From assembly GCA_947034885.2 (NCBI GenBank), contig OX344757.2, positions 5,704,001 to 5,768,000 of the forward strand: DNA of 64,000 nt. Direction: 5' to 3'. The translations under genes and the position numbers were made by a program. This document shows positions 1 to 64,000 of this stretch, in pieces. Each line of letters opens with the position of its first letter. The stretch's first letter is position 1. This stretch comes from Thuidium tamariscinum. Lineage: Eukaryota; Streptophyta; Bryopsida; Hypnales; Thuidiaceae. The notes under the pieces were generated by a model, which was not told where the DNA came from, did not search any database, and was given only the letters and a program-made list of their open reading frames with translations.

Positions 1-2074
1 GAATTTACTATCTTCCAATCTATTTTATATTATTAAACTGATCTATAATTCATCACTACACAAAAAACAATTGTTCTATACAAACACTTTGGAGATAGAA
101 ACAATTATTACATTATTGCATCATGTACAATACAATTATTTCTTTGGTACATTGGTCATCAATGACATCAAATCAACAAGCAACAATATGTGTTCTCCAT
201 TCTTGGAATTCTTCCCCAATTTTGAAATTGACATTCAATTTCTTTACAATTTAGAGTCACCTTTTCCTAAAAGGCCCCACATGGCCACATTCATTATTTG
301 GCTTTTCTTTTTTTATTGATAATGAATGAATTTTATTTATTTTTAATAGATGAGATGTAAATGAAATTTCATAATACAATTGTTACATGCACACGTTATC
401 GAGGTACTACTAATCATAAGCAATTTTATCTTTTTTATTTGGAGAACCTCTACATGTAGTCATCTACTATCTATTTCCATGTACAAATTTTACATATGTA
501 GATTTTATTATTCTAACAAAATTTGGATTTTCAAATAAGCTAACATAATTTGAATTTTTTTTCAAAAATATTGTGTATTTCATGCTCATTCAATAGAGCC
601 CCACATTTCCACAAAGGTACCTATAGAAACTAGAAAGTCAAGAAAGCAATGACACATTTACAGAGAATGTTCAATGAAAAATCACAATCTATCATTTTTT
701 ATATAAAATTTTTTTATGCTTCAAGTGAATTTGGAAAAATAAATATTTGGAAATTCTAAATTCTAAAAATAGCAATATTATAAGGTTAGATTATTCCTCC
801 AATTTTTTGAAACACCACATTTTTTTAGCTTTGGCATTCATTGCTTCAAAAATATTTGATTAGCTCCCAAGTGGGTAAAAAAATCCTTGAATTCCTAATG
901 AAAGCTTTTGTTGAACATCTACAAAGATTTTTAAACTATAATGAGTAGTAAACAATTTGATATAATTTATCCATTTTTTGGAAGATATAACCAAATAAAT
1001 TTAAAGCACACATGTTATAGAGAACTTCGGAAAAACAATATCACTTATGGATTAAAAGATTATAATATTTGATTTCATAAAAGTAGCAAAAACAATTTGA
1101 AGGGTTCTAATTCTCTTTTCAAATGTGAAATCTCAAATCTCAAATTGGTTGCCAAAATAAATGCAGTGCAGAGGCCCTACATACATCATTCTAATCTATT
1201 TTTGTTTCTTAGGAATGTATTCTTCTGTATTTTCAAATCGATTTCTAATAGGATTTTTCCTACACGATGTATTGTATGTTTGTATTTTATTGATAACTCA
1301 TGTCCAATAGCTCTAAACATTGTAAAAGACCTTGATTGCAATGGACCCCCTTGTAAGGTATCTTGAATAGAAAAATCATAATCCATCTTTTCCAAATTTA
1401 TGTAATTGAAGCTAAAAGTTGACTTCAAAAAGAAATTTTCAAAAATATAATGTATTGAAAATACCAACTTCGTTAGGTTTTGTTCAACTTCAAAGTTTGA
1501 CAAACATTGGATTTTTGTAGCTTGGACATTTCATATTCAAGAAGTATTAGAAACTTTTAAATTTCCTATTTTTTATTCTACAAGGGCCTCTAAACCCTTT
1601 GTGGCCATGTAGTTTGTATATGATGAATATAATGGTAATCAATTGAAAAACAAATGATTCATGCTATTCAATGCAAAGTCAATCAATTAGAATGATAGTC
1701 TGTATTTTATAAGTAACAATATATCACATTTCATATTTTTCATTAATATTTAAGCATTTATAAGGTTAAATACGAGTTGATAAAAAAAAATCCAACGGTC
1801 ATCCTATTATAAAGGCATTCAAAGATTGTTACATTACACAGGAAAAAAAAGTCTTCCTGACCTTGCATTTCTAACACTCAATGCTTGGTGAAAAACCCAA
1901 TCAATCTAAGTATCTGACTAAATCAAAGTTTAAAAAAAATCATATCATATGATTTTATTTCATTTAATTCCTATGGCCTTCAATCAAAATTTTTGAATAT
2001 GTGATTATTAATTTTAATTCATTTGCAAGGCTAAATATTGTATGTAAGGAACATCCATACTATCACCTTTTGTA
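1..2074. other. AT-rich intergenic DNA with an old family-B repeat
   Basis: No coding region is supported; the short open frames are A/T-rich noise. About 980-1545 is a diverged copy, in forward orientation, of the family-B element seen intact at 7947-8585. The shared track includes the stretches around GATTGCAATGGA, TTGAATAGAAAAATCATAAT and the terminal TTTGACA region. Confidence 0.6.
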
Positions 2075-2078
2075 TTAA

Positions 2079-3001
2079 CCCCTAAAGGACTAAAGTCCCC
2101 TCGGGGGACACTTGGAATTTCGGGCAGGCTTGTGTGACTTGATTTTTGCTATGGTTTTTTTTAACTTCTTTTGAAGATAGGAAATCAGATTAGCTTTCCA
2201 AAAATATAATCTTTATTTCAATTGGTGCTTCGAAGCAAAAGTTATGCCATTCCAAGTCCAAACAATAGTTCACTAAGCCCAAAAAAAACACAATAAACAT
2301 TGTTTTTAATTTTTAATTTTTTCTCTCTAAGATTATATTGTTTTTCTACATTTGAAGCTTTGGTTGATTTAATTTGGACTAATAATGAAAAAGTGATGGT
2401 CTTTTGGACAATCTTGTATTTCGGGCAATCTAAGCACCTTCTTAAAAAAATAACTTATAGAATATATTTTTGAATACAATTTTCCAAATTTTCCTAATTT
2501 TAATTTTTGATAGAGTTCAAGATGTTTGCAAGAACAAGCTCACCGTTGGGATCATAGTTTTCTAATTACATCTTAAAGTTATTAAGCACTTACTGTTTTA
2601 TTCAATCTTGGACCTACTTTTGCTTCACAATTTTTTCATGAATAAAAATCAAGTAGTTTTTCTTTTTAAAAATTTTCCCTAATCCTGAACTCAAATGTTC
2701 AATATAAAAAATTTTAACTTCATACTCCATATTGCAAAAAAATTATACAAATGGCAATCAAAGTCATCTGAAATTGTAAGTAGAGTTCAAAAAAACTTAT
2801 TTGGACAATTTTGAATGCTAATATCTTCCAATCAGTGCAGTCAAACTTCATGAAATTTTTACCACATGATCTCAGACAAGTAATTTACAAGATCCTATAG
2901 TTAGATTCTAATTTTTTTTTTAGTTGTTTTCTTGGGAGGAAGTAGCAAACATGGTAGTTTTGAGTGGTTTCAAGCCACAAAATGCCTCAGTCCTTTGGGG
3001 G
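2079..3001. mobile_element. Family-A non-autonomous element flanked by TTAA
   Basis: The 923-bp element has inverted ends, CCCCTAAAGGACT at the left and the complement of CCCCCAAAGGACT at the right, one mismatch over 13 bases. TTAA lies directly outside both ends (2075-2078 and 3002-3005). It has no ORF. A TTAA target duplication plus CCC-starting ends is the piggyBac signature, so I infer a piggyBac-like MITE. Related copies lie at 19753-20695, 46235-47297 and, degraded, about 26360-27400. Confidence 0.75.
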
Positions 3002-3005
3002 TTAA

Positions 3006-3521
3006 TAGACATCCCATTCAAGAACAATAATAGGATCATTGACATGTCAATGAGTACTGTGAGAGTGTCACATATAACCAAACTTTGAAGAGATGGATGT
3101 TACATTTGTTAAATTCATTTTTTCTATGTAATAAGACCATCACATTCAAATTTACAAACAAATCACCATGTGATGTGCAAAAAGTGATTGTATTAGAGAA
3201 AAAAATTTGATACGGAAATTAGAATGGAATTATCCCAATATACAAATGTAAACACATGTATTCCAAAGCATTCTTGGAGATGCAATTCTAAACCAATGTT
3301 GTGCATAGAAATAATTCTTATCTTCTACATATCCAAGCAATGAATTTTTGAAAATTGCTCACCAATTACTTGCAATCAATCATGCCTTTAGCAAATTTGA
3401 AAACTTTGAGTTAAACAATTCATCACATCATCAACAATGTATAAACCGAAAGGTATCAAATATATACATATGTAATTACAAAAAAACATTGTGGTTCTCA
3501 AAATGCTAAAAAACTACCATG
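3006..3521. other. Intergenic spacer
   Basis: AT-rich sequence downstream of the WCHIDKLF gene on the minus strand. I see no gene and no clear poly-A signal that can be singled out. Confidence 0.5.
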
Positions 3522-4949
3522 TCACTCAACATTTTTTTTGCCCTTCTCTTCTCTCTTCTGCCTCTTAGCTAATATTTGGGACCAAGCCACCTTCTGTTCA
3601 CTCTTGAGCTTGGATAGAATGTCATGTTTCCACCACTTTCCACGTAACCAAACTGTCTTAGTTGCTTTCTGCATCTCCAGGACTGTCTTTTGTTTATCCA
3701 CTTTCTCTTGCAACTCATTTTCCACCTTAAGAGAAGCAACTAATTTCTTCTTCAATTCCTCTACTTCCAAGGGGGTCATCTCATGTTGTGTACAAAAGTC
3801 TCCCCAACCGTACATGTCAACAACACGGTCAAGTGGGGCTTTGTCCGTGATCTCACAAAGGTGCGTCAACCTCAATTGTGCCTCTTCAAGACCTCTTTTC
3901 TCACGGTCACAATGATCATCTTCTTCTTTGGAGTCCTCCATGGCTTTTGCAAGCCTTTCCTTTGTAATTGGGTTATCGACCGTAGAACTAGAAGCTCCAT
4001 CTTGAGAACCATAGAAGCTAAGATAAAACGCTTCCAAGTTCTTCATCTCCTCATGTTGCTTTGACAATTGGATTCGAGCAGTTTCAATTTGGGCTAGAAG
4101 GGTTGGAACCCCATCATCCAAATCTTCCATAGCCTCGTCCTGTAGAGTCTTTAACTCTTTCTACTTCTCTTCCAAGTCTTGAAGAAGCAGCTTGAGATGA
4201 TCATTGTAATACTCTTTCGTGTCTTCATAAATTGTATCTTCAAGCTTTTCTTCAATGCCCAACATTTGTTCTACTTCAAGCTTTTCTTCAATGCCCGACA
4301 TTTGTTCCACATCAAGCAATGGCATTTGAAGAGGCGCCACCACTTCTTCCGATTTTGTAGGTGGCTCTTCCATCTTGGCCATATCCAATAATTCATTCAA
4401 TGGTTCATTCTCTTCATCCGAACTCGCGTGATGTGACCACTGATACTCATCATTAGGCACTACATTCTTGATGAAAAGATTTTTTCCTAGCCCTGCTCTT
4501 GGATTGGGGGAGGGACCCGCTCTAGGAATGTCTTTGGTTGTTGGAATGGTGGCCATCTTCGATCCCTTGATGGTCCTCCAATCCACCGTTCTTCTCAGGA
4601 TGACCTCCGCATACACCATCTCACACAGATACAATTGAACCTCATTTCTCGGCATGGTCTGTGTGTTGTGCAAGTACCGATAAACTTCAATACATCGTTG
4701 CACAAATGCATCGTGAGTGCACGAATGAAGGTTTGCCACATTCGATTGCACATGAATCTTGTGCCGATAATGATGGAAAAGCTTGTCGATGTGACACCAC
4801 TGAATGAATCCCTTACAAGTGGTCGCGGTCCAATCACCTTGAATTCTATCCCAACCTGGATAAGCCATCGCATTAGGATCAAGAAGGATGTGGCGTTGCC
4901 TTCTTTGTTTTTTTCCTTTGGCCTTCACCTTCTTCTTCATGGCATCCAT
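3522..4949 (-). pseudogene. WCHIDKLF-domain coiled-coil protein, paralogue 1 (frame broken by one TAG)
   Basis: The function is unknown. The ATG at 4949 opens a 476-codon frame ending in TGA at 3522. It is split by a single in-frame TAG at 4163-4161, with no frameshift. Residues 1-20 are strongly basic (Lys/Arg-rich, possibly a nuclear signal). The shared domain at about residues 30-130 contains WCHIDKLF, QRC, MVYAE and VDW. Next comes acidic low-complexity sequence with two short Val-Glu-Gln-Met repeats (VEQMSGIEEKLE, VEQMLGIEEKLE). The part after the TAG is a Glu/Lys-rich coiled coil ending in a basic tail. Helical sequence runs through the TAG (LLLQDLEEK before, KELKTLQDE after), so the two halves were probably one protein. 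They could instead be two short genes, or the stop could be read through. Upstream at 5076-5352 lie the conserved promoter block and GC-rich array. Confidence 0.7.
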
Positions 4950-5075
4950 TGAACTGTAATCTTCAGTGGGTATTTAAAAATACCTCAATGTATGACGGGT
5001 TGCACGAGACACTAGCTTAGAGCACAAAGTGGAGAGGAATGAACCCCTGAAAAGTGAAAACAGTTGTTGAACACG

Positions 5076-5155
5076 CAGTCAGCCACTTCACGGTGGGTAA
5101 CAGGCAGTGCACAAAGCGAAAATGGCGAATGCGGGTGGGGGCGACTGCTTATGCA
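5076..5155 (-). promoter_or_regulatory. Conserved promoter block shared by several units
   Basis: The plus strand carries CAGCCAC, then GGTGGGTAA, then a GCGACTGC array unit. The same order recurs at 15321-15395 upstream of the kinase gene and, on the other strand, at 21528-21592 upstream of paralogue 2. It always lies on the gene-proximal side of the array. I infer a shared core-promoter or leader element. Confidence 0.55.
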
Positions 5156-5352
5156 CTCGAAGTCGCACAGGGGCGAGTGCGGGTACAAGGCGAGGCGACC
5201 TCGGGTAGTGGGCGACTTCGCGTGGGGCGACTGCGGGTCGGGCGGGAAGTTCGAACTCCCCTCCTCCAGCGACCACGCATGGGGCGACCGCGGGTCGGGC
5301 GGGAAGTTCAAACTTCCCTCCTCCAGCGACCGCGCGTGGGGCGACCGCGCCT
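5128..5352 (-). repeat. CG-dense array of GCGACCGCGGGT-like units, locus 1
   Basis: Irregular tandem units of GCGAC-NNCG-GGT spaced by short G-runs. A higher-order repeat of about 56 bp occurs twice (about 5228-5339), each carrying GCGGGAAGTTC. The coding strand of the adjacent gene reads ACCCGCGGTCGC. CpG density here contrasts sharply with the AT-rich surroundings. ORFs crossing it are by-products of the repeat. Confidence 0.75.
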
Positions 5353-5720
5353 CTTGGTAAGAAAATTCAGGGTTTTGAAATTGCCCCCAAAAATTATTTG
5401 GCCACCTAAAATTTTGGAGGCAGCTGGCTGGATCCACCGAAGAGTATTGAAGATATTGACATGTAAATGCCCAAATCATTTCTTAAATTGTTTGAGAAAA
5501 ATAGTTTTTGTTCAACAATAAACCAATCCTTTTATAAGCTTAAATTATCCATTCTTTTCTAAAAGTCATCCAACAAATTAAAAATAGACATGTCTTAGAC
5601 CAACTAGGAAAAACATAATACACGATATCTCTTATGGATTGATAGATTTAAATGTTTCATGATAGAAGTAAAATTGCCAAATGAACTTCTCTTCTTTTCA
5701 TCATGTTTTCCCAGGTCTAA
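5343..5720. repeat. Segmental duplication with 9560-9690, 10521-10640 and 11100-11290
   Basis: The distal flank of array 1 (AATTATTTGGCCACCTAAAA, then GGCTGGATCCA) matches the flank of the orphan array at 9560-9690. The next part (AACATAATACACGATATCTC and neighbours) matches 11100-11290. This shows that the whole upstream region of unit 1 was duplicated. The distal portion (about 5555-5930) is itself related to family B. Confidence 0.65.
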
Positions 5721-7942
5721 TCTAAAAAAGTAGTTAGTGGAAAAAAAGGCAGAGGGTTTCATATACATAATTCTAATCAATTTTTGCCTTCTCCGAATCT
5801 TCTATGTACAAATTATAGAAAATAAATTTTCAGTTCATTTTTCCTTAAGCCTTTAATGTAATTACAAGTCATCTCCATGATACCTACTTAAGGACTTAAA
5901 AAAGGCAAGATTGCAATAGACATCTTTACAGTAAATCTTCAACCCAAAAAACATAACCAATCATTTCTAGATCGGTATTGTGATGCTTAAACTAGACATC
6001 CTTTAGTAATTTTCTCATTAATATGAACTAGTAAAAATAGGAATTTCAATCAAATCTATTTTGCATTGCAATTGAGGAAAAATCAAATTTATGTGCCTCC
6101 GAATTCTACGGATTAAAAGAATGAGAAACACATTCATGCCGCATTCCCTCCCCTAATTAGTCTTCATGTAAATAAAAATCATGCCATGATGTTGTGGAGG
6201 GAAACATGAGAAAATATCCTTACCAATTCTTTGGGACCCCTTCACTAACGATGTTGGTCATTTATGTTGTGCTTAGTTGGATGGAATGTAAAATCAATAT
6301 TACTAATATATTCTTAATAATAAAATTTGAGAAATCCATATCAAATATAAATCTTGGTTCAAAAATCTAAAATTTCAAGAGTAGAAGCAAATTATAGTGT
6401 AGAAAATTACAAGGTAAATTAACTTTTGTACCACTCTATATTTTGAAATGTGCTTGTACATATTCAAATTCAAACTTCACTAATCTAAGGAGATCTTCTA
6501 TATTTTAGGGAATAGTAGAAACTAAATTTCATAAGCTTCATTTATTGGTTTTTGTCAAAATCAAAAGAAAGTTTTCAAATTGTCAAAATCAAGTCCCAAG
6601 AGAAAAAGAATTAAAAGTAATGAAATGCATTAGACAATGTACCATTTCTAGGGTTCAAAACAATCCCATATAAACTTATTTATTTTTAAATGTCTTGAAC
6701 TCAAATGAATAGTGTGGCTATAGCGCTCGTCAATGAAGTTACATTGAAAATATTGTGTGAAGATCATCCATTCTTCAATATATACAAAGTTCAGTTGATC
6801 ATTTGAAGGACAAAAAATGTCCTCAACATCCTTGAAGGATTAAAAATGTATTCAATACATGTAATATTTCTCATTCATACAAGTTTATAATAGGATCTTT
6901 TCAAATTTGCAACCATGTAAAGAAGTGAGGAGTTCTTCATTCTTTCTTCTTACAAGTATCTTTCTTTTAACCAATAGCAAAAAATAATCTTTACTAAGAT
7001 CATGAAGTTCTTTTACATCTATGGTCATGGATGAATGTTTGAAAATGGATGCAAATCCACCTTTTCATCTAAAGTACATAAATTTATCTCAAGTAGAGCC
7101 TTCATGTTTGGAAATTTAATAACAATGAACGCAATTCATCCCTTGGGAAAAAAAAGAATTTATCATGAAAGATTATCTTTCAAAAAATATTTTTTATTTT
7201 CTAGAAAAAGTGAGTACAAATGTACAATTAATCACTATAATTTCATAACTATACTTTACTAAAATCTTACTAAATGTCATCTTTGGAAACAAAGTGTAGT
7301 TTAAGTCTAAAATTCGATTTAGTCACCTACCTAACTATAAGATCTCAAAGTAGATAGTATAGAAATGTGTAAATGAAAATTGTAAACTTTGAGGTTAGCC
7401 AAGGTAAATTTTTTAAAGATTTGAGGTTTAATTCCTAAAGGGATCAAGGGTTCATTCAAATTTTGAAAATTATAATGATATACTATAAAATGAAATATAG
7501 GATAACAATTTAATCACATAATTCAATCAAAAGTGATTATCTACATAATATATCCCTATAGTTAGATAATTGGTACACTATCACTATGACAGTATGACTT
7601 ATTTTTCAATTAAATTTGAACCTTTAAAATCACTGTAAAATAAAGTACAAATAGAATAATTGTAAGTATCTTCTTACAAGAATTTTCTTTACGTTCAATA
7701 TAGTATGTTTAGATTGTAATTATTATTTATGATTTTTATTTTACTTATTTATTCACATCGTTTTGGAATGGTAATTTCTTGAATTCAAAAGTTTGTTCAC
7801 AATTTCAAACATACTTTATTTTCTTAAGTACAGAAGATTTGCAAGAGTATTTATGAAAATCTAAATTAAAAAAATGAAATAAAAACAACACAATAATCTA
7901 CAAGTGTTCTGATGTCTGCAGAAATGAAGAATTGTGTGTTTT
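5721..7942. other. AT-rich intergenic DNA
   Basis: No coding region, RNA gene or clean transposon ends seen. The open frame near 7035-7262 is A/T-rich with no recognisable motif. Confidence 0.5.
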
Positions 7943-7946
7943 TTAA

Positions 7947-8585
7947 CCCCTAAATGCCCATGGCACTCAAATGTGGTGTCAAAGAAACTTTGAAGTTCAT
8001 GAAAGCCTTACCAAAAATTTATTTTTAGTGGTTTATATTTTTGGAAGGCTTTTTTCAAAGTCTAGATTTACCATCAATAATCCAATTTTGAAAATGAATG
8101 ATTATGATTTTTCTATTCAAATTTTAATGCAAGGGTACCCATTGCAATCTTGACAATCCATAGTGTTAAAGACTCTTGGAAATGAGCCTCAAATACACTA
8201 GATCTTAGTGAAAAAAATCACACAAGAAATTCATTTCAAAAAATTTTAGACTACATTTTGAGAAGCCATAAATTGATTGTGGCTATGCTTCTTAGGCCCT
8301 AACACCTAGTATTGTTTTGGTGACCACCTTTTTAGATTTGACATGCAAAAAGAGAGCTCAAAGATTTTCAAACTTTCTACACCCTCATGATCAAACATTA
8401 CAATCTTTCAATCCAGAAGTGATATACTTGTGTTTTCTTTTTCTAGGTGATCTTTAACATGTCTACTTCAAATTTCTAAAGTTTCAATTAAAAGAAAATT
8501 TATTCAACTTATCAAGAATGTTGCATCTTGTTCCAATTTAGAGCAAATTCTAAGAAATTCAAAGTAAGCCTTAGGCATTCAGGGG
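7947..8585 (-). mobile_element. Family-B non-autonomous element flanked by TTAA
   Basis: The 639-bp element has ends CCCCTAAATGCC and GGCATTCAGGGG, with exact TTAA on both sides (7943-7946 and 8586-8589). There is no ORF of note. A second copy in the opposite orientation lies at 19654-21228. This copy is uninterrupted where the other carries a family-A insertion, so it serves as the empty site. I infer a piggyBac-like MITE. Confidence 0.78.
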
Positions 8586-8589
8586 TTAA

Positions 8590-8973
8590 ACACTTTTGTA
8601 TTCATTTGTTTATCACTACTTGAAGACATGGTCTCTTATAAGTTATGTCTTAATTGTACGGAGTTGGGAAAAAAATGATTCATGGCAAATAATTCAAAAA
8701 GGGTTAAATATTTTAATTTCAGGCCTTAGGATTTTAAATATTAAATTCCCCTTTTTGTTTGAATAAGATCAATACTCTTCAAATAATGAAAAGTCAAATC
8801 ATAATCTAGCACCTCCAAATAGGAACACAACCCTTTTGAGGTAGGCGAGTAATCCTGCCTAATTCTGCAAAAGGCTTGATGCCCCTGGTCTGAATGTACT
8901 GGTTCCTGTGCCAATGGAATTTTCTCCATTTGTTCAAAAAGAAAAAAAAATAGAAAAAATAAAGGCACGATCG
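8590..8973 (-). other. Possible leader remnant of a lost gene unit
   Basis: This is where the gene belonging to the 8974-9575 array would be expected. A short minus-strand frame (8741 to about 8930, beginning MEKIPLAQEP) is open, but I recognise no domain and no WCHIDKLF sequence. It is either a remnant or chance. Confidence 0.3.
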
Positions 8974-9575
8974 TGCCTCGAGCGACCGCGGGTCTTGGCG
9001 TGGAATTTCTAAACCCCCGATAATGGCACTGCGAACGCGCGCCCGCGAGTGGGCGACAGCGGGTTGGCGCGACAGCGCGTAGGGCGACCTCGGGTCCTAG
9101 CGCCATGTTCAAGTCCTTCGAATCCTGGCACACAGCGACCGCGGGTGGGGCGATAGCGGGTGGGCGACTGCGCGTGGTGGCGACTGCGGGTCGTGCGGGG
9201 AAGTTCAGAAGCCCCGATCTTGGCACTGCGACCGCGGGTGGGTGCGACCTCGCGTGGGGCAACCTCGGGTCCTTGCGGGAAGTTCAACACTCCGCGCTCA
9301 TGGAACACAACGACCGCGGGTGGGTGCGACATCGGGTGGGTGCGACCGCGCATAGGGGCGACCTCGGGTCCTTGCGGGAAGTTCAAAACTCCACTCTCAT
9401 GGAACACAACGACCGCGGGTGGGTGCGTCCGCAGGTGGATGCGACTTCGCATCGAGGCGACCTCGTGTCCTGGCGGGGATCCTGGGACACAGCGACCGCC
9501 CTTGGATGCGACCTCGGGTGGGCGACCACGGGTCCGACAATTAAAAAGCCTCCAGAAGAACAGCGACCGCACCTA
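8974..9575 (-). repeat. Orphan CG-dense GCGACCGCGGGT array
   Basis: The longest of the arrays, about 600 bp. It includes a repeat of about 110 bp present twice (about 9255-9480), each with GCGGGAAGTTCAA and a TCATGGAACACAACGACCG segment. Orientation matches arrays upstream of minus-strand genes. The distal flank matches unit 1 (9560-9690 with 5343-5462), yet no gene follows. Long ORFs on both strands are repeat artefacts. Confidence 0.75.
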
Positions 9576-9691
9576 CTGGTAAGGAAAGGAATTAATTTGA
9601 AATTCCCCCCTCCCCCCCCCCCAAATTATTTGGCCACCTAAAAATATGGAGGCAACCGGCTGGATCCAACCAAGATTATTGAAGGTATTAA

Positions 9692-10516
9692 CCCCTACCT
9701 ACCCAACCGACCATATATGGTCGATCTGAAATTAAAGGCCCATATCTGAATAGGCAGTTACATTCCTTGAACCTTAAAAAAAAATTAGACACTTTTAAGG
9801 GTTAACTATTGAGAACTTTCATTTTTCACTGTAAAAAGTATATATTTGATTATTGAGAGGTCTTCAAAGGCATACATGTGTCATAAGTGAAGTGTAAAGC
9901 TTGCCAATTTTACTTCATTTCCTAGATTTATGCAATTTCACTTGATTTGAGATCTAAGAAATAGTACATATCCATTTGCTTTGAGAATGGTTAGAATGAA
10001 AAGAAGAAAGTGTTTCCATGATTCAACATTGAAAATTTAATCATACAACTATTGACTTGGAGTTATTTCCAAATTCTACTTTAAAAAAATAATTGCATTT
10101 CAACAATTGCAAGGTGGATTGTCTAATGAATTCAATAGCTTTTCATGTGAAACTAATTTTTTTTTAAATGCATTTTAGTGTGCTAACACTCTTTGTAGTT
10201 AATTATGTCCCCTCCAACCTCCAACACAATTCATATGCAAATTTGAGAAACTTTGTGGGAAAGAGCAATATACAAAGTATAAAAGATGTACTACTCTCTT
10301 GTTATAATCTCACAACTCCTATGCAATTTTGTACTCAAAATTTGTGTACTTACTAATAAACAAGTTCTTTAAACATCCATGTGGTATAATTTGGGAAGAA
10401 AATCAGTTTGCTTCACTAGGGATGACTACAAGCTCATATATTTTTTTCATATTCAAAATACACTTGAAAAATATGAAAAAATAAATAAAAATTGAAAAGG
10501 CTTGGGCATTTAGGGG
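9692..10516. mobile_element. TTAA-type insertion in the duplicated unit flank
   Basis: The 825-bp insertion starts CCCCTACC after TTAA (9688-9691) and ends GGGCATTTAGGGG before TTAC (a mutated TTAA). The paralogous site near 5451-5470 reads straight through (TTGAAGATATTGACATG), so that is the empty site. The right end matches family B (GGGCATTTAGGGG). Confidence 0.68.
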
Positions 10517-10520
10517 TTAC

Positions 10521-13500
10521 CATGTAAATGTCCGGAGTATTTCTTTAATAGTTTTAGGAAAATAGTTATAATTGAACAATACACCAATCCTTTGGTAACC
10601 TTAATCCATTCATTAGAGCCTTAGAGGATTTTTGAGTTCTAAAGAGGGCCGCTAAGAGGTGTTTGGAAGGGTGCTTTTGTATTTAAATATTCTCCTTGAG
10701 GATGACTACTTCCCTATACGTGCTCATTGGAAAAGATTTTTTTCCAATGTGTACTTCCATGTGACAATAGCTTTCATTGGGTGGATCACGGAGACCATGA
10801 TGAAGCTTTGTCATTTAAAATTTGGGTTTAGGACATGAAGATGACACCAAACTATCCAATCAGGAACACTATTTTGTACAACCATTAAGATAATAATATA
10901 GTATTGTACATTGACTCCACTAGTGGATTTTCTTTTACAACCATCGATATAATGTTATACTATCCAAATTTAATATTTGGTAATAGTGCCTTGTTATTGT
11001 AGTCTCTACTTTTACTTCACACAATATTTCAACTACTAGTTTTTGTCTTCATTAAATAGGTGTGCATGTCTATCTCTAAGGGCCTTATATAGATTTCAAA
11101 AACCCTCTTATGCTTTGCTATAAGTCATCCAACAAATAAAAAGTAGACATGTCTTAGATCAAATAGGAAAAACATAATACACGATATCTCTTATGGATTG
11201 AAAGATATAAATGTTTCATGATGGAGGTGTTTCAAATTAGCAAATGAACTTTTCTTTTTTTCATCATGTTTTCCCAGGTCTAAGGACTTCCTTGTACCAA
11301 ATCTATATAAGTTAATGTTTTGAATTCAGTTTGAATATTGCCAAATAAAATGTGGTATTACATGATATCAACTAATCCATTTAAAAAATTAAAGATTTGA
11401 ACATATTTAAACCACTAAGCCAGATGAAAATAATCTATTGTGATGAAGTGCAATTGATATAATTAGTATCGCACTTGTGCTCATTAGCTTGTATAAAATT
11501 GATCCTCTTATAATATCTCGTTTTGTCAATTCCAATTTTTACAGAATATAAGATCTTTTTTAAACATACACCTAATTAGATTCTCCTTAAACATACACCG
11601 AATCGGATACTTTAAGTATATATAGAAAATTTTTATTTAAGAAATTCCTCTTCTAAATACACTAATTGCAAACATGACATGAAACTTTTGAGACTATTAA
11701 CACATTCACTGTAAGGAAAGATGGAATGGGATTGGTAGACTAGTATTACATTCCTAGTACAACCTATCTAATATCTACAAATTAGTGACGTGGTAATTAA
11801 CGACGAGACTAATTGATGATGCGACCACCAGACCAACTCACAAAATAACAACACTAATTAAGAGTTTTGGTTCAATAATGGAATATTAAAGGAGATACCC
11901 CAAGACCCAAGTCAATTTTTTTCTAATGCACACCTTTAATTTGTACCCTACAATATATTTAAAAACACCCTATATCATTTTCTATATATTGTAGTATATA
12001 AAATTTTAAAATCAAATTGTAATTTTTATCAAAATGATTATTTGGCATCCTACATTTGTTCATACATATATAGCTACTTCTTCCACTCACTGTAGCCCTT
12101 GAGATTGAATAGTCTTACAAATATTAAATCATTGCATGTATTTGTTGTTCATCACTTACACTTCTTTGCAACAAACTTTAGAGCCGCTCTTGTTTGTTGG
12201 AATCAATGGACTGGTAATTTGGAAAAAAATCATTTTAATATTAACAATCTTTCTATGAATCTCCCTATGACCCTATTCTTATTTTAATTCAACAAAATTT
12301 GAAAACATCACACCACAATTGGAGATGCAGCATCCAAAAAATAAAATAAAAGTTGTTCCCTAAAGGGTTATAAGGGTCTATGCATGTATACCATTCTAAC
12401 ATTTGTTTAAAGCAAAAATTGAAAAAAGTCATCTACCAAGGATGAAATAATATTAGCTGAAAATGACTCAAATATACTTCTAATTTAAAATTAGTAGCCT
12501 TATTGAAGTCTATAAATTCCTATACAATTGAAGTTTGTAATTCAAGTACATTTTTCAACAATAGACATAAATAAAAAGTGATGTGAAGTCTTTGTATTCT
12601 GTTTTCAGAAGTAAAATTTGAAAAGTTGGTGACCAAAGAAATATGAGGTTAAAGGGCTTAACATGCATGATTCCAATCAATTTATGCCTTTTCAAAATCT
12701 AATCTACAATTTGTTTAAATGAATTTTGAACGTGCATTTTTCTCCTAAATTGAGCATATAAGCGTATTTGAGGCTCATTTTCAAAAACTCTCAACACTAC
12801 GTAAAGTGAAGAATGTAATGGGTAGTTGATTAACCTTGCACAAAATCTTGAATAGAAAAATCACTGTCAATCATTTTCTAAATTGGATTGTTGACATTAA
12901 AATAAGACTTCTTAGAAGACTTTCCAAAAAATAAGAACCACTAAAAATAACAACTTTGTTAGTTTTAATTTAACTTCAAAATTATGCAAACACCAAAGTT
13001 AGGTGCCTTGGGCATTTAGTAATTTATTGATTAAAGACTTATAAGAGACTTCCACGACCTACTAGTACATTGGTAGAAGAGGATTTCTTCCATAATTCAA
13101 TGAACATTAGAAAGTGAAATAGTTGTGTGAGGTGAATATTTTGTTTAGAAGTCTCTTAAAAGAAATCAAAATTGATATTGTCTACGAAAATGTGGCATAG
13201 AAAATCAATTGTTTGAATAATTCAGTGGACACAAAAGTATATTCATTATTTCAGTGAAAGATTTGACTTTGATGATTTGATTTTCAAATTTTTGTATCAA
13301 ATCGTAAATGACAAATGCAATCAATGCTACATCATTTACTATCTTAAACTACAAATATTACTTGGTTAATTCTTACCACAAAATAATTTGATAGCCCGCA
13401 TGTCTAATACTCAATAACTCAAATTACATATGAATTTCAAACATTTGGAAATTCATCCAAGTAATCAAATATTTTTTCATTCAACTTTCAATATGTTTGA

Positions 13501-13648
13501 TTTAGTAGTGTGAACACATTGTTCATAGTACAAAATATTTTTATATATACATATATCCTATTACAAAATGAAAGGCACACAACGTGGCCATCAACTTCCT
13601 TGTACTAAAATACTCTCTACTAAATCATACTCACTCACACACTCACTA
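10521..13648. other. AT-rich intergenic DNA with repeat fragments
   Basis: 10521-10640 and 11100-11290 continue the duplication of 5462-5720, split by about 460 bp of unrelated DNA. About 12595-13025 is a diverged forward family-B copy ending TTGGGCATTTAGTAA. No gene is supported; the frames at 10168 and 12099 lack any family signal. Confidence 0.55.
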
Positions 13649-15229
13649 CTACAAAGGTGAGTCACGAAAAACTAATTCGGGGGGTTTCATGCACCATGGA
13701 GGCCCCATGAGCAAACTTACCACCTCCGTACACGTTGGTCTGTCCTTTGGATCTTTTCTAGTCAATTGATCCAACTTCAAGGCAAAGTACCTACATGCAT
13801 CTCGATTTTTGAAGATGTCTTCATCAAAGTTGCCAGTCCACTCAATCTTCATGCTTTCTGCCAATTTTCCAATAGAATATGAATCCAATTGCACTGTATA
13901 TCGATGCGTTGCTTGCATAATGGATAGGCTTGTATCGGAATTTTGTGGCCCAAATGTGTAGAACAACTCTGGAGCCACCCACCAACGCCCTAGTTGTTGT
14001 CTCTCCATCTCTTCATTGGTACGGTATCCATAGTGCGATGGGGCTTTCTCATCCATATGACTTGCAATTCCCCAATCACAAATACCGATGTTGATGATCT
14101 CGTTGGAATAATCAGGAAAATGCAACAATATATTCCTTGGAGACAAGTCGTTGTGCAACACCAATGACTGATGCATAAGATGAGTCACGTACACAAGAGC
14201 CCATGCTAATTTGGCCTTGTGCCTTCGAAAAAGGCTGACTTCTTTTTGTTTCTCCTCAGGCAATTGTCTGATCTGATTCACCTTGTGCCATTCCACGGTT
14301 GGTGACACCTTCTTGTTCAAATCGAGCAATTCATCCAAATGACCTCCATTCCACCATAGAGTATACGCCTCCATGGTTTTCGAATTCATGGCACAAAACT
14401 TTATTATGCCAGCATGATTTAGGGGACATACCAAGGCTTCTACGGATCATTCCACCCTTGCATCGTGCAAGTTCTTGATTTTTGGCATTTTCCCAGCTAA
14501 AGTGATATATTCAGGGAACGTATCCAACCCTAAAATACGCACTTTGCGCACCTTGCCATGCCCACCTTCACGACAGAATCCACTAAGGGGCTCCACCTTT
14601 GCTGAAGGTGGTATCCAAGTAATACATAGTCCACCATCTTTTGCAAATGCAGCCTTCACAGCATCGTTTTTCCACTTGAAACCCCTTGATCCAGACTTTG
14701 ATAATTTCTTCACAACTGTTTGCCACCATTCCATCTTCTCACGAAACTCCTTTGCTTCATCATCTAGTGGTTGCCCTGCCACTTGTGGTCGAAGATCACT
14801 CATCAATCTCTTGGTATTAAAAATTATAGACTGAACAGTGTCGGTAAGCCAATGTTGAAGGCTTGAATTGTATGTCAAATCCATATCTTTGAAATCATCA
14901 GATTCATAGCACTTGCTTAAAATCCTAGCCTCCAAATCATCCACCAATTTTAGAGCACCTATCGAGGGATCTCTGAAATAGCTTGCCTCCAGAAATTGCA
15001 CACTTTTTCTTGCATACCATTGTAAGGACACCTCATATGCAAACTTTGTATAACTTGGAGGTGGGTACGTCGGGTCCTTCTCATTAGCTGTCCTAGGCTT
15101 CTTTGGCTTGGTTTCGGTTGCACTCCCAGTTGTCACGCCTGTAGCTATAGGGACTTCAAAATGCTTAGGATCATCTAGATCCCAAATTGACCTCCGCCTC
15201 GTGCTAGTGCCTTCACGTGGATTGGACAT
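13649..15229 (-). pseudogene. Divergent protein-kinase-like gene interrupted by one TGA
   Basis: The frame runs 527 codons from the ATG at 15229, broken only by TGA at 14449-14447. The first half has a Ser/Arg-rich start, an alpha-helical middle, then a kinase glycine loop (GGHGKVRKV) and an AGK motif where the ATP-binding lysine belongs. Past the stop come helix C and the hinge, the catalytic loop HNDLSPRNIL (Asp and Asn kept), DWG in place of DFG, VAPEL, DSYSIGKLAES and KDPKDRPT. The catalytic residues therefore survive, so the protein may once have been active. The TGA lies between subdomains III and IV, at a place compatible with a former tryptophan TGG. Upstream lie the same promoter block and array as the WCHIDKLF genes. 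TAG, TAG and TGA follow in tandem at the end of the frame. Confidence 0.72.
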
Positions 15230-15320
15230 GGTGCTCCTTCAAAGAAATAACACCAACTTCTAATTTCGTAGGAGAAAAATGCAAAAAGTCCGCCCTCAAG
15301 AAAATAAACCTGGACCAACG

Positions 15321-15395
15321 GGCACGCATTCAGCCACTCAGAGGTGGGTGAAAGACAGTGCGCATGGCCAAGAGTGGCGACTGCGGGTAATGGAG
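15321..15395 (-). promoter_or_regulatory. Conserved promoter block, kinase unit
   Basis: The sequence carries CAGCCAC, GGTGGGTGA and GAGTGGCGACTGCGGGTA in the same order and position as the block upstream of WCHIDKLF paralogues 1 and 2. The downstream protein is unrelated to those paralogues, so the regulatory module is shared across families. Confidence 0.58.
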
Positions 15396-15650
15396 AACGC
15401 TTAAGTATCGAACAGCGGGTGTGAGGCGACCACGGATCGAGAGGGGCGACTGCGGGTCGGCATGGAGGCGACTGCGGGTAGGTTTAGGGCGACCGCGGCT
15501 CTGTGGAGGGGCGACAGCGGGTAGGTGGAGGGCGACCGCGGATCTGTGGAGGGGCGACCGCGGATAGGGGGGGGGGCGACCGCGCCTCTTCTGGGCCGAC
15601 CGCGCCTTTGGGGGCGACCGTGTCTCTTGGGGCGACCGCGTCTGGGCTTC
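15373..15650 (-). repeat. CG-dense array of GCGACCGCGGGT-like units, kinase locus
   Basis: About a dozen units (GCGACTGCGGGT, GCGACCGCGGAT and similar) sit in the same orientation relative to the gene as at the other loci. It lies between the kinase gene (minus) and an open frame on the plus strand beginning near 15816, so it could act in both directions. Confidence 0.72.
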
Positions 15651-15914
15651 ACTAGGTCATAGAAAAAAAGAGTTAAGAATTGTCAAATAGATTAGAAACT
15701 AATCTTTTGTTTTCTTTTGCATTATAAAATTTTATTTAAAAATTTTATTCGAAAAAACCAAAATACTTTTGAATCACAAATCTTTTTAAATAGGATATTT
15801 TAGTTTAAGAAATGAATTTTTTATTTTTCTGACTTCGGCAATGCAAGTTTAGGTGGTCTCGGTAGTTTACGCAACGGAAATAAGGATCCACAAGAAGATG
15901 AAACGTTGGAGTCC

Positions 15915-16391
15915 ATGTTTGGTCTACGTTCGGTGAAGTCATCGGATCGATCTCTTTTTTTGGGCGCAAATGAGATCATCATTCCAAACGGATCAAAAGC
16001 AAGACAACCAGCAATGAAAGAGTCCAAAAAAGCTAGAAATAAAAGAATACTGGAGGCCTTTGCAAGATCACCATCGAAGCGGCAAAGTCTAGGTCGAACC
16101 CCCCTTGATGTATGTGAACCTTTCTCACAAAGCAAAGTGAAACCGGTTAATGGTCTTGAACAAGGGATTGGGAAGTCTACACTAGGAGGTAGAGACATGG
16201 TGAAAGAGAAAAAGAAGGGTAGACGCAAGAGATCGCTTGCATCAAAGCAAATATCCGGAAGAAAAGAGCGAGCTCTACAGTCTTCATCCGATAGTATGGA
16301 CAGCACAAGTAATGAAGAAGACTCGGAATGGGATTCAAGAGGTCATAGTAGTGGAGCTGAGGTGAGAGGAGACGTTGATTACAAGCCTTAG
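15915..16391 (+). CDS. Hypothetical basic protein or terminal exon
   Basis: The ATG at 15915 opens 158 codons to TAG at 16391; the frame is open further upstream to about 15816 (reading SDFGNASLGGLGSLRNG). A possible splice acceptor lies near 15846, so this may be the last exon of a broken gene rather than a full gene. The protein is rich in Lys, Arg and Ser, has a basic cluster (KEKKKGRRKR) and an acidic Ser-rich tail, which suggests a nuclear protein. No domain is recognised. It is divergent to the kinase gene across the array. Confidence 0.4.
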   Translation: MFGLRSVKSSDRSLFLGANEIIIPNGSKARQPAMKESKKARNKRILEAFARSPSKRQSLGRTPLDVCEPFSQSKVKPVNGLEQGIGKSTLGGRDMVKEKKKGRRKRSLASKQISGRKERALQSSSDSMDSTSNEEDSEWDSRGHSSGAEVRGDVDYKP

Positions 16392-16589
16392 AAATTAAAG
16401 GAATGTAGACTTAGGTGTTTAGATATTCATGGTACATGGAGCTTGTAATGGAAATGGTTTGTTTGAACCTTTGAAAGTAATACAAGTTTTCATGCGCATG
16501 TTGGAAACGTCACTATGATTTATTGATTTTTGATTTATTGGTTTCATGGTATTCAAAAATAATGAACAAAAATTAAATTGTGACAATGT

Positions 16590-17482
16590 TTACACCTTGT
16601 GACCATCTCGTCCCACCTCAAGGTTGTAACGCTTCACCTTGTACAATCCATCATAGGAATAGATTTTGTTCCATCCAACGTCCACATCATGGCCCCTAAT
16701 CAAACGAACAACTTCCCCACGTTTGTAGGAGTTAATAAGCGCTTTATTCCCTTTCTTGGGCTTTTGATCCTCTAATTGCCACTTCTCACCTCTGTAATCG
16801 TTTCCACCCTGGCCAGTGTATTTGACTATCTCCCCATGGTCATCATCATTTTGGTAACCACCTGAGATCACCATGCTGCAAGCCACCTTCTCCCCTCGAT
16901 CTTCAACCCATGCAATCCCTCCTTGCACTTGCCGGTGCAACCCAACGGCAAACATTTCGGACCAAATTCAAATTGATCACCGACTACGATTCCGGGAACG
17001 TGACCAAACTTTTGAAACTCATTAGATTTTCCTTCTTCATTCATTTGCTTCATTGCCTGCAAGTCAGGCCGATTACCAAGCAACTGACCCCTCGTCTTGA
17101 GTTTTTGATAATGCTGTAAGATCCGGGAGTACAGAGTACACCGCTGCAAAAATTGATCCCTGACACTGACCTGGTTAAAATCTCTTGGTAGTTCTCCATC
17201 TACCTCATAAGCTCCCGCTCCATTAGGGTCTGAAGTTGCCTCTCCCTCAAGAGTTCCCGCTAGTTGTGGCCTTGTGGGGTTCTTCGTGACTTTCCTCGGC
17301 AATCTCACACAACCCTCGGAAAAATCTCGCGTGGCAATAGGACCGTCGCCATCTATATGGAACAAGGCTAGACGGACTGAAGCAATGGATTGAGCTGGCT
17401 TTTTTGGCTTTTTATTTTTTTGACTTCGAAAACAAAAAATCATCAATTTTTTTTTCTCTTGAGTAGTAGGGAAATGAAACAT
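16590..17482 (-). pseudogene. SUVH-like SRA-domain gene with a one-base deletion and no SET domain
   Basis: The SRA (YDG) domain of plant SUVH histone H3K9 methyltransferases binds methylated cytosine. Here the N-terminal helical part (RDQFLQR, NRPDLQAM) runs into GHVPGIVVGDQFEF; then the frame shifts near 16958. The next frame continues with VGLHRQVQGGIAW, VISGGYQNDDDHGE, YTGQGG and IYSYDGLYKVKRY. The spacing between the two parts is 17 bases where a multiple of three is expected, consistent with loss of one base. The reading ends at TAA just after the SRA domain; the pre-SET, SET and post-SET domains are absent. The start is uncertain; the first in-frame ATG is at 17482. It could be the remnant of a full SUVH gene or of an SRA-only derivative. 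Confidence 0.78.
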
Positions 17483-17506
17483 AATGTTTAAAAAGGGTTT
17501 TGACAA

Positions 17507-19649
17507 TTGGTGGTATAATCATAGACTTTTATATTTTATCCTAACAAGGCGAATCTTTAAATCCTAAATGTCTAAAAGGTCCTTTTTCCAAAACTACCTC
17601 CAAATTGCCATATTAAAATTGAAATTATATTAAATTTTTTGCAGAATCAATTGAGAAATCCTACCATCATCATTACTAAATTAGTCTACTAGTCTTTCTA
17701 ATATTTTTAGATTTTGACAATGTAAATTTTGAGATACCATACATAAAAGATTAGAAGTTCTTTTTTTCCGTAGACAGAAAGATTTTTGAGACCATATCTC
17801 AAACTTTCACAGAAGATGAATTTCTCAATTTTTGCCAAGTGCAATTATAAATAATTTATAATATATGCGTGAATTTTGATAAGGATGGGATCAATGAAAG
17901 AGTGATTTCAAAGCCTTGCAATTCAGTGACGTATATTGGAAAAACATAATTTTCACTTGGCTATGTCCATTCACTATATACTTCAACTAATCACTATTGG
18001 CCTCTTGCTGCTTACTAATCAAGGATATTGTTTTTTATAAAGTGGTTATTGATTGGCTAATTTTCTCTCTCCAATTTTGCATTGAGCATTTTTGCAATTG
18101 CTTGGTTTTGAAAAGTCATCCAAGGTTTATATTTTTGTCTAAATCAAGACCTTTTGTTTAGCTATGAAAAGACAACTTCATATAATACATCAAATGAACA
18201 TAAAATTGCCTATTTATTTAGATCTAAATAGACCATACATTTGGACAATTCCGATAAATTGGTTGATTGCCTTAATGGGATCACTCTTTTTCATTTAAGG
18301 TATAGACCTAAGTTAAGATGTCTTGTGATGTGAGGCTTTTAACTTTAATTATTGTATTTAAGATGACTTTATTTCTTTTTAAAAGCTATGAAGAGCGTCT
18401 ATTCAAATTCCTATGGCTTTTTATAAATCCATCCACATTTAAAAAATAAGGCTATCTTATATATGAAATTTAAGTCTCTAATTTGTTCTCAATGTATTCA
18501 TGCCATTCTTAAAAAAAAATTCCTTTCTTCTACTATGTACACATATAGGGGATATACAAAGAAATGGAATGCCATTTTCATTATTATACAATTACTTATG
18601 ATAGAAATATAAATTCGGGTACAAATATGGCATATTATACTACATGGATATGTATATAGACTTTGGCATATCTCCCATATCAAATGCCAAATGCCATACC
18701 ATGCACTTGAAAATTCAAATAGGGGTGTAGGGAGGGTGAGTGATCAAATGAATTTAACTTATTTTTTGGAGCTTACTGAAGAAGTCATGGTTGGGAGGTT
18801 GGGCTTTAATCAATTTTATTTATTTATTTCTTAGTAATACCTTTAGATAGATAGGAACCTCTCCTCACTACAACCTAATTAATATTAAAAATGATATGTA
18901 GCATTTGATGGGCCATATAGAAGCCCTGCATATGATATAATTTAAAAAAAACTAAACAGACCCTTTCTTTTTTATCACTTAGTTTTAAAATAAATCATAG
19001 TAAATTTTCTAAGTTCAGTGGGCATTTCAGGATAAATGAACAAATACTATCATGACTATTTGATCAAACTTCAATATTCTTCACATTGTTTAGTGAATTA
19101 TTGCAATTACAATTGTATCAAGTATTATACACATATTTTTTCAAAAGTATTTTTTTTCTCATAAGGATTTTCGAATTTTTTGTGAATTTTTTTCAAATAA
19201 AAAAGAAACTCTGAGAATGTGATAATTCCTTATATGCATATATTATGGGATGAATTTTTATGTTATTCTATGATAGAAAATTCAATAGACCATACTAAAT
19301 ACTAATAGATCCAAAGTTCAAATGGTGATTAAATACTCAATGATGTAAATTTCCTAAATTATTGAAATTAGGATAAACTTTCAAATTGGAATAAAAAATA
19401 AATTTTCTTAATTTCTTCAAATTGGATTGAATAGGATGTTGCTATTTTTCTTTGGGAGTTTGGTGTTATTTTATTCTAGGACTTCATTTTTCTATTCCAA
19501 ATTTGAATGCAATTTTTGGTTGGTCAAACAATTAACAAAGTTTTGCATTTCTAATTTAAAAATATGTACCCTAATACCACAAAATGTAATCCTTGAATAT
19601 AAGAACTTCAATAAGTATGCTTGAGAAGTACAACGACTTCCATCCAAGC
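17507..19649. other. AT-rich intergenic DNA
   Basis: No gene, RNA or clean transposon ends recognised over about 2.1 kb. Confidence 0.5.
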
Positions 19650-19653
19650 TTAA

Positions 19654-21228
19654 CCCCTCAATGACTAAAGCTTGTTTCGAACTTCTTAGAATTTGCTCTA
19701 AATTGGAACAAGATACAACATTCTTCATAATTTGAATAAATTTTCTTTTTAACACCTAAAGCCTTCAACTGCGTTTTTTTCGCAAAATAGCAATTTTGGG
19801 TAGCTCACTACGAATGGAGTTTGTTTGTTTTTCTTCAAAATTTTCACAAAACATGTGTCCGAGCAGTAGCTTCAAGGCCCAACAATTTTTATAACTTTAG
19901 ACCACACAGTTAAAGAGTTATGGCATGATATGTTTTTTTGCTTGAAATGCGGGCAGCCTAGGTAGCAAAATAAACTTCTTGAAAATTAATTTTATCTAAA
20001 ATAAAAATTTTGAATATGGTGTACTATGTTTTTTCCTATGTAGAAAGCTTTGATTTGATCCATTTTGATAAATGAGTCAAAAGTAATGAGGAATTTTAGT
20101 TTTGGCTAGTTTGTGGGTAAATATAAAATCTTTATTCTACAAAGAAGTTGAAGTTTTGTATTTAATTCAATTTTTAATATTTTTGGAAAAAAACTAAAAC
20201 ATTGGGTGAAGATTGTTTATTACAATATTTCAACAATTGGGATTGACATTTTTAATTTTTGAAATAAATAGTTCACAATTTAATATTTTCAAGCATTTCC
20301 TACTTCTTTCTACTAACTATTTTTTTCATATGTGTTATACAATTCCAAATGATTTGAATTTTTTTTAACATATAGCCAACTTGAATTTTAAAATGAATTC
20401 ACAGAGTGACCATCATTTTGAGTATTTTTTCATACAAATGTTACCTTGTGCAGAGCATAATCCCTGTTTTTTTGCAGGGTTAAAAAAAAGATTTTTGCTA
20501 CTTCAAAGGTTAATGTCTTGCAGTCTACATGGTGGAAATTTCTGAATGTTTTTGCGTATCTTTTCCAACCACCTAACTACAAGAGCCCACGGTGGAATAT
20601 GTCAAAAACCTTTTTTTTCAAAAAAATTGCACTCGTATTAGAAATTACAGTTCTAGAGTGATTTTGGTGGAAACATAGTCAAAAACCTTTAGGGGTTAAT
20701 TGAAACTTTAGAAATTTGAAGTAGACATGTTAAAGATCACATAGAAAAAGAAAACACAAGTATATCACTTATGGATTGAAAGATTGTAATGTTTGATCAT
20801 GAGGGTGTAGAAACTATGAAAATCTTTGAGCTTTCTTTTTGCATGTCAAATCTAAAAAGGTGGTCACCAAAAAAATACTAGGTGTAGGGGCCTAACAAGC
20901 ATAATCACAATCAATTTATGGCTTCTCAAAATGTACTCTATAATTTTTTTAAATGAATTTCTTGTGTGAGTTTTTCACTAAGATCTAGTGTATTTCTAGG
21001 AGTCTTTAATACTATGGAAAGTCAAGATTGCAATGGATACCCTTGAACTAATTTTTGAATAGAAAAATCATAATCATTCATTTTCAAAATTGGATTATTG
21101 ATGGTAAAACTAGACTTCGAAAAAAGCCTTCCAAAAACATAAACCACTGAAAATGAACTTTTGGTAAGGTTTTCATGAACTTCAAAGTGTCTTTGACACC
21201 ACATTAGGGTGCCTTGGGCATTTAGGGG
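19654..21228 (+). mobile_element. Family-B element carrying a nested family-A element
   Basis: The left end follows TTAA (19650-19653) and starts CCCCTCAATGACTAAAG. The right end is GGGCATTTAGGGG, followed by a degraded target site (TATG). The sequence matches 7947-8585 in reverse complement, except for the internal insertion at 19753-20695. Confidence 0.72.
19753..20695. mobile_element. Family-A element inserted into a family-B copy
   Basis: The 943-bp insert begins CACCTAAAGCC and ends CCTTTAGGGG, with exact TTAA on both sides (19749-19752 and 20696-20699). The other family-B copy reads TTTTCTTTTAATTGAAAC (complement, about 8477-8500) with a single TTAA, which is the unoccupied site. This directly shows TTAA duplication on insertion. 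Confidence 0.82.
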
Positions 21229-21255
21229 TATGATAAAAGTAAGAAAGCCACGAAG

Positions 21256-21540
21256 GCCAGAGCCGAGGTCGCCAGTCTTTTGGGACCCGAAGTCGCCCTC
21301 TCTTCTAGGACCCACGGTCGCTACTTCTTTTGGACCCGCAGTCGCCCTCCCTTGCAGGACCCGCGGTCGCCACTGCTGAGCTCGCCTGCTCTTCCAGGAC
21401 CCGCGGTCGCCAGTCCCGCGGTCGCCCCTCGTGGTTGTACCCGCGGTCGCCTCTCAGGTGGACCTGCACTCGCCCCTACCCGCACGCGCCCCTAAGCGAC
21501 TGCGGGTATATACCGCAGTTGCCTTACCCGCAGTCGCCAC
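21256..21540 (+). repeat. CG-dense array of ACCCGCGGTCGC-like units, locus 2
   Basis: The array is reversed relative to the other loci, exactly as expected because the gene it precedes is on the plus strand. Units such as ACCCGCGGTCGCC recur with short spacers. The surrounding DNA is AT-rich. Confidence 0.75.
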
Positions 21541-21592
21541 TCCTTCTCAGCGCATTGAGAATCACCCACCTAGACGTGGCTGATTGCATGCC
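21528..21592 (+). promoter_or_regulatory. Conserved promoter block, paralogue 2
   Basis: Read on the minus strand this is CAGCCAC, GGTGGGTGA, GCGC, GAGTGGCGACTGCGGGTA, closely matching 15321-15395. It lies between array and gene. Nearby, at 21690-21770, TGTAAATGTGAA-like words occur three times. Confidence 0.55.
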
Positions 21593-21875
21593 CATGAGTT
21601 AGGAGTTTTGGTTCGTTTTGAACTTTTGGTCTTCCGTATTGCTCTGTTCGCCCACACTACATCACCAGTACTATAGAAGATTGATTTTTTGTAAATGTAA
21701 ACATTTTTGTAAATGTGAATAGTTTAAGGTACATCTTTTGTAATGGAAAGACTTCTGTAAATGTGAAGTACAACGATTCTAGGATTTTACACTTTTATAG
21801 TACTAGCTTAGTCTTACAGTCTTAGAAGTTTAGAGAAAGTACATAGTTCAGCATTCTACGTACAGATTGATCATT

Positions 21876-23390
21876 ATGGATGCCCAGCCTCCACCTGCCC
21901 TAAGTAAACTAGCACTTGCATTGAAGAAGAAGGAGGTTCGTGACAAGAGTCGTAAGAGGGGTGGAAAAAGTCGCAAGAAGCGTGTGCCTTTGCTTTTGCA
22001 TCCAAAGATAAAGGCTTTTTTAGGCTGGAGAGCAGAACCTGAGCCTTGGAGTTACGAAACGGTAAACAAATACGTGGATTGGTGCCACATTGATAAGTTG
22101 TTTCCGCTATGGCATCACAAGATACACTTGGCGCAAAACAAGGCAAATCTTGGATATTGCACCAACGAGGCTTTCAAGCAAAGATGTCTAGCTGTATGGA
22201 CGAGGTTGTATGATGAGCCTAAGCCTTATCGAAATGACAATTTCGCTTTGTATCTTGTCCAAATGGTATATGCTGAATGCATACTCAAGAAGAACGTGGA
22301 CTGGAGTACCTTGAACAGGCACCCCATCGGAGATCGTCCTGAAGAAACATCGATTGTGAATGAAGTTGCATTAGCAGATGTCAAGAACACACTAATGCCT
22401 GTGAAATTGGGAAGGCTGGCCGTTTCTAATGCCGAAATTGCGTGGTCGCCAAATTCTAGCTCAGATGAGCATACCCACGAATATGATGGATATGATTTCC
22501 AAAGCGACACTGAAGATGATGTTATGGAAGAAGGAAAGGTGACCTTGGAAGTGGAAATTGCCAACAAGGGAAAAGAGAAGGTTGAAGAATTTGTAGTTGG
22601 TGAAAATATCCACAATGAAGGCACACAACGTATACAGGCAGTACAACCTATGGAAGTAGACCACAATGTTTTGGTGGGTCATTGCGGTGGAAGTGGAAGC
22701 GACTTTGAAGACGATGTAGATGTATTGTTCGCTAAAATACAAAGTGCAATTTCTGGTTTGCAAGAAACAAAGGGGGAAATTGAAGCTCTCCAAAAAATAT
22801 GAAACTATCGTTTATCAACTTCATCAGATGCAGCTACAGTACATGGGTTGAGAGAAGAGTTGAAGATATTACAAAACGGCATCTCGGAAAACGACTCGCG
22901 CTTTGCTACTTTGAAGAGAAGCAGAGATAATTACTGGAAAAAGAAAGCAGAGGGTCGTTTGTATCCAATGGATGAGTGTGCTGTTCTTCAACAGAAAATG
23001 AAGATTTTGGAACCTGAACGTGGGCGGGTGCAGAATGAAAGGAGAGGGGTCAATTTGCAAGTAGATGCAAAAGAAAGAGAGTACTACAATGCTGCAATCC
23101 AATGTGCCTCGACATTAGATGTCTCAGCTATAGCTCTTGAATATGGCAACACACCAGAAGAGTTATCAACACTTCTAAAGCTTGTTAAACTGCACGAACA
23201 AAAAACTCTTGTCTTACAACAAGAGTCGTCAAAATTGCAGTCAGAAATCCGTTTTGAGAGTGCATGGCGGCATTGGAACCTACGTACTACAGCTAAAGGC
23301 GCTAAACGTGTAGATATACAGAAGATGGGGCCAGAACCCAAAGAGAGTGATTTTTTTGAGCAATAGAGGAAGCACCTATTAAACTACTAA
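21876..23390 (+). pseudogene. WCHIDKLF-domain coiled-coil protein, paralogue 2 (frame broken by TGA and TAG)
   Basis: The function is unknown. I chose the ATG at 21876 (MDAQPPP) because it parallels the MDAM start of paralogue 1. A Lys/Arg-rich stretch is followed by the shared domain (WCHIDKLF, NKANLGYC, QRC, MVYAE, VDWSTL), then acidic sequence (SDTEDDV, DFEDDVDVLF). An in-frame TGA lies at 22800-22802. The same frame continues for 187 more codons of coiled coil to TAG at 23364-23366, and seven codons later TAA at 23388. The coiled-coil part aligns with that of paralogue 1 (a Leu-Asp start, then TPEEL against TPLEVEEL, and a Trp-rich end). The stop falls at the same domain boundary as in paralogue 1, but at a different codon, so the stops arose independently or the boundary matters. 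Confidence 0.7.
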
Positions 23391-24649
23391 AAAAACCCTT
23401 CTTGGCGGTTTTTGGTTGTAGCCTTGTAGGCCTACTTTTTGAGATGTCACTTCCTTCAAATGAATAGAAAATATTAAGTTTTGTCATTTCAATGTGCATG
23501 AGTCTTTTGTAAAGATGTGGAAAAATTGTTGAATACCAAGGTTGTGCGCTATTTCCAACTTCAAAGAATGGATGATTTCAATTTCCTATAATAGTTAGAA
23601 ATTTGAAACAAAATGTTTATAATAAAGTGAAGATATATTTTAAATTATAAACATTGTGTAACACACTAAAGCACCCATAAGCAAACTTGAATGTTTATAA
23701 TAATTATTGTTTCACCAATGGACATCATGAATTGGAATTAAAAATTTCTACAAGAATGTTGTACCATCATATGACAGCGAAAGTGCTACTCCTTATTATT
23801 CACAATTTCACATGTAAATTCTATTTCTATGGTACTTCACTATAAATTGCGGAAGTTAAAAGTTTGAAATTCATTTTCAAAGTGAGAGAACAAAACAAGA
23901 GTTTTAATGGGCTCATAGAGTATAGTATTTTAAAATATGAGTAAGCACTCACAATTTAATATCATCGACTAATTCTGGTATGAGAATGGAAAGAGATGTG
24001 GGCAAATACCTTAAACCTTTGAACCATTTGTTGCATCTGGTTTCTTTTTTGGGGAGTAGTGGAGTACTGTAAAATTATTAAAATAATTTTGAATAAAAAA
24101 AAAAATATGACTATTGTAAACACCTTGAAGATGAATAAAAACATGAAAGGATATTTGTTAAGGAAATCTCTAAGTAGGAGAATTTGAGAAGTACCAAACC
24201 TCATGGAAATATATGTCTCATTGTTCTAATTAGTAAAATATAGAAAATTAAATTTATAAAAAAACAACTTTTTTATAATTTTCAAAAACTTTATGGAGGT
24301 GGTTATTCATTAATATAATCACCAAAATCATTTTTCACATGTTTCCCAAAAGACATAGAAGGAGGTTCGCTGTATGGACTTGTACACCACTACATCACAT
24401 AAAAATAATTTATCCTAAATTCCTTCTCTATATAGCTACAAGTCTACTAGAAGACCATTTTATCCAAATTTGAGCTCAAAATCATTAAAAAAGGGACTCA
24501 ATAGTACTGAAAACCTCCAAAATGGCATTTTGGACTTTTGGTTCGGGTCTATTTTGAAATAGTGAAATATTTTTAAAAGTAATTTAAAAATTAGACAAAT
24601 TGTATAATAGTGATGAGCACGTTCTCTAAAATTTTTGCGCCATTTAAAA
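23391..24649. other. AT-rich intergenic DNA
   Basis: No gene supported. About 24290-24535 matches 62165-62400 inside the element at 61863-62594 (shared TATTAGAAGACCAT-like and AGTACTGAAAACCTCCAAA tracks), so it is an older copy of that family without recognisable ends. Confidence 0.5.
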
Positions 24650-24653
24650 TTAA

Positions 24654-25182
24654 CCCTTTAGGGCCTAAGGAGCCCCAAGCAACCTCTTGAATTCTTCTAG
24701 AATCAAATTTTCATATTAAAATTTTATAATTTAATTTAAATTATTATTTTTCTACAAATAATAATTCATATCTTCTATCTAATGTGATTTTTAATTTATA
24801 TTTGGGAAAAAAATGAAATTTATATGATTCTTTAAAGTTTATACCTTTGAAAAATCATAGTAATTACAAAAAAGCTCAATTTCCCATGAAATTTTTATTG
24901 AAAATAGAATTCATTATATTGAACACTATAGTAAAGTTGGCATGCTCTCTTTAGTTATATACAAATAAATTCAATAGAGAAATATGTTCCATAGTGCATT
25001 TTGAAACTCTAAGATTTCCAACTTTAGGTTGCAATAGACAAATCATCATTGCTCCAAATTTGATGGCCAATGGCTCATTGGAAGCGGAATACCCGTTCCC
25101 TCACATCTAAGGCCAATAGAGTGTTCGAATTCCCAAAATTCAATTTAAAAGAACCAAAATTGGCATGCTAGGCCCTAAAGGG
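24654..25182. mobile_element. Family-C TTAA element with perfect inverted ends
   Basis: The 529-bp element has ends CCCTTTAGGGCCTA and TAGGCCCTAAAGGG, perfect inverted repeats, flanked by TTAA (24650-24653 and 25183-25186). There is no ORF. The interior differs from families A and B. It may sit inside an older copy of the 61.9-kb family. Confidence 0.8.
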
Positions 25183-25186
25183 TTAA

Positions 25187-27697
25187 AACACAAAAGTAAT
25201 CGCCAAGGGATAGATCATCACATGCCAAATGAGACAAAATAGCAAATGAATTTATTGCATCCACCTTTGTTTAATTTTCTTAATCTTGTCAAATGTAGTG
25301 TTCATAAAATTCAAAATAGTTCTTATTATTTATTGAAAGTCATTCAATTTTAATATTACAAGAAATCTAAATTCATTTTACATGTTATTTTCTTAAACTA
25401 GTATTGGAAGTTGAAACTTTTGTTGGAAAATCGTATTTCGGTAATTCCTAAACTCTTCCCTTATAAGGTTCTATCATTATCTAATAAGACCTTGAGCACC
25501 CTTCCTTTCGATTATTACATTAAAACATTTTATGTCCCCCTTCAAAAAAATTTAAATATTTAAGATATGGTTTTAAATTATCTTCAAAAGGTTAAATGTG
25601 CAAAACCTTTGTTGGCCGCTTGACTAGGTGTATTGCAAAATGAAAATGACTTAATGTCAAATTTCCAATCTATTTTTATACTCAAGATACTCCCAATTTT
25701 TTTGTAGTTGACCATTTGTCCATTAATTTAAAAAAATGTTAAAACTTTAAAGAGAATTTATTAGCAATAAATATTTTTTTCTAAAAAATACAAAATCAAA
25801 AAGTTTTCTCATGAACCATGAATGTCTAAAATTTTGTGATTGATAGAAGATGCAACTTGGTCCTTTAGGGATTAAAACGGATAAAATTTTCTTATGTAGA
25901 TTATACTTGAACCCTAACCGTAAATTGAAAAATGAAAATCCATTATCAAGTGACTGAAGTGAGCACATTTTTTTAATATTTTAATATGATGATTTTATAA
26001 CAAATTTAGAATAATTGTTACATTTTTTTGGTTTCTAAAATCAATAAATTGTTGCATAATTATGTCCAAATTCTTGTGACTCAATAATTAGAATATATTA
26101 ATATTTATGTAATTATATTTGTAAAATTCTCATGGTTAAACATTTCTCCACAATAATTTATTCTTCACTTCATATGTCTTAAATTTTTTTTAATGTACAA
26201 CAATCTTTGAACAACAATTTCAGAAAATTATACGATTCTATAAGCGGTGTATACTAATGTTCCTACTTGTTGCCAGTCTAAATCTAGACATTTCCATCTC
26301 CGGAACAATTAGGAAGTGGAAGTAAATAAGTAACCTTTGTTTATTAGATTTCTATTTATGTCGAAAGCTTGGAATCATTCCATTTCAAACCCGCAAAAGT
26401 TATGATGAATTGTAGTTTGGGGTAGTTTGTGGGTAGATATCGAATTTGTATACTATAGATTATAAAAAAAGGTTGAAATGATTTACTTAATTCAATTTTT
26501 AATATTTTTGAAGAAATAAATCAATTATTGGATGAAGATTGTTTACAGTTTATAACTATATTTGAAGGTGTAGCCATGTACGATTAGCATTTTTCATTTT
26601 TAAAAAGAAATCATTCACACTATAGTATATTCAAGCATTTTCTACTTCTCTCTACTAACTACTAAGTACTAACTATTTTTTCTCTCTATGTTTTACTATC
26701 CCAAACGATTTCAAATGTTTTGAATATATAGTCAATTTGCATTGGAAAATGAATTCAAAGACTTACCATCATCTTCAGTATTTTTTCATACAAATGTGAC
26801 CTTACCAAGAACATTAGCTCAAATTTTAAGAGGAATAAAAAAAGATTTTTGGTAGTTCAAATATTCAAATCTTGTAATGTACACGGTGAAAATTTCTGAA
26901 TTTTTGTCCACATATTTTCAAGCCACCTAAGTAGAACATCCTATAGTGAAGTATTTGAAAAAATCTTGGACCTACTTTTACTTTATAATTTTTCAATCTT
27001 GGACATATTTTTATTTTATATTTTTGTAAAGAAAGAAAAACAAGCATTCTTTTTTGGGAATTCTTTTATTAGACTTTCTACTCAATTCTTAAATACATAC
27101 AAATTTAAATTTAAAGTCCATAGTAGAAAAAAATTCAGCAAATGGCAGTCAAAGTCATTTGGAATTGTAAGAATGCAGGATAGTGTTTAAGAAGACTATG
27201 TTTTCCAACTTTCAATGCTTAAATCTTCTAATGTATACGGTCAAACTTCATGAAATTTTGACCACATGATCTCAGACAAACAAAATACAAGATCGTACGG
27301 TTAAATTTTATAAAAATACATTTTTTTGGTATTTTGGATAAATGCAACCAAAATGGTAGTTCTTAGTGGTTCTTGATGGAAAAATGGCCATGGGCCTTTA
27401 AGAGTAAACAAAATCCATGACAATGATATTTTTTATGGAAACAAGGAAACTAGGAAAGAATATAGTTTTCTTGTAGAAAGGCAAAGGTGGTTTATATTAA
27501 AAATATAAGCAATATGAAATTGCTTTATATTAACAAAAAGCAAAGTTGTAGAATCAAATTCTCCAAAGCAAATTCTATTGATCCACAATGCAAGTGAGGA
27601 GTATTCACTATGGATATCATATAAGTGCGTACTATGGGCCTTTTGCTATTTATACCATTACAAAAGTGAAGTTCATGTCACAAAATAGTGCTAATAT
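25187..27697. other. AT-rich DNA with a degraded family-A copy
   Basis: About 26360-27400 matches family A in two parts: the middle resembles 20050-20600 and the right part resembles 2610-2910 (ACTTCATGAAATTT, CCACATGATCTCAGACAA). The ends are decayed. No gene supported. Confidence 0.6.
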
Positions 27698-30181
27698 TTA
27701 GGTGACAACATGTGCATTATCTTGGGCACCACTTGCCTCACCATGCTCATAATTGGATGATTCCTCAACGTCAAGCTTACGCTTCGCACGAGTACGAGAA
27801 GCTGGACCATCTGCACTCAAAATGGACTCTAAAACATTGGAATCCTTCAAAGCTTCAAGGGTCCTTGCAGTTTGTGGAGAGTGCTATTCCAATAGAAAGT
27901 CGAGGGCTTGACTTGTGTAATATGGCCCATATGTAGAGTCAAGGTACGCCATACTAGTTAAGTCTTCAAGAGAGGCGTTTGAGTCTTGGTTGGCGACTCT
28001 ATTCCCTTCTAAATCCCAACGATGTTTCAGTGGGTGAGGGCCCCACTTGAAGGTTGCAGAGGTCTTATCAAAATATCCACCGAGACATTGAAAAAAAAAT
28101 GCCCTCCTCCCCTCGTTACATGGGCCTGCTCCCATGAGCCGAGGTGCAACTCGAAGAATTTCATCAGGATCAGTTTCCCAATTCAACTGAGAGCTAGCAG
28201 GTCCTTTTTCTTGATCATGTTGGCCTTCACGCCAGCTCCACAGCAAATCTCGCCCCCAAAATCTTGTATCCATAGTTGTTTCACCATTGTGTTCCCAAGA
28301 AGGTGGCATGTATGTCATTAGGTTGAACATAGCATACAAACAATCATGAAATGGTGCCGAACAAATCACGCAACGTCGCCTTATTAGGCATTGCACAATG
28401 AGACATTGAGGATGGTAAACGTGCGTGCATGATCCCAATGCCTACCCTCTTTCAGGGCCAAAGGATTCCAAACAGATAGGACATTTTGTATGGTCCAAAA
28501 CAAAGGTTGCTGGCTTTGGCCACAGAAGTTGTCGTTCTTTCTCATCCAAGTGGCACGACATCTGTTTTTGGTAGTCCCAACCAAGTTGTGCCCAATTGAT
28601 TCCTCCATTTTCTGCGTTCACCATGGGTAGGTTCTCAGGAAACATGTCCTCCAACAATGGCCACAATGTCATTCCATTCTCACGTTTTGGGGCCTTTGCA
28701 ACGAAGTTCTTCGCAACTTTGTCCAATTCTTGAGCTATTTGTTGTGATCTATCCACGGTGAGAATACAAGCAACTTTCCAATGATAGTATGTGGCTGCCA
28801 ATTGAGCCAACTGTGCTCGCAGTATGTTGTTTTCTTCTCGAAGATCCAATTTCTTTGTTGAAGATAAGAGATGCGTAGGCGCAGGAAATGAAAGAGAATC
28901 TTGGGTTTCCTCGACATCGTTGGGGTCGACAGTATGTTTTTCCATGATGGTAGGAAGAAACGTGGTTGGAATAATTGAAGAACGCTTTGTACGCTTAGCA
29001 ACAGGTGGAGAACAATGGAGGAGACCGCTAGTGACATCTGCCACAACCTTGTCCAAATGATGTGGATCCTGTTCAATAAAGCCATCATCCATATTCGACA
29101 AAGTGATCGTCTCACGTTCTTTTTGTCGAAGGCGTTGAAGATCTTTGGACTACTGTAAAAGAAGAGTGTTTTTATGGTCCAAATCAGACTGCAATTTCTT
29201 CAGGTCCAATTGCATTGAAGCGATTGTGGCGTCTTTGGTCTTCAAGAGGTCCAGAGCCTCAGATAGAGCCATAGTTGAATTTTCTTGAGATGGAGGAATG
29301 TGAATAGAAACATTCGGGGAAACTTCCACGGGGGGATCATCAGCCGCACCAAACTCGAAGACATTGATTGTGTTACCAGTTGGCAACGGGCGCGTGGGAA
29401 GTGTTGTTGAGTTTGATGAAGGTCCGATTTGAATGGTCGAACGTCGAATCTTGGTAGGACGTTTTGGTCTCGATCCTCGTGATGCAGAAGCCCCCTCAAC
29501 ATTCGGAACTTGCACTTGAATGGGAGTGACAATTTGTTGCTTGACTCGCTCTTTTCTTGGAGGTCGTGTGCCATCAGAGTCATTGTCCTCTTCAGATTCT
29601 TCAGTTTCAAGTTCTGTTACCTTGTTCTGAGGATCACTTCGAATTGGTCCAAGTCCACCTTCTGGAAATTTCAATACCCCTCTTGGTATTAATCCAGTCT
29701 CTGGACGTTCCACGTAGGTAGTTTCTTTGATAGTGGACCAATCCACTTCTTTCTTCAAAACAAGCTCAGCATATGCTCCTCGGGCAATGAAAAGAGTCAC
29801 CTCATTCCTCTCTACAAAAGGGGTTTTGTAGAGGACTTGCCACAATTCGATGCACCTTTGAACGTAAGGTGCATTTTCACAATACTTCAAGTTCGCTTTG
29901 TTGGTGTGTCGATTGAAATGATGACGCCATGGTGGAAACAACTTATCAATGTGACACCATTCAATGTATTCTTCACAAGTCTGCATCGTCCATGGTTCTT
30001 CTTCCTCATCCCACCCTTTAAAAGCAGGATGCTTTGGATTTCTCAGCACATGCCATCGCTTTCTATGAGTGTTGCCTCTACGCTTACGACCCTTGTCGAT
30101 GACAGCCTTCCTGACCGCACGAGGGGCGCGTGTGTTGGTCGAAACCGGGAGTGGCACAAGATTGTTGCCTTCGGAAGCCAT
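27698..30181 (-). pseudogene. WCHIDKLF-domain RING-H2 protein, paralogue 3 (frame broken by three TAG codons)
   Basis: The ATG at 30181 (MASEGNN) opens an 828-codon frame ending in TAA at 27698. It is interrupted by TAG at 29152, 28444 and 27886 but has no frameshift. In order: a basic start; the shared domain (WCHIDKLFPPW, NKANLKYC, QRC, VDWSTI); acidic and Pro/Ser-rich linkers; coiled coil; a segment with ENGGINWAQLGWDY; then a RING-H2 finger (CPIC, CTHVYHPQC, CVIC) that would bind two zincs and is typical of E3 ubiquitin ligases. A C-terminal region rich in Trp follows, with a late basic motif (RAKRKLD). The second TAG falls inside the RING, between the second and third zinc ligands, at a place where TGG would fit. 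The 61 codons past the last TAG are still protein-like, so the gene was intact recently or the stops are decoded. Confidence 0.75.
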
Positions 30182-30317
30182 GGGATTTGTTGCAATCGAT
30201 AACAAGGAATCACGAAAACGTAGCCGAATAGAGAAAATAGTCAATATTCATCCAAAGGTTAATGCATGCAGCCAATGAAGGTTGCAAGACGAGAAGCCTC
30301 GATGGAGAATGAAGGTA

Positions 30318-30675
30318 ACATGAGGGGGCGACTGCATTTATAGGTGGTGCGACCACGGGTACAGGGCGAATGCCGATGTCGGAGGCAGGCGACCGCGGGT
30401 CTGGTAGGGCAACCTCAGGTCGCGGTGGGGCGACTGCGGGTCTCAGTAGGGCGACTGCAGGTCGCGGTAGGGCGACTACGGGTCGCGGTAGGGCGACTGC
30501 GGGTATGTTGGAGGCAACCACGGGTAGGAAGAGGTGACTTCGGGTCGTCCCTGTGCAAAGCGCGGTCGCCCTCCACGTGCGGTCACCTTCTCCCACTGTC
30601 GCCCTCCATGCGCGGTCGCCCCCATGCGCGGTCGTCCCCACGCGCGGTCGCCTTCGCTGGACCCGCATGCGCCTC
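30318..30675 (-). repeat. CG-dense array with inverted halves, locus 3
   Basis: From 30318 to about 30535 units read GCGACTGCGGGT on the plus strand, as at other loci upstream of minus-strand genes. From about 30560 to 30665 they flip to GCGGTCGCC. The array is thus partly palindromic, unlike the others. The conserved CAGCCAC block is not clear here. Confidence 0.7.
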
Positions 30676-31100
30676 CGAATTTGCCACGCGGACGCCACAT
30701 GGCATCCAGGTGGCCTTGGTAAAAGGGGGGTAAACTTTTTAAAAGTCAAAGGTAACTTTGACTCTATTGGACGTCGCATGATGTCTCGTTGTCGCGATGT
30801 CGCGTTGTCGCCAAAGAAAACCCTGTTTTCGAGGGAGGTTTTTTACCTTCAGCTGTTGCAGCAGCTGTTGTTGACGTTCATAGTCACACATGGGACGACC
30901 GTGAGTGAGTACATGCAAAAGGGTTGAGAATTCACTACAATAGAATGTGGAAAAAAAAACCGCACTCAATTGTTGACTACGGTTTTTTTCACCACCATTT
31001 TGTGACAATGGAATTCATTACGATATGCACTCTTTTTTTTTGGTAGTCAATCACTTTTTTGATTGTCAATCAATGCATTCTAAATTATTTCCAATCATGT
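30676..31100. other. Boundary between AT-rich and C-skewed DNA
   Basis: At 30932 the sequence CACTACAATAGAATG resembles the start of plant CACTA transposons (CACTACAA...), followed by CCGCACTC and a near-inverted repeat around CCGCACTCAATTGTTGACTACGG. Base composition changes just to the right. No matching right terminus was found. Confidence 0.3.
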
Positions 31101-34100
31101 AGAGCTGTACATTGTGGCTACTGTTCATTCACTATATATGCATGATTATATGTGCTTGCGCTTGTTATTCATGCGCTTGCATTATCGCGATTTCTTTTAT
31201 ATTTGCGCACATTCGATCAGTTGATACATTCCTGTACCACTTCTTTCAAATGCTTGCGTTCTATGTCTACACTTCAATCTATGCAGTACATGCACGCATT
31301 ACGAATTCACTAAAACTGAAGAAGGGTTCCATATATGTGTTACTCGTTTTTCTATTCTTCTTGCTATACATACAATAAGGAAAAAACTTCCATATATATG
31401 TTCTCTACTGCGTTTTGTTCTTTAGTCCCTCTGTGTGCGCATAGCTTTCATTTCTTTCAACCTAAAGCATGTGCTCTGAAGGATACGATGTCTGCGTACA
31501 CACATACCCTTTACACTTTGTACTGCCCTTTGTAGAAGGTACCAAGGTTCACACACTGTTGCACGTGTATACCTTACAGTACGTGCTGCATAGTGCCATA
31601 GTGCGCACGCTTTCAAGGGTACCACCTTTGTATGTGCAAACAGAATTTACGTTGCATATTGCTATGTGCACATGTACGCTACCAAGGATGAAATCTTTCG
31701 TGCGCGTGCACTTGACAACTTGAACTGACATAAACGAAGGTAAGGCTCCTGCAATTCTGCTTATTGCAATGGTTTTTTCTTTATGGATTCCAATAATTCA
31801 TTCTTCATGTGCTTGTGCAACGTAGAACATTTACATTATGTGCACCTTCTATGGATTTGTAAGCAAGCACATTGGGTATGCGCGCATGTAAACTGCGAAG
31901 CGTGCGCGCGTACCTACAATTAATGACCTACTACACTCACATGCTTCTGATTTCAATGCACTTCCCCGCGTACACCCATGGATTCATTTCCCACAACCTA
32001 TTGCAATTTCATGAGACTTGCAACTGCAGTTTCAAAAAACAATTTTGCTCAACTGCCTATAACTTCAGAAGGACTCACATGCACATTTCCATAACAAAAA
32101 ATTCTCCTACCATGCATAGTCCTGGAAAGGAAAATGCGCGCGCAAACCTCAAAATAATTGTGCATGTTCGCCCTCAATTACAGAGGTACATTCCGTGCAA
32201 GAATTTTCAATGACCCTCTTCCGCATGCACACCATCGGAAAGCTGTTCACGTGGGCATACCTCTCCATGTACTTCACTGCGCACCCTGCCATTTTGACAT
32301 AAGTAGATGCCACAGGCACCATTCCTTCTTACACTGTGTGCCACTCCATTCCCACGGAAGCACTTCTCTACTAAATTCCAACTCTGACTCCCTCTCTGTA
32401 CAAGCGTTCACTACCCTGAACCTTCTATCGAAACTCTTTATTACTTAATTTCATAACTTATTCCTCCAAAGGATGTCCACTGTCTTCACTGTAAAACTAA
32501 CTTCAGTATCCCTTTTGTGCACATCAATTAATCAGTGTCTCTCACACAGTCAACACGGCCATCACTGGACGTTTCACGAAGACCACCTCCTACCACTACG
32601 ATTCCGTTTCTCTTTCCACAAAGCCTCCTGCATCAGCGCAACCAGAGAAAGATGTTCCTCATTAGCAATCCCGTTTTAAACTATGCCATCCTCAATTAAT
32701 ATGACTTCACTTTCCTATTTCCATCTCCGTCACACAACATGCCTCGTCATCAAGGAATTCACTGCCATGAGGAATTGAAGATGCATTACTAACGCTTCAT
32801 TATGAACTCACATGTTAAGCAACCAGTTCCACTTTACCTTGTGCGAAGTTCTACTGCAAATGCCACTCTTGAAACGCCATTCCTTATGTTCATTACTCAT
32901 GAATGCCTGCATCCCTCAGACTGCCCACGCTCACGAAGCAGCAGGACTGCGTCTCTGCATTTGGCGTCCTCTTTCTGTTTCTCAGACGTCCATCGATGGC
33001 ACTTCCACTACCCTTGCAATTGACGTTCCCTCATCCCTTACCTGCATCCTTTCAGCACTGTTCCAATGATCCAGAAGAATGGTTATGAGCTTCTTTAACA
33101 CAATTCACCACTTCCTTACAAATGAAACATATGACTTTAGTGTTCGGAACGCCCTCCGCTATTCTCACTTTCCACATGACTGTCCATTGACCACTCGGGT
33201 AGAAACTCACGAAAGGATATATAAATTTCAAACTCACTTTATACACCACAAGAACCAGAAGCACTCTGACGTTCTTCATATACATTTCAGAGAAACAGTA
33301 CATTACTTCAACTACTTCTGACCTTGATGATGCACTTTTACTTCACCTGAGGCTTCAAGGACTCCTGTCCCTCGCTCTTACTTCACTCATTTCACTTACT
33401 CAAACTGTCCGCACTGCCAGCCATGATGTGCACTGAAGTTGATACTCACCCTCTTCATGCTTCATCCTCTTCTTCCACCACTTCTCAGAAGGACTGAGTA
33501 CAGCATTCCTGTTCGGGGTTCCACATTTCGATAAATAATCCCGTCAATGCTCTATCAAAAGTTACTGTAAACATTTGTAAGCGACGTGAACGACAAGAGC
33601 GGATTAGAAATGACTTCGACGAATGCATAGTACACGTGCAACAGTTATTTCGATATTCCAACCAACAACACTGAGGTTCAGGTTAACAAGACCAGGAATA
33701 ATTTCAACTGATATTCACGATTTTCAGAATCAAAGTACTGCCCACTGCACACCATTCTCAACTGAATACTGTACGTCCTCCTCTCGAAGATCTCTCGAAT
33801 TGCACGTACTCATGTCAACCTCACCTTCGTATCTGAAAATAGCCCCTGAACACAACCTGCGATCACTCTTCAATAAGAAACTGGTTCATGTAATCGAGGG
33901 CCACATACATGGCACTCTTACCTCAAAGGTGGTTCACAGAAACTTTGTATGGAACTTGGAATTATAATTGTAGTACCTTCGACGTCATACTTGAAATCAT
34001 CAGACTTCCGGAGAAGCACGTCCTGAAATCGACAAGCATAAGCAACAATGCACATGCCTCTATTTCCTCATTGTGAACACTTTCTGATACTACCTGCATG

Positions 34101-36157
34101 GTAACATCAGTGTGGCCCCCCCCCCCTTACACAATAACGTCCCCGAAATTCTTAAGTAACGCACCATGTCTACCACTCCACCTAGAATTTCGGGGATGAA
34201 TCTCTCACACCGTCACATCTCAAAAGCACAGAGCCAACTGCTTATGGGCTCCGCTTTGTCCATACTCTGCAAATGTTACGTCTACAAGGAATACACTGAA
34301 ATGTTCATATCAAATTCAGATTTTTGGCTCACGTTATATCGAAAACAGCTCTCTCCATCTTCCCGAATTCTCATGAATTCAAGGTTCATGCAATTACAAC
34401 TTCCGAATCGCATTACAGACGCGTGCTACATGACTTCCTGGACCACCACTAACTACAAATGACTACCGGTCATACATTCATCGTCACATCAGCACTTGCA
34501 ATCTTGCATCTCCCGGTCTCCCCTCTACTTTGTCTCCTGCCCATACAGTACGTACGATATGATCTGCACTTCCGTCCAAACATCGGCCAACATTATAAAG
34601 TCATATTGTCTTCATATAAATTGATATAACCACACAATTAGCACTCACCCTAAGCCGTTCTCTGATTTAGTATTTCCAGTTCCATAATTGCACTCAAACT
34701 TCATTCACACCGCCTTTCCTCAAAAGGAGTACAACATTGCTCTCATTACATCCTAATCTAATGAGCGGTTTCTGGCCACTAACACATTGAATTTTTACAG
34801 GGACCTCTGCCTACTACTCACACAACACATACCTCCAGTTCTTCAACTCCGTTCACCCTTCACTCCGTCATTCCCCTGTCATTCCTTTCTTCAATTCCAT
34901 GAACAGTTCTTCACGCCAATTGCTATTTCAACAGGAGAGTCCTCATCACAAGCTCTCTTCTATACTAAAACCATCGTTTCAGAATTCGGCAAAAGAGGAA
35001 GCATGCTTCATGAATTCGTACTTCTGCAACAATGTCGCTAGGACAAACACTATCACGTTCATGTCCTCTTCCAACTACTCCATACCCTTCTCCGTACCTC
35101 CTCAGCTGATTACGGCTGCAAAGCGACTCGCTAATTCAAGCGCTGCTTTGAAGCCTGCCATGAACAACGTTTCCTTCTTTCCAGACATACTGTTTTCTCT
35201 TAAAAGTGTCCAAATCCTCCACTTCACTCAACAGATAAGAAGGCATAAAAAACTTCACTGCATTCCCATGCTCACTACCGTACATGATGCCTTAGTCAGA
35301 CCATCAACACAAAACAAACATGGACAGCATCGGCTCTGCAGAGAACCACCTCAAGTTCAATTGACTTATCTCATGTCTGCCGATGGTTTGCACTACACTT
35401 CAGAAACGTCTTCTCAAAGCACATCACCATACTGTCTCTTCTATAAAAGCACTCGGTCGTGCTTCAAGGGTTCCAGCAACTATAGACCACGTAACTCCTC
35501 TTCTACGGTTACTCCACTTACATGTCATACTCAATTCCTGGGAATAAACAACCACCTGCACCTGCCACGGCGACTCGCAGTGCCACATCATGCCATTCGA
35601 AGACCGCACTGCTTCGTATCACTGAACTGCACTTCACACACCTCTCAGGATTTCTGAGATTCTGTCGCTCCGTCGCAGCACACATACATAAAATCCAACC
35701 ACTTTCAACATTCTTGAAATTCTACAATGCGTGAAATACAAACAAGCAAATACAGTTGAATACATATTGTCATTGCACATAGCAAATTACATTGGCCAAA
35801 CAAATTAGGACATGCTGCGTACACTACTACGACGAAGAGGATCGATCCCATTCAACCCTGACCCCCTCATTCACTTACTCATAGACTGGGGACACTATAT
35901 ACTCCACGAGCGCTCTTATTCCATGAAGAGAAAACAACACTTGCTTCACACACTGACCTCAAATGCACTCCCACAATGCTAATGAATAGGGAAAACCACT
36001 ATTCCTTCACAATGTGGAGGACTTCTCCAATCTAACAGTCACAACTGATACAAAACAACACAACGAACATACCAAATGTCACGGATCTATAGGTGGACAT
36101 ATTTTGATCTTCAGCCCCTCATGTGAACTTATCCTAGGGGCATCAGTGGCACTGCTC
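31101..36157. other. G-poor, C-rich region without a supported gene
   Basis: The plus strand is strikingly poor in G. For example, 33001-33060 has 6 G and 24 C, and 34861-34920 has 5 G and 22 C. Long plus-strand frames (such as 34899-35657) follow from the scarcity of G in stop codons and show no domain. From 31.1 to 32.2 kb TGCGCG and GCATGC words are frequent. It may be transcribed minus-strand non-coding sequence downstream of the genes at 36-45 kb. Confidence 0.45.
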
Positions 36158-37863
36158 TCACGCGTTCCCAGACCTCAACACGATCTTCTCAACCTTAGCA
36201 CCCTCCGCCGCAGTTGACACTGACTTGGCGCCACGGACCCTCTTGCTGTCCTTCGTAGTTCCTTTGCTTATTTTCATTGCACCTTTCTTGCGGCAATCCT
36301 CGAAATTCGTGTCACTGTCCACTGCTTCCTGAGACAAGGGCTGTATGAACTCCCCCAACAACCTCGTTATCTGCTCAACCGGTGGAACTTCAATCAAGTG
36401 CGAAATGCACCAGAGAACAGGTGTATGTGGCAAACCTTCCGCTTGGTCCAAGTAACTTATATGCTTCGGGAATCTCGTGTCCTTATCAAACATAACCGGC
36501 GTATTCCTGTAAAGTACTCGTACAACAGATATCATCTGCTGCCCTTCTTTGCAAATTTCATTAGCAGAGTCCACGCAGCGTGATTTACGGTTGACACCTG
36601 CATTCGCTTCTGCTACCACTTTCCCAACGAACTGTGGATGCAAAACCCATACGCGTGTTCTTGTCTTTATTGGGTTCTGCAATTACAGACACAAGGTCTC
36701 GTTCCATTCAGTTCACTTCCATCATTCACTTGTCGCCACAAATTTATGCTACTTAAAACATTCAATCGCTGAAAAGTACATACTCAAATACACACAGCAC
36801 TTACGGAATTCTTCGGACGCTTATAGAAATCAAGCTTCTTGACGATGGACGCATCTATCATGTCGAACCTCTGCTTCTTCGGTGGTGCTTTGTAGACCTT
36901 TCGATTCACTTTCACTTTCACCGGTTTCTTTCCACTACCTCCACCGTATTCACCTTCCAGCTTTCGCTTTATTACCTCCCTCGGTAGAACTGGTGGCTCC
37001 TCGTCTTCGCCTGAACCGTCAAATTCTTCATCGACGAAGTCCGCATCCTCCGTGTCATCTTCTGACCTGCTGTCTGCGTTCCTGTTGGCATTCATGTATC
37101 CTCTGCGAACCAACGTCGAAGGAGACCGGGGCAAGTCACTCGTACTGCTTGGTTCTTTGCGAGGCGGGGCGTTCACTATTTCTTCTTCCACAATAACTTT
37201 CTGCTTCACCTTACCTGAACTTGCCGGAGGCAAATTTTTTTTATCAGAAACCTTCTCAGTGACCAATGCCGGTCCCCTTCCAAAATGGTTGGCCGCGCTT
37301 ACGCCTTCCATCTGTTGTCGTATGCACCCTTCGATTTCTTCGGTGAAAATCTGTTTCGCTGTGCTCGTGATGTCGTGAAGTCTTCTGTCCTCAGATGTCG
37401 GCAAACCTATGCATTCTCCTCCATCAGATGATGATCCGGATGACAATAGGACTGTGAACTTCTCTGACGAGCCAACCCTTTTTTCTAAAGATAATTTCTT
37501 GTCCAACTCGGAGTGTTGGTCCCCTCTAACGTGAGGAAATGAAAATTTCCCTATCCCTGATGAACTTCTCAAAAAAGCCTCTGCGTTATATGTTGTCGGC
37601 GCTTCTTTCACTGAAGCATCTCCATTGTTCTTCTGAACTGACGGATTCAGTTTCATCGACTTCAGACTATGAGCTCTCGGAACGGGAGATTCAGATCGCT
37701 GCACTCTCTTTCCACTGTCTAACCCACCTGGTCTCTGCAAACTGCCCATCACTTCTGCTATGGTTCGATTTTCGCTCCTACTCTTCGTCGCCAGTTTGCT
37801 TCGGACATGATCAACAGAAACTCCTTCCTTGCCCTTCATAGTGGAGGGAATTAAAATGCGCAT
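36158..37863 (-). CDS. Two-exon acidic/basic protein, unknown family
   Basis: Exon 36805-37863 (ATG at 37863 or 37839) ends at a GTAAGT donor. Exon 36158-36676 follows a TGTAATTGCAG acceptor, in phase 0. Together they give about 525 residues. The first exon is Ser-rich and probably disordered, with an acidic stretch (DDTEDADFVDEEFD) and then a basic one (KKPVKVKVNRKVYKAPPKK). The second has a compact part (RVWVLHPQFVGKVVAEANAG, HTPVLWCISHLIEVP) and a basic tail. No family recognised. The start overlaps the end of the transposase-like gene by 13 bases in another frame. The two may be one transcript, or a frameshift may separate halves of one gene. Confidence 0.6.
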
Positions 37864-40800
37864 CTCGCCTCAAACGACGACATTATGTTATCCACAGCAT
37901 TATGCAGTAGATTGCTTATGTCTGCCATTGGATTACTAGCACGATTTGGAGAGGGTGATTTGATACTGCCATGGCGTTCGGAATCAAAGCCCAACGAGTC
38001 CTGCCATGCACATACCCCATGAGCATAATCATTGTAAGTACTCATTCAAAGATGATGACAGTAATTACTCGTTTTCAGCACCTCCAAGAGTACTAGTCAC
38101 TACTTAGCCCATGGAAGTTCCAATTAGCGAATTCATAGAACTTTCTGAACTTCAGGACATCGGTGAGTAAACGTTGGATACAATATGACTTTACCGAGAC
38201 TCCACAATTTCCATAAGCTGCCACGCTTGGCTTCTCTTTCGCGACTTCGTCATAATCCGGCATGCATTCTTCCTGAGACTGAAGATTTTCAACCTGCCAC
38301 ATTTCCCCACCATCATGGACTAATCCATTTCAGATGCACTCACAATCCTTGTGACGCTGTCACTAAGAATTCATTTCATAATTCTGACGACATCTACAAA
38401 TAAAACCCATCTTCCACTGCCCACGAACAAAATGCTCACATATACTCTATAACTGCCTCGTATCCTCTCAGTTGTCCGAAGACAATTATCTGCAGCCTCT
38501 CCAAGCATCACAAAGTAATGCACAGTCATGTTCCTAATTCATAACTCCATTGACTTCTACTTTTAGACTACTGTGGCCTTCTTCCCTGTTCTGGCACCTC
38601 ACGTCCTCCACGCAATCATCAGTATTTTTCGAAAGTCATTTTTATACACACGAAACTACTACCATGAAACAAGGAAGACTATGTACAATAACTTCACTGT
38701 CCTGAATGGCAATGACGCTCAACCTCGTCCGCCGGTCATGCATACAAAAGACTCAATCACTAATAAGTAATGACAAAATGCAAACCAAAAGGCGCTGAGA
38801 CAGTGTACCAATTCCGATGATTTCGTAGTTGCATTCTTCTGGTTCTGCTTGCACTCCCTCTTTCCTTCCGGTGACTTCCAATAATCTATCAATTGCAACC
38901 ACGCTTTCTTTTTACACCCCTCTGGCTTCTTACTCTCTCCGTGCTTCATCCAAAACTGACGGTACTCAAACCTACATCTCTTAAAATAACCTTTCAAATA
39001 CCCTTCTACCATTCCTGTAGGAAGAGGTTGGGGCAATAAAAATTGCCTTCTCACTTCATCCATTATTTCTTTTATTGTCTCATCCTCATTGACGTTTATG
39101 TACGCATCCTCAACGAGAGCATGGGCAGCCAACTTCAGGGCATTCAGAAACTGAGATTTATAACGTAGTATATTTCCATTCTCATCTTGGACTAATGTCA
39201 TTTGAGGTATTCTCCCCTGATAAATAGCCATTTTAACTTCCTTCAAATACGTCTTCTCATCCTCTCTAAGAGCTTCTTTGCGTTCTTTTAAAGACAGAGG
39301 TGTTTTTGACTTACTTGGAGTGCCTGTGCCCTGTTCCAAACTAGAAGTTGTGCCTTCGGTCGCCGTTCTCAATTTCTGCAGTGGAAACTTTTGTCCACGA
39401 GGAGTTCTTTGCACATCTTCGCTATCGCTACGAATTGCTCCCTGTTGAGTGTCTGCTGACAGTGGAGGCGGTGAGTGCCGATCCTCTGTCGTCTCCGGCA
39501 CTCTTTTAGTATGGCTTCGGTTCCCCAGGTTCCCAACGGAAGTCCCCGGATACTTGGAGGCGTTCGCCTCCGCCGCTGTACTGTGTTCCGATTGGTCATG
39601 ATCAACTCGTCTAGAACGGGGACAATACCATGGCCCTGCAGTGCTCGAAGGTGGCCTCGTCGACAGAGGTCGCGGATGCGCGTTCACATCACAATCCAGA
39701 AGTCCTTGAGTTCTATAAAGATAATCAGGCACTCCTGCACTCGGAGGACGCATGTTCACCCACTGAACATTAGGATGAAAAGCTGCGCCTTGACTCATTT
39801 GAGACATCACGAAACTGTCCGCAGTTCCACCTTGAGTATGGCTTCCCAAAATCTGCGGAATGCCACTGAAGTTACCGCCTGGAATTGCAGAATACATTGC
39901 ACTTCCTGCCAAATGCTGCATGGGATGGACTCCTGATCCATACCCTGGTCCGTAATTCGGCCAAGCGCTCTGATGTCCATATGATACCTGAGACAACGAA
40001 GGGCGAAGCATGTTGTGAATTTGCTGCATTAAAGTTCCTGTCCCCTACATTCTGACATGCCCCCCTAAGCATTTTCAAAGTCATAAATTAAGTACGGACT
40101 TAGCAACACATTCAGACTATCAAATCTTTCACTAGAAGAGGCTTCTAGTTTCATTCAATCACCCTATTTGTTTACTTTCCAAGTAAAAATCACAGCACGT
40201 TGCTGACGTGAACAATGACCTGACATGCTCTCAAACAACATTAACTATTTCAACTACATGTGACGTCAAGTGCATGAAATCCCTTTGGTATCTGCATATA
40301 CAAGTTCCTGCACCGTCAACTACTTCTACGAAAACTATCATTGGAGTGCACGTTGCTTTTTTTGGTAGCTGACAAACAATACGCACATACAATATTCAGA
40401 ACACATGCAGTCCTTCCACCACCCTTCAACCATGAAGGGTGGCCAACAAATTCCAAAGGCAGAACGCTAACGACTACTAAATGAACAGTCCGAGTAATGA
40501 ATTAGTATTGTACGGAATGCCTGGTTTCATAACACCGTAAAAGGACAACGACAGACTACGCCTCCGCTGGTTATGTTTACGTCCATCATATACACCGTCG
40601 GTACACTACAAACATTAAGTTACTCTTGTCAACTTCCCCATGCACCCGTCTATTCCGACGGCTGCAATTACTTAGCACAAGAAAGATTCTCACAATGGCC
40701 TCATGATAAACATTGAGAAGAAACACCTACCCTCACTCACCTGTGAATGCTGAACGTGAGGTTGACGGCGGTCTGAGTATGGAGCATACTGCACATCAAA

Positions 40801-41382
40801 AAAAGACAAACACTCTTATTTGTTCTGTGCTTCATCGTCCCTTCACATTTTTTGCATGCTATTCGCAGGGGATCATGAAGTCCCTTTAAATTGTACATGG
40901 TCTCAGTCTATGAACTTACTTGGGAATGAGTGTAAGCAGGTGCCTCAGAGGATCCAAATAACACCCGAGGCTGCAAAACAGCTTTTACGATGAGTGCACA
41001 AAAAAGACTATTGAAACATAATGTCACTGACATTGAGATTTTTAGTGTACTTCATGAAACCAACTCTTTAAACGAATTATATTATTTCTAACCTCTGCAG
41101 TTGATGGATTCTGGGTGGCACTATAGTCTTCTGCGAAGGGCTGAGTGTTCTTCACTATTTCTTCATCGGACAAGTTCACAACGTCATCATGATTCTCCAT
41201 TGCTCGTTCTCGAATAGATGTACCAGAATATACGAAATCCTACATGCACACAAGTGAAGGAAACGCTGTGTTCTGAACAATAGGGACTTAACAGAAATTG
41301 GAAGTGCACCATAGTTCTCGGGTGTCCGTATGCACGCTGAAAGAATTCCTGACTTGTGGCACTGCTGTTCCTTCCTTCGGCA
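37851..41382 (-). CDS. En/Spm (Ptta)-like transposase-related gene, seven exons visible
   Basis: Exons 41310-41382, 41093-41239, 40920-40970, 40741-40788, 38809-40023, 38195-38293 and 37851-38000 join in frame through GT-AG introns, nearly all in phase 0. A further exon upstream (about 41427-41477, reading AKFVPTITEKLSDTP) seems to belong, so the 5' end is unknown. The visible protein is about 593 residues: an acidic start (NLSDEEIVKN), then a Gln/His/Tyr/Gly-rich low-complexity stretch, then a basic region. The last third of the large exon (RFEYRQFWMKHG, AWLQLIDYWKSPEGK) has the Trp/basic pattern of plant En/Spm-type transposase domain PF03004. Whether it is a functional transposon gene or a domesticated one cannot be told. 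It lies between two other minus-strand genes. Confidence 0.65.
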
Positions 41383-43077
41383 CTGAAATGACGGAATTGT
41401 GGACACAAAGGGTGCCACGGCATTACGGCGTGTCAGACAGCTTTTCCGTGATAGTTGGGACAAACTTCGCGGTGGCTCTTCATGTCCGCAGTCCCTCCAA
41501 TGTCAAGTAAGGTGCATGGCAATTTCATTCCTTTCTTATCAGAGTATATACGACTAATATAGCATACAACTCTAATAAATTCAGCCATTCCATACAACTG
41601 CAACGACGAGGACGGTGGCTATTCTATTCCAGTGCATCATGCATGTCACATTCTGCACTTCCTATTCTAAGCATGACTCTGAAAATCATGCACATGGTTG
41701 ACATTCCACTTGAATAGAAACTGAAAAGGAAAAAGTCAGAGTTACGTTTACCATGTCCATTCCCACGCGTCTCATCTATAAATACATGGAATTCTGGAGA
41801 TTCACCAGCGCTGTGCTTAGCGTAGTGGCATCTCGAAGAGCATTTCCCGATACATCTGCAGAAAGAAGACAAAGAATCATGAGAATGACACACGTCAATT
41901 CGAAAACCCTCATTCTGTTCATGTACGTAAATAAAACCTACTCCTTGACAGTGCTTCCTCACCACTGACATTTCCCTCACAGCGGTCGCCGGACTCCACA
42001 GTCATCCAGGCCTTCGCGACGTTTCCCACCGCTTCATTGGTTTTAATACACTGAATGATTTCTAGTCAGGAATAGTAAATGGAATCTTCTATACCGTGTC
42101 CCACCAGAACCTTCACTGTATATACATATTGTGACCACATGAATTATCTTCATTGTTAAAAATACCTCTTTCACTTCAATCATGGTATGGAAGGCCAAAA
42201 AATCTCAGGTTCGTATAATAGCATGAACTTCCTTTCACTCTTCCGGGAAGACTGCAGAATATACGTTTCTGGCTCGTCAAACCTTTCACCGATTACTGTT
42301 TCTATACGCGTTCTTCCATATGTAAACATCAGTTGCCCAAAGGACGAATACATTTTACTTCATTTAAAAAAAGACCTATCACGGCCTCTCACCGAGGATG
42401 AAGTAGAAAACAACGATGAAAACCTAAGTAGGCAAATGCGGTTAAACATAAGTCACACGGAAGGCTCTCCTGATCGGACTTCAACCTATGCACACACGTC
42501 ATTTTCGTGTTATGTGAGTCACTGTATCTGTAGTAACTGACTCACTGGTCATGCATGCCAAAATAGTTCAAAAACTGTTTGCTGCACAACCAGAAATTAT
42601 AATTGAAAGACAGATTCCCAAACACATTGACATGTGCCTTATCCTGTTCATAGAAACATGTTAGGCATAAGCTAACTTTACATTCTGCCCTACCAACCAC
42701 CACATTCTGTAATAACTATGCAGTATACTGGATGTTCCAACGCTGATCAATACTATCAATTGACCTCTACTCCCTGGTCAATGAAGAAGTACTTGGTCAA
42801 CTAAATAGTCTTAAAAATTATCTATACACTATGTTCCAAACCTCTCCAATTCTATAATTCCTTGACAAAAGTGAAACCTCACTTCATGCCGTCAGAAATC
42901 ATTCATAACGAATTATCTATTTTGTACGTCGACAAGATCTACTGTTCAGCCTTAAGCTTACATGTCATGTTGTTGCCGCCACTTCCAATCCGGCACATGT
43001 CTTTTACGAAATCCAACATTTCCATAACGCAATCTCCTGGAATACATTCTGAATTCATCTTCGTTACACTGTGCTCT

Positions 43078-45122
43078 TCACACTCCTGTCCGCACTCTAC
43101 GGCCTCCACTCCCCCACTTCACACTGTCATTCTGTCCGCCGTCAGATGACGCTGCTGAAGACTCCATTAGCCTGTCCAAGTTCGAACCAACTCTCTTCAA
43201 CCTGCCCTTGATTTCTTCAAATACATTCGTCAACTTGATTTCAACCATCTGAGAGTGCCTGTGACTGCGTTCCGTGCCGCTCTCGTCTTCCTGTCATGAA
43301 CTCAGTATTACTGAACATGAAAGAACGACCGCTGTGAAACTTACACACACTCAACTGCAGTCCACTTTCATGAATTCCAGTACTTCCGATAAGGAATTAC
43401 TGTATGAAGATAGACCATGTCAATAACAACTGTGGACTGTGTGTGCGATGCTGCTCTGTATTGTGTTCGAAAGTCACTTCATTTTAAAGCTTTCATAACT
43501 TCACTGCATTCACTTGAACTTATGACTCACTCTGTAACAGATCAACGGTAAAACTTATGAAATTCTCTTTAAGGACCTCCTAGTGCGTCACCTCGTATTA
43601 CTCACCTCCACCAGCTGCATCAACAAGCACCCGTTCTCTGAGGCAGACAGTTCCTTAACATCATCGAACTTCTCCATAAGAGCCCTGGCACATGCAACAA
43701 CTCACTCTATATCCACAACAGACCTTTATTGTGCGGTATTAAGGTCACAATGAAAACAATGACCCCATAAAAAATGTGACATCGGAAACATTAGGCTACT
43801 GACGACGCTTGCTAAGAATGTGAATTCATGAACGTGGGCGCTACAGAATCCTTCCCGGCAGTAATATCTACATAGACATAAAATCATCGATAATACGAGA
43901 CACCGATTGAGAAGCATTCTCTGTTAGAGCAGAAAAAAAAGAAAATTCCTACATGGAACCAATCACTATGTCTTGCATTCATTTCTATATGAAGATATGC
44001 ATGCATTGGTGTAATTTTCATTCTACATCAATAATTTGAGTGAAATTGTAGACCTCTGACACTTTCAATGCAACAGAACCGTCTGTTGTTTGCCGAGCGG
44101 GCCAACCGTCATCCAAGTCAGATTAAGAAATGGACGAAGTGTAAAATCAATACGAACGGGAATCCTCAATTCAGGATACTCATGCACAGTACCTCAAATT
44201 CTTCCAATCTTGACCGTGCGAAACCTCTCCGTACTCCTCCATCATGCCCCACACTTCCCTAACTCTTTCGTCATAAAGAGATCCCCATACAACTTCATTC
44301 CTACTGCGTAGCTGATGCACTACTTGTCCTAGTTTCAACCAAATATCTTTTAACATTATTTGCAACCCGGGCACTTCCCTTACGGACACATAGACGCATT
44401 CAGAATTCGATAAACATAAAAATTTCAAATTCGAAAAAACAAATAATTCTGTACCTCAACAGTTTCTTACAAGAATTTAGAAACGACAATATTCCTTAAT
44501 ATTAACAACAGAATATTATTAAATTTGAGAACACACGAACTTCCACTCACCCATTTTGCTCGTCAGAAAACGTCGTCTCGACCTTCTACAATGAGAATAC
44601 ATGCCATAACAGTACAATTTGTAACCCTCCCAGAAGTCGCTTGATCTGCCTCAACCAATAAATTATGACTACAAGTTCCATATCCTTTCACCTGGTACTT
44701 CACAGGAATACACACATCATCAAGAGCGGAGATATGTCAAAGACTTCAAATAGTGCAATTCAAATGGACCATGCGCAAATCCTGGGTTTCGGAAACAAGC
44801 CTGAAGTTCGCTTTGTCAAGGATATGCTTGCCTTCATCTGTTAGAAAAATGTTTCGGGCGCGAACTTTCTTCTTGGAATCACAGCCTCTTTTCACCTCTG
44901 TGATTTGCGGTCGAGACTTCCCTGAAGCGGGTGACATCAAATGCACGGAATTGGTGAATTGAATTAAGCAGTGAATTGAATTAAGCAGAAGTGAAGGACA
45001 AGCGATTTCATCTTCACTACAACTCATTGAGAATTCAATGCAAGGAAACTCAGTGCATTCAGGGCATCATTCCACATTCATAGAGAACTGGGACCGTCAT
45101 TTTTACCTGTCTGTTCAGCCAT
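43078..45122 (-). CDS. Six-exon gene for a 226-residue helical protein, unknown function
   Basis: Exons 45107-45122 (ATG), 44770-44921, 44551-44585, 44193-44378, 43606-43684 and 43078-43290 (TGA) join to 681 bases. All junctions are GT-AG and every phase matches, which strongly supports the model. The least certain junction is the donor at 44769 (GTCCAT). The protein starts MAEQTG and has a basic segment (CDSKKKVRARNIF). A predicted helical middle follows (IMLKDIWLKLGQVVHQL, WGMMEEYGEV, LMEKFDDVKEL), then a second helix (MVEIKLTNVFEEIKGRL) and a Gly/Ser tail. The leader contains AAACCCTAGA, common in plant 5' leaders. No family recognised. It is upstream of, and parallel to, the transposase-like gene. 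Confidence 0.72.
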
Positions 45123-45660
45123 AGAAGAACACGATTTCAGCAGACGGTCTAGGGTTTTAAAATTAAAACGCTCTGTTCAAACACCAACATAAATTACGCA
45201 ATACACTACATGAACACGATAAACTGATGTAAGCATCACCCTTACGGAACTTCAGTCCCGAACTCTGGATTCAGAAATTCATTTCCCGCAATTGGGTTCA
45301 CTACAACCTTCTTCAACACAAACACTGCGTCCCAGCGTCAGGGGTTGTACGCATCATTTCGAAGGCGCATTCTTTAAGCTTCTACAGCGATTTCGAAGAT
45401 TTTTGGAGAACTACTCTGTCCTCGTCCGCATTTGCTGCCCAGGTCACGGAGGTAATTTGAAGGAAACGACTGAAGTGTTTCACGTAAAATCCTCGGTTAT
45501 AAACCCTAGAGCGCGCCGAACTCCACTACCAGGAGAACGTCACAATTCAACTTCAATGTCAAGTTATCATCACATCCTCAATGAAAATCATCGACCTTTT
45601 CAAGAATACGTTAAAAACTTCTACTTCAAGTGTTGGTATTGATTTCCTCCACTGCTACAC
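45123..45660. other. Upstream region of the six-exon gene
   Basis: Probable promoter and leader of the minus-strand gene starting at 45122. The plus-strand frame at 45292-45642 has no recognisable motif and I do not treat it as a gene. Confidence 0.45.
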
Positions 45661-45662
45661 TA

Positions 45663-46091
45663 CACTAATGATGATAAATACTGTTACCCATACTAACTCC
45701 TTCATAAATGCTATAAGTTTTTACTCTTTCTAAATATTTCTATGAAGTGCATAAATCCTAGTACCATTCTAAGTGGGAAAATTCCACACCCGTTTTTGGT
45801 AAAAAATTCATGAAGAGTAAAAACTTATGACTTCCGCAAATAAGTTAGTGTAGGTAACACTATTTTTCATCATGAGTGAAACGATGATAAATAGTGTTAC
45901 CTACACTAACTTATTTGCGGAAGTCATAAGTTTTTACTCTTCATGAATTTTTTACCAAAAACGGGTGTGGAATTTTCCCACTAAGAATGGTACTAGGATT
46001 TATGCACTTCGTAGAAATATTTAGAAAGAGTAAAAACTTATAGCATTTATGAAGGAGTTAGTATGGGTAACAATATTTATCATCATTAGTG
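45663..46091. mobile_element. Head-to-head MITE dimer forming a 429-bp palindrome
   Basis: The ends are CACTAATGATGATAAATA and its complement, flanked by TA on both sides. The two halves (about 214 bp each, centre near 45877) are near-perfect reverse complements over their full length. The right half matches the single element at 62904-63119. Each monomer has its own long inverted ends (about 70 bp). A transcript would fold into a very long hairpin. Confidence 0.85.
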
Positions 46092-46234
46092 TAGTGAAAT
46101 GCTCCTTCACAATTGCAATTCCAACACTGTAGCGATAGGATGTAAGAGTGACTATATGGAGGGCTGACATCATGTCATTTCAGAACCTAGTCCAAAATAT
46201 TTTACAGAACCATTGTTCATTTATATTTGTTTAA

Positions 46235-47297
46235 CCCCAAAAGGTTGGAAGTCCCTTTGGGGGAGAATTGGAATTCTCGACTGCCTTGTGTGACCTCAAT
46301 TTCACGTTTGTGTTTTTGGAAACTCTTTTTCAAGATATGAAATCAATTAATATTTCCTCAATTTTAATTTTTCTTTAAATAGTTGCTTAGAAGTAAAAGT
46401 TTTGCCATTCACAGTCCAAATACCTATTCCCTACGTAGAAAAAATTTATATCCGTATAGATATATATGTATATATCTATCTATATCTATATATACGTTTA
46501 GATATATAGATCTATCTATATCTATATATTAATATATAGATAGATATTTTAATATCTATATATCTATATAGATTTATAGATATAGATATACACATAGCTT
46601 GATTAATTCTTTAATTCGTACTCTAGTTCTCAAATTTCTTGTTCATTTCTATATTTGATGCTTGGGTACATTTCATTTGGATAAATAATGAGGAACTACT
46701 AGACAATCTTGTTTGTAAAGCAATCATAGGACCATCTCCAGAAAATAACTTGTACAATTCATTTTTGAATTGTAATTTTCTAATATTTCAAATTCCGCTT
46801 TCTGATACAGTTCAAGATTAGTGCAATAATCAATTCACTGCTGTGATCAAGGTTTTCCAATGGCCTCTTCAAGTTAGTCACAACTTTGTGCTCCATGAAA
46901 TCTTTGACGTACTTCTACTTAACAAAATTCTCTAAATGAAAATTAAGTTCCTGTTTTTGGAATTTTATGGAAACTCTCAACAGAAGTATTCAACATAAAA
47001 ACTTTGCTCTTCATGGTCCACAGTGAAACAGAATTTAACTAATGGCAATCAGAGTCCATTAAAATTGGAAGTCTGAGTTCCAAATCAGAAGATTTGCAAC
47101 TTCAAATACTTATCTCTTTGAAGTGGTATGGTCGAACTTCATGAAATTTGTTACCACTACATCTTCGACAAGTAATTTTGAAAATCCATTGATTACACTT
47201 CCATAAAAAATGTTTTTGTTTTTCTGGGTGGAATTAGTAAATCTGGCATTTTCTAGTGGATCTAAAGCCTCAAAATGCCCCAGTCCTTTAGGAGTTC
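46235..47297. mobile_element. Family-A TTAA element containing a TATAGA microsatellite
   Basis: It starts CCCCAAAAGGTTGG after TTAA (46231-46234) and ends CAGTCCTTTAGGAGTTC before TTAA (47298-47301). Interior similarity to 2079-3001 is clear (TTGTGTGACC, ACTTCATGAAATTTG, CCTCAAAATGCCCCAGTCC). Excess length comes from the microsatellite. Confidence 0.75.
46449..46598. repeat. TATAGA/TATCTA microsatellite
   Basis: About 150 bp of TATAGA, TATATC and ATATCTATC words in both orientations, partly self-complementary. It lies inside the family-A element and is absent from the 2079-3001 copy. Confidence 0.85.
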
Positions 47298-47301
47298 TTA
47301 A

Positions 47302-50300
47302 TGTACATTGAATTTAATATTCTTTGTTTCTTTATTATAAAGAACTATTGGATATAGGGTTTGTCAATTACATAGTTTTGGTGAGAAGATAAAATGAAAC
47401 TCCAAAGAAAATATGTCCCTGGCGGTTCACACCCCTTATCTTTTGGTAACCACGTGGGATAATGGTCTGTTTAATATGTGGGTATTTATGTCCCCCTCTT
47501 CTTTTTTACCTCCTTACTAGTAGAAAAAAAGCTCCCGGAGTGTATTTCAGAGTATCCTATGTTTTTCTGTAAATTCTTTGAAGGACTAATTCTGAGCACC
47601 CTTTCTTTTTCTAATTTTCATAATTATAAAATACTGAGAACATCAATAGGATTGTATAAAAGGAAACATGTTAGCTTCAAGGATTTTGATGAACTAAGAA
47701 CATGGTGAAATGCACCGCATACGCTATGTATATGCCATTGAATAGTTTGAAAATCAAAAATCAAAGCTACAACTATTCACAATTCACCATTTATAAGAAA
47801 ACGAAACATACAATAGAAAAATTAAGTTGTAATAGACAATCCTAATGCAGTACCTGAAAGCAAAATTAAGACACAGGAACATATTCACATTCATTCATGT
47901 AATAAGAAAACTTAGGGAATTCAATTAGCCGATTGGGTTAAAAAATGCAAGTACCAATAAGTCTCCAAACCCATTCTAACATCTAAAATGAAGAAGTTCA
48001 AGGAAGTTTTGCTCTCAAAGCAACTATTATCGTAGGAGGCTCGTATAGAGGTTCAAAAACAGTGCAATCTTTTGTAACTACCTAACAGGAGGGTTCGCAT
48101 TGGATAGCTCATTGTCAGAAAATTAACTGTGGATTATATTGAAGCATGCTAAGATTTGTTTTCTACTGTTTGAATGGATTTTTTTTGAATTAGAATGGAT
48201 TCTATCCTAACTAAGTGTACTTATAGGTGTTCCCCAATTTCATTCAAAATAAAAAATGGTTGTTCAACTACTTTCTCTGAAATCTTTAATAAATTTGAAA
48301 TAATGATGAATTGAATAATTCATTTCAGTTTCTAAAAGGGACACATTTATTAACCACTTCTAGTGTTTTTCACATGTTCCTACTTCTTGAATGAAGCCAG
48401 ATTTTTTTGGAAATTGTGCATGCATAGGTCTTCGAAGCATACAAATCACAAATAGGGTCCTTTGACAAATTCTGCTTGAAAATTCATAACTAATTCAATT
48501 TTGCTTCAAAACAATATGAAACTACTTCAGTTAGATTCCTCATCTATTTTTCCTTGACTGAAAAATAAACTAAACATATTTCCATCTTAAGACATCCACA
48601 AAAAAAAAAAATGAACTCTTTACCTAAATGAGTTGAGTGTTAGCCTCCTACCATGCATATTTGGCTAACAAACTTGGCCCAATCATGAATCCCCAAAAAA
48701 ATATTTAAAAAAATAGAATTTCTGCAGGAGTCACACACTTGTCACAATCACGAATCCCAAAATAATTTAAAAATAAATACAAGCTGTGAATGTTGACTCA
48801 GGAAGTTGCTGAAACAGTGAGAGTATACAAGTACAACATTGGCAACCTTTCTCCTATTTAAAATTCAACTACATTAGAACTTATTGCATTTCAACTGCCT
48901 AATTGAATACCACTCGTGTAAATGGATCCTACTTCTCTAATTGTATTCCAGCGGCCTAGTTGAAATGCAGGGTTCACGTGGTAGCCACCTACCATACGAG
49001 GTAATTTCTAAACTAAACCCACTATTTACTTTTGGGGGAATCCCATATTTTCCATCCTATTTTTTTAATAAGGCTTAAATAAAGCTAGGAATTTCTCACC
49101 ATATTATTTTATTCAGAAAGGAAACTACAATATTTAACCTATGCTATAGTACATGTACGGAAACTATAAATTTTTGCTTCCATGAATTCAATTGACCCTA
49201 TTTTTTATGTCACGACACTTTCTGTTGCACCGGTAGTTTTCTCCCCAAGAAATATGTGCACTTTCATTCCAAAAAATTCTTTGTGAAGCTTCCGTTTTTT
49301 TTCCATTTCAAAAAAAAAAGATTTTCTTTTAAATTAATGCTTTTAAATGGAAGAAAAAGATGGCCACTTGTAATCTTCTTGACTACTTCCATGATTGTCT
49401 AAAAAGTTCCCCTTTCCGTTACAGAGATAACAATAATAAAAATACATTGTGGTATACTTCGTATTACTATCTTAGATGAAAGAAGTTCATTCAGTATGTA
49501 CTGATTTCATTTACTATGGCCATTTATATATATAGAATTTCATTTCTAATAGTCACGTTCCTACTAGGTTCTTAATCCGCACACAAACCTTGAATTCCAT
49601 TTTCTTAATTAGGGATGTGAAAAGGGAAACATAATGCGTTATCACAGGGTCACAGGAGACTATGAAGATATCCTTCTTCAATATGTGAACCACCACTTCC
49701 AGTCATATTAGAGATTAATTAAAAAACAAATATAGAACTAACAATTAAAAACAATAACAAAATGTTTGGAAAATGTTAAATACACTGAAAAGAGAATTTC
49801 CAATAAGAACTTTATTTAATATTGAATTGCATTTCCTTATTTGACGTGGCAATCTATAATAACATTGAACCTGTAGGTGGGACAGTTTCCAGCTCATTCT
49901 AAGAGGGACAATAACTCATTGTCTTTCTAGTAGGCTTGAGAACTTCTTAGGTATATACAATTTAATTACATCTATTCATAAGGACGATTATGGAATGTTA
50001 TCTTTCAAGCCCTACTTACAATGATTTCTGATAAGATAATATAATGTATATGCTCCCATGGCATTGTTTCTTCATGTATTGCGTTCTACTTCCGTGATTC
50101 CATAAGCCTATTGAGTTTCTTCCTCTGCATATAGCATTTAGGTTCATGATTATTGAAGGACTATTTCGAGAATTAGGAAAGAACATTACATAGAAATGAC
50201 TCTTTAACCTACGAAAACTATAAACTTTGCCTCATTCGAAACTGCTTATATGAAAAGTGAAACATGAAGTTTATATCCACTTTTTATTCTCTTTAAATGA

Positions 50301-52500
50301 AAATAAATAAATAAAATCATTTAATATTACTAGTTCCAATGATAATTTAATATGAGATTTATGATTAATAAAATACGTATATGTATTATGAATTAGGGAT
50401 ATTGCTCTTTGCTTGAAATTTAATGTATCTTTCCTACTTATTTTGAAAAAACATTTGAAAGTTCTTCAAGTCTGGGAGGTAATAGGTAATTTTTTATACT
50501 TTGTCATTCCCAACATGTTTAGAGTTTGTCCCTTCTGGTCTTAGTCCTTCCTATGAGCTTATAGAAAATCCCTTTAAATTTAAATAGAAAATCCTTTTCC
50601 TATTTTTTGAACCTTCTCTCCATTGTACAAATTTATATGTCATTCCAAAATCTTGAAGGCACTAAAATTCGTTTCCCTTTAGACATTGAAGTTCAATAAA
50701 AGGTAATGATGCTCCAATTTTCAATAATTTAAAACACACAACTATTACCACTTCAATGAAGGTCAATCAGCTGGAACCTTTAATTTGGAATGATTGACTA
50801 TGATTTTCCGAATGAAGTTTGGTTCATGCGTAGAGTTCGGTACTGATTGGAACTTCTCTTAGAATAGTGCTTATCTCTATTTTCACAATACACCTTACTT
50901 TAAGTACTCTACCTACTAGAGAAATCCGATATTCGAAATTATTCTAAATGGAATTTGGTGTACATTTTGATAAGGTATTAAGTAGTACCAGTTATGCATG
51001 CTAGAGATTTTCCATTTCAATTATTTAGGTCAAACTACTGTATGTTGAACTTATTAAAAAAAATTCAAAGGCTTCTCAGATTCAATTTATTTACTGTAAA
51101 CACTTTCATGATCCAACATAACAATCTTCCAATAAATGGTAGTAACATACCTACCGTTTAGTCTCCAGAAATTTTGTAAGGGGCTTTTTATGTCCTCAAA
51201 AGAATTAAAGAATGGACCATATATTATAGAGTTCAAAAACATTATCTGTATTACGACATCCTATAATACTTTATAGCAAGAGAGGGTTCTAATTTCTCTT
51301 TTTGATAGAGAATATACTTTTTGGCAGTACACATCGCTCCTAGAAATGCAGCAATTAGTACTTCCATATAGAACTATTTACCAACTGTATACAAGATTAT
51401 TTTGGTGATTTCCCAAAGCAAATGTCATCAATAGACAGTCGTTTCTAACTGTTGTATTTTCATGTGTTCTTCTAAAGTAATTATTAATAAATTCTAATTT
51501 CTTTCGAATGTGAAGAAACTCACCACAATTCTATGAAAATGTTTTATACTAAGTTCGTTTGTAGATAATACAAATAGTAACATTCAAATTTTATATTTTA
51601 TATTTCTGAACGATCTAGTAACGAATTTTGCAGGTTCTGTTTCGAAGCTTGTTTAAAGCACTTAATCACTTTAACATAAAACATCAATTCTTCAATGTTC
51701 ATTTACTCTTTGTTTCCAAATATGAGTAAGTAATGCAATACGAGCATTTTAGGGCATTGCAATGGAAGTTACTTTTTTAGTTAATTCATATCATGCATTC
51801 TTGAAAACAAAATGAAGTGAATTTACGAGAAGACGTTCTTCCATGAAGCATCCCCAAGCCTGACCATAACTTCAAAGAGCTGTTTCATGTTTTAAATAAA
51901 TTCATATTAAATTATGCTAAAAAAATAGAAATGTAATCCTCATTCACTCGTACTTATATGTTTGAAGAAATTTCTAGAAATAGTTTCGAAATTTGAAGTT
52001 TTCATGGACTAGGTATCTAATACGGAGTCTTTCCGCAAATATTTCATATTTAATTAATTATTCATGGACACAATGAAAATAAAATATGTACTAATTCAAG
52101 TCATCGTAGGAATAACTCCAACTTCGACTTCCCTACTTTACCAACGCTGTCAAGTATGCATAATGCACTTTCCGTACTGTCTCTGACTATGGAACCATGG
52201 GAGTGTGACCATTCAGTCTGTTCAGCTTCCTAACACAAAAACTGCAGTCCACGATCGCAGCATACAGAATTTCTTGAGGTAAGACATATGTTCATGATTT
52301 TCTGTGGCCGACACAGTTGTCCACGCTGCACTGTGCCAGAATCTTTGCAACCATGGAAGAATGAAGTCACATATTTTTTAGGAATTCGGCCTGTAGCTTG
52401 CTAGACGTTTTTTTTTTAATGATCAATGTCCATGAAGAAGGTATCTCAGAACATACCATTTCTCGGACGTTCGCAGTCTTGAAGTACCTGGGGTCACTAC
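47302..52500. other. AT-rich intergenic DNA
   Basis: About 5.2 kb of AT-rich sequence. No gene, RNA gene or intact transposon ends recognised. The frame 47478-47708 is not supported by any motif. Confidence 0.5.
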
Positions 52501-52704
52501 CCGGTCTTTGCCTGTACCATGGGTGACATCATTGGTTGGACCCGGTAGGGTCCATGTCTGGGTCATTTTCTGTAGTTTTATTCTCATGTCTTATCTCTCT
52601 GTTTTTGTCCAGGCTAGTGGGCTTTGGTGCTTTACTCCTTTTTTGGCAATCGTATTCAATTCGTTCAAAAAAATAAAATACTTGTATAAAGATAAATTTA
52701 GCAA

Positions 52705-52870
52705 CAATATGAGAATTCCACATGCAATCCTCGTGATGACATCCACCAAACAAAGTGGCAACTTCGGAATGAATTATTGGGGTCTAAAGAATCTACGAAA
52801 TTTCTGCACTCTATTCATGGTACACTATCAGAAGCCGAACTCCTAGCCGCCAAAGCAACGCAGCTGCCGT
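52705..52870 (+). CDS. Possible terminal exon
   Basis: After a possible acceptor (ATAAATTTAG), a frame beginning QQYENSTCNPRDD reads to TAA just past 52868, with a helical C-terminus (HGTLSEAELLAAKATQLP). The preceding sequence (GTCCAGGCTAGTGGGCTTTGG, ending in an A-rich tail near 52670) resembles the 3' tail of a plant LINE, so this could instead be decayed LINE flank. Partner exons were not identified. Confidence 0.3.
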
Positions 52871-53392
52871 AAAGTGGCATTTACAGATTCGTTGAAAATT
52901 GTTTTATATGAGGTTCATTTATTGTGAGTGGCGCCCAATCATGTCGTTGTCCAACGTAAGTTTTGACCTGAGACACGGAAAACCTGACACAGAAGGTGTG
53001 TGCCTCCGAAATTAACGTGAAACACTGAAATGCAAGTTGAAGCGCTGAACTGTAATATGTAGGAGCACGTTAAAGAACCCTTCTCTCATACAGGACACGA
53101 CGTACATTTTCCTATATTCTGACCGGGTATACAATCTACTCCGATAGCTTCAAAGTGTTCAGTTTGTACGGAGATGTTTTGAGAATCCCCTCACTTGCTG
53201 TATGCAGAAACATAATTTTCATATCTCTTTTAGTGAGACATGAAGCGTATTTCTCCGAAATTTATAAAGAAAAAACTCCTTGTATGCACGTCTATACAGA
53301 GCAATAGCTAAGTCAGTCATTTTCCTTGCATGTACTTCTCAGATTCGTCAATTCATAGTCGTCATGGATGACAAAATTCTAGCTTCATAGAA

Positions 53393-53848
53393 ATGCATGT
53401 ATGTAACTTGTGGGAAGGTCTAACTAAGTCACTATCTCTTTGGATTGTGAAGGTCCACGGGTACAGAGATCAAGTAAGGACAATTATGGCTAACGAAATC
53501 GGAGGTACTGCAAGTGTGCAAATCAAGGCAGACATATGTGTCGTACATGATGACATTTGTGTAGGGGCCGCAGATATCAGAATTCCTGAAGAGGAGGGAA
53601 TGATCTCCAGCCCTATCCTACAGGGAAGGTTTCATCCTCTTCAAACTAGTCGGAAAAGGAAATTTGATATGATGAAGCAACTGTTAGACATGGTCAAGGA
53701 ATCGAACGCAATCCTTCAGAAAGTGCAGTTACTGGAAAAGCAGAGTGCTGTTTTCATCGAGAGTGGCAGTCCGGAGATTGATGTTCATGCGGGCAGTGAT
53801 GACAGACTAGAACACTGGCAGGATGCATCGCACCTATGCAAACGTTAA
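53393..53848 (+). CDS. Small hypothetical protein or terminal exon
   Basis: The frame closes with TAA at 53848. The most likely internal start is ATG 53486 (MANEIGGTA), giving 120 residues; the open frame further upstream may be an intron. The protein has a central acidic patch (PEEEGMI), a basic RKRKFD motif and a predicted helix (MMKQLLDMVKESNAILQKVQ). Such a helix also occurs near the C-terminus of the six-exon gene, but similarity is weak. No family recognised. Confidence 0.42.
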   Translation: MHVCNLWEGLTKSLSLWIVKVHGYRDQVRTIMANEIGGTASVQIKADICVVHDDICVGAADIRIPEEEGMISSPILQGRFHPLQTSRKRKFDMMKQLLDMVKESNAILQKVQLLEKQSAVFIESGSPEIDVHAGSDDRLEHWQDASHLCKR

Positions 53849-54399
53849 CATTATTGGACCACAGAAATGGCAGTTAAGAACTTGTACGAGGCAACGCAGA
53901 GTGACATTAATTCAAAATATAGATACTTTTGGACAGCACATTCGTGTACTCTGTACTACACTGTGTTCACTCTTCTGTTATGAGTTTGACTTGTGTTGTT
54001 AATTGTTCCTCTTCGGCCAAAAATGCAATTGCGTTGTTGTCAAGATAATTGCTGAATCTACACTCCTGAGCAGTACACGATATTTCATTACTGAAGACTG
54101 TCACATCGAAGGAGTATTCCCTAGAGCTCGCTTGAAGCAACAGTTGCAGGGTGAAGTGGACTCCTCAATGAAGCTACAGAACATGTGTGTTACTCGCTAA
54201 CTATCTTGAACGGCAGTGAAGGAATAACACATTGGGGTAAAATATGTTTTTATTCATGAGAATGTACTTTGCTTTCAAATGTACTCAATCTAGTTCTTAC
54301 AGCTATAAAAGGAAACACATCTCTCGACTTAGCTTTCATCGTCATCTCAATTCACTGCCAACAACAAAACAGTGGAATGCAAATGTCACAGAGAATACG
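53849..54399. other. Spacer between convergent genes
   Basis: Lies between the 3' ends of the plus-strand frame (53848) and the OSB-like gene (54400). No further gene seen. Confidence 0.5.
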
Positions 54400-56131
54400 C
54401 TACAGTGACGCTGGCTTCTCAGACGATAACCTCTCTCTTACCCACTGTGGAGTATACCAACCGTCTATCCAAAGCGCCTTGTGGTTCAATTTGTGTTTAA
54501 AATCTGGCCCTCGCGGATTCTTTTTCGTACTCATGTTGTCCCACCAAGCTGTCGGGTCAGCGAAATAAGCTTCCCAGAACCTCTCCTCCACTGCTACGGT
54601 ATCTGCTTTCCGTGTCACAGCACTACGTCTGTCTTCTGCAGAAGGTGTTTGTCCGTGCATCACCGAAGCAATACTTCGCACCAGCTCCTTACCTTCTGAC
54701 TTTACCAACAGGAAGAAAATTCTGTCTAGGAACCACTCGCTTACTCGCTTCAGCGTCAGCACAAGAAGCCACAATATGAACGCTGCAATCTCTCTCTGCA
54801 AACAAAAAGTACACGCTATGATGACGTGAAGAGTGCAAAAAAAAATTGAAATGAACTTGTCGTGCGTGAACTCACCACAGATATGATATCTTTGCATTCT
54901 TGGATGTCAGACAATGCCTGCGCCAGCCAAGCTTCTTGCGCCATTGTCTCGTCTCTACTGAAGCGTACAATCTGAAATGAGAAATTGACAGACAGGAAGT
55001 ATTTAGCGATGGAAGATATGGATCTACTACGCTGAATGGCCTACGTCTTTTTAGTGACTTCAGCCTTTTCAGCCTTCCTTGCCACCTACTTCTTCATCCG
55101 TCAACGGTCATATAATAAAAAGAATCCATAAATAGATTAGTTTAATATATTTTGAAGTTTCTTATTCCTATTTTTACACGAAGTTAGTGTAAGCAGAGGT
55201 AGAACTGTTGTCATTATAATCAGACTTGGCTGGAAGGTAGAGAGAGCGCATCCCCGTCCAGTGACTTCAGAATACCAATCCTCAAAGCAGAAGGTGAGCA
55301 CTGCAAACTGCGAAGCGGACGTTGGCCATGAGAAGGAGTTCTATTCGCAAGTTCTGAAGAATGGTACAGAAAATATTTGCTTCGCCCTATTGTTCTGGCG
55401 AACATAAACAACACTTCTAACTTAAACGTTCCCAGAAATTCCAATTCATACAGCACAATAGTTTCCTTTTTTAGTTTCAGGTGCACATGCATGCCAGTGG
55501 AACGCCAACTGTGCCCAATAAACCAATGCAGTCGCTGGAGGCGCTCTCATGTATCAACGTCTGTATGTCGTGTACCTCCTTTCGAGGACTTACGATACAC
55601 CACACGCGTACTCTGGAGACGTGATCCATGAACAACAACGGTCTTTTCCTTCAACCCGTACGACGACATGTGCTTCCCTTGCAGAATGGAACCTGTCTTC
55701 GTACTGCTTCCTGGTTCATGTTTGGTGACCCAGAATATTTCTTCAAATGAGTCATCTAAATCGACTGACACTAATGGAAGTTCTTGTGACTGAACTTCCT
55801 CAGTTGCCACGGAAATTTTCGCTTTGACAGAGCGAAAACTTCTCGACGTCCTTTTCCCTGATGTCTTCCAATGAAGCACTATGTCTTTAACTTCATGAGC
55901 ATCTCCATACTTGCGGCTACCGCACTCCGACGTAGTAAGAGCAGTCCTCGTTGTTGATGTAGAACTGCGCTTACTGGATGGAAAAGGTGAAGGCTGGAAG
56001 TCGTCGTCTGAGGAGTCGGGACTGAAATGACGAAAGTGTGTACGTCTACCTGAATCCATTATGTGCTTCTCTTGCATTCCAGACGTCGCCGTAGGTATAG
56101 TGACGGATTCCTTGTCCTTCACAATGTCTGC
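54400..56131 (-). CDS. OSB-like PDF-motif protein, four exons visible
   Basis: Exons 55594-56131, 55226-55353, 54876-54971 and 54400-54795 join in frame with GT-AG introns (386 codons including the stop). The 5' end is not found; the first visible exon follows a GTCCGCAG acceptor. The N-terminal half is Ser/Thr-rich and charged (SPDSSDDDF). The third exon and the start of the last hold a hydrophobic segment (AAFILWLLVL). The C-terminal part contains FWEAYFADPTAWWDN, then KKNP, then PDFKHK, then ALWIDGW. This matches the PDF motif of plant organellar single-stranded DNA-binding (OSB) proteins. No OB-fold is evident, so it is not a standard OSB protein. It may be a single-stranded DNA binding module used elsewhere, for example in a transposon protein. 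Confidence 0.68.
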
Positions 56132-58487
56132 CTGCGGACCATAACGTCAAACAGAAATTAGAGGAAAAACAAAAGCTTCATCAGATGAAAGCACAGATTG
56201 TAGTAATGAAGCGATATTCGATACAACAATGACCTGAAGGTTATGTTCTAGAAATCGTCATTATATGATGAAGACAATTAAGTGCTAGAGCAGGACCCAA
56301 GTCTTAGAAGAATTCAGTGCTGGAGGTTGCCGTCCTCGATGCCTGGATTTTCCGAGGACACACACATACAGAAGACATTTTTCTTCTTCTTGCAAAGCCT
56401 CTCGTCATTTCTCTAACATTGGTTCCTGAAACGACTGTGGGAGTATTTGTCGTTGTCCATTTTTTTCTTTGAAATAGAGAAGGAATTCGGGAAAGAAATT
56501 ACTGTGAGTTACTAATTTCTTTTCTTCTAATTCAGCGAAGCTAACAAAACAGTTCAAATCAATTACAGCGGACTGGACCGAAAATAAATTTCATCGACGA
56601 TAATGGGCATGTCGTGGACTCCGGGCTTATCGTACAGAATATCCGTTGCATTATGATTTTCACCATTCTATTTGTTTTCCTTTTACCACCGCACAGGACA
56701 AAGTAATCAGAATAAGGAACCCAGTCTTACACACCTTGCATTGGGGTCCCATGTGTCCAAAGCCAGTTGTAGGTACTGCTTGAACGGTAATCATGCCCCC
56801 CAATGAACACCTTCTGCGGCGTCTTCCAGAAAAAGGTGCCTATGATTCTAATTTTTCATTGGACGAGCATTTTCCAATGGCGGTCACTGTGTATGACCTT
56901 AGCGGAGGACCTGCATGGCTCTATGTTTTCTGTAGGCTTCGCTTATTATGCATGAAAGACAGAAGTGAACCTGACCTTTTCTTCCACAGATTCCGGCGTG
57001 AGCCATGAATTACATTCAAAATGAGAGCCCACGAACTTCTGTGCACGTCACCCACTGAAATTGGTCTTAGCCACTGAGGACGGTTAAACCCCGGTGTGGC
57101 AACTCGTGTATTATATGCAGGGGGGACTGTTTTGAGAAGAGCAAAAAAAGGCTGAGTATATCAATTTTGATAATTTCTTATAACGTTAAAAGAGATTTTT
57201 ATAACACTTTTTTAATGAGGAGCTAGGGCTGAGATTTCTAATAATTTATGCTACACTTAACAGAATTTAGACTATTGATGTAATTTTGAACTATATTTGC
57301 AAAACATCAAGAGATTTCCTAATGTTGAAAGTCATAGACTTTATGATTTTCATAGATGAATTTTTTTGTTGAAATGGCTATATTCCATATGCCATTTTTA
57401 AATTGTATGGTTTAAACCATTTAGCACATGTATAGATTTTAGAGTGCACAATCTAAACTAAAGAAGTATTAGAATTTGTGCAACAATTGCCATTTTATCA
57501 AAATTCTCCGTGAGGATCTCATAAAGAATTGCATCTAATATAAACAATACATAAAAAACATTGTGAAATTTTGTATGTATTTCCAAACTTTTTTAAATTA
57601 AAATTTCTACACTTTGTTAGTCCTTCATGGCTTTCACAACCCTATTCACAACTTTGTGAAGATGGATGCTTCAAGTAGTTTGGCAATAAAGGTGCACCAA
57701 TTTAACTCTAAACCATATATACAACATTATTTCATCGAGTACACATATCATAAATTTGGAACATGTGATAAATTAAAGATGATGAAATTCAAAACATAAC
57801 ACACTATGAGATTCATGATATTGAGAGTATAGTGCTATGACAAAAAGATTATAAAAATAATGATAGTGAAAAATTCTCCATTTAAATTTAATTTGATTAA
57901 GTAGAAAGCTAACTTCAAATGTCAAGAATCTTATATTATAAATAGTTGAGATAACAATGCCATCTAACCTTTGGCATTTAGAATCCTCGCCATCAAGATA
58001 GTTGAGGTTATAATGACATCTACTCCCTAGCATTACAAGAAGATTTTTTAAGAAGAAAAAATAAGAAATAAGAAAATTTAGTAATTTGAAAAAAAAGCTA
58101 GGGGATTTGATTGGTGCCCCCGTTTGAGAAATTCTTTGTATAATAAGTTCTTAAAATGTCTTTTAAATGCCAAAAACTATTATGATTGATATAAAAATTA
58201 TACCATTCAATTCTTCTCAATGTCTTCTTTCTTGCTATATGCCTAAAGCTTACATGATAAAAAAAATTGCACCCTTATTGTACATTAGAAAAGTTAAGAA
58301 AGCACTTGTATTGCCACTGGGAGTTGCCCCCCCGGGGGTTAAACTCTGTAAACTTGTATTGATTGACTTTAGTGGACATACTGGGTGAAAGAATTCCATT
58401 CCTGTGTGGTGAATACATAGGGGCCCTAGTACGCAATAAACATAGGGAAAACGGTGATTGCAACAAACAAATGTACAGTTTAGTGTG
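56132..58487. other. Upstream region of the OSB-like gene, then AT-rich DNA
   Basis: 56.1-57.1 kb has gene-like composition and may hold missing 5' exons of the OSB-like gene. The plus-strand frame 56793-57008 has no recognisable domain. From about 57.15 kb the sequence turns AT-rich with no gene seen. Confidence 0.4.
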
Positions 58488-59215
58488 GGGTCGTGGCAAG
58501 AAACACTTACCGGTTTTGTCTCAAAATGGCTCAAAATGAATGAGTCCTGTGAGTCATGTGATCCTTTGAAATTTTTTTTTTAAAAATTGAAAAAAATATA
58601 GATAATTTGAAGAGCAATGAGAATATTATGTCTCTTGAAATTCAAGCCTAAGGAAGTTTTTCTCTAAATGTTATAGACAATGGAAAATATAATGAAAATA
58701 GCTCTTTTTCATGAATTTGGTAAAAATATTAAAAGAATACAAAAAATATAAATAAAAAACTCTTTCTTTCTCCAAGTAAAGGTCTTTCTTTTACAACAAA
58801 TTTCATCTTCGGAAAAAATAAATTCTATTCTCCACACTTGTACAAAGTCAACCTCTTTGACGACATGTGGAGGTTGAACAGTATATTATTTTCAAAGAAT
58901 CTCTTCGCGGTATTGTTTAACTTTAGGTAAGGTCCTTGCATGGCAATTTTGAGCTCAGTATTTTCATTATTGGGCCAGAAATAGGACTAAAACCCCCCAA
59001 AATGGCCATGGTACACTCCCAATCGGGGGTAGTTCAAAAATAGTAAATTAATTTTGAAAAAATTGAAAAAATTACACAAAATGTAAAACTTTTGTAGGCA
59101 CCTTCATTTCAAGTATCAAGTCAAATGAACAGATTATGCAAAAGTTATGAGCAAAAAACTACCTCCAGAAGGTCAAGGTGACAAAAAAAAGAACAAGTGT
59201 TTCTTGCCAAAGCCC
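58488..59215. mobile_element. Non-autonomous element with GGCAAGAAACAC termini
   Basis: The left end is GGGTCGTGGCAAGAAACAC and the right end, reversed, is GGGCTTTGGCAAGAAACAC. About 728 bp. The core resembles that of 61863-62594 (a CCCCAAAATGG-like track and a shared GCAAAAGTTATG). No ORF; the target duplication is unclear. Confidence 0.55.
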
Positions 59216-59847
59216 TGGGACACGTTCCATGTTCCTCTGTTTTTTGACCCAAATTTATGTAATATCACCTTTATAGATTCAAGTTTAGAGAGAAAGGTAT
59301 TCATTATTATTACAACGTTCTTTAATTGTTTTCCTAATTTCCAAAAATAAATTAATATTCAGAAACAAATCCGAAGTACATGTTATACTTTGCCATTTAC
59401 ATGTGTTCAGTATAAAGAGTTCCTTCATTTTATGATTTTGAGATGAATAGTCGATGACAGGCTCTTATAGTAGACTTTTAGGTATATAGAGGAGGATATT
59501 GAAAACAAAAGAACTCTGTGTTTCATGCAAATTTTGAAAGTGCATTCCTTTGGACTAGTTTTTCTGAAACATATAAAATAGTGTCTTTGTGCTTTTATTA
59601 GTGGATAATCATGTCCATGAAGTTCTTTTGAATGGCATATTCCGATGTTTTGTGATATTTTTTTCCCTTATTTATCTCTTATAATAACTAGAAGGAATGT
59701 ATGTTTTCGATTTTTTAACCTTAGAAGTTATCTTCCTCATACCATTTCTGAGTGCAATTCCCTCCATATGTACTTTGATCTAAAAGGTCTATACATAAAT
59801 TGTTAGAAGGAAATAGTGAACATTCCTTTTCTAGTTTATTCAATGCA

Positions 59848-60902
59848 GGGTGATTGCAAGAAAGGGTTGTCCTTTTTGGCGTCACAGTGGAAGTGACATT
59901 TGTGCCATTGGTTATAAATGTTGGGGTATTAATCCAATGTACTTGAAATTTCTATTGAAGATGGATGGCAAATTTCGTTAGAATGGAAGTATTCCTTTAA
60001 TTTGACACTTTAGACACTTCAAACCGCACGATCTGAAATCTAAAAATGTCATAGATTTTTGAAATGTACATGTGTTGTAGATTTTTGAAATCTACACCTA
60101 TAGAAGATGTTAACACTGTCTGCTCTAAAATCAAAATGTGCCATAGATTTTGAAGATCTACATATGTCCTAGATGTTTAAAATGTATACTAGTTCTAGAT
60201 GTTAATTTTCAGTTCAATCCATGCGGTCTGGAAAATGGCATAAGGAATACCGCCATTTTAACAGAATTTGCCATATAGACAATATAATGGTAAAGAAATT
60301 CCTTATTTTTTAGAAATTTTCAAGAAACATTTTCTAATTAAATTTTATTTTACCTAATTTGTCACACTTTGTAATGTAGGGGTTTTTAGTGCTGTGGAGT
60401 ATCCAAAATTAATGATGTAGATTTCAAATTTGTATGGTATATTTATACAGTAAAGATTGATGAGGTGACCAAATTATTTTTTAGAAACATTATTTCATGT
60501 CCTCTACATTGATACAAATAGAGGCCCCTTGCGCATTCAATTGTGAACATGAAAAATGGTTTCAAAGTAATTCTTTTGGTGAAATCTAATGTTCTTAAAT
60601 CCTTCCCAAATTGCCAATTTTTAGTTTTTTTAAAATTTTCTTTTCCTAGTTTTTACAAATTAAAAAGTGAAAGTACTAATTTCCGTGAGATTTTCCACTT
60701 TTCTAGTTCTCTTAGTTAGAGAATTTTCTTGAACTTTACCTTCGTACGGTACCTTCTTCAGTTCTTTTTAAAGGTATATTCATGAAAATTATTTTTCACA
60801 TTCTTTAAAAATAGTTTTTCTAATTAAATAGTGCTCCTGAGAAAATTATGAGTACTATTCAAAATGAGACAAAAAATGGGAGGCCTTTTCTTGCAATCAC
60901 CC
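59848..60902. mobile_element. Non-autonomous element with GGGTGATTGCAAGAAA termini
   Basis: A 1055-bp element with 16 perfect terminal bases (GGGTGATTGCAAGAAA) and TGCA on both sides (59844-59847 and 60903-60906), a possible 4-bp duplication. No coding sequence recognised. Confidence 0.68.
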
Positions 60903-61862
60903 TGCAGTCCATTGAAAAGGTATGAGAGAACGCAATAGAAGAGGCAATTCATTGTTGCAGTAACTAAGAAGACAATGTGAATGGATAGTCTTCTGTTAAA
61001 ATATTTCACATGTGAAGTATTTAATTTTTGTCCCCCATAAACCATCAAAAATGATGTGCATTGTTGAACAATAGGTTCCAAAGCAATACACATCCTCAGA
61101 GGGTACAAAATTAAATGCATTACATGAACATTATATATACAATTCCATTAGATTTAAAAGTACTCTTTCAAGTAAGGATGGTTGAAAAAATTTGAACATT
61201 TATATGAATTTCAAAATGTAGAGAGCTAACAATGTAGGGTAAATTTCCTTTGTAGTTTGTGACGGGCATTTATACCTTATCCCCTACATTCCAAAGGGTT
61301 CTTTTTAGTTTTTGTGGAACTTGCTTTAATTTGAACAGGAAACCAACATTTCAATAAAGAGAATTCTGTGGAATTATAACTGTTCGAATTTACTGAAGTC
61401 TTGTTAGGAATGACATAAGCTTATAGAATAGAACAATATAATTTATATATTGAAAGATTATTACGTTTTATAACAATGGTGGAAGACTTATTGAAATTTG
61501 AGAACTATATTTTAGCTTGTCTAATTCAAGAAGTACGTCAAATAATATAGGAGTTTGAAGGGCCTAACAAGCATAACCCTAATTCAATGAATTGCTTCGA
61601 AATATTTATTCTACATTTTCTTGAAATGAGTTTGTAGGGTAATTTGATCTTTAGGATGCAGGGTAGTACATTTTAATTTTCAGGATTCGTTTACACTATA
61701 GAATGTTGAGATTGAATGGGAACCCTTGCAATGAATGTTGAATAGGAAAATGATAATCAATTTTGTTGAAAGTGCATGAATAAGATGAATGCTAGAAGTA
61801 CATTTGTAAAGAACCATGACATGAACCTTTGGAGTATGAAACTTAAAAATTCATAGGATTTT
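60903..61862. other. AT-rich DNA with an old family-B copy
   Basis: About 61430-61860 is a diverged forward family-B repeat (GGGCCTAACAAGCATAA, TTGAATAGGAAAATGATAAT). No gene supported. Confidence 0.5.
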
Positions 61863-62594
61863 GGGTGATTGCACGAAAGACCTATACTATTTGTTGCGTT
61901 TTGCAATAGTACTGCTGACTTTTTCGGGAGTACTATTTAATTAGAAAAATAATTTTTTAATTTAAAAAATATATATGACTTATGTATACACCTTTAGAAA
62001 AAGGTACCTAGAACAGGAATTGTATAGGGAAATTTTCCAAATAGGAGAACTGGAAAAGTGCCAAATGTAAAGTAAATACAGGCCTTCATGTTTTAATTAT
62101 GGAGAAGCAGTAAAAATAATTAAATACAAAAAAAAAAGTGGCCATGTGCAACAACTCTACGGAGATGGTCATTCACTAAAGAATGTACCAAAATAATATT
62201 TTATATGTTTTCAAATACGAGCACAATGAAGCCCTCTTTGTAGACCTCCACATGACATAAAATTAACTATTTCAGAAAATCCTTCTATGGAAAGCTAGAA
62301 GTCTATTAGAAGACCATCTCTTCTAAATTTAGCCTCAAAATCATTAAAAAAAAGGTATTCCATAGTACTGAAAACCTCCAAATTGTCATATATGAAATTC
62401 AATCACTAGTACTATTTTTACAGTGAAAGATTTTTGAAAATTATCAGAAATTCATGTAAGTAGTATGCTAGTTATGAGTACCTTTTCTAGAAATTTTGAG
62501 TGATTTGGAGCAAAAATGCAAAAGTTATGGTCCAAAACCATATCAACATGAGACGTGCGACGGAAAATAGTAAAAGTCTTTCATGCAATTGCCC
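61863..62594. mobile_element. Non-autonomous element with GGGTGATTGCACGAAAGAC termini
   Basis: A 732-bp element with ends GGGTGATTGCACGAAAGAC and, reversed, GGGCAATTGCATGAAAGAC, related to those at 59848. TTT lies outside both ends. An older copy is at about 24000-24540. Confidence 0.65.
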
Positions 62595-62903
62595 TTTAAT
62601 AAAATTTCACAATATCTTAGACTCCACTATTAAGTGTCTTTAGTATGCACATGTTTTTGTAACGTTCTTGTAGTCCAAAAAGAAAGGGAGATATTATGGG
62701 CTGGTAAACCTTGTTGTGGCTTCTTAGTATTACTAAGGTCCATGGATTATGGTGGTAGTATCATAATTTTGTTTTCAGAAATTGGATTAATAAGATTGAT
62801 GCCAGAACTGGACTCCTAATAAGCTTAATCGGGACTTGTATAGAAGTTGGAAAAAAAATATCGTACAATGTAATTTAAGTGGACCGTACTTGTAACTCCA
62901 CTA

Positions 62904-63119
62904 CACTAAAGATGATAAATAGTGTTACTTGCACTAATTTATTTAAAAAAGTCATAAGTTTGAACTATTGATGAATTTTTTAACAACTATGGGTGTGGAG
63001 TTTTCCCACTTAGAATGGTACTAGGATTTATGCACTTCGTAGAAATATTTAGGAAGGGTAAAAACTTATAGCATTTCTAAAAGAGTTAGTATGGGTAACA
63101 CTATTTATCATCATTAGTG
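62904..63119. mobile_element. TA-flanked MITE monomer
   Basis: A 216-bp element starting CACTAAAGATGATAAATAG and ending CTATTTATCATCATTAGTG, with TA on both sides. It matches one arm of the palindrome at 45663-46091. TA duplication suggests the Tc1/mariner-type group. Confidence 0.82.
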
Positions 63120-63121
63120 TA

Positions 63122-64000
63122 TTGAGTGCCTTAAGCATATAGTATTTCTTAAACTCAGTTTTAGCTCCCCCCAAAAGGGAGATATTTTAGGAAGCCGAAT
63201 CCTGTGGTGCCTTGTTAGTATTACTTAGGTAGATGGGATTAGGTAGTAGTGCACTATCTAATGAAATTAATAATACTGAATCAAATTAGTAAGGAGTTCA
63301 TGAGAACAGACATTCACACTTAATCGTTCATGAGTCGTTCCCTAATTTCGTCCTCTCGGTGAACTCCCCGCACCCCCAAAACGTTGTGTAATTATTATTC
63401 GTTGAACAGAGGCGTCGTGGGCATTTGCAGGTTCGCCAACGTCTGCTACTGTTTTCACCAAATGGACATGGTCCATGTGTTTCATGACAAATGTGAGGGA
63501 AGTGTAAGTGAAAGAGTATTTAGTGTGAAATCCTGCTAATTGACAGAAGAAGGTAAAGTTTTATAGGGTGTCGAATTGCTTCGAAGGCGGTGGTCGTCAG
63601 TTACAAAATGGATTGGACGTCGGCATTTTACATTTACGAATGTCGTCAGAGTCTTGGAGGAAGGACTACCGAAATAGCTTTGTGGCATGGAATTAGATGG
63701 CGAAGTGAGCGGGCTTTATATATCGAGTTTTATTACGGCCGTCACCTTTTCAGGATTTCAGCGTGGAATGTAACCGGATTTGGTTAAGAATTAACAGTGT
63801 TGCTAGCCATTGCATGTCGGAGGTGTGCGAAATTCAAGAGTTCTATTAATAGCACATCGTAGGCAGCTGCCCTAATGGAGCGTCTCCCGCATTGAGCAGG
63901 TGCATTTTCTTCGTAATCACCTGCACGCTCTCTCATTTTGTGGCCATTTGAGAAGTGGAATCGTTTTTATATTGGTAGTATTACTTTCTGAAAGAATTCA
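63122..64000. other. Possible edge of a further gene region
   Basis: From about 63.33 kb composition becomes more balanced. A plus-strand frame at 63590-63787 (65 residues, with WTSAFYIYECRQSLGGR) is open, but no domain or splice structure can be confirmed before the window ends. Confidence 0.3.

Follow-up and report, generated by a model that had tools for sequence, protein, structure and literature searches.

A shared CpG-dense upstream module, probably constrained, in front of non-homologous genes in a plant-like genome

Promoters of the CpG-island type are GC-rich, retain CpG within CpG-depleted DNA and lie beside gene starts, and plants maintain DNA methylation in CG and CAG/CTG contexts. 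Within a window of 64 kb, which is the whole stretch of DNA analysed here, five CpG-dense arrays built of the 13-bp core GGCGACNGCGGGT are found, four of them upstream of apparently intronless ORFs encoding either one of three paralogues of a family designated WCHIDKLF (g1, g2 and g3) or a protein kinase. The arrays are like CpG-island promoters in being GC-rich and in keeping CpG against a CpG-depleted background, and in this window four of the five are positioned at gene starts. They differ in that they are composed of tandem 13-bp cores, are accompanied by a separate dyad block and belong to a plant-like genome. A second system for comparison is provided by CACTA (En/Spm) transposons, whose subterminal motifs of 12 bp in En-1 and 17-20 bp in Tgm1 are bound by TNPA-like proteins (PMC2613891). 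The likeness is that a short conserved motif is repeated many times close to a gene start, with some of the copies inverted, and the difference is that the arrays described here are one-sided instead of marking both ends, with no CACTA-type ends and duplication around a module. Plant SUVH-type SRA genes are represented in the window by a decayed SUVH-like ORF (16590-17482, minus strand), which is split between two frames, apparently intronless and possibly a retrocopy. Its SRA domain (16590-16967, E 1.2e-33) finds its best matches among solved structures in plant SUVH9, 4, 5 and 6, and this ORF is a neighbour only, without an upstream array and not part of the module. Together with the depletion of CG and CAG/CTG in the AT-rich DNA between genes, this SRA match gives the window the look of nuclear DNA from a plant. 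The module is not described in the titles or abstract beginnings that were searched, which is no claim that a description does not exist.

Arrays and dyad block at the gene starts

Scanning the window for the core with up to three mismatches gave 94 sites, 75 of which lie inside five short intervals that were drawn around the arrays, these 75 cores having been selected because they match. The remaining 19 sites all carry three mismatches and are somewhat many, since ten Markov shuffles yielded only 4-11 sites per window. Nine such scattered sites without an array fall at 36200-42450, above the whole-window shuffle expectation, and perhaps reflect only a higher GC content. The array upstream of g1 (5127..5356, plus strand, 10 cores) has a 57-bp higher-order unit and one core in the opposite orientation, and a single opposite core is also present in the array upstream of g2 (21264..21546, minus strand, 13 cores). 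The array upstream of the kinase (15376..15645, plus strand) contains 12 cores, and the fifth array (8982..9576, plus strand), which has neither a block nor a gene, contains 21. The array upstream of g3 (30327..30696, plus strand, 19 cores) is partly inverted, with 11 cores on the plus strand (30327-30545) followed by 8 inverted ones (30558-30696). The repeat period varies from array to array between about 15 and 99 bp. No further core cluster was found in the scan of the whole window, hence its other long ORFs are without an array. In a collection of viral contigs the array pattern matched one contig (L001), in a stretch of 69% GC with a tandem repeat of its own, and this match was taken as chance.

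The ORFs behind the arrays are g1 (3522..4949, minus strand, start at 4949), the kinase (13649..15229, minus strand, start at 15229), g2 (21876..23366, plus strand, start at 21876) and g3 (27698..30181, minus strand, start at 30181). A sequence-only reading had placed a CG-dense array upstream of all three WCHIDKLF genes and of the kinase gene, and this was borne out, as the gene-side edge of the array lies 146-330 bp from the start codon at each of the four loci. Using a limit of 350 bp 5' of an ORF start, which was set after seeing the data, four of the five arrays qualify, and none of 200,000 random placements reached four with seven ORF starts allowed in the simulation. The kinase is recognised by Pfam Pkinase (E 3.7e-12) from the portion that follows its in-frame stop. 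BLASTP detects no homology between it and the WCHIDKLF proteins (best E 0.84), again as had been claimed, and the evidence thus supports a shared, position-fixed upstream module before non-homologous genes. At g1, the kinase and g2 the order is array, 44-bp dyad block, variable leader and ATG, and blastn between these three upstream regions gave 71.3% over 115, 73.6% over 91 and 77.5% over 71 positions, so that the shared homology is longer than single motifs.

The dyad blocks are located at 5072..5115 for g1 (plus strand), 15323..15366 for the kinase (plus strand) and 21547..21590 for g2 (minus strand), in a constant orientation relative to the gene, as anticipated. Over 44 ungapped positions g1 and the kinase share 33 identical bases, g1 and g2 share 30, and the kinase and g2 also share 30, to be compared with 22-26 for the best match of the kinase block in six shuffles and 24-25 for the best matches of the three blocks elsewhere in the window. 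The motif by which the block had been defined, CAGCCAC...GGTGGGTGA, is exact at the kinase and g2 only (15331, plus; 21582, minus; none expected in the window), and the block of g1 reads CAGCCAC N5 GGTGGGTAA, with GGTGGGTAA in place of GGTGGGTGA. Among the three blocks 27 of the 44 columns are invariant, and the invariant runs TCAGCCAC and GGTGGGT flank five columns, none of which is invariant; in sequence terms, the block is an inverted repeat of GTGG-type half-sites. When tested formally, clustering of the invariant columns is marginal and weak (permutation values of 0.04 and 0.06). Folding as single-stranded DNA supports the dyad for g2 and the kinase, whose blocks were matched by 1 and 2 shuffles out of 200, respectively, but not for g1 and g3, where folding is unexceptional (25/200 and 30/200).

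The statement that paralogue 3 lacks the block holds for the whole block, but g3 may keep half of one at 30261..30275 (plus strand; ATGCANNCAGCCA), which agrees at 11 of 14 positions and is only suggestive, because 71 of 5000 shuffles of the g3 interval score as well. Elsewhere in the window nine sites equal or exceed this score, three of them being the real blocks and one falling within the gene-less array on the other strand, and the 44-base search of the window found no full block at that array. The block would be either constrained or copied later, and constraint fits better, since conserved islands alternate with variable gaps. The 30 of 44 bases shared by the g1 and g2 blocks can be set against the paralogues themselves, whose WCHIDKLF parts are 36-44% identical and whose fourfold third positions agree at 7/19, 7/23 and 6/25 in the three comparisons, which places their synonymous sites, as judged from these counts, near saturation.

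Conservation of the cores and retention of CpG

Because selecting whole cores introduces a bias, the arrays were also aligned on one short anchor at a time, either GCGAC, which has 62 sites in the five arrays, or CGGGT, which has 40. With the first anchor, core columns 9, 10 and 13 show one base in 90, 87 and 96% of sites and columns 7, 8, 11 and 12 in 61-70%, and the linker beyond drops to 0-0.5 bit; with the second, columns 2-6 show one base in 87-95% and the linkers on either side carry at most 0.4 bit. Thus, the cores stay conserved while the linkers drift, as is also seen in the repeat periods, which differ among the arrays. The kinase array has an 18-bp distal unit, GGGGCGACCGCGCCTCTT, in common with g1 (E 5e-5), and any distal similarity of the remaining pairs stays at chance level (E 0.2 or more).

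The observed/expected ratio of CG is 1.08 in the arrays versus 0.28 in five intergenic stretches located between 1 and 27.6 kb of the window, and for CAG/CTG the corresponding values are 0.86 and 0.38. The AT-rich intergenic DNA around the modules is accordingly depleted of both contexts, and from this depletion it looks long methylated in the manner of plants, although CAG/CTG depletion is milder in the intergenic DNA at 47-51.5 and 57.5-62.5 kb (0.77). Substitutions affect 17 of 300 CpG base slots in the 75 cores, 15 being transitions, as compared with 96 of 600 non-CpG slots; the other steady positions (2, 5, 6 and 13) are changed in 20 of 300 cases and positions 1, 8, 11 and 12 in 76 of 300. 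The cores show no excess of CpG decay, and their CpGs are no steadier than other steady positions. Because CpG decay is unexceptional and the CG ratio of the arrays so far exceeds that of intergenic DNA, the arrays would seem to escape methylation, to be selected or to be young, of which youth is not favoured, since the linkers have diverged.

Unlike the arrayed region, the stretch at 31000-45600 is not depleted of CAG/CTG (1.23) and is strongly skewed in GC, at about -0.3 between 32 and 37 kb, and it may be a less methylated, transcribed stretch. Next to it lies a near-perfect (96%) palindrome of 439 bp (45658-46096), with a related copy at 62904-63125. No Rfam family reached its gathering score in the window, and all seven matches returned at the E-value threshold for 31000-46500, below that score and of the miRNA-hairpin type, fall at 45817-45937 inside the palindrome.

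The alternative that fares best is a neutral GC-rich minisatellite, amplified by slippage, homogenised by conversion and brought close to genes by local segmental duplication, with the block as an old flank. Array-specific periods, a gene-less and a partly inverted array, and CpG slots no steadier than other steady positions are all in keeping with such an origin. However, a neutral repeat does not readily explain why four of five arrays sit at starts, why linkers diverged and cores did not, why CpG decay is not in excess despite a CpG-drained region, or why the same block precedes non-homologous genes, and we regard it as unlikely. Conservation in the cores but not in the linkers, a block that is more alike than saturated synonymous sites, and a depletion of CG and CAG/CTG that affects the surroundings but spares the arrays all speak for an upstream regulatory module under constraint, in preference to a repeat that arose by chance or was copied recently. 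The shared module itself is real and probably constrained, and a promoter function is inferred to be likely.

Duplication of the module and evidence on mobility

No gene was recovered at the fifth array, as tblastn with the gene pieces of the window (E up to 1) returned only the pieces themselves and the three paralogues. The distal flank of this array (9563..11283, plus strand) duplicates that of the g1 array (5341..5720, plus strand) in collinear order, with 97/130, 76/98 and 154/174 identical bases in successive pieces. It is interrupted by insertions, one of which has ends TAACCCCTA/TAGGGGTTA; the insertion at 9689-10519 resembles, in the kind of its ends, a dispersed element that ends in GGGCATTTAGGGGTTA. 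Because of this collinearity, the gene-less array evidently arose by local duplication of the g1 upstream region. The proposal that the module is mobile or duplicated is hence upheld directly, for one case, as regards duplication; mobility is not supported, because neither a second array nor convincing element ends are found around a module.

Another alternative is that the arrays are CACTA (En/Spm)-like subterminal repeats at the ends of a gene-carrying DNA transposon with a promoter inside the element end. The repetition of a short conserved motif beside a gene start, with copies partly in both orientations, agrees with this, and the TNPA-bound subterminal motifs of CACTA elements (PMC2613891) offer a parallel. 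A Transposase_24 match at 38719-40044 points the same way, below cut-off (E 0.005, 17.4 bits against 28.7), as does an inverted pair of dispersed repeats of about 91% identity (7946-8491 and 20696-21229, within element copies 7944-8588 and 19651-21231) lying around the gene-less array, the kinase locus and the SRA ORF. However, a scan of 3.5-4.6 kb on the 3' side of each of the four genes found no second array, only two isolated three-mismatch sites. CACT(A/G)CA occurs near three of the five modules and its inverted form once in an exact search, and pairing is conceivable only between 25294 and either 21655 or 24388; in these pairs 8-9 leading bases agree, the outer trinucleotides differ and the g2 array is left outside. 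That search, which covered exact copies of the motif and of its inverted form at the five modules, found no CACTA termini with a 3-bp target-site duplication around a module. Nine pieces of the four genes, excluding the last 61 g3 codons, gave no transposase match in Pfam up to E 0.1. The inverted pair, moreover, encloses about 11-12 kb and several units together, and the family of its element, which is the one ending in GGGCATTTAGGGGTTA, has further copies, so that the pair is not specific to one module, though a composite move of the enclosed stretch is possible. One 70% stretch is common to the 3' flanks of g1 and g3 and is part of a repeat that recurs at 46.6-47.3 kb. Overall, an origin as transposon ends is rather improbable. 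A recombination platform, in which the array serves as a homology tract for exchanging coding sequences downstream of one upstream region, would suit the constant orientation of the same module before unrelated ORFs, the end of visible homology near the gene side of the block and the one local duplication, but diverged linkers leave short homology tracts except between the g1 and gene-less arrays, and no mosaic genes are seen in the window, which makes it very improbable.

Probable decay of the four genes and the proposed role of the module

All four ORFs are interrupted by in-frame stops, namely TAG at 4161-4163 in g1, TGA at 14447-14449 in the kinase, TGA at 22800-22802 in g2, and TAG at 29150-29152, 28442-28444 and 27884-27886 in g3, the last being followed by 61 open codons up to a TAA, although this last TAG may be the true gene end. 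An alternative code or read-through was considered as the source of these stops, since four TAG, two TGA and no TAA without a visible frameshift make an odd set, and introns or recoding are other conceivable sources. The simplest reading would nevertheless be that the four genes are decaying by methylation-linked C-to-T change, because such change in CG/CHG contexts gives TAG and TGA and because the region is depleted of CG and CAG/CTG. Homology between g1 and g2 is not detectable beyond the stop (BLASTP E 27), hence it is the open frame and the codon-position composition that argue for a single gene continuing past the stop. With in-frame stops in all four ORFs, functional co-expression appears doubtful, and the earlier suggestion of a working co-expressed set is weakened.

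AlphaFold2 with three rows modelled the WCHIDKLF domain at a mean pLDDT of 58.3, too low for a fold search, and a PDB profile search with four rows gave nothing convincing (best E 0.26). In g3, a RING-like Cys/His pattern is read by eye, for which Pfam zf-rbx1 gives only E 0.037, below cut-off. Searches of viral, bacterial and archaeal collections with the WCHIDKLF alignment confirmed none of 88 pattern matches in viral contigs and none of 257 in genome contigs, and the kinase piece had no pattern match in viral contigs; given the collections searched, this lack of relatives says little for a plant genome.

The reading that we prefer, held tentatively and at slightly under an even chance, takes the module for an upstream regulatory region of CpG-island-like character, shared by genes of a plant-like genome that are old and apparently intronless. 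The array would act as a multi-site landing place for a sequence-specific protein that binds GC-rich DNA and keeps the region unmethylated and open. The dyad, with its inverted GTGG-type half-sites, five variable bases and a fixed G, would bind a dimeric factor near the transcription start, which may lie immediately to the gene side of the block, at the limit of visible homology. Old promoter capture or, alternatively, segmental duplication with replacement of the downstream gene is the probable way in which the kinase and WCHIDKLF families acquired the module in common, and transposition of the module probably is not. The gene-less fifth array counts against this promoter-module reading, as do the g3 block, which is at best a half, the partly inverted g3 array, the in-frame stops of all four ORFs, the marginal clustering of invariant block columns, the unexceptional folding of the g1 and g3 dyads and the 19 core sites outside the arrays. 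Co-expression would follow only if the four genes are still transcribed, which the in-frame stops make uncertain.

A further-reaching version, which we consider unlikely as it stands, is that of an anti-silencing module, in which the cores recruit a plant DNA-binding protein and carve unmethylated islands in CG/CHG-methylated heterochromatin, such that genes landing behind them join a regulon. If this holds, unrelated lineage-specific genes would gain one shared expression programme, and a regulon could be read from sequence as one GC-rich module before non-homologous genes. The 13-bp core would then be a bait for a protein that protects DNA from plant-type methylation, and the ways in which new intronless genes acquire and retain promoters within heterochromatin would become open to testing.
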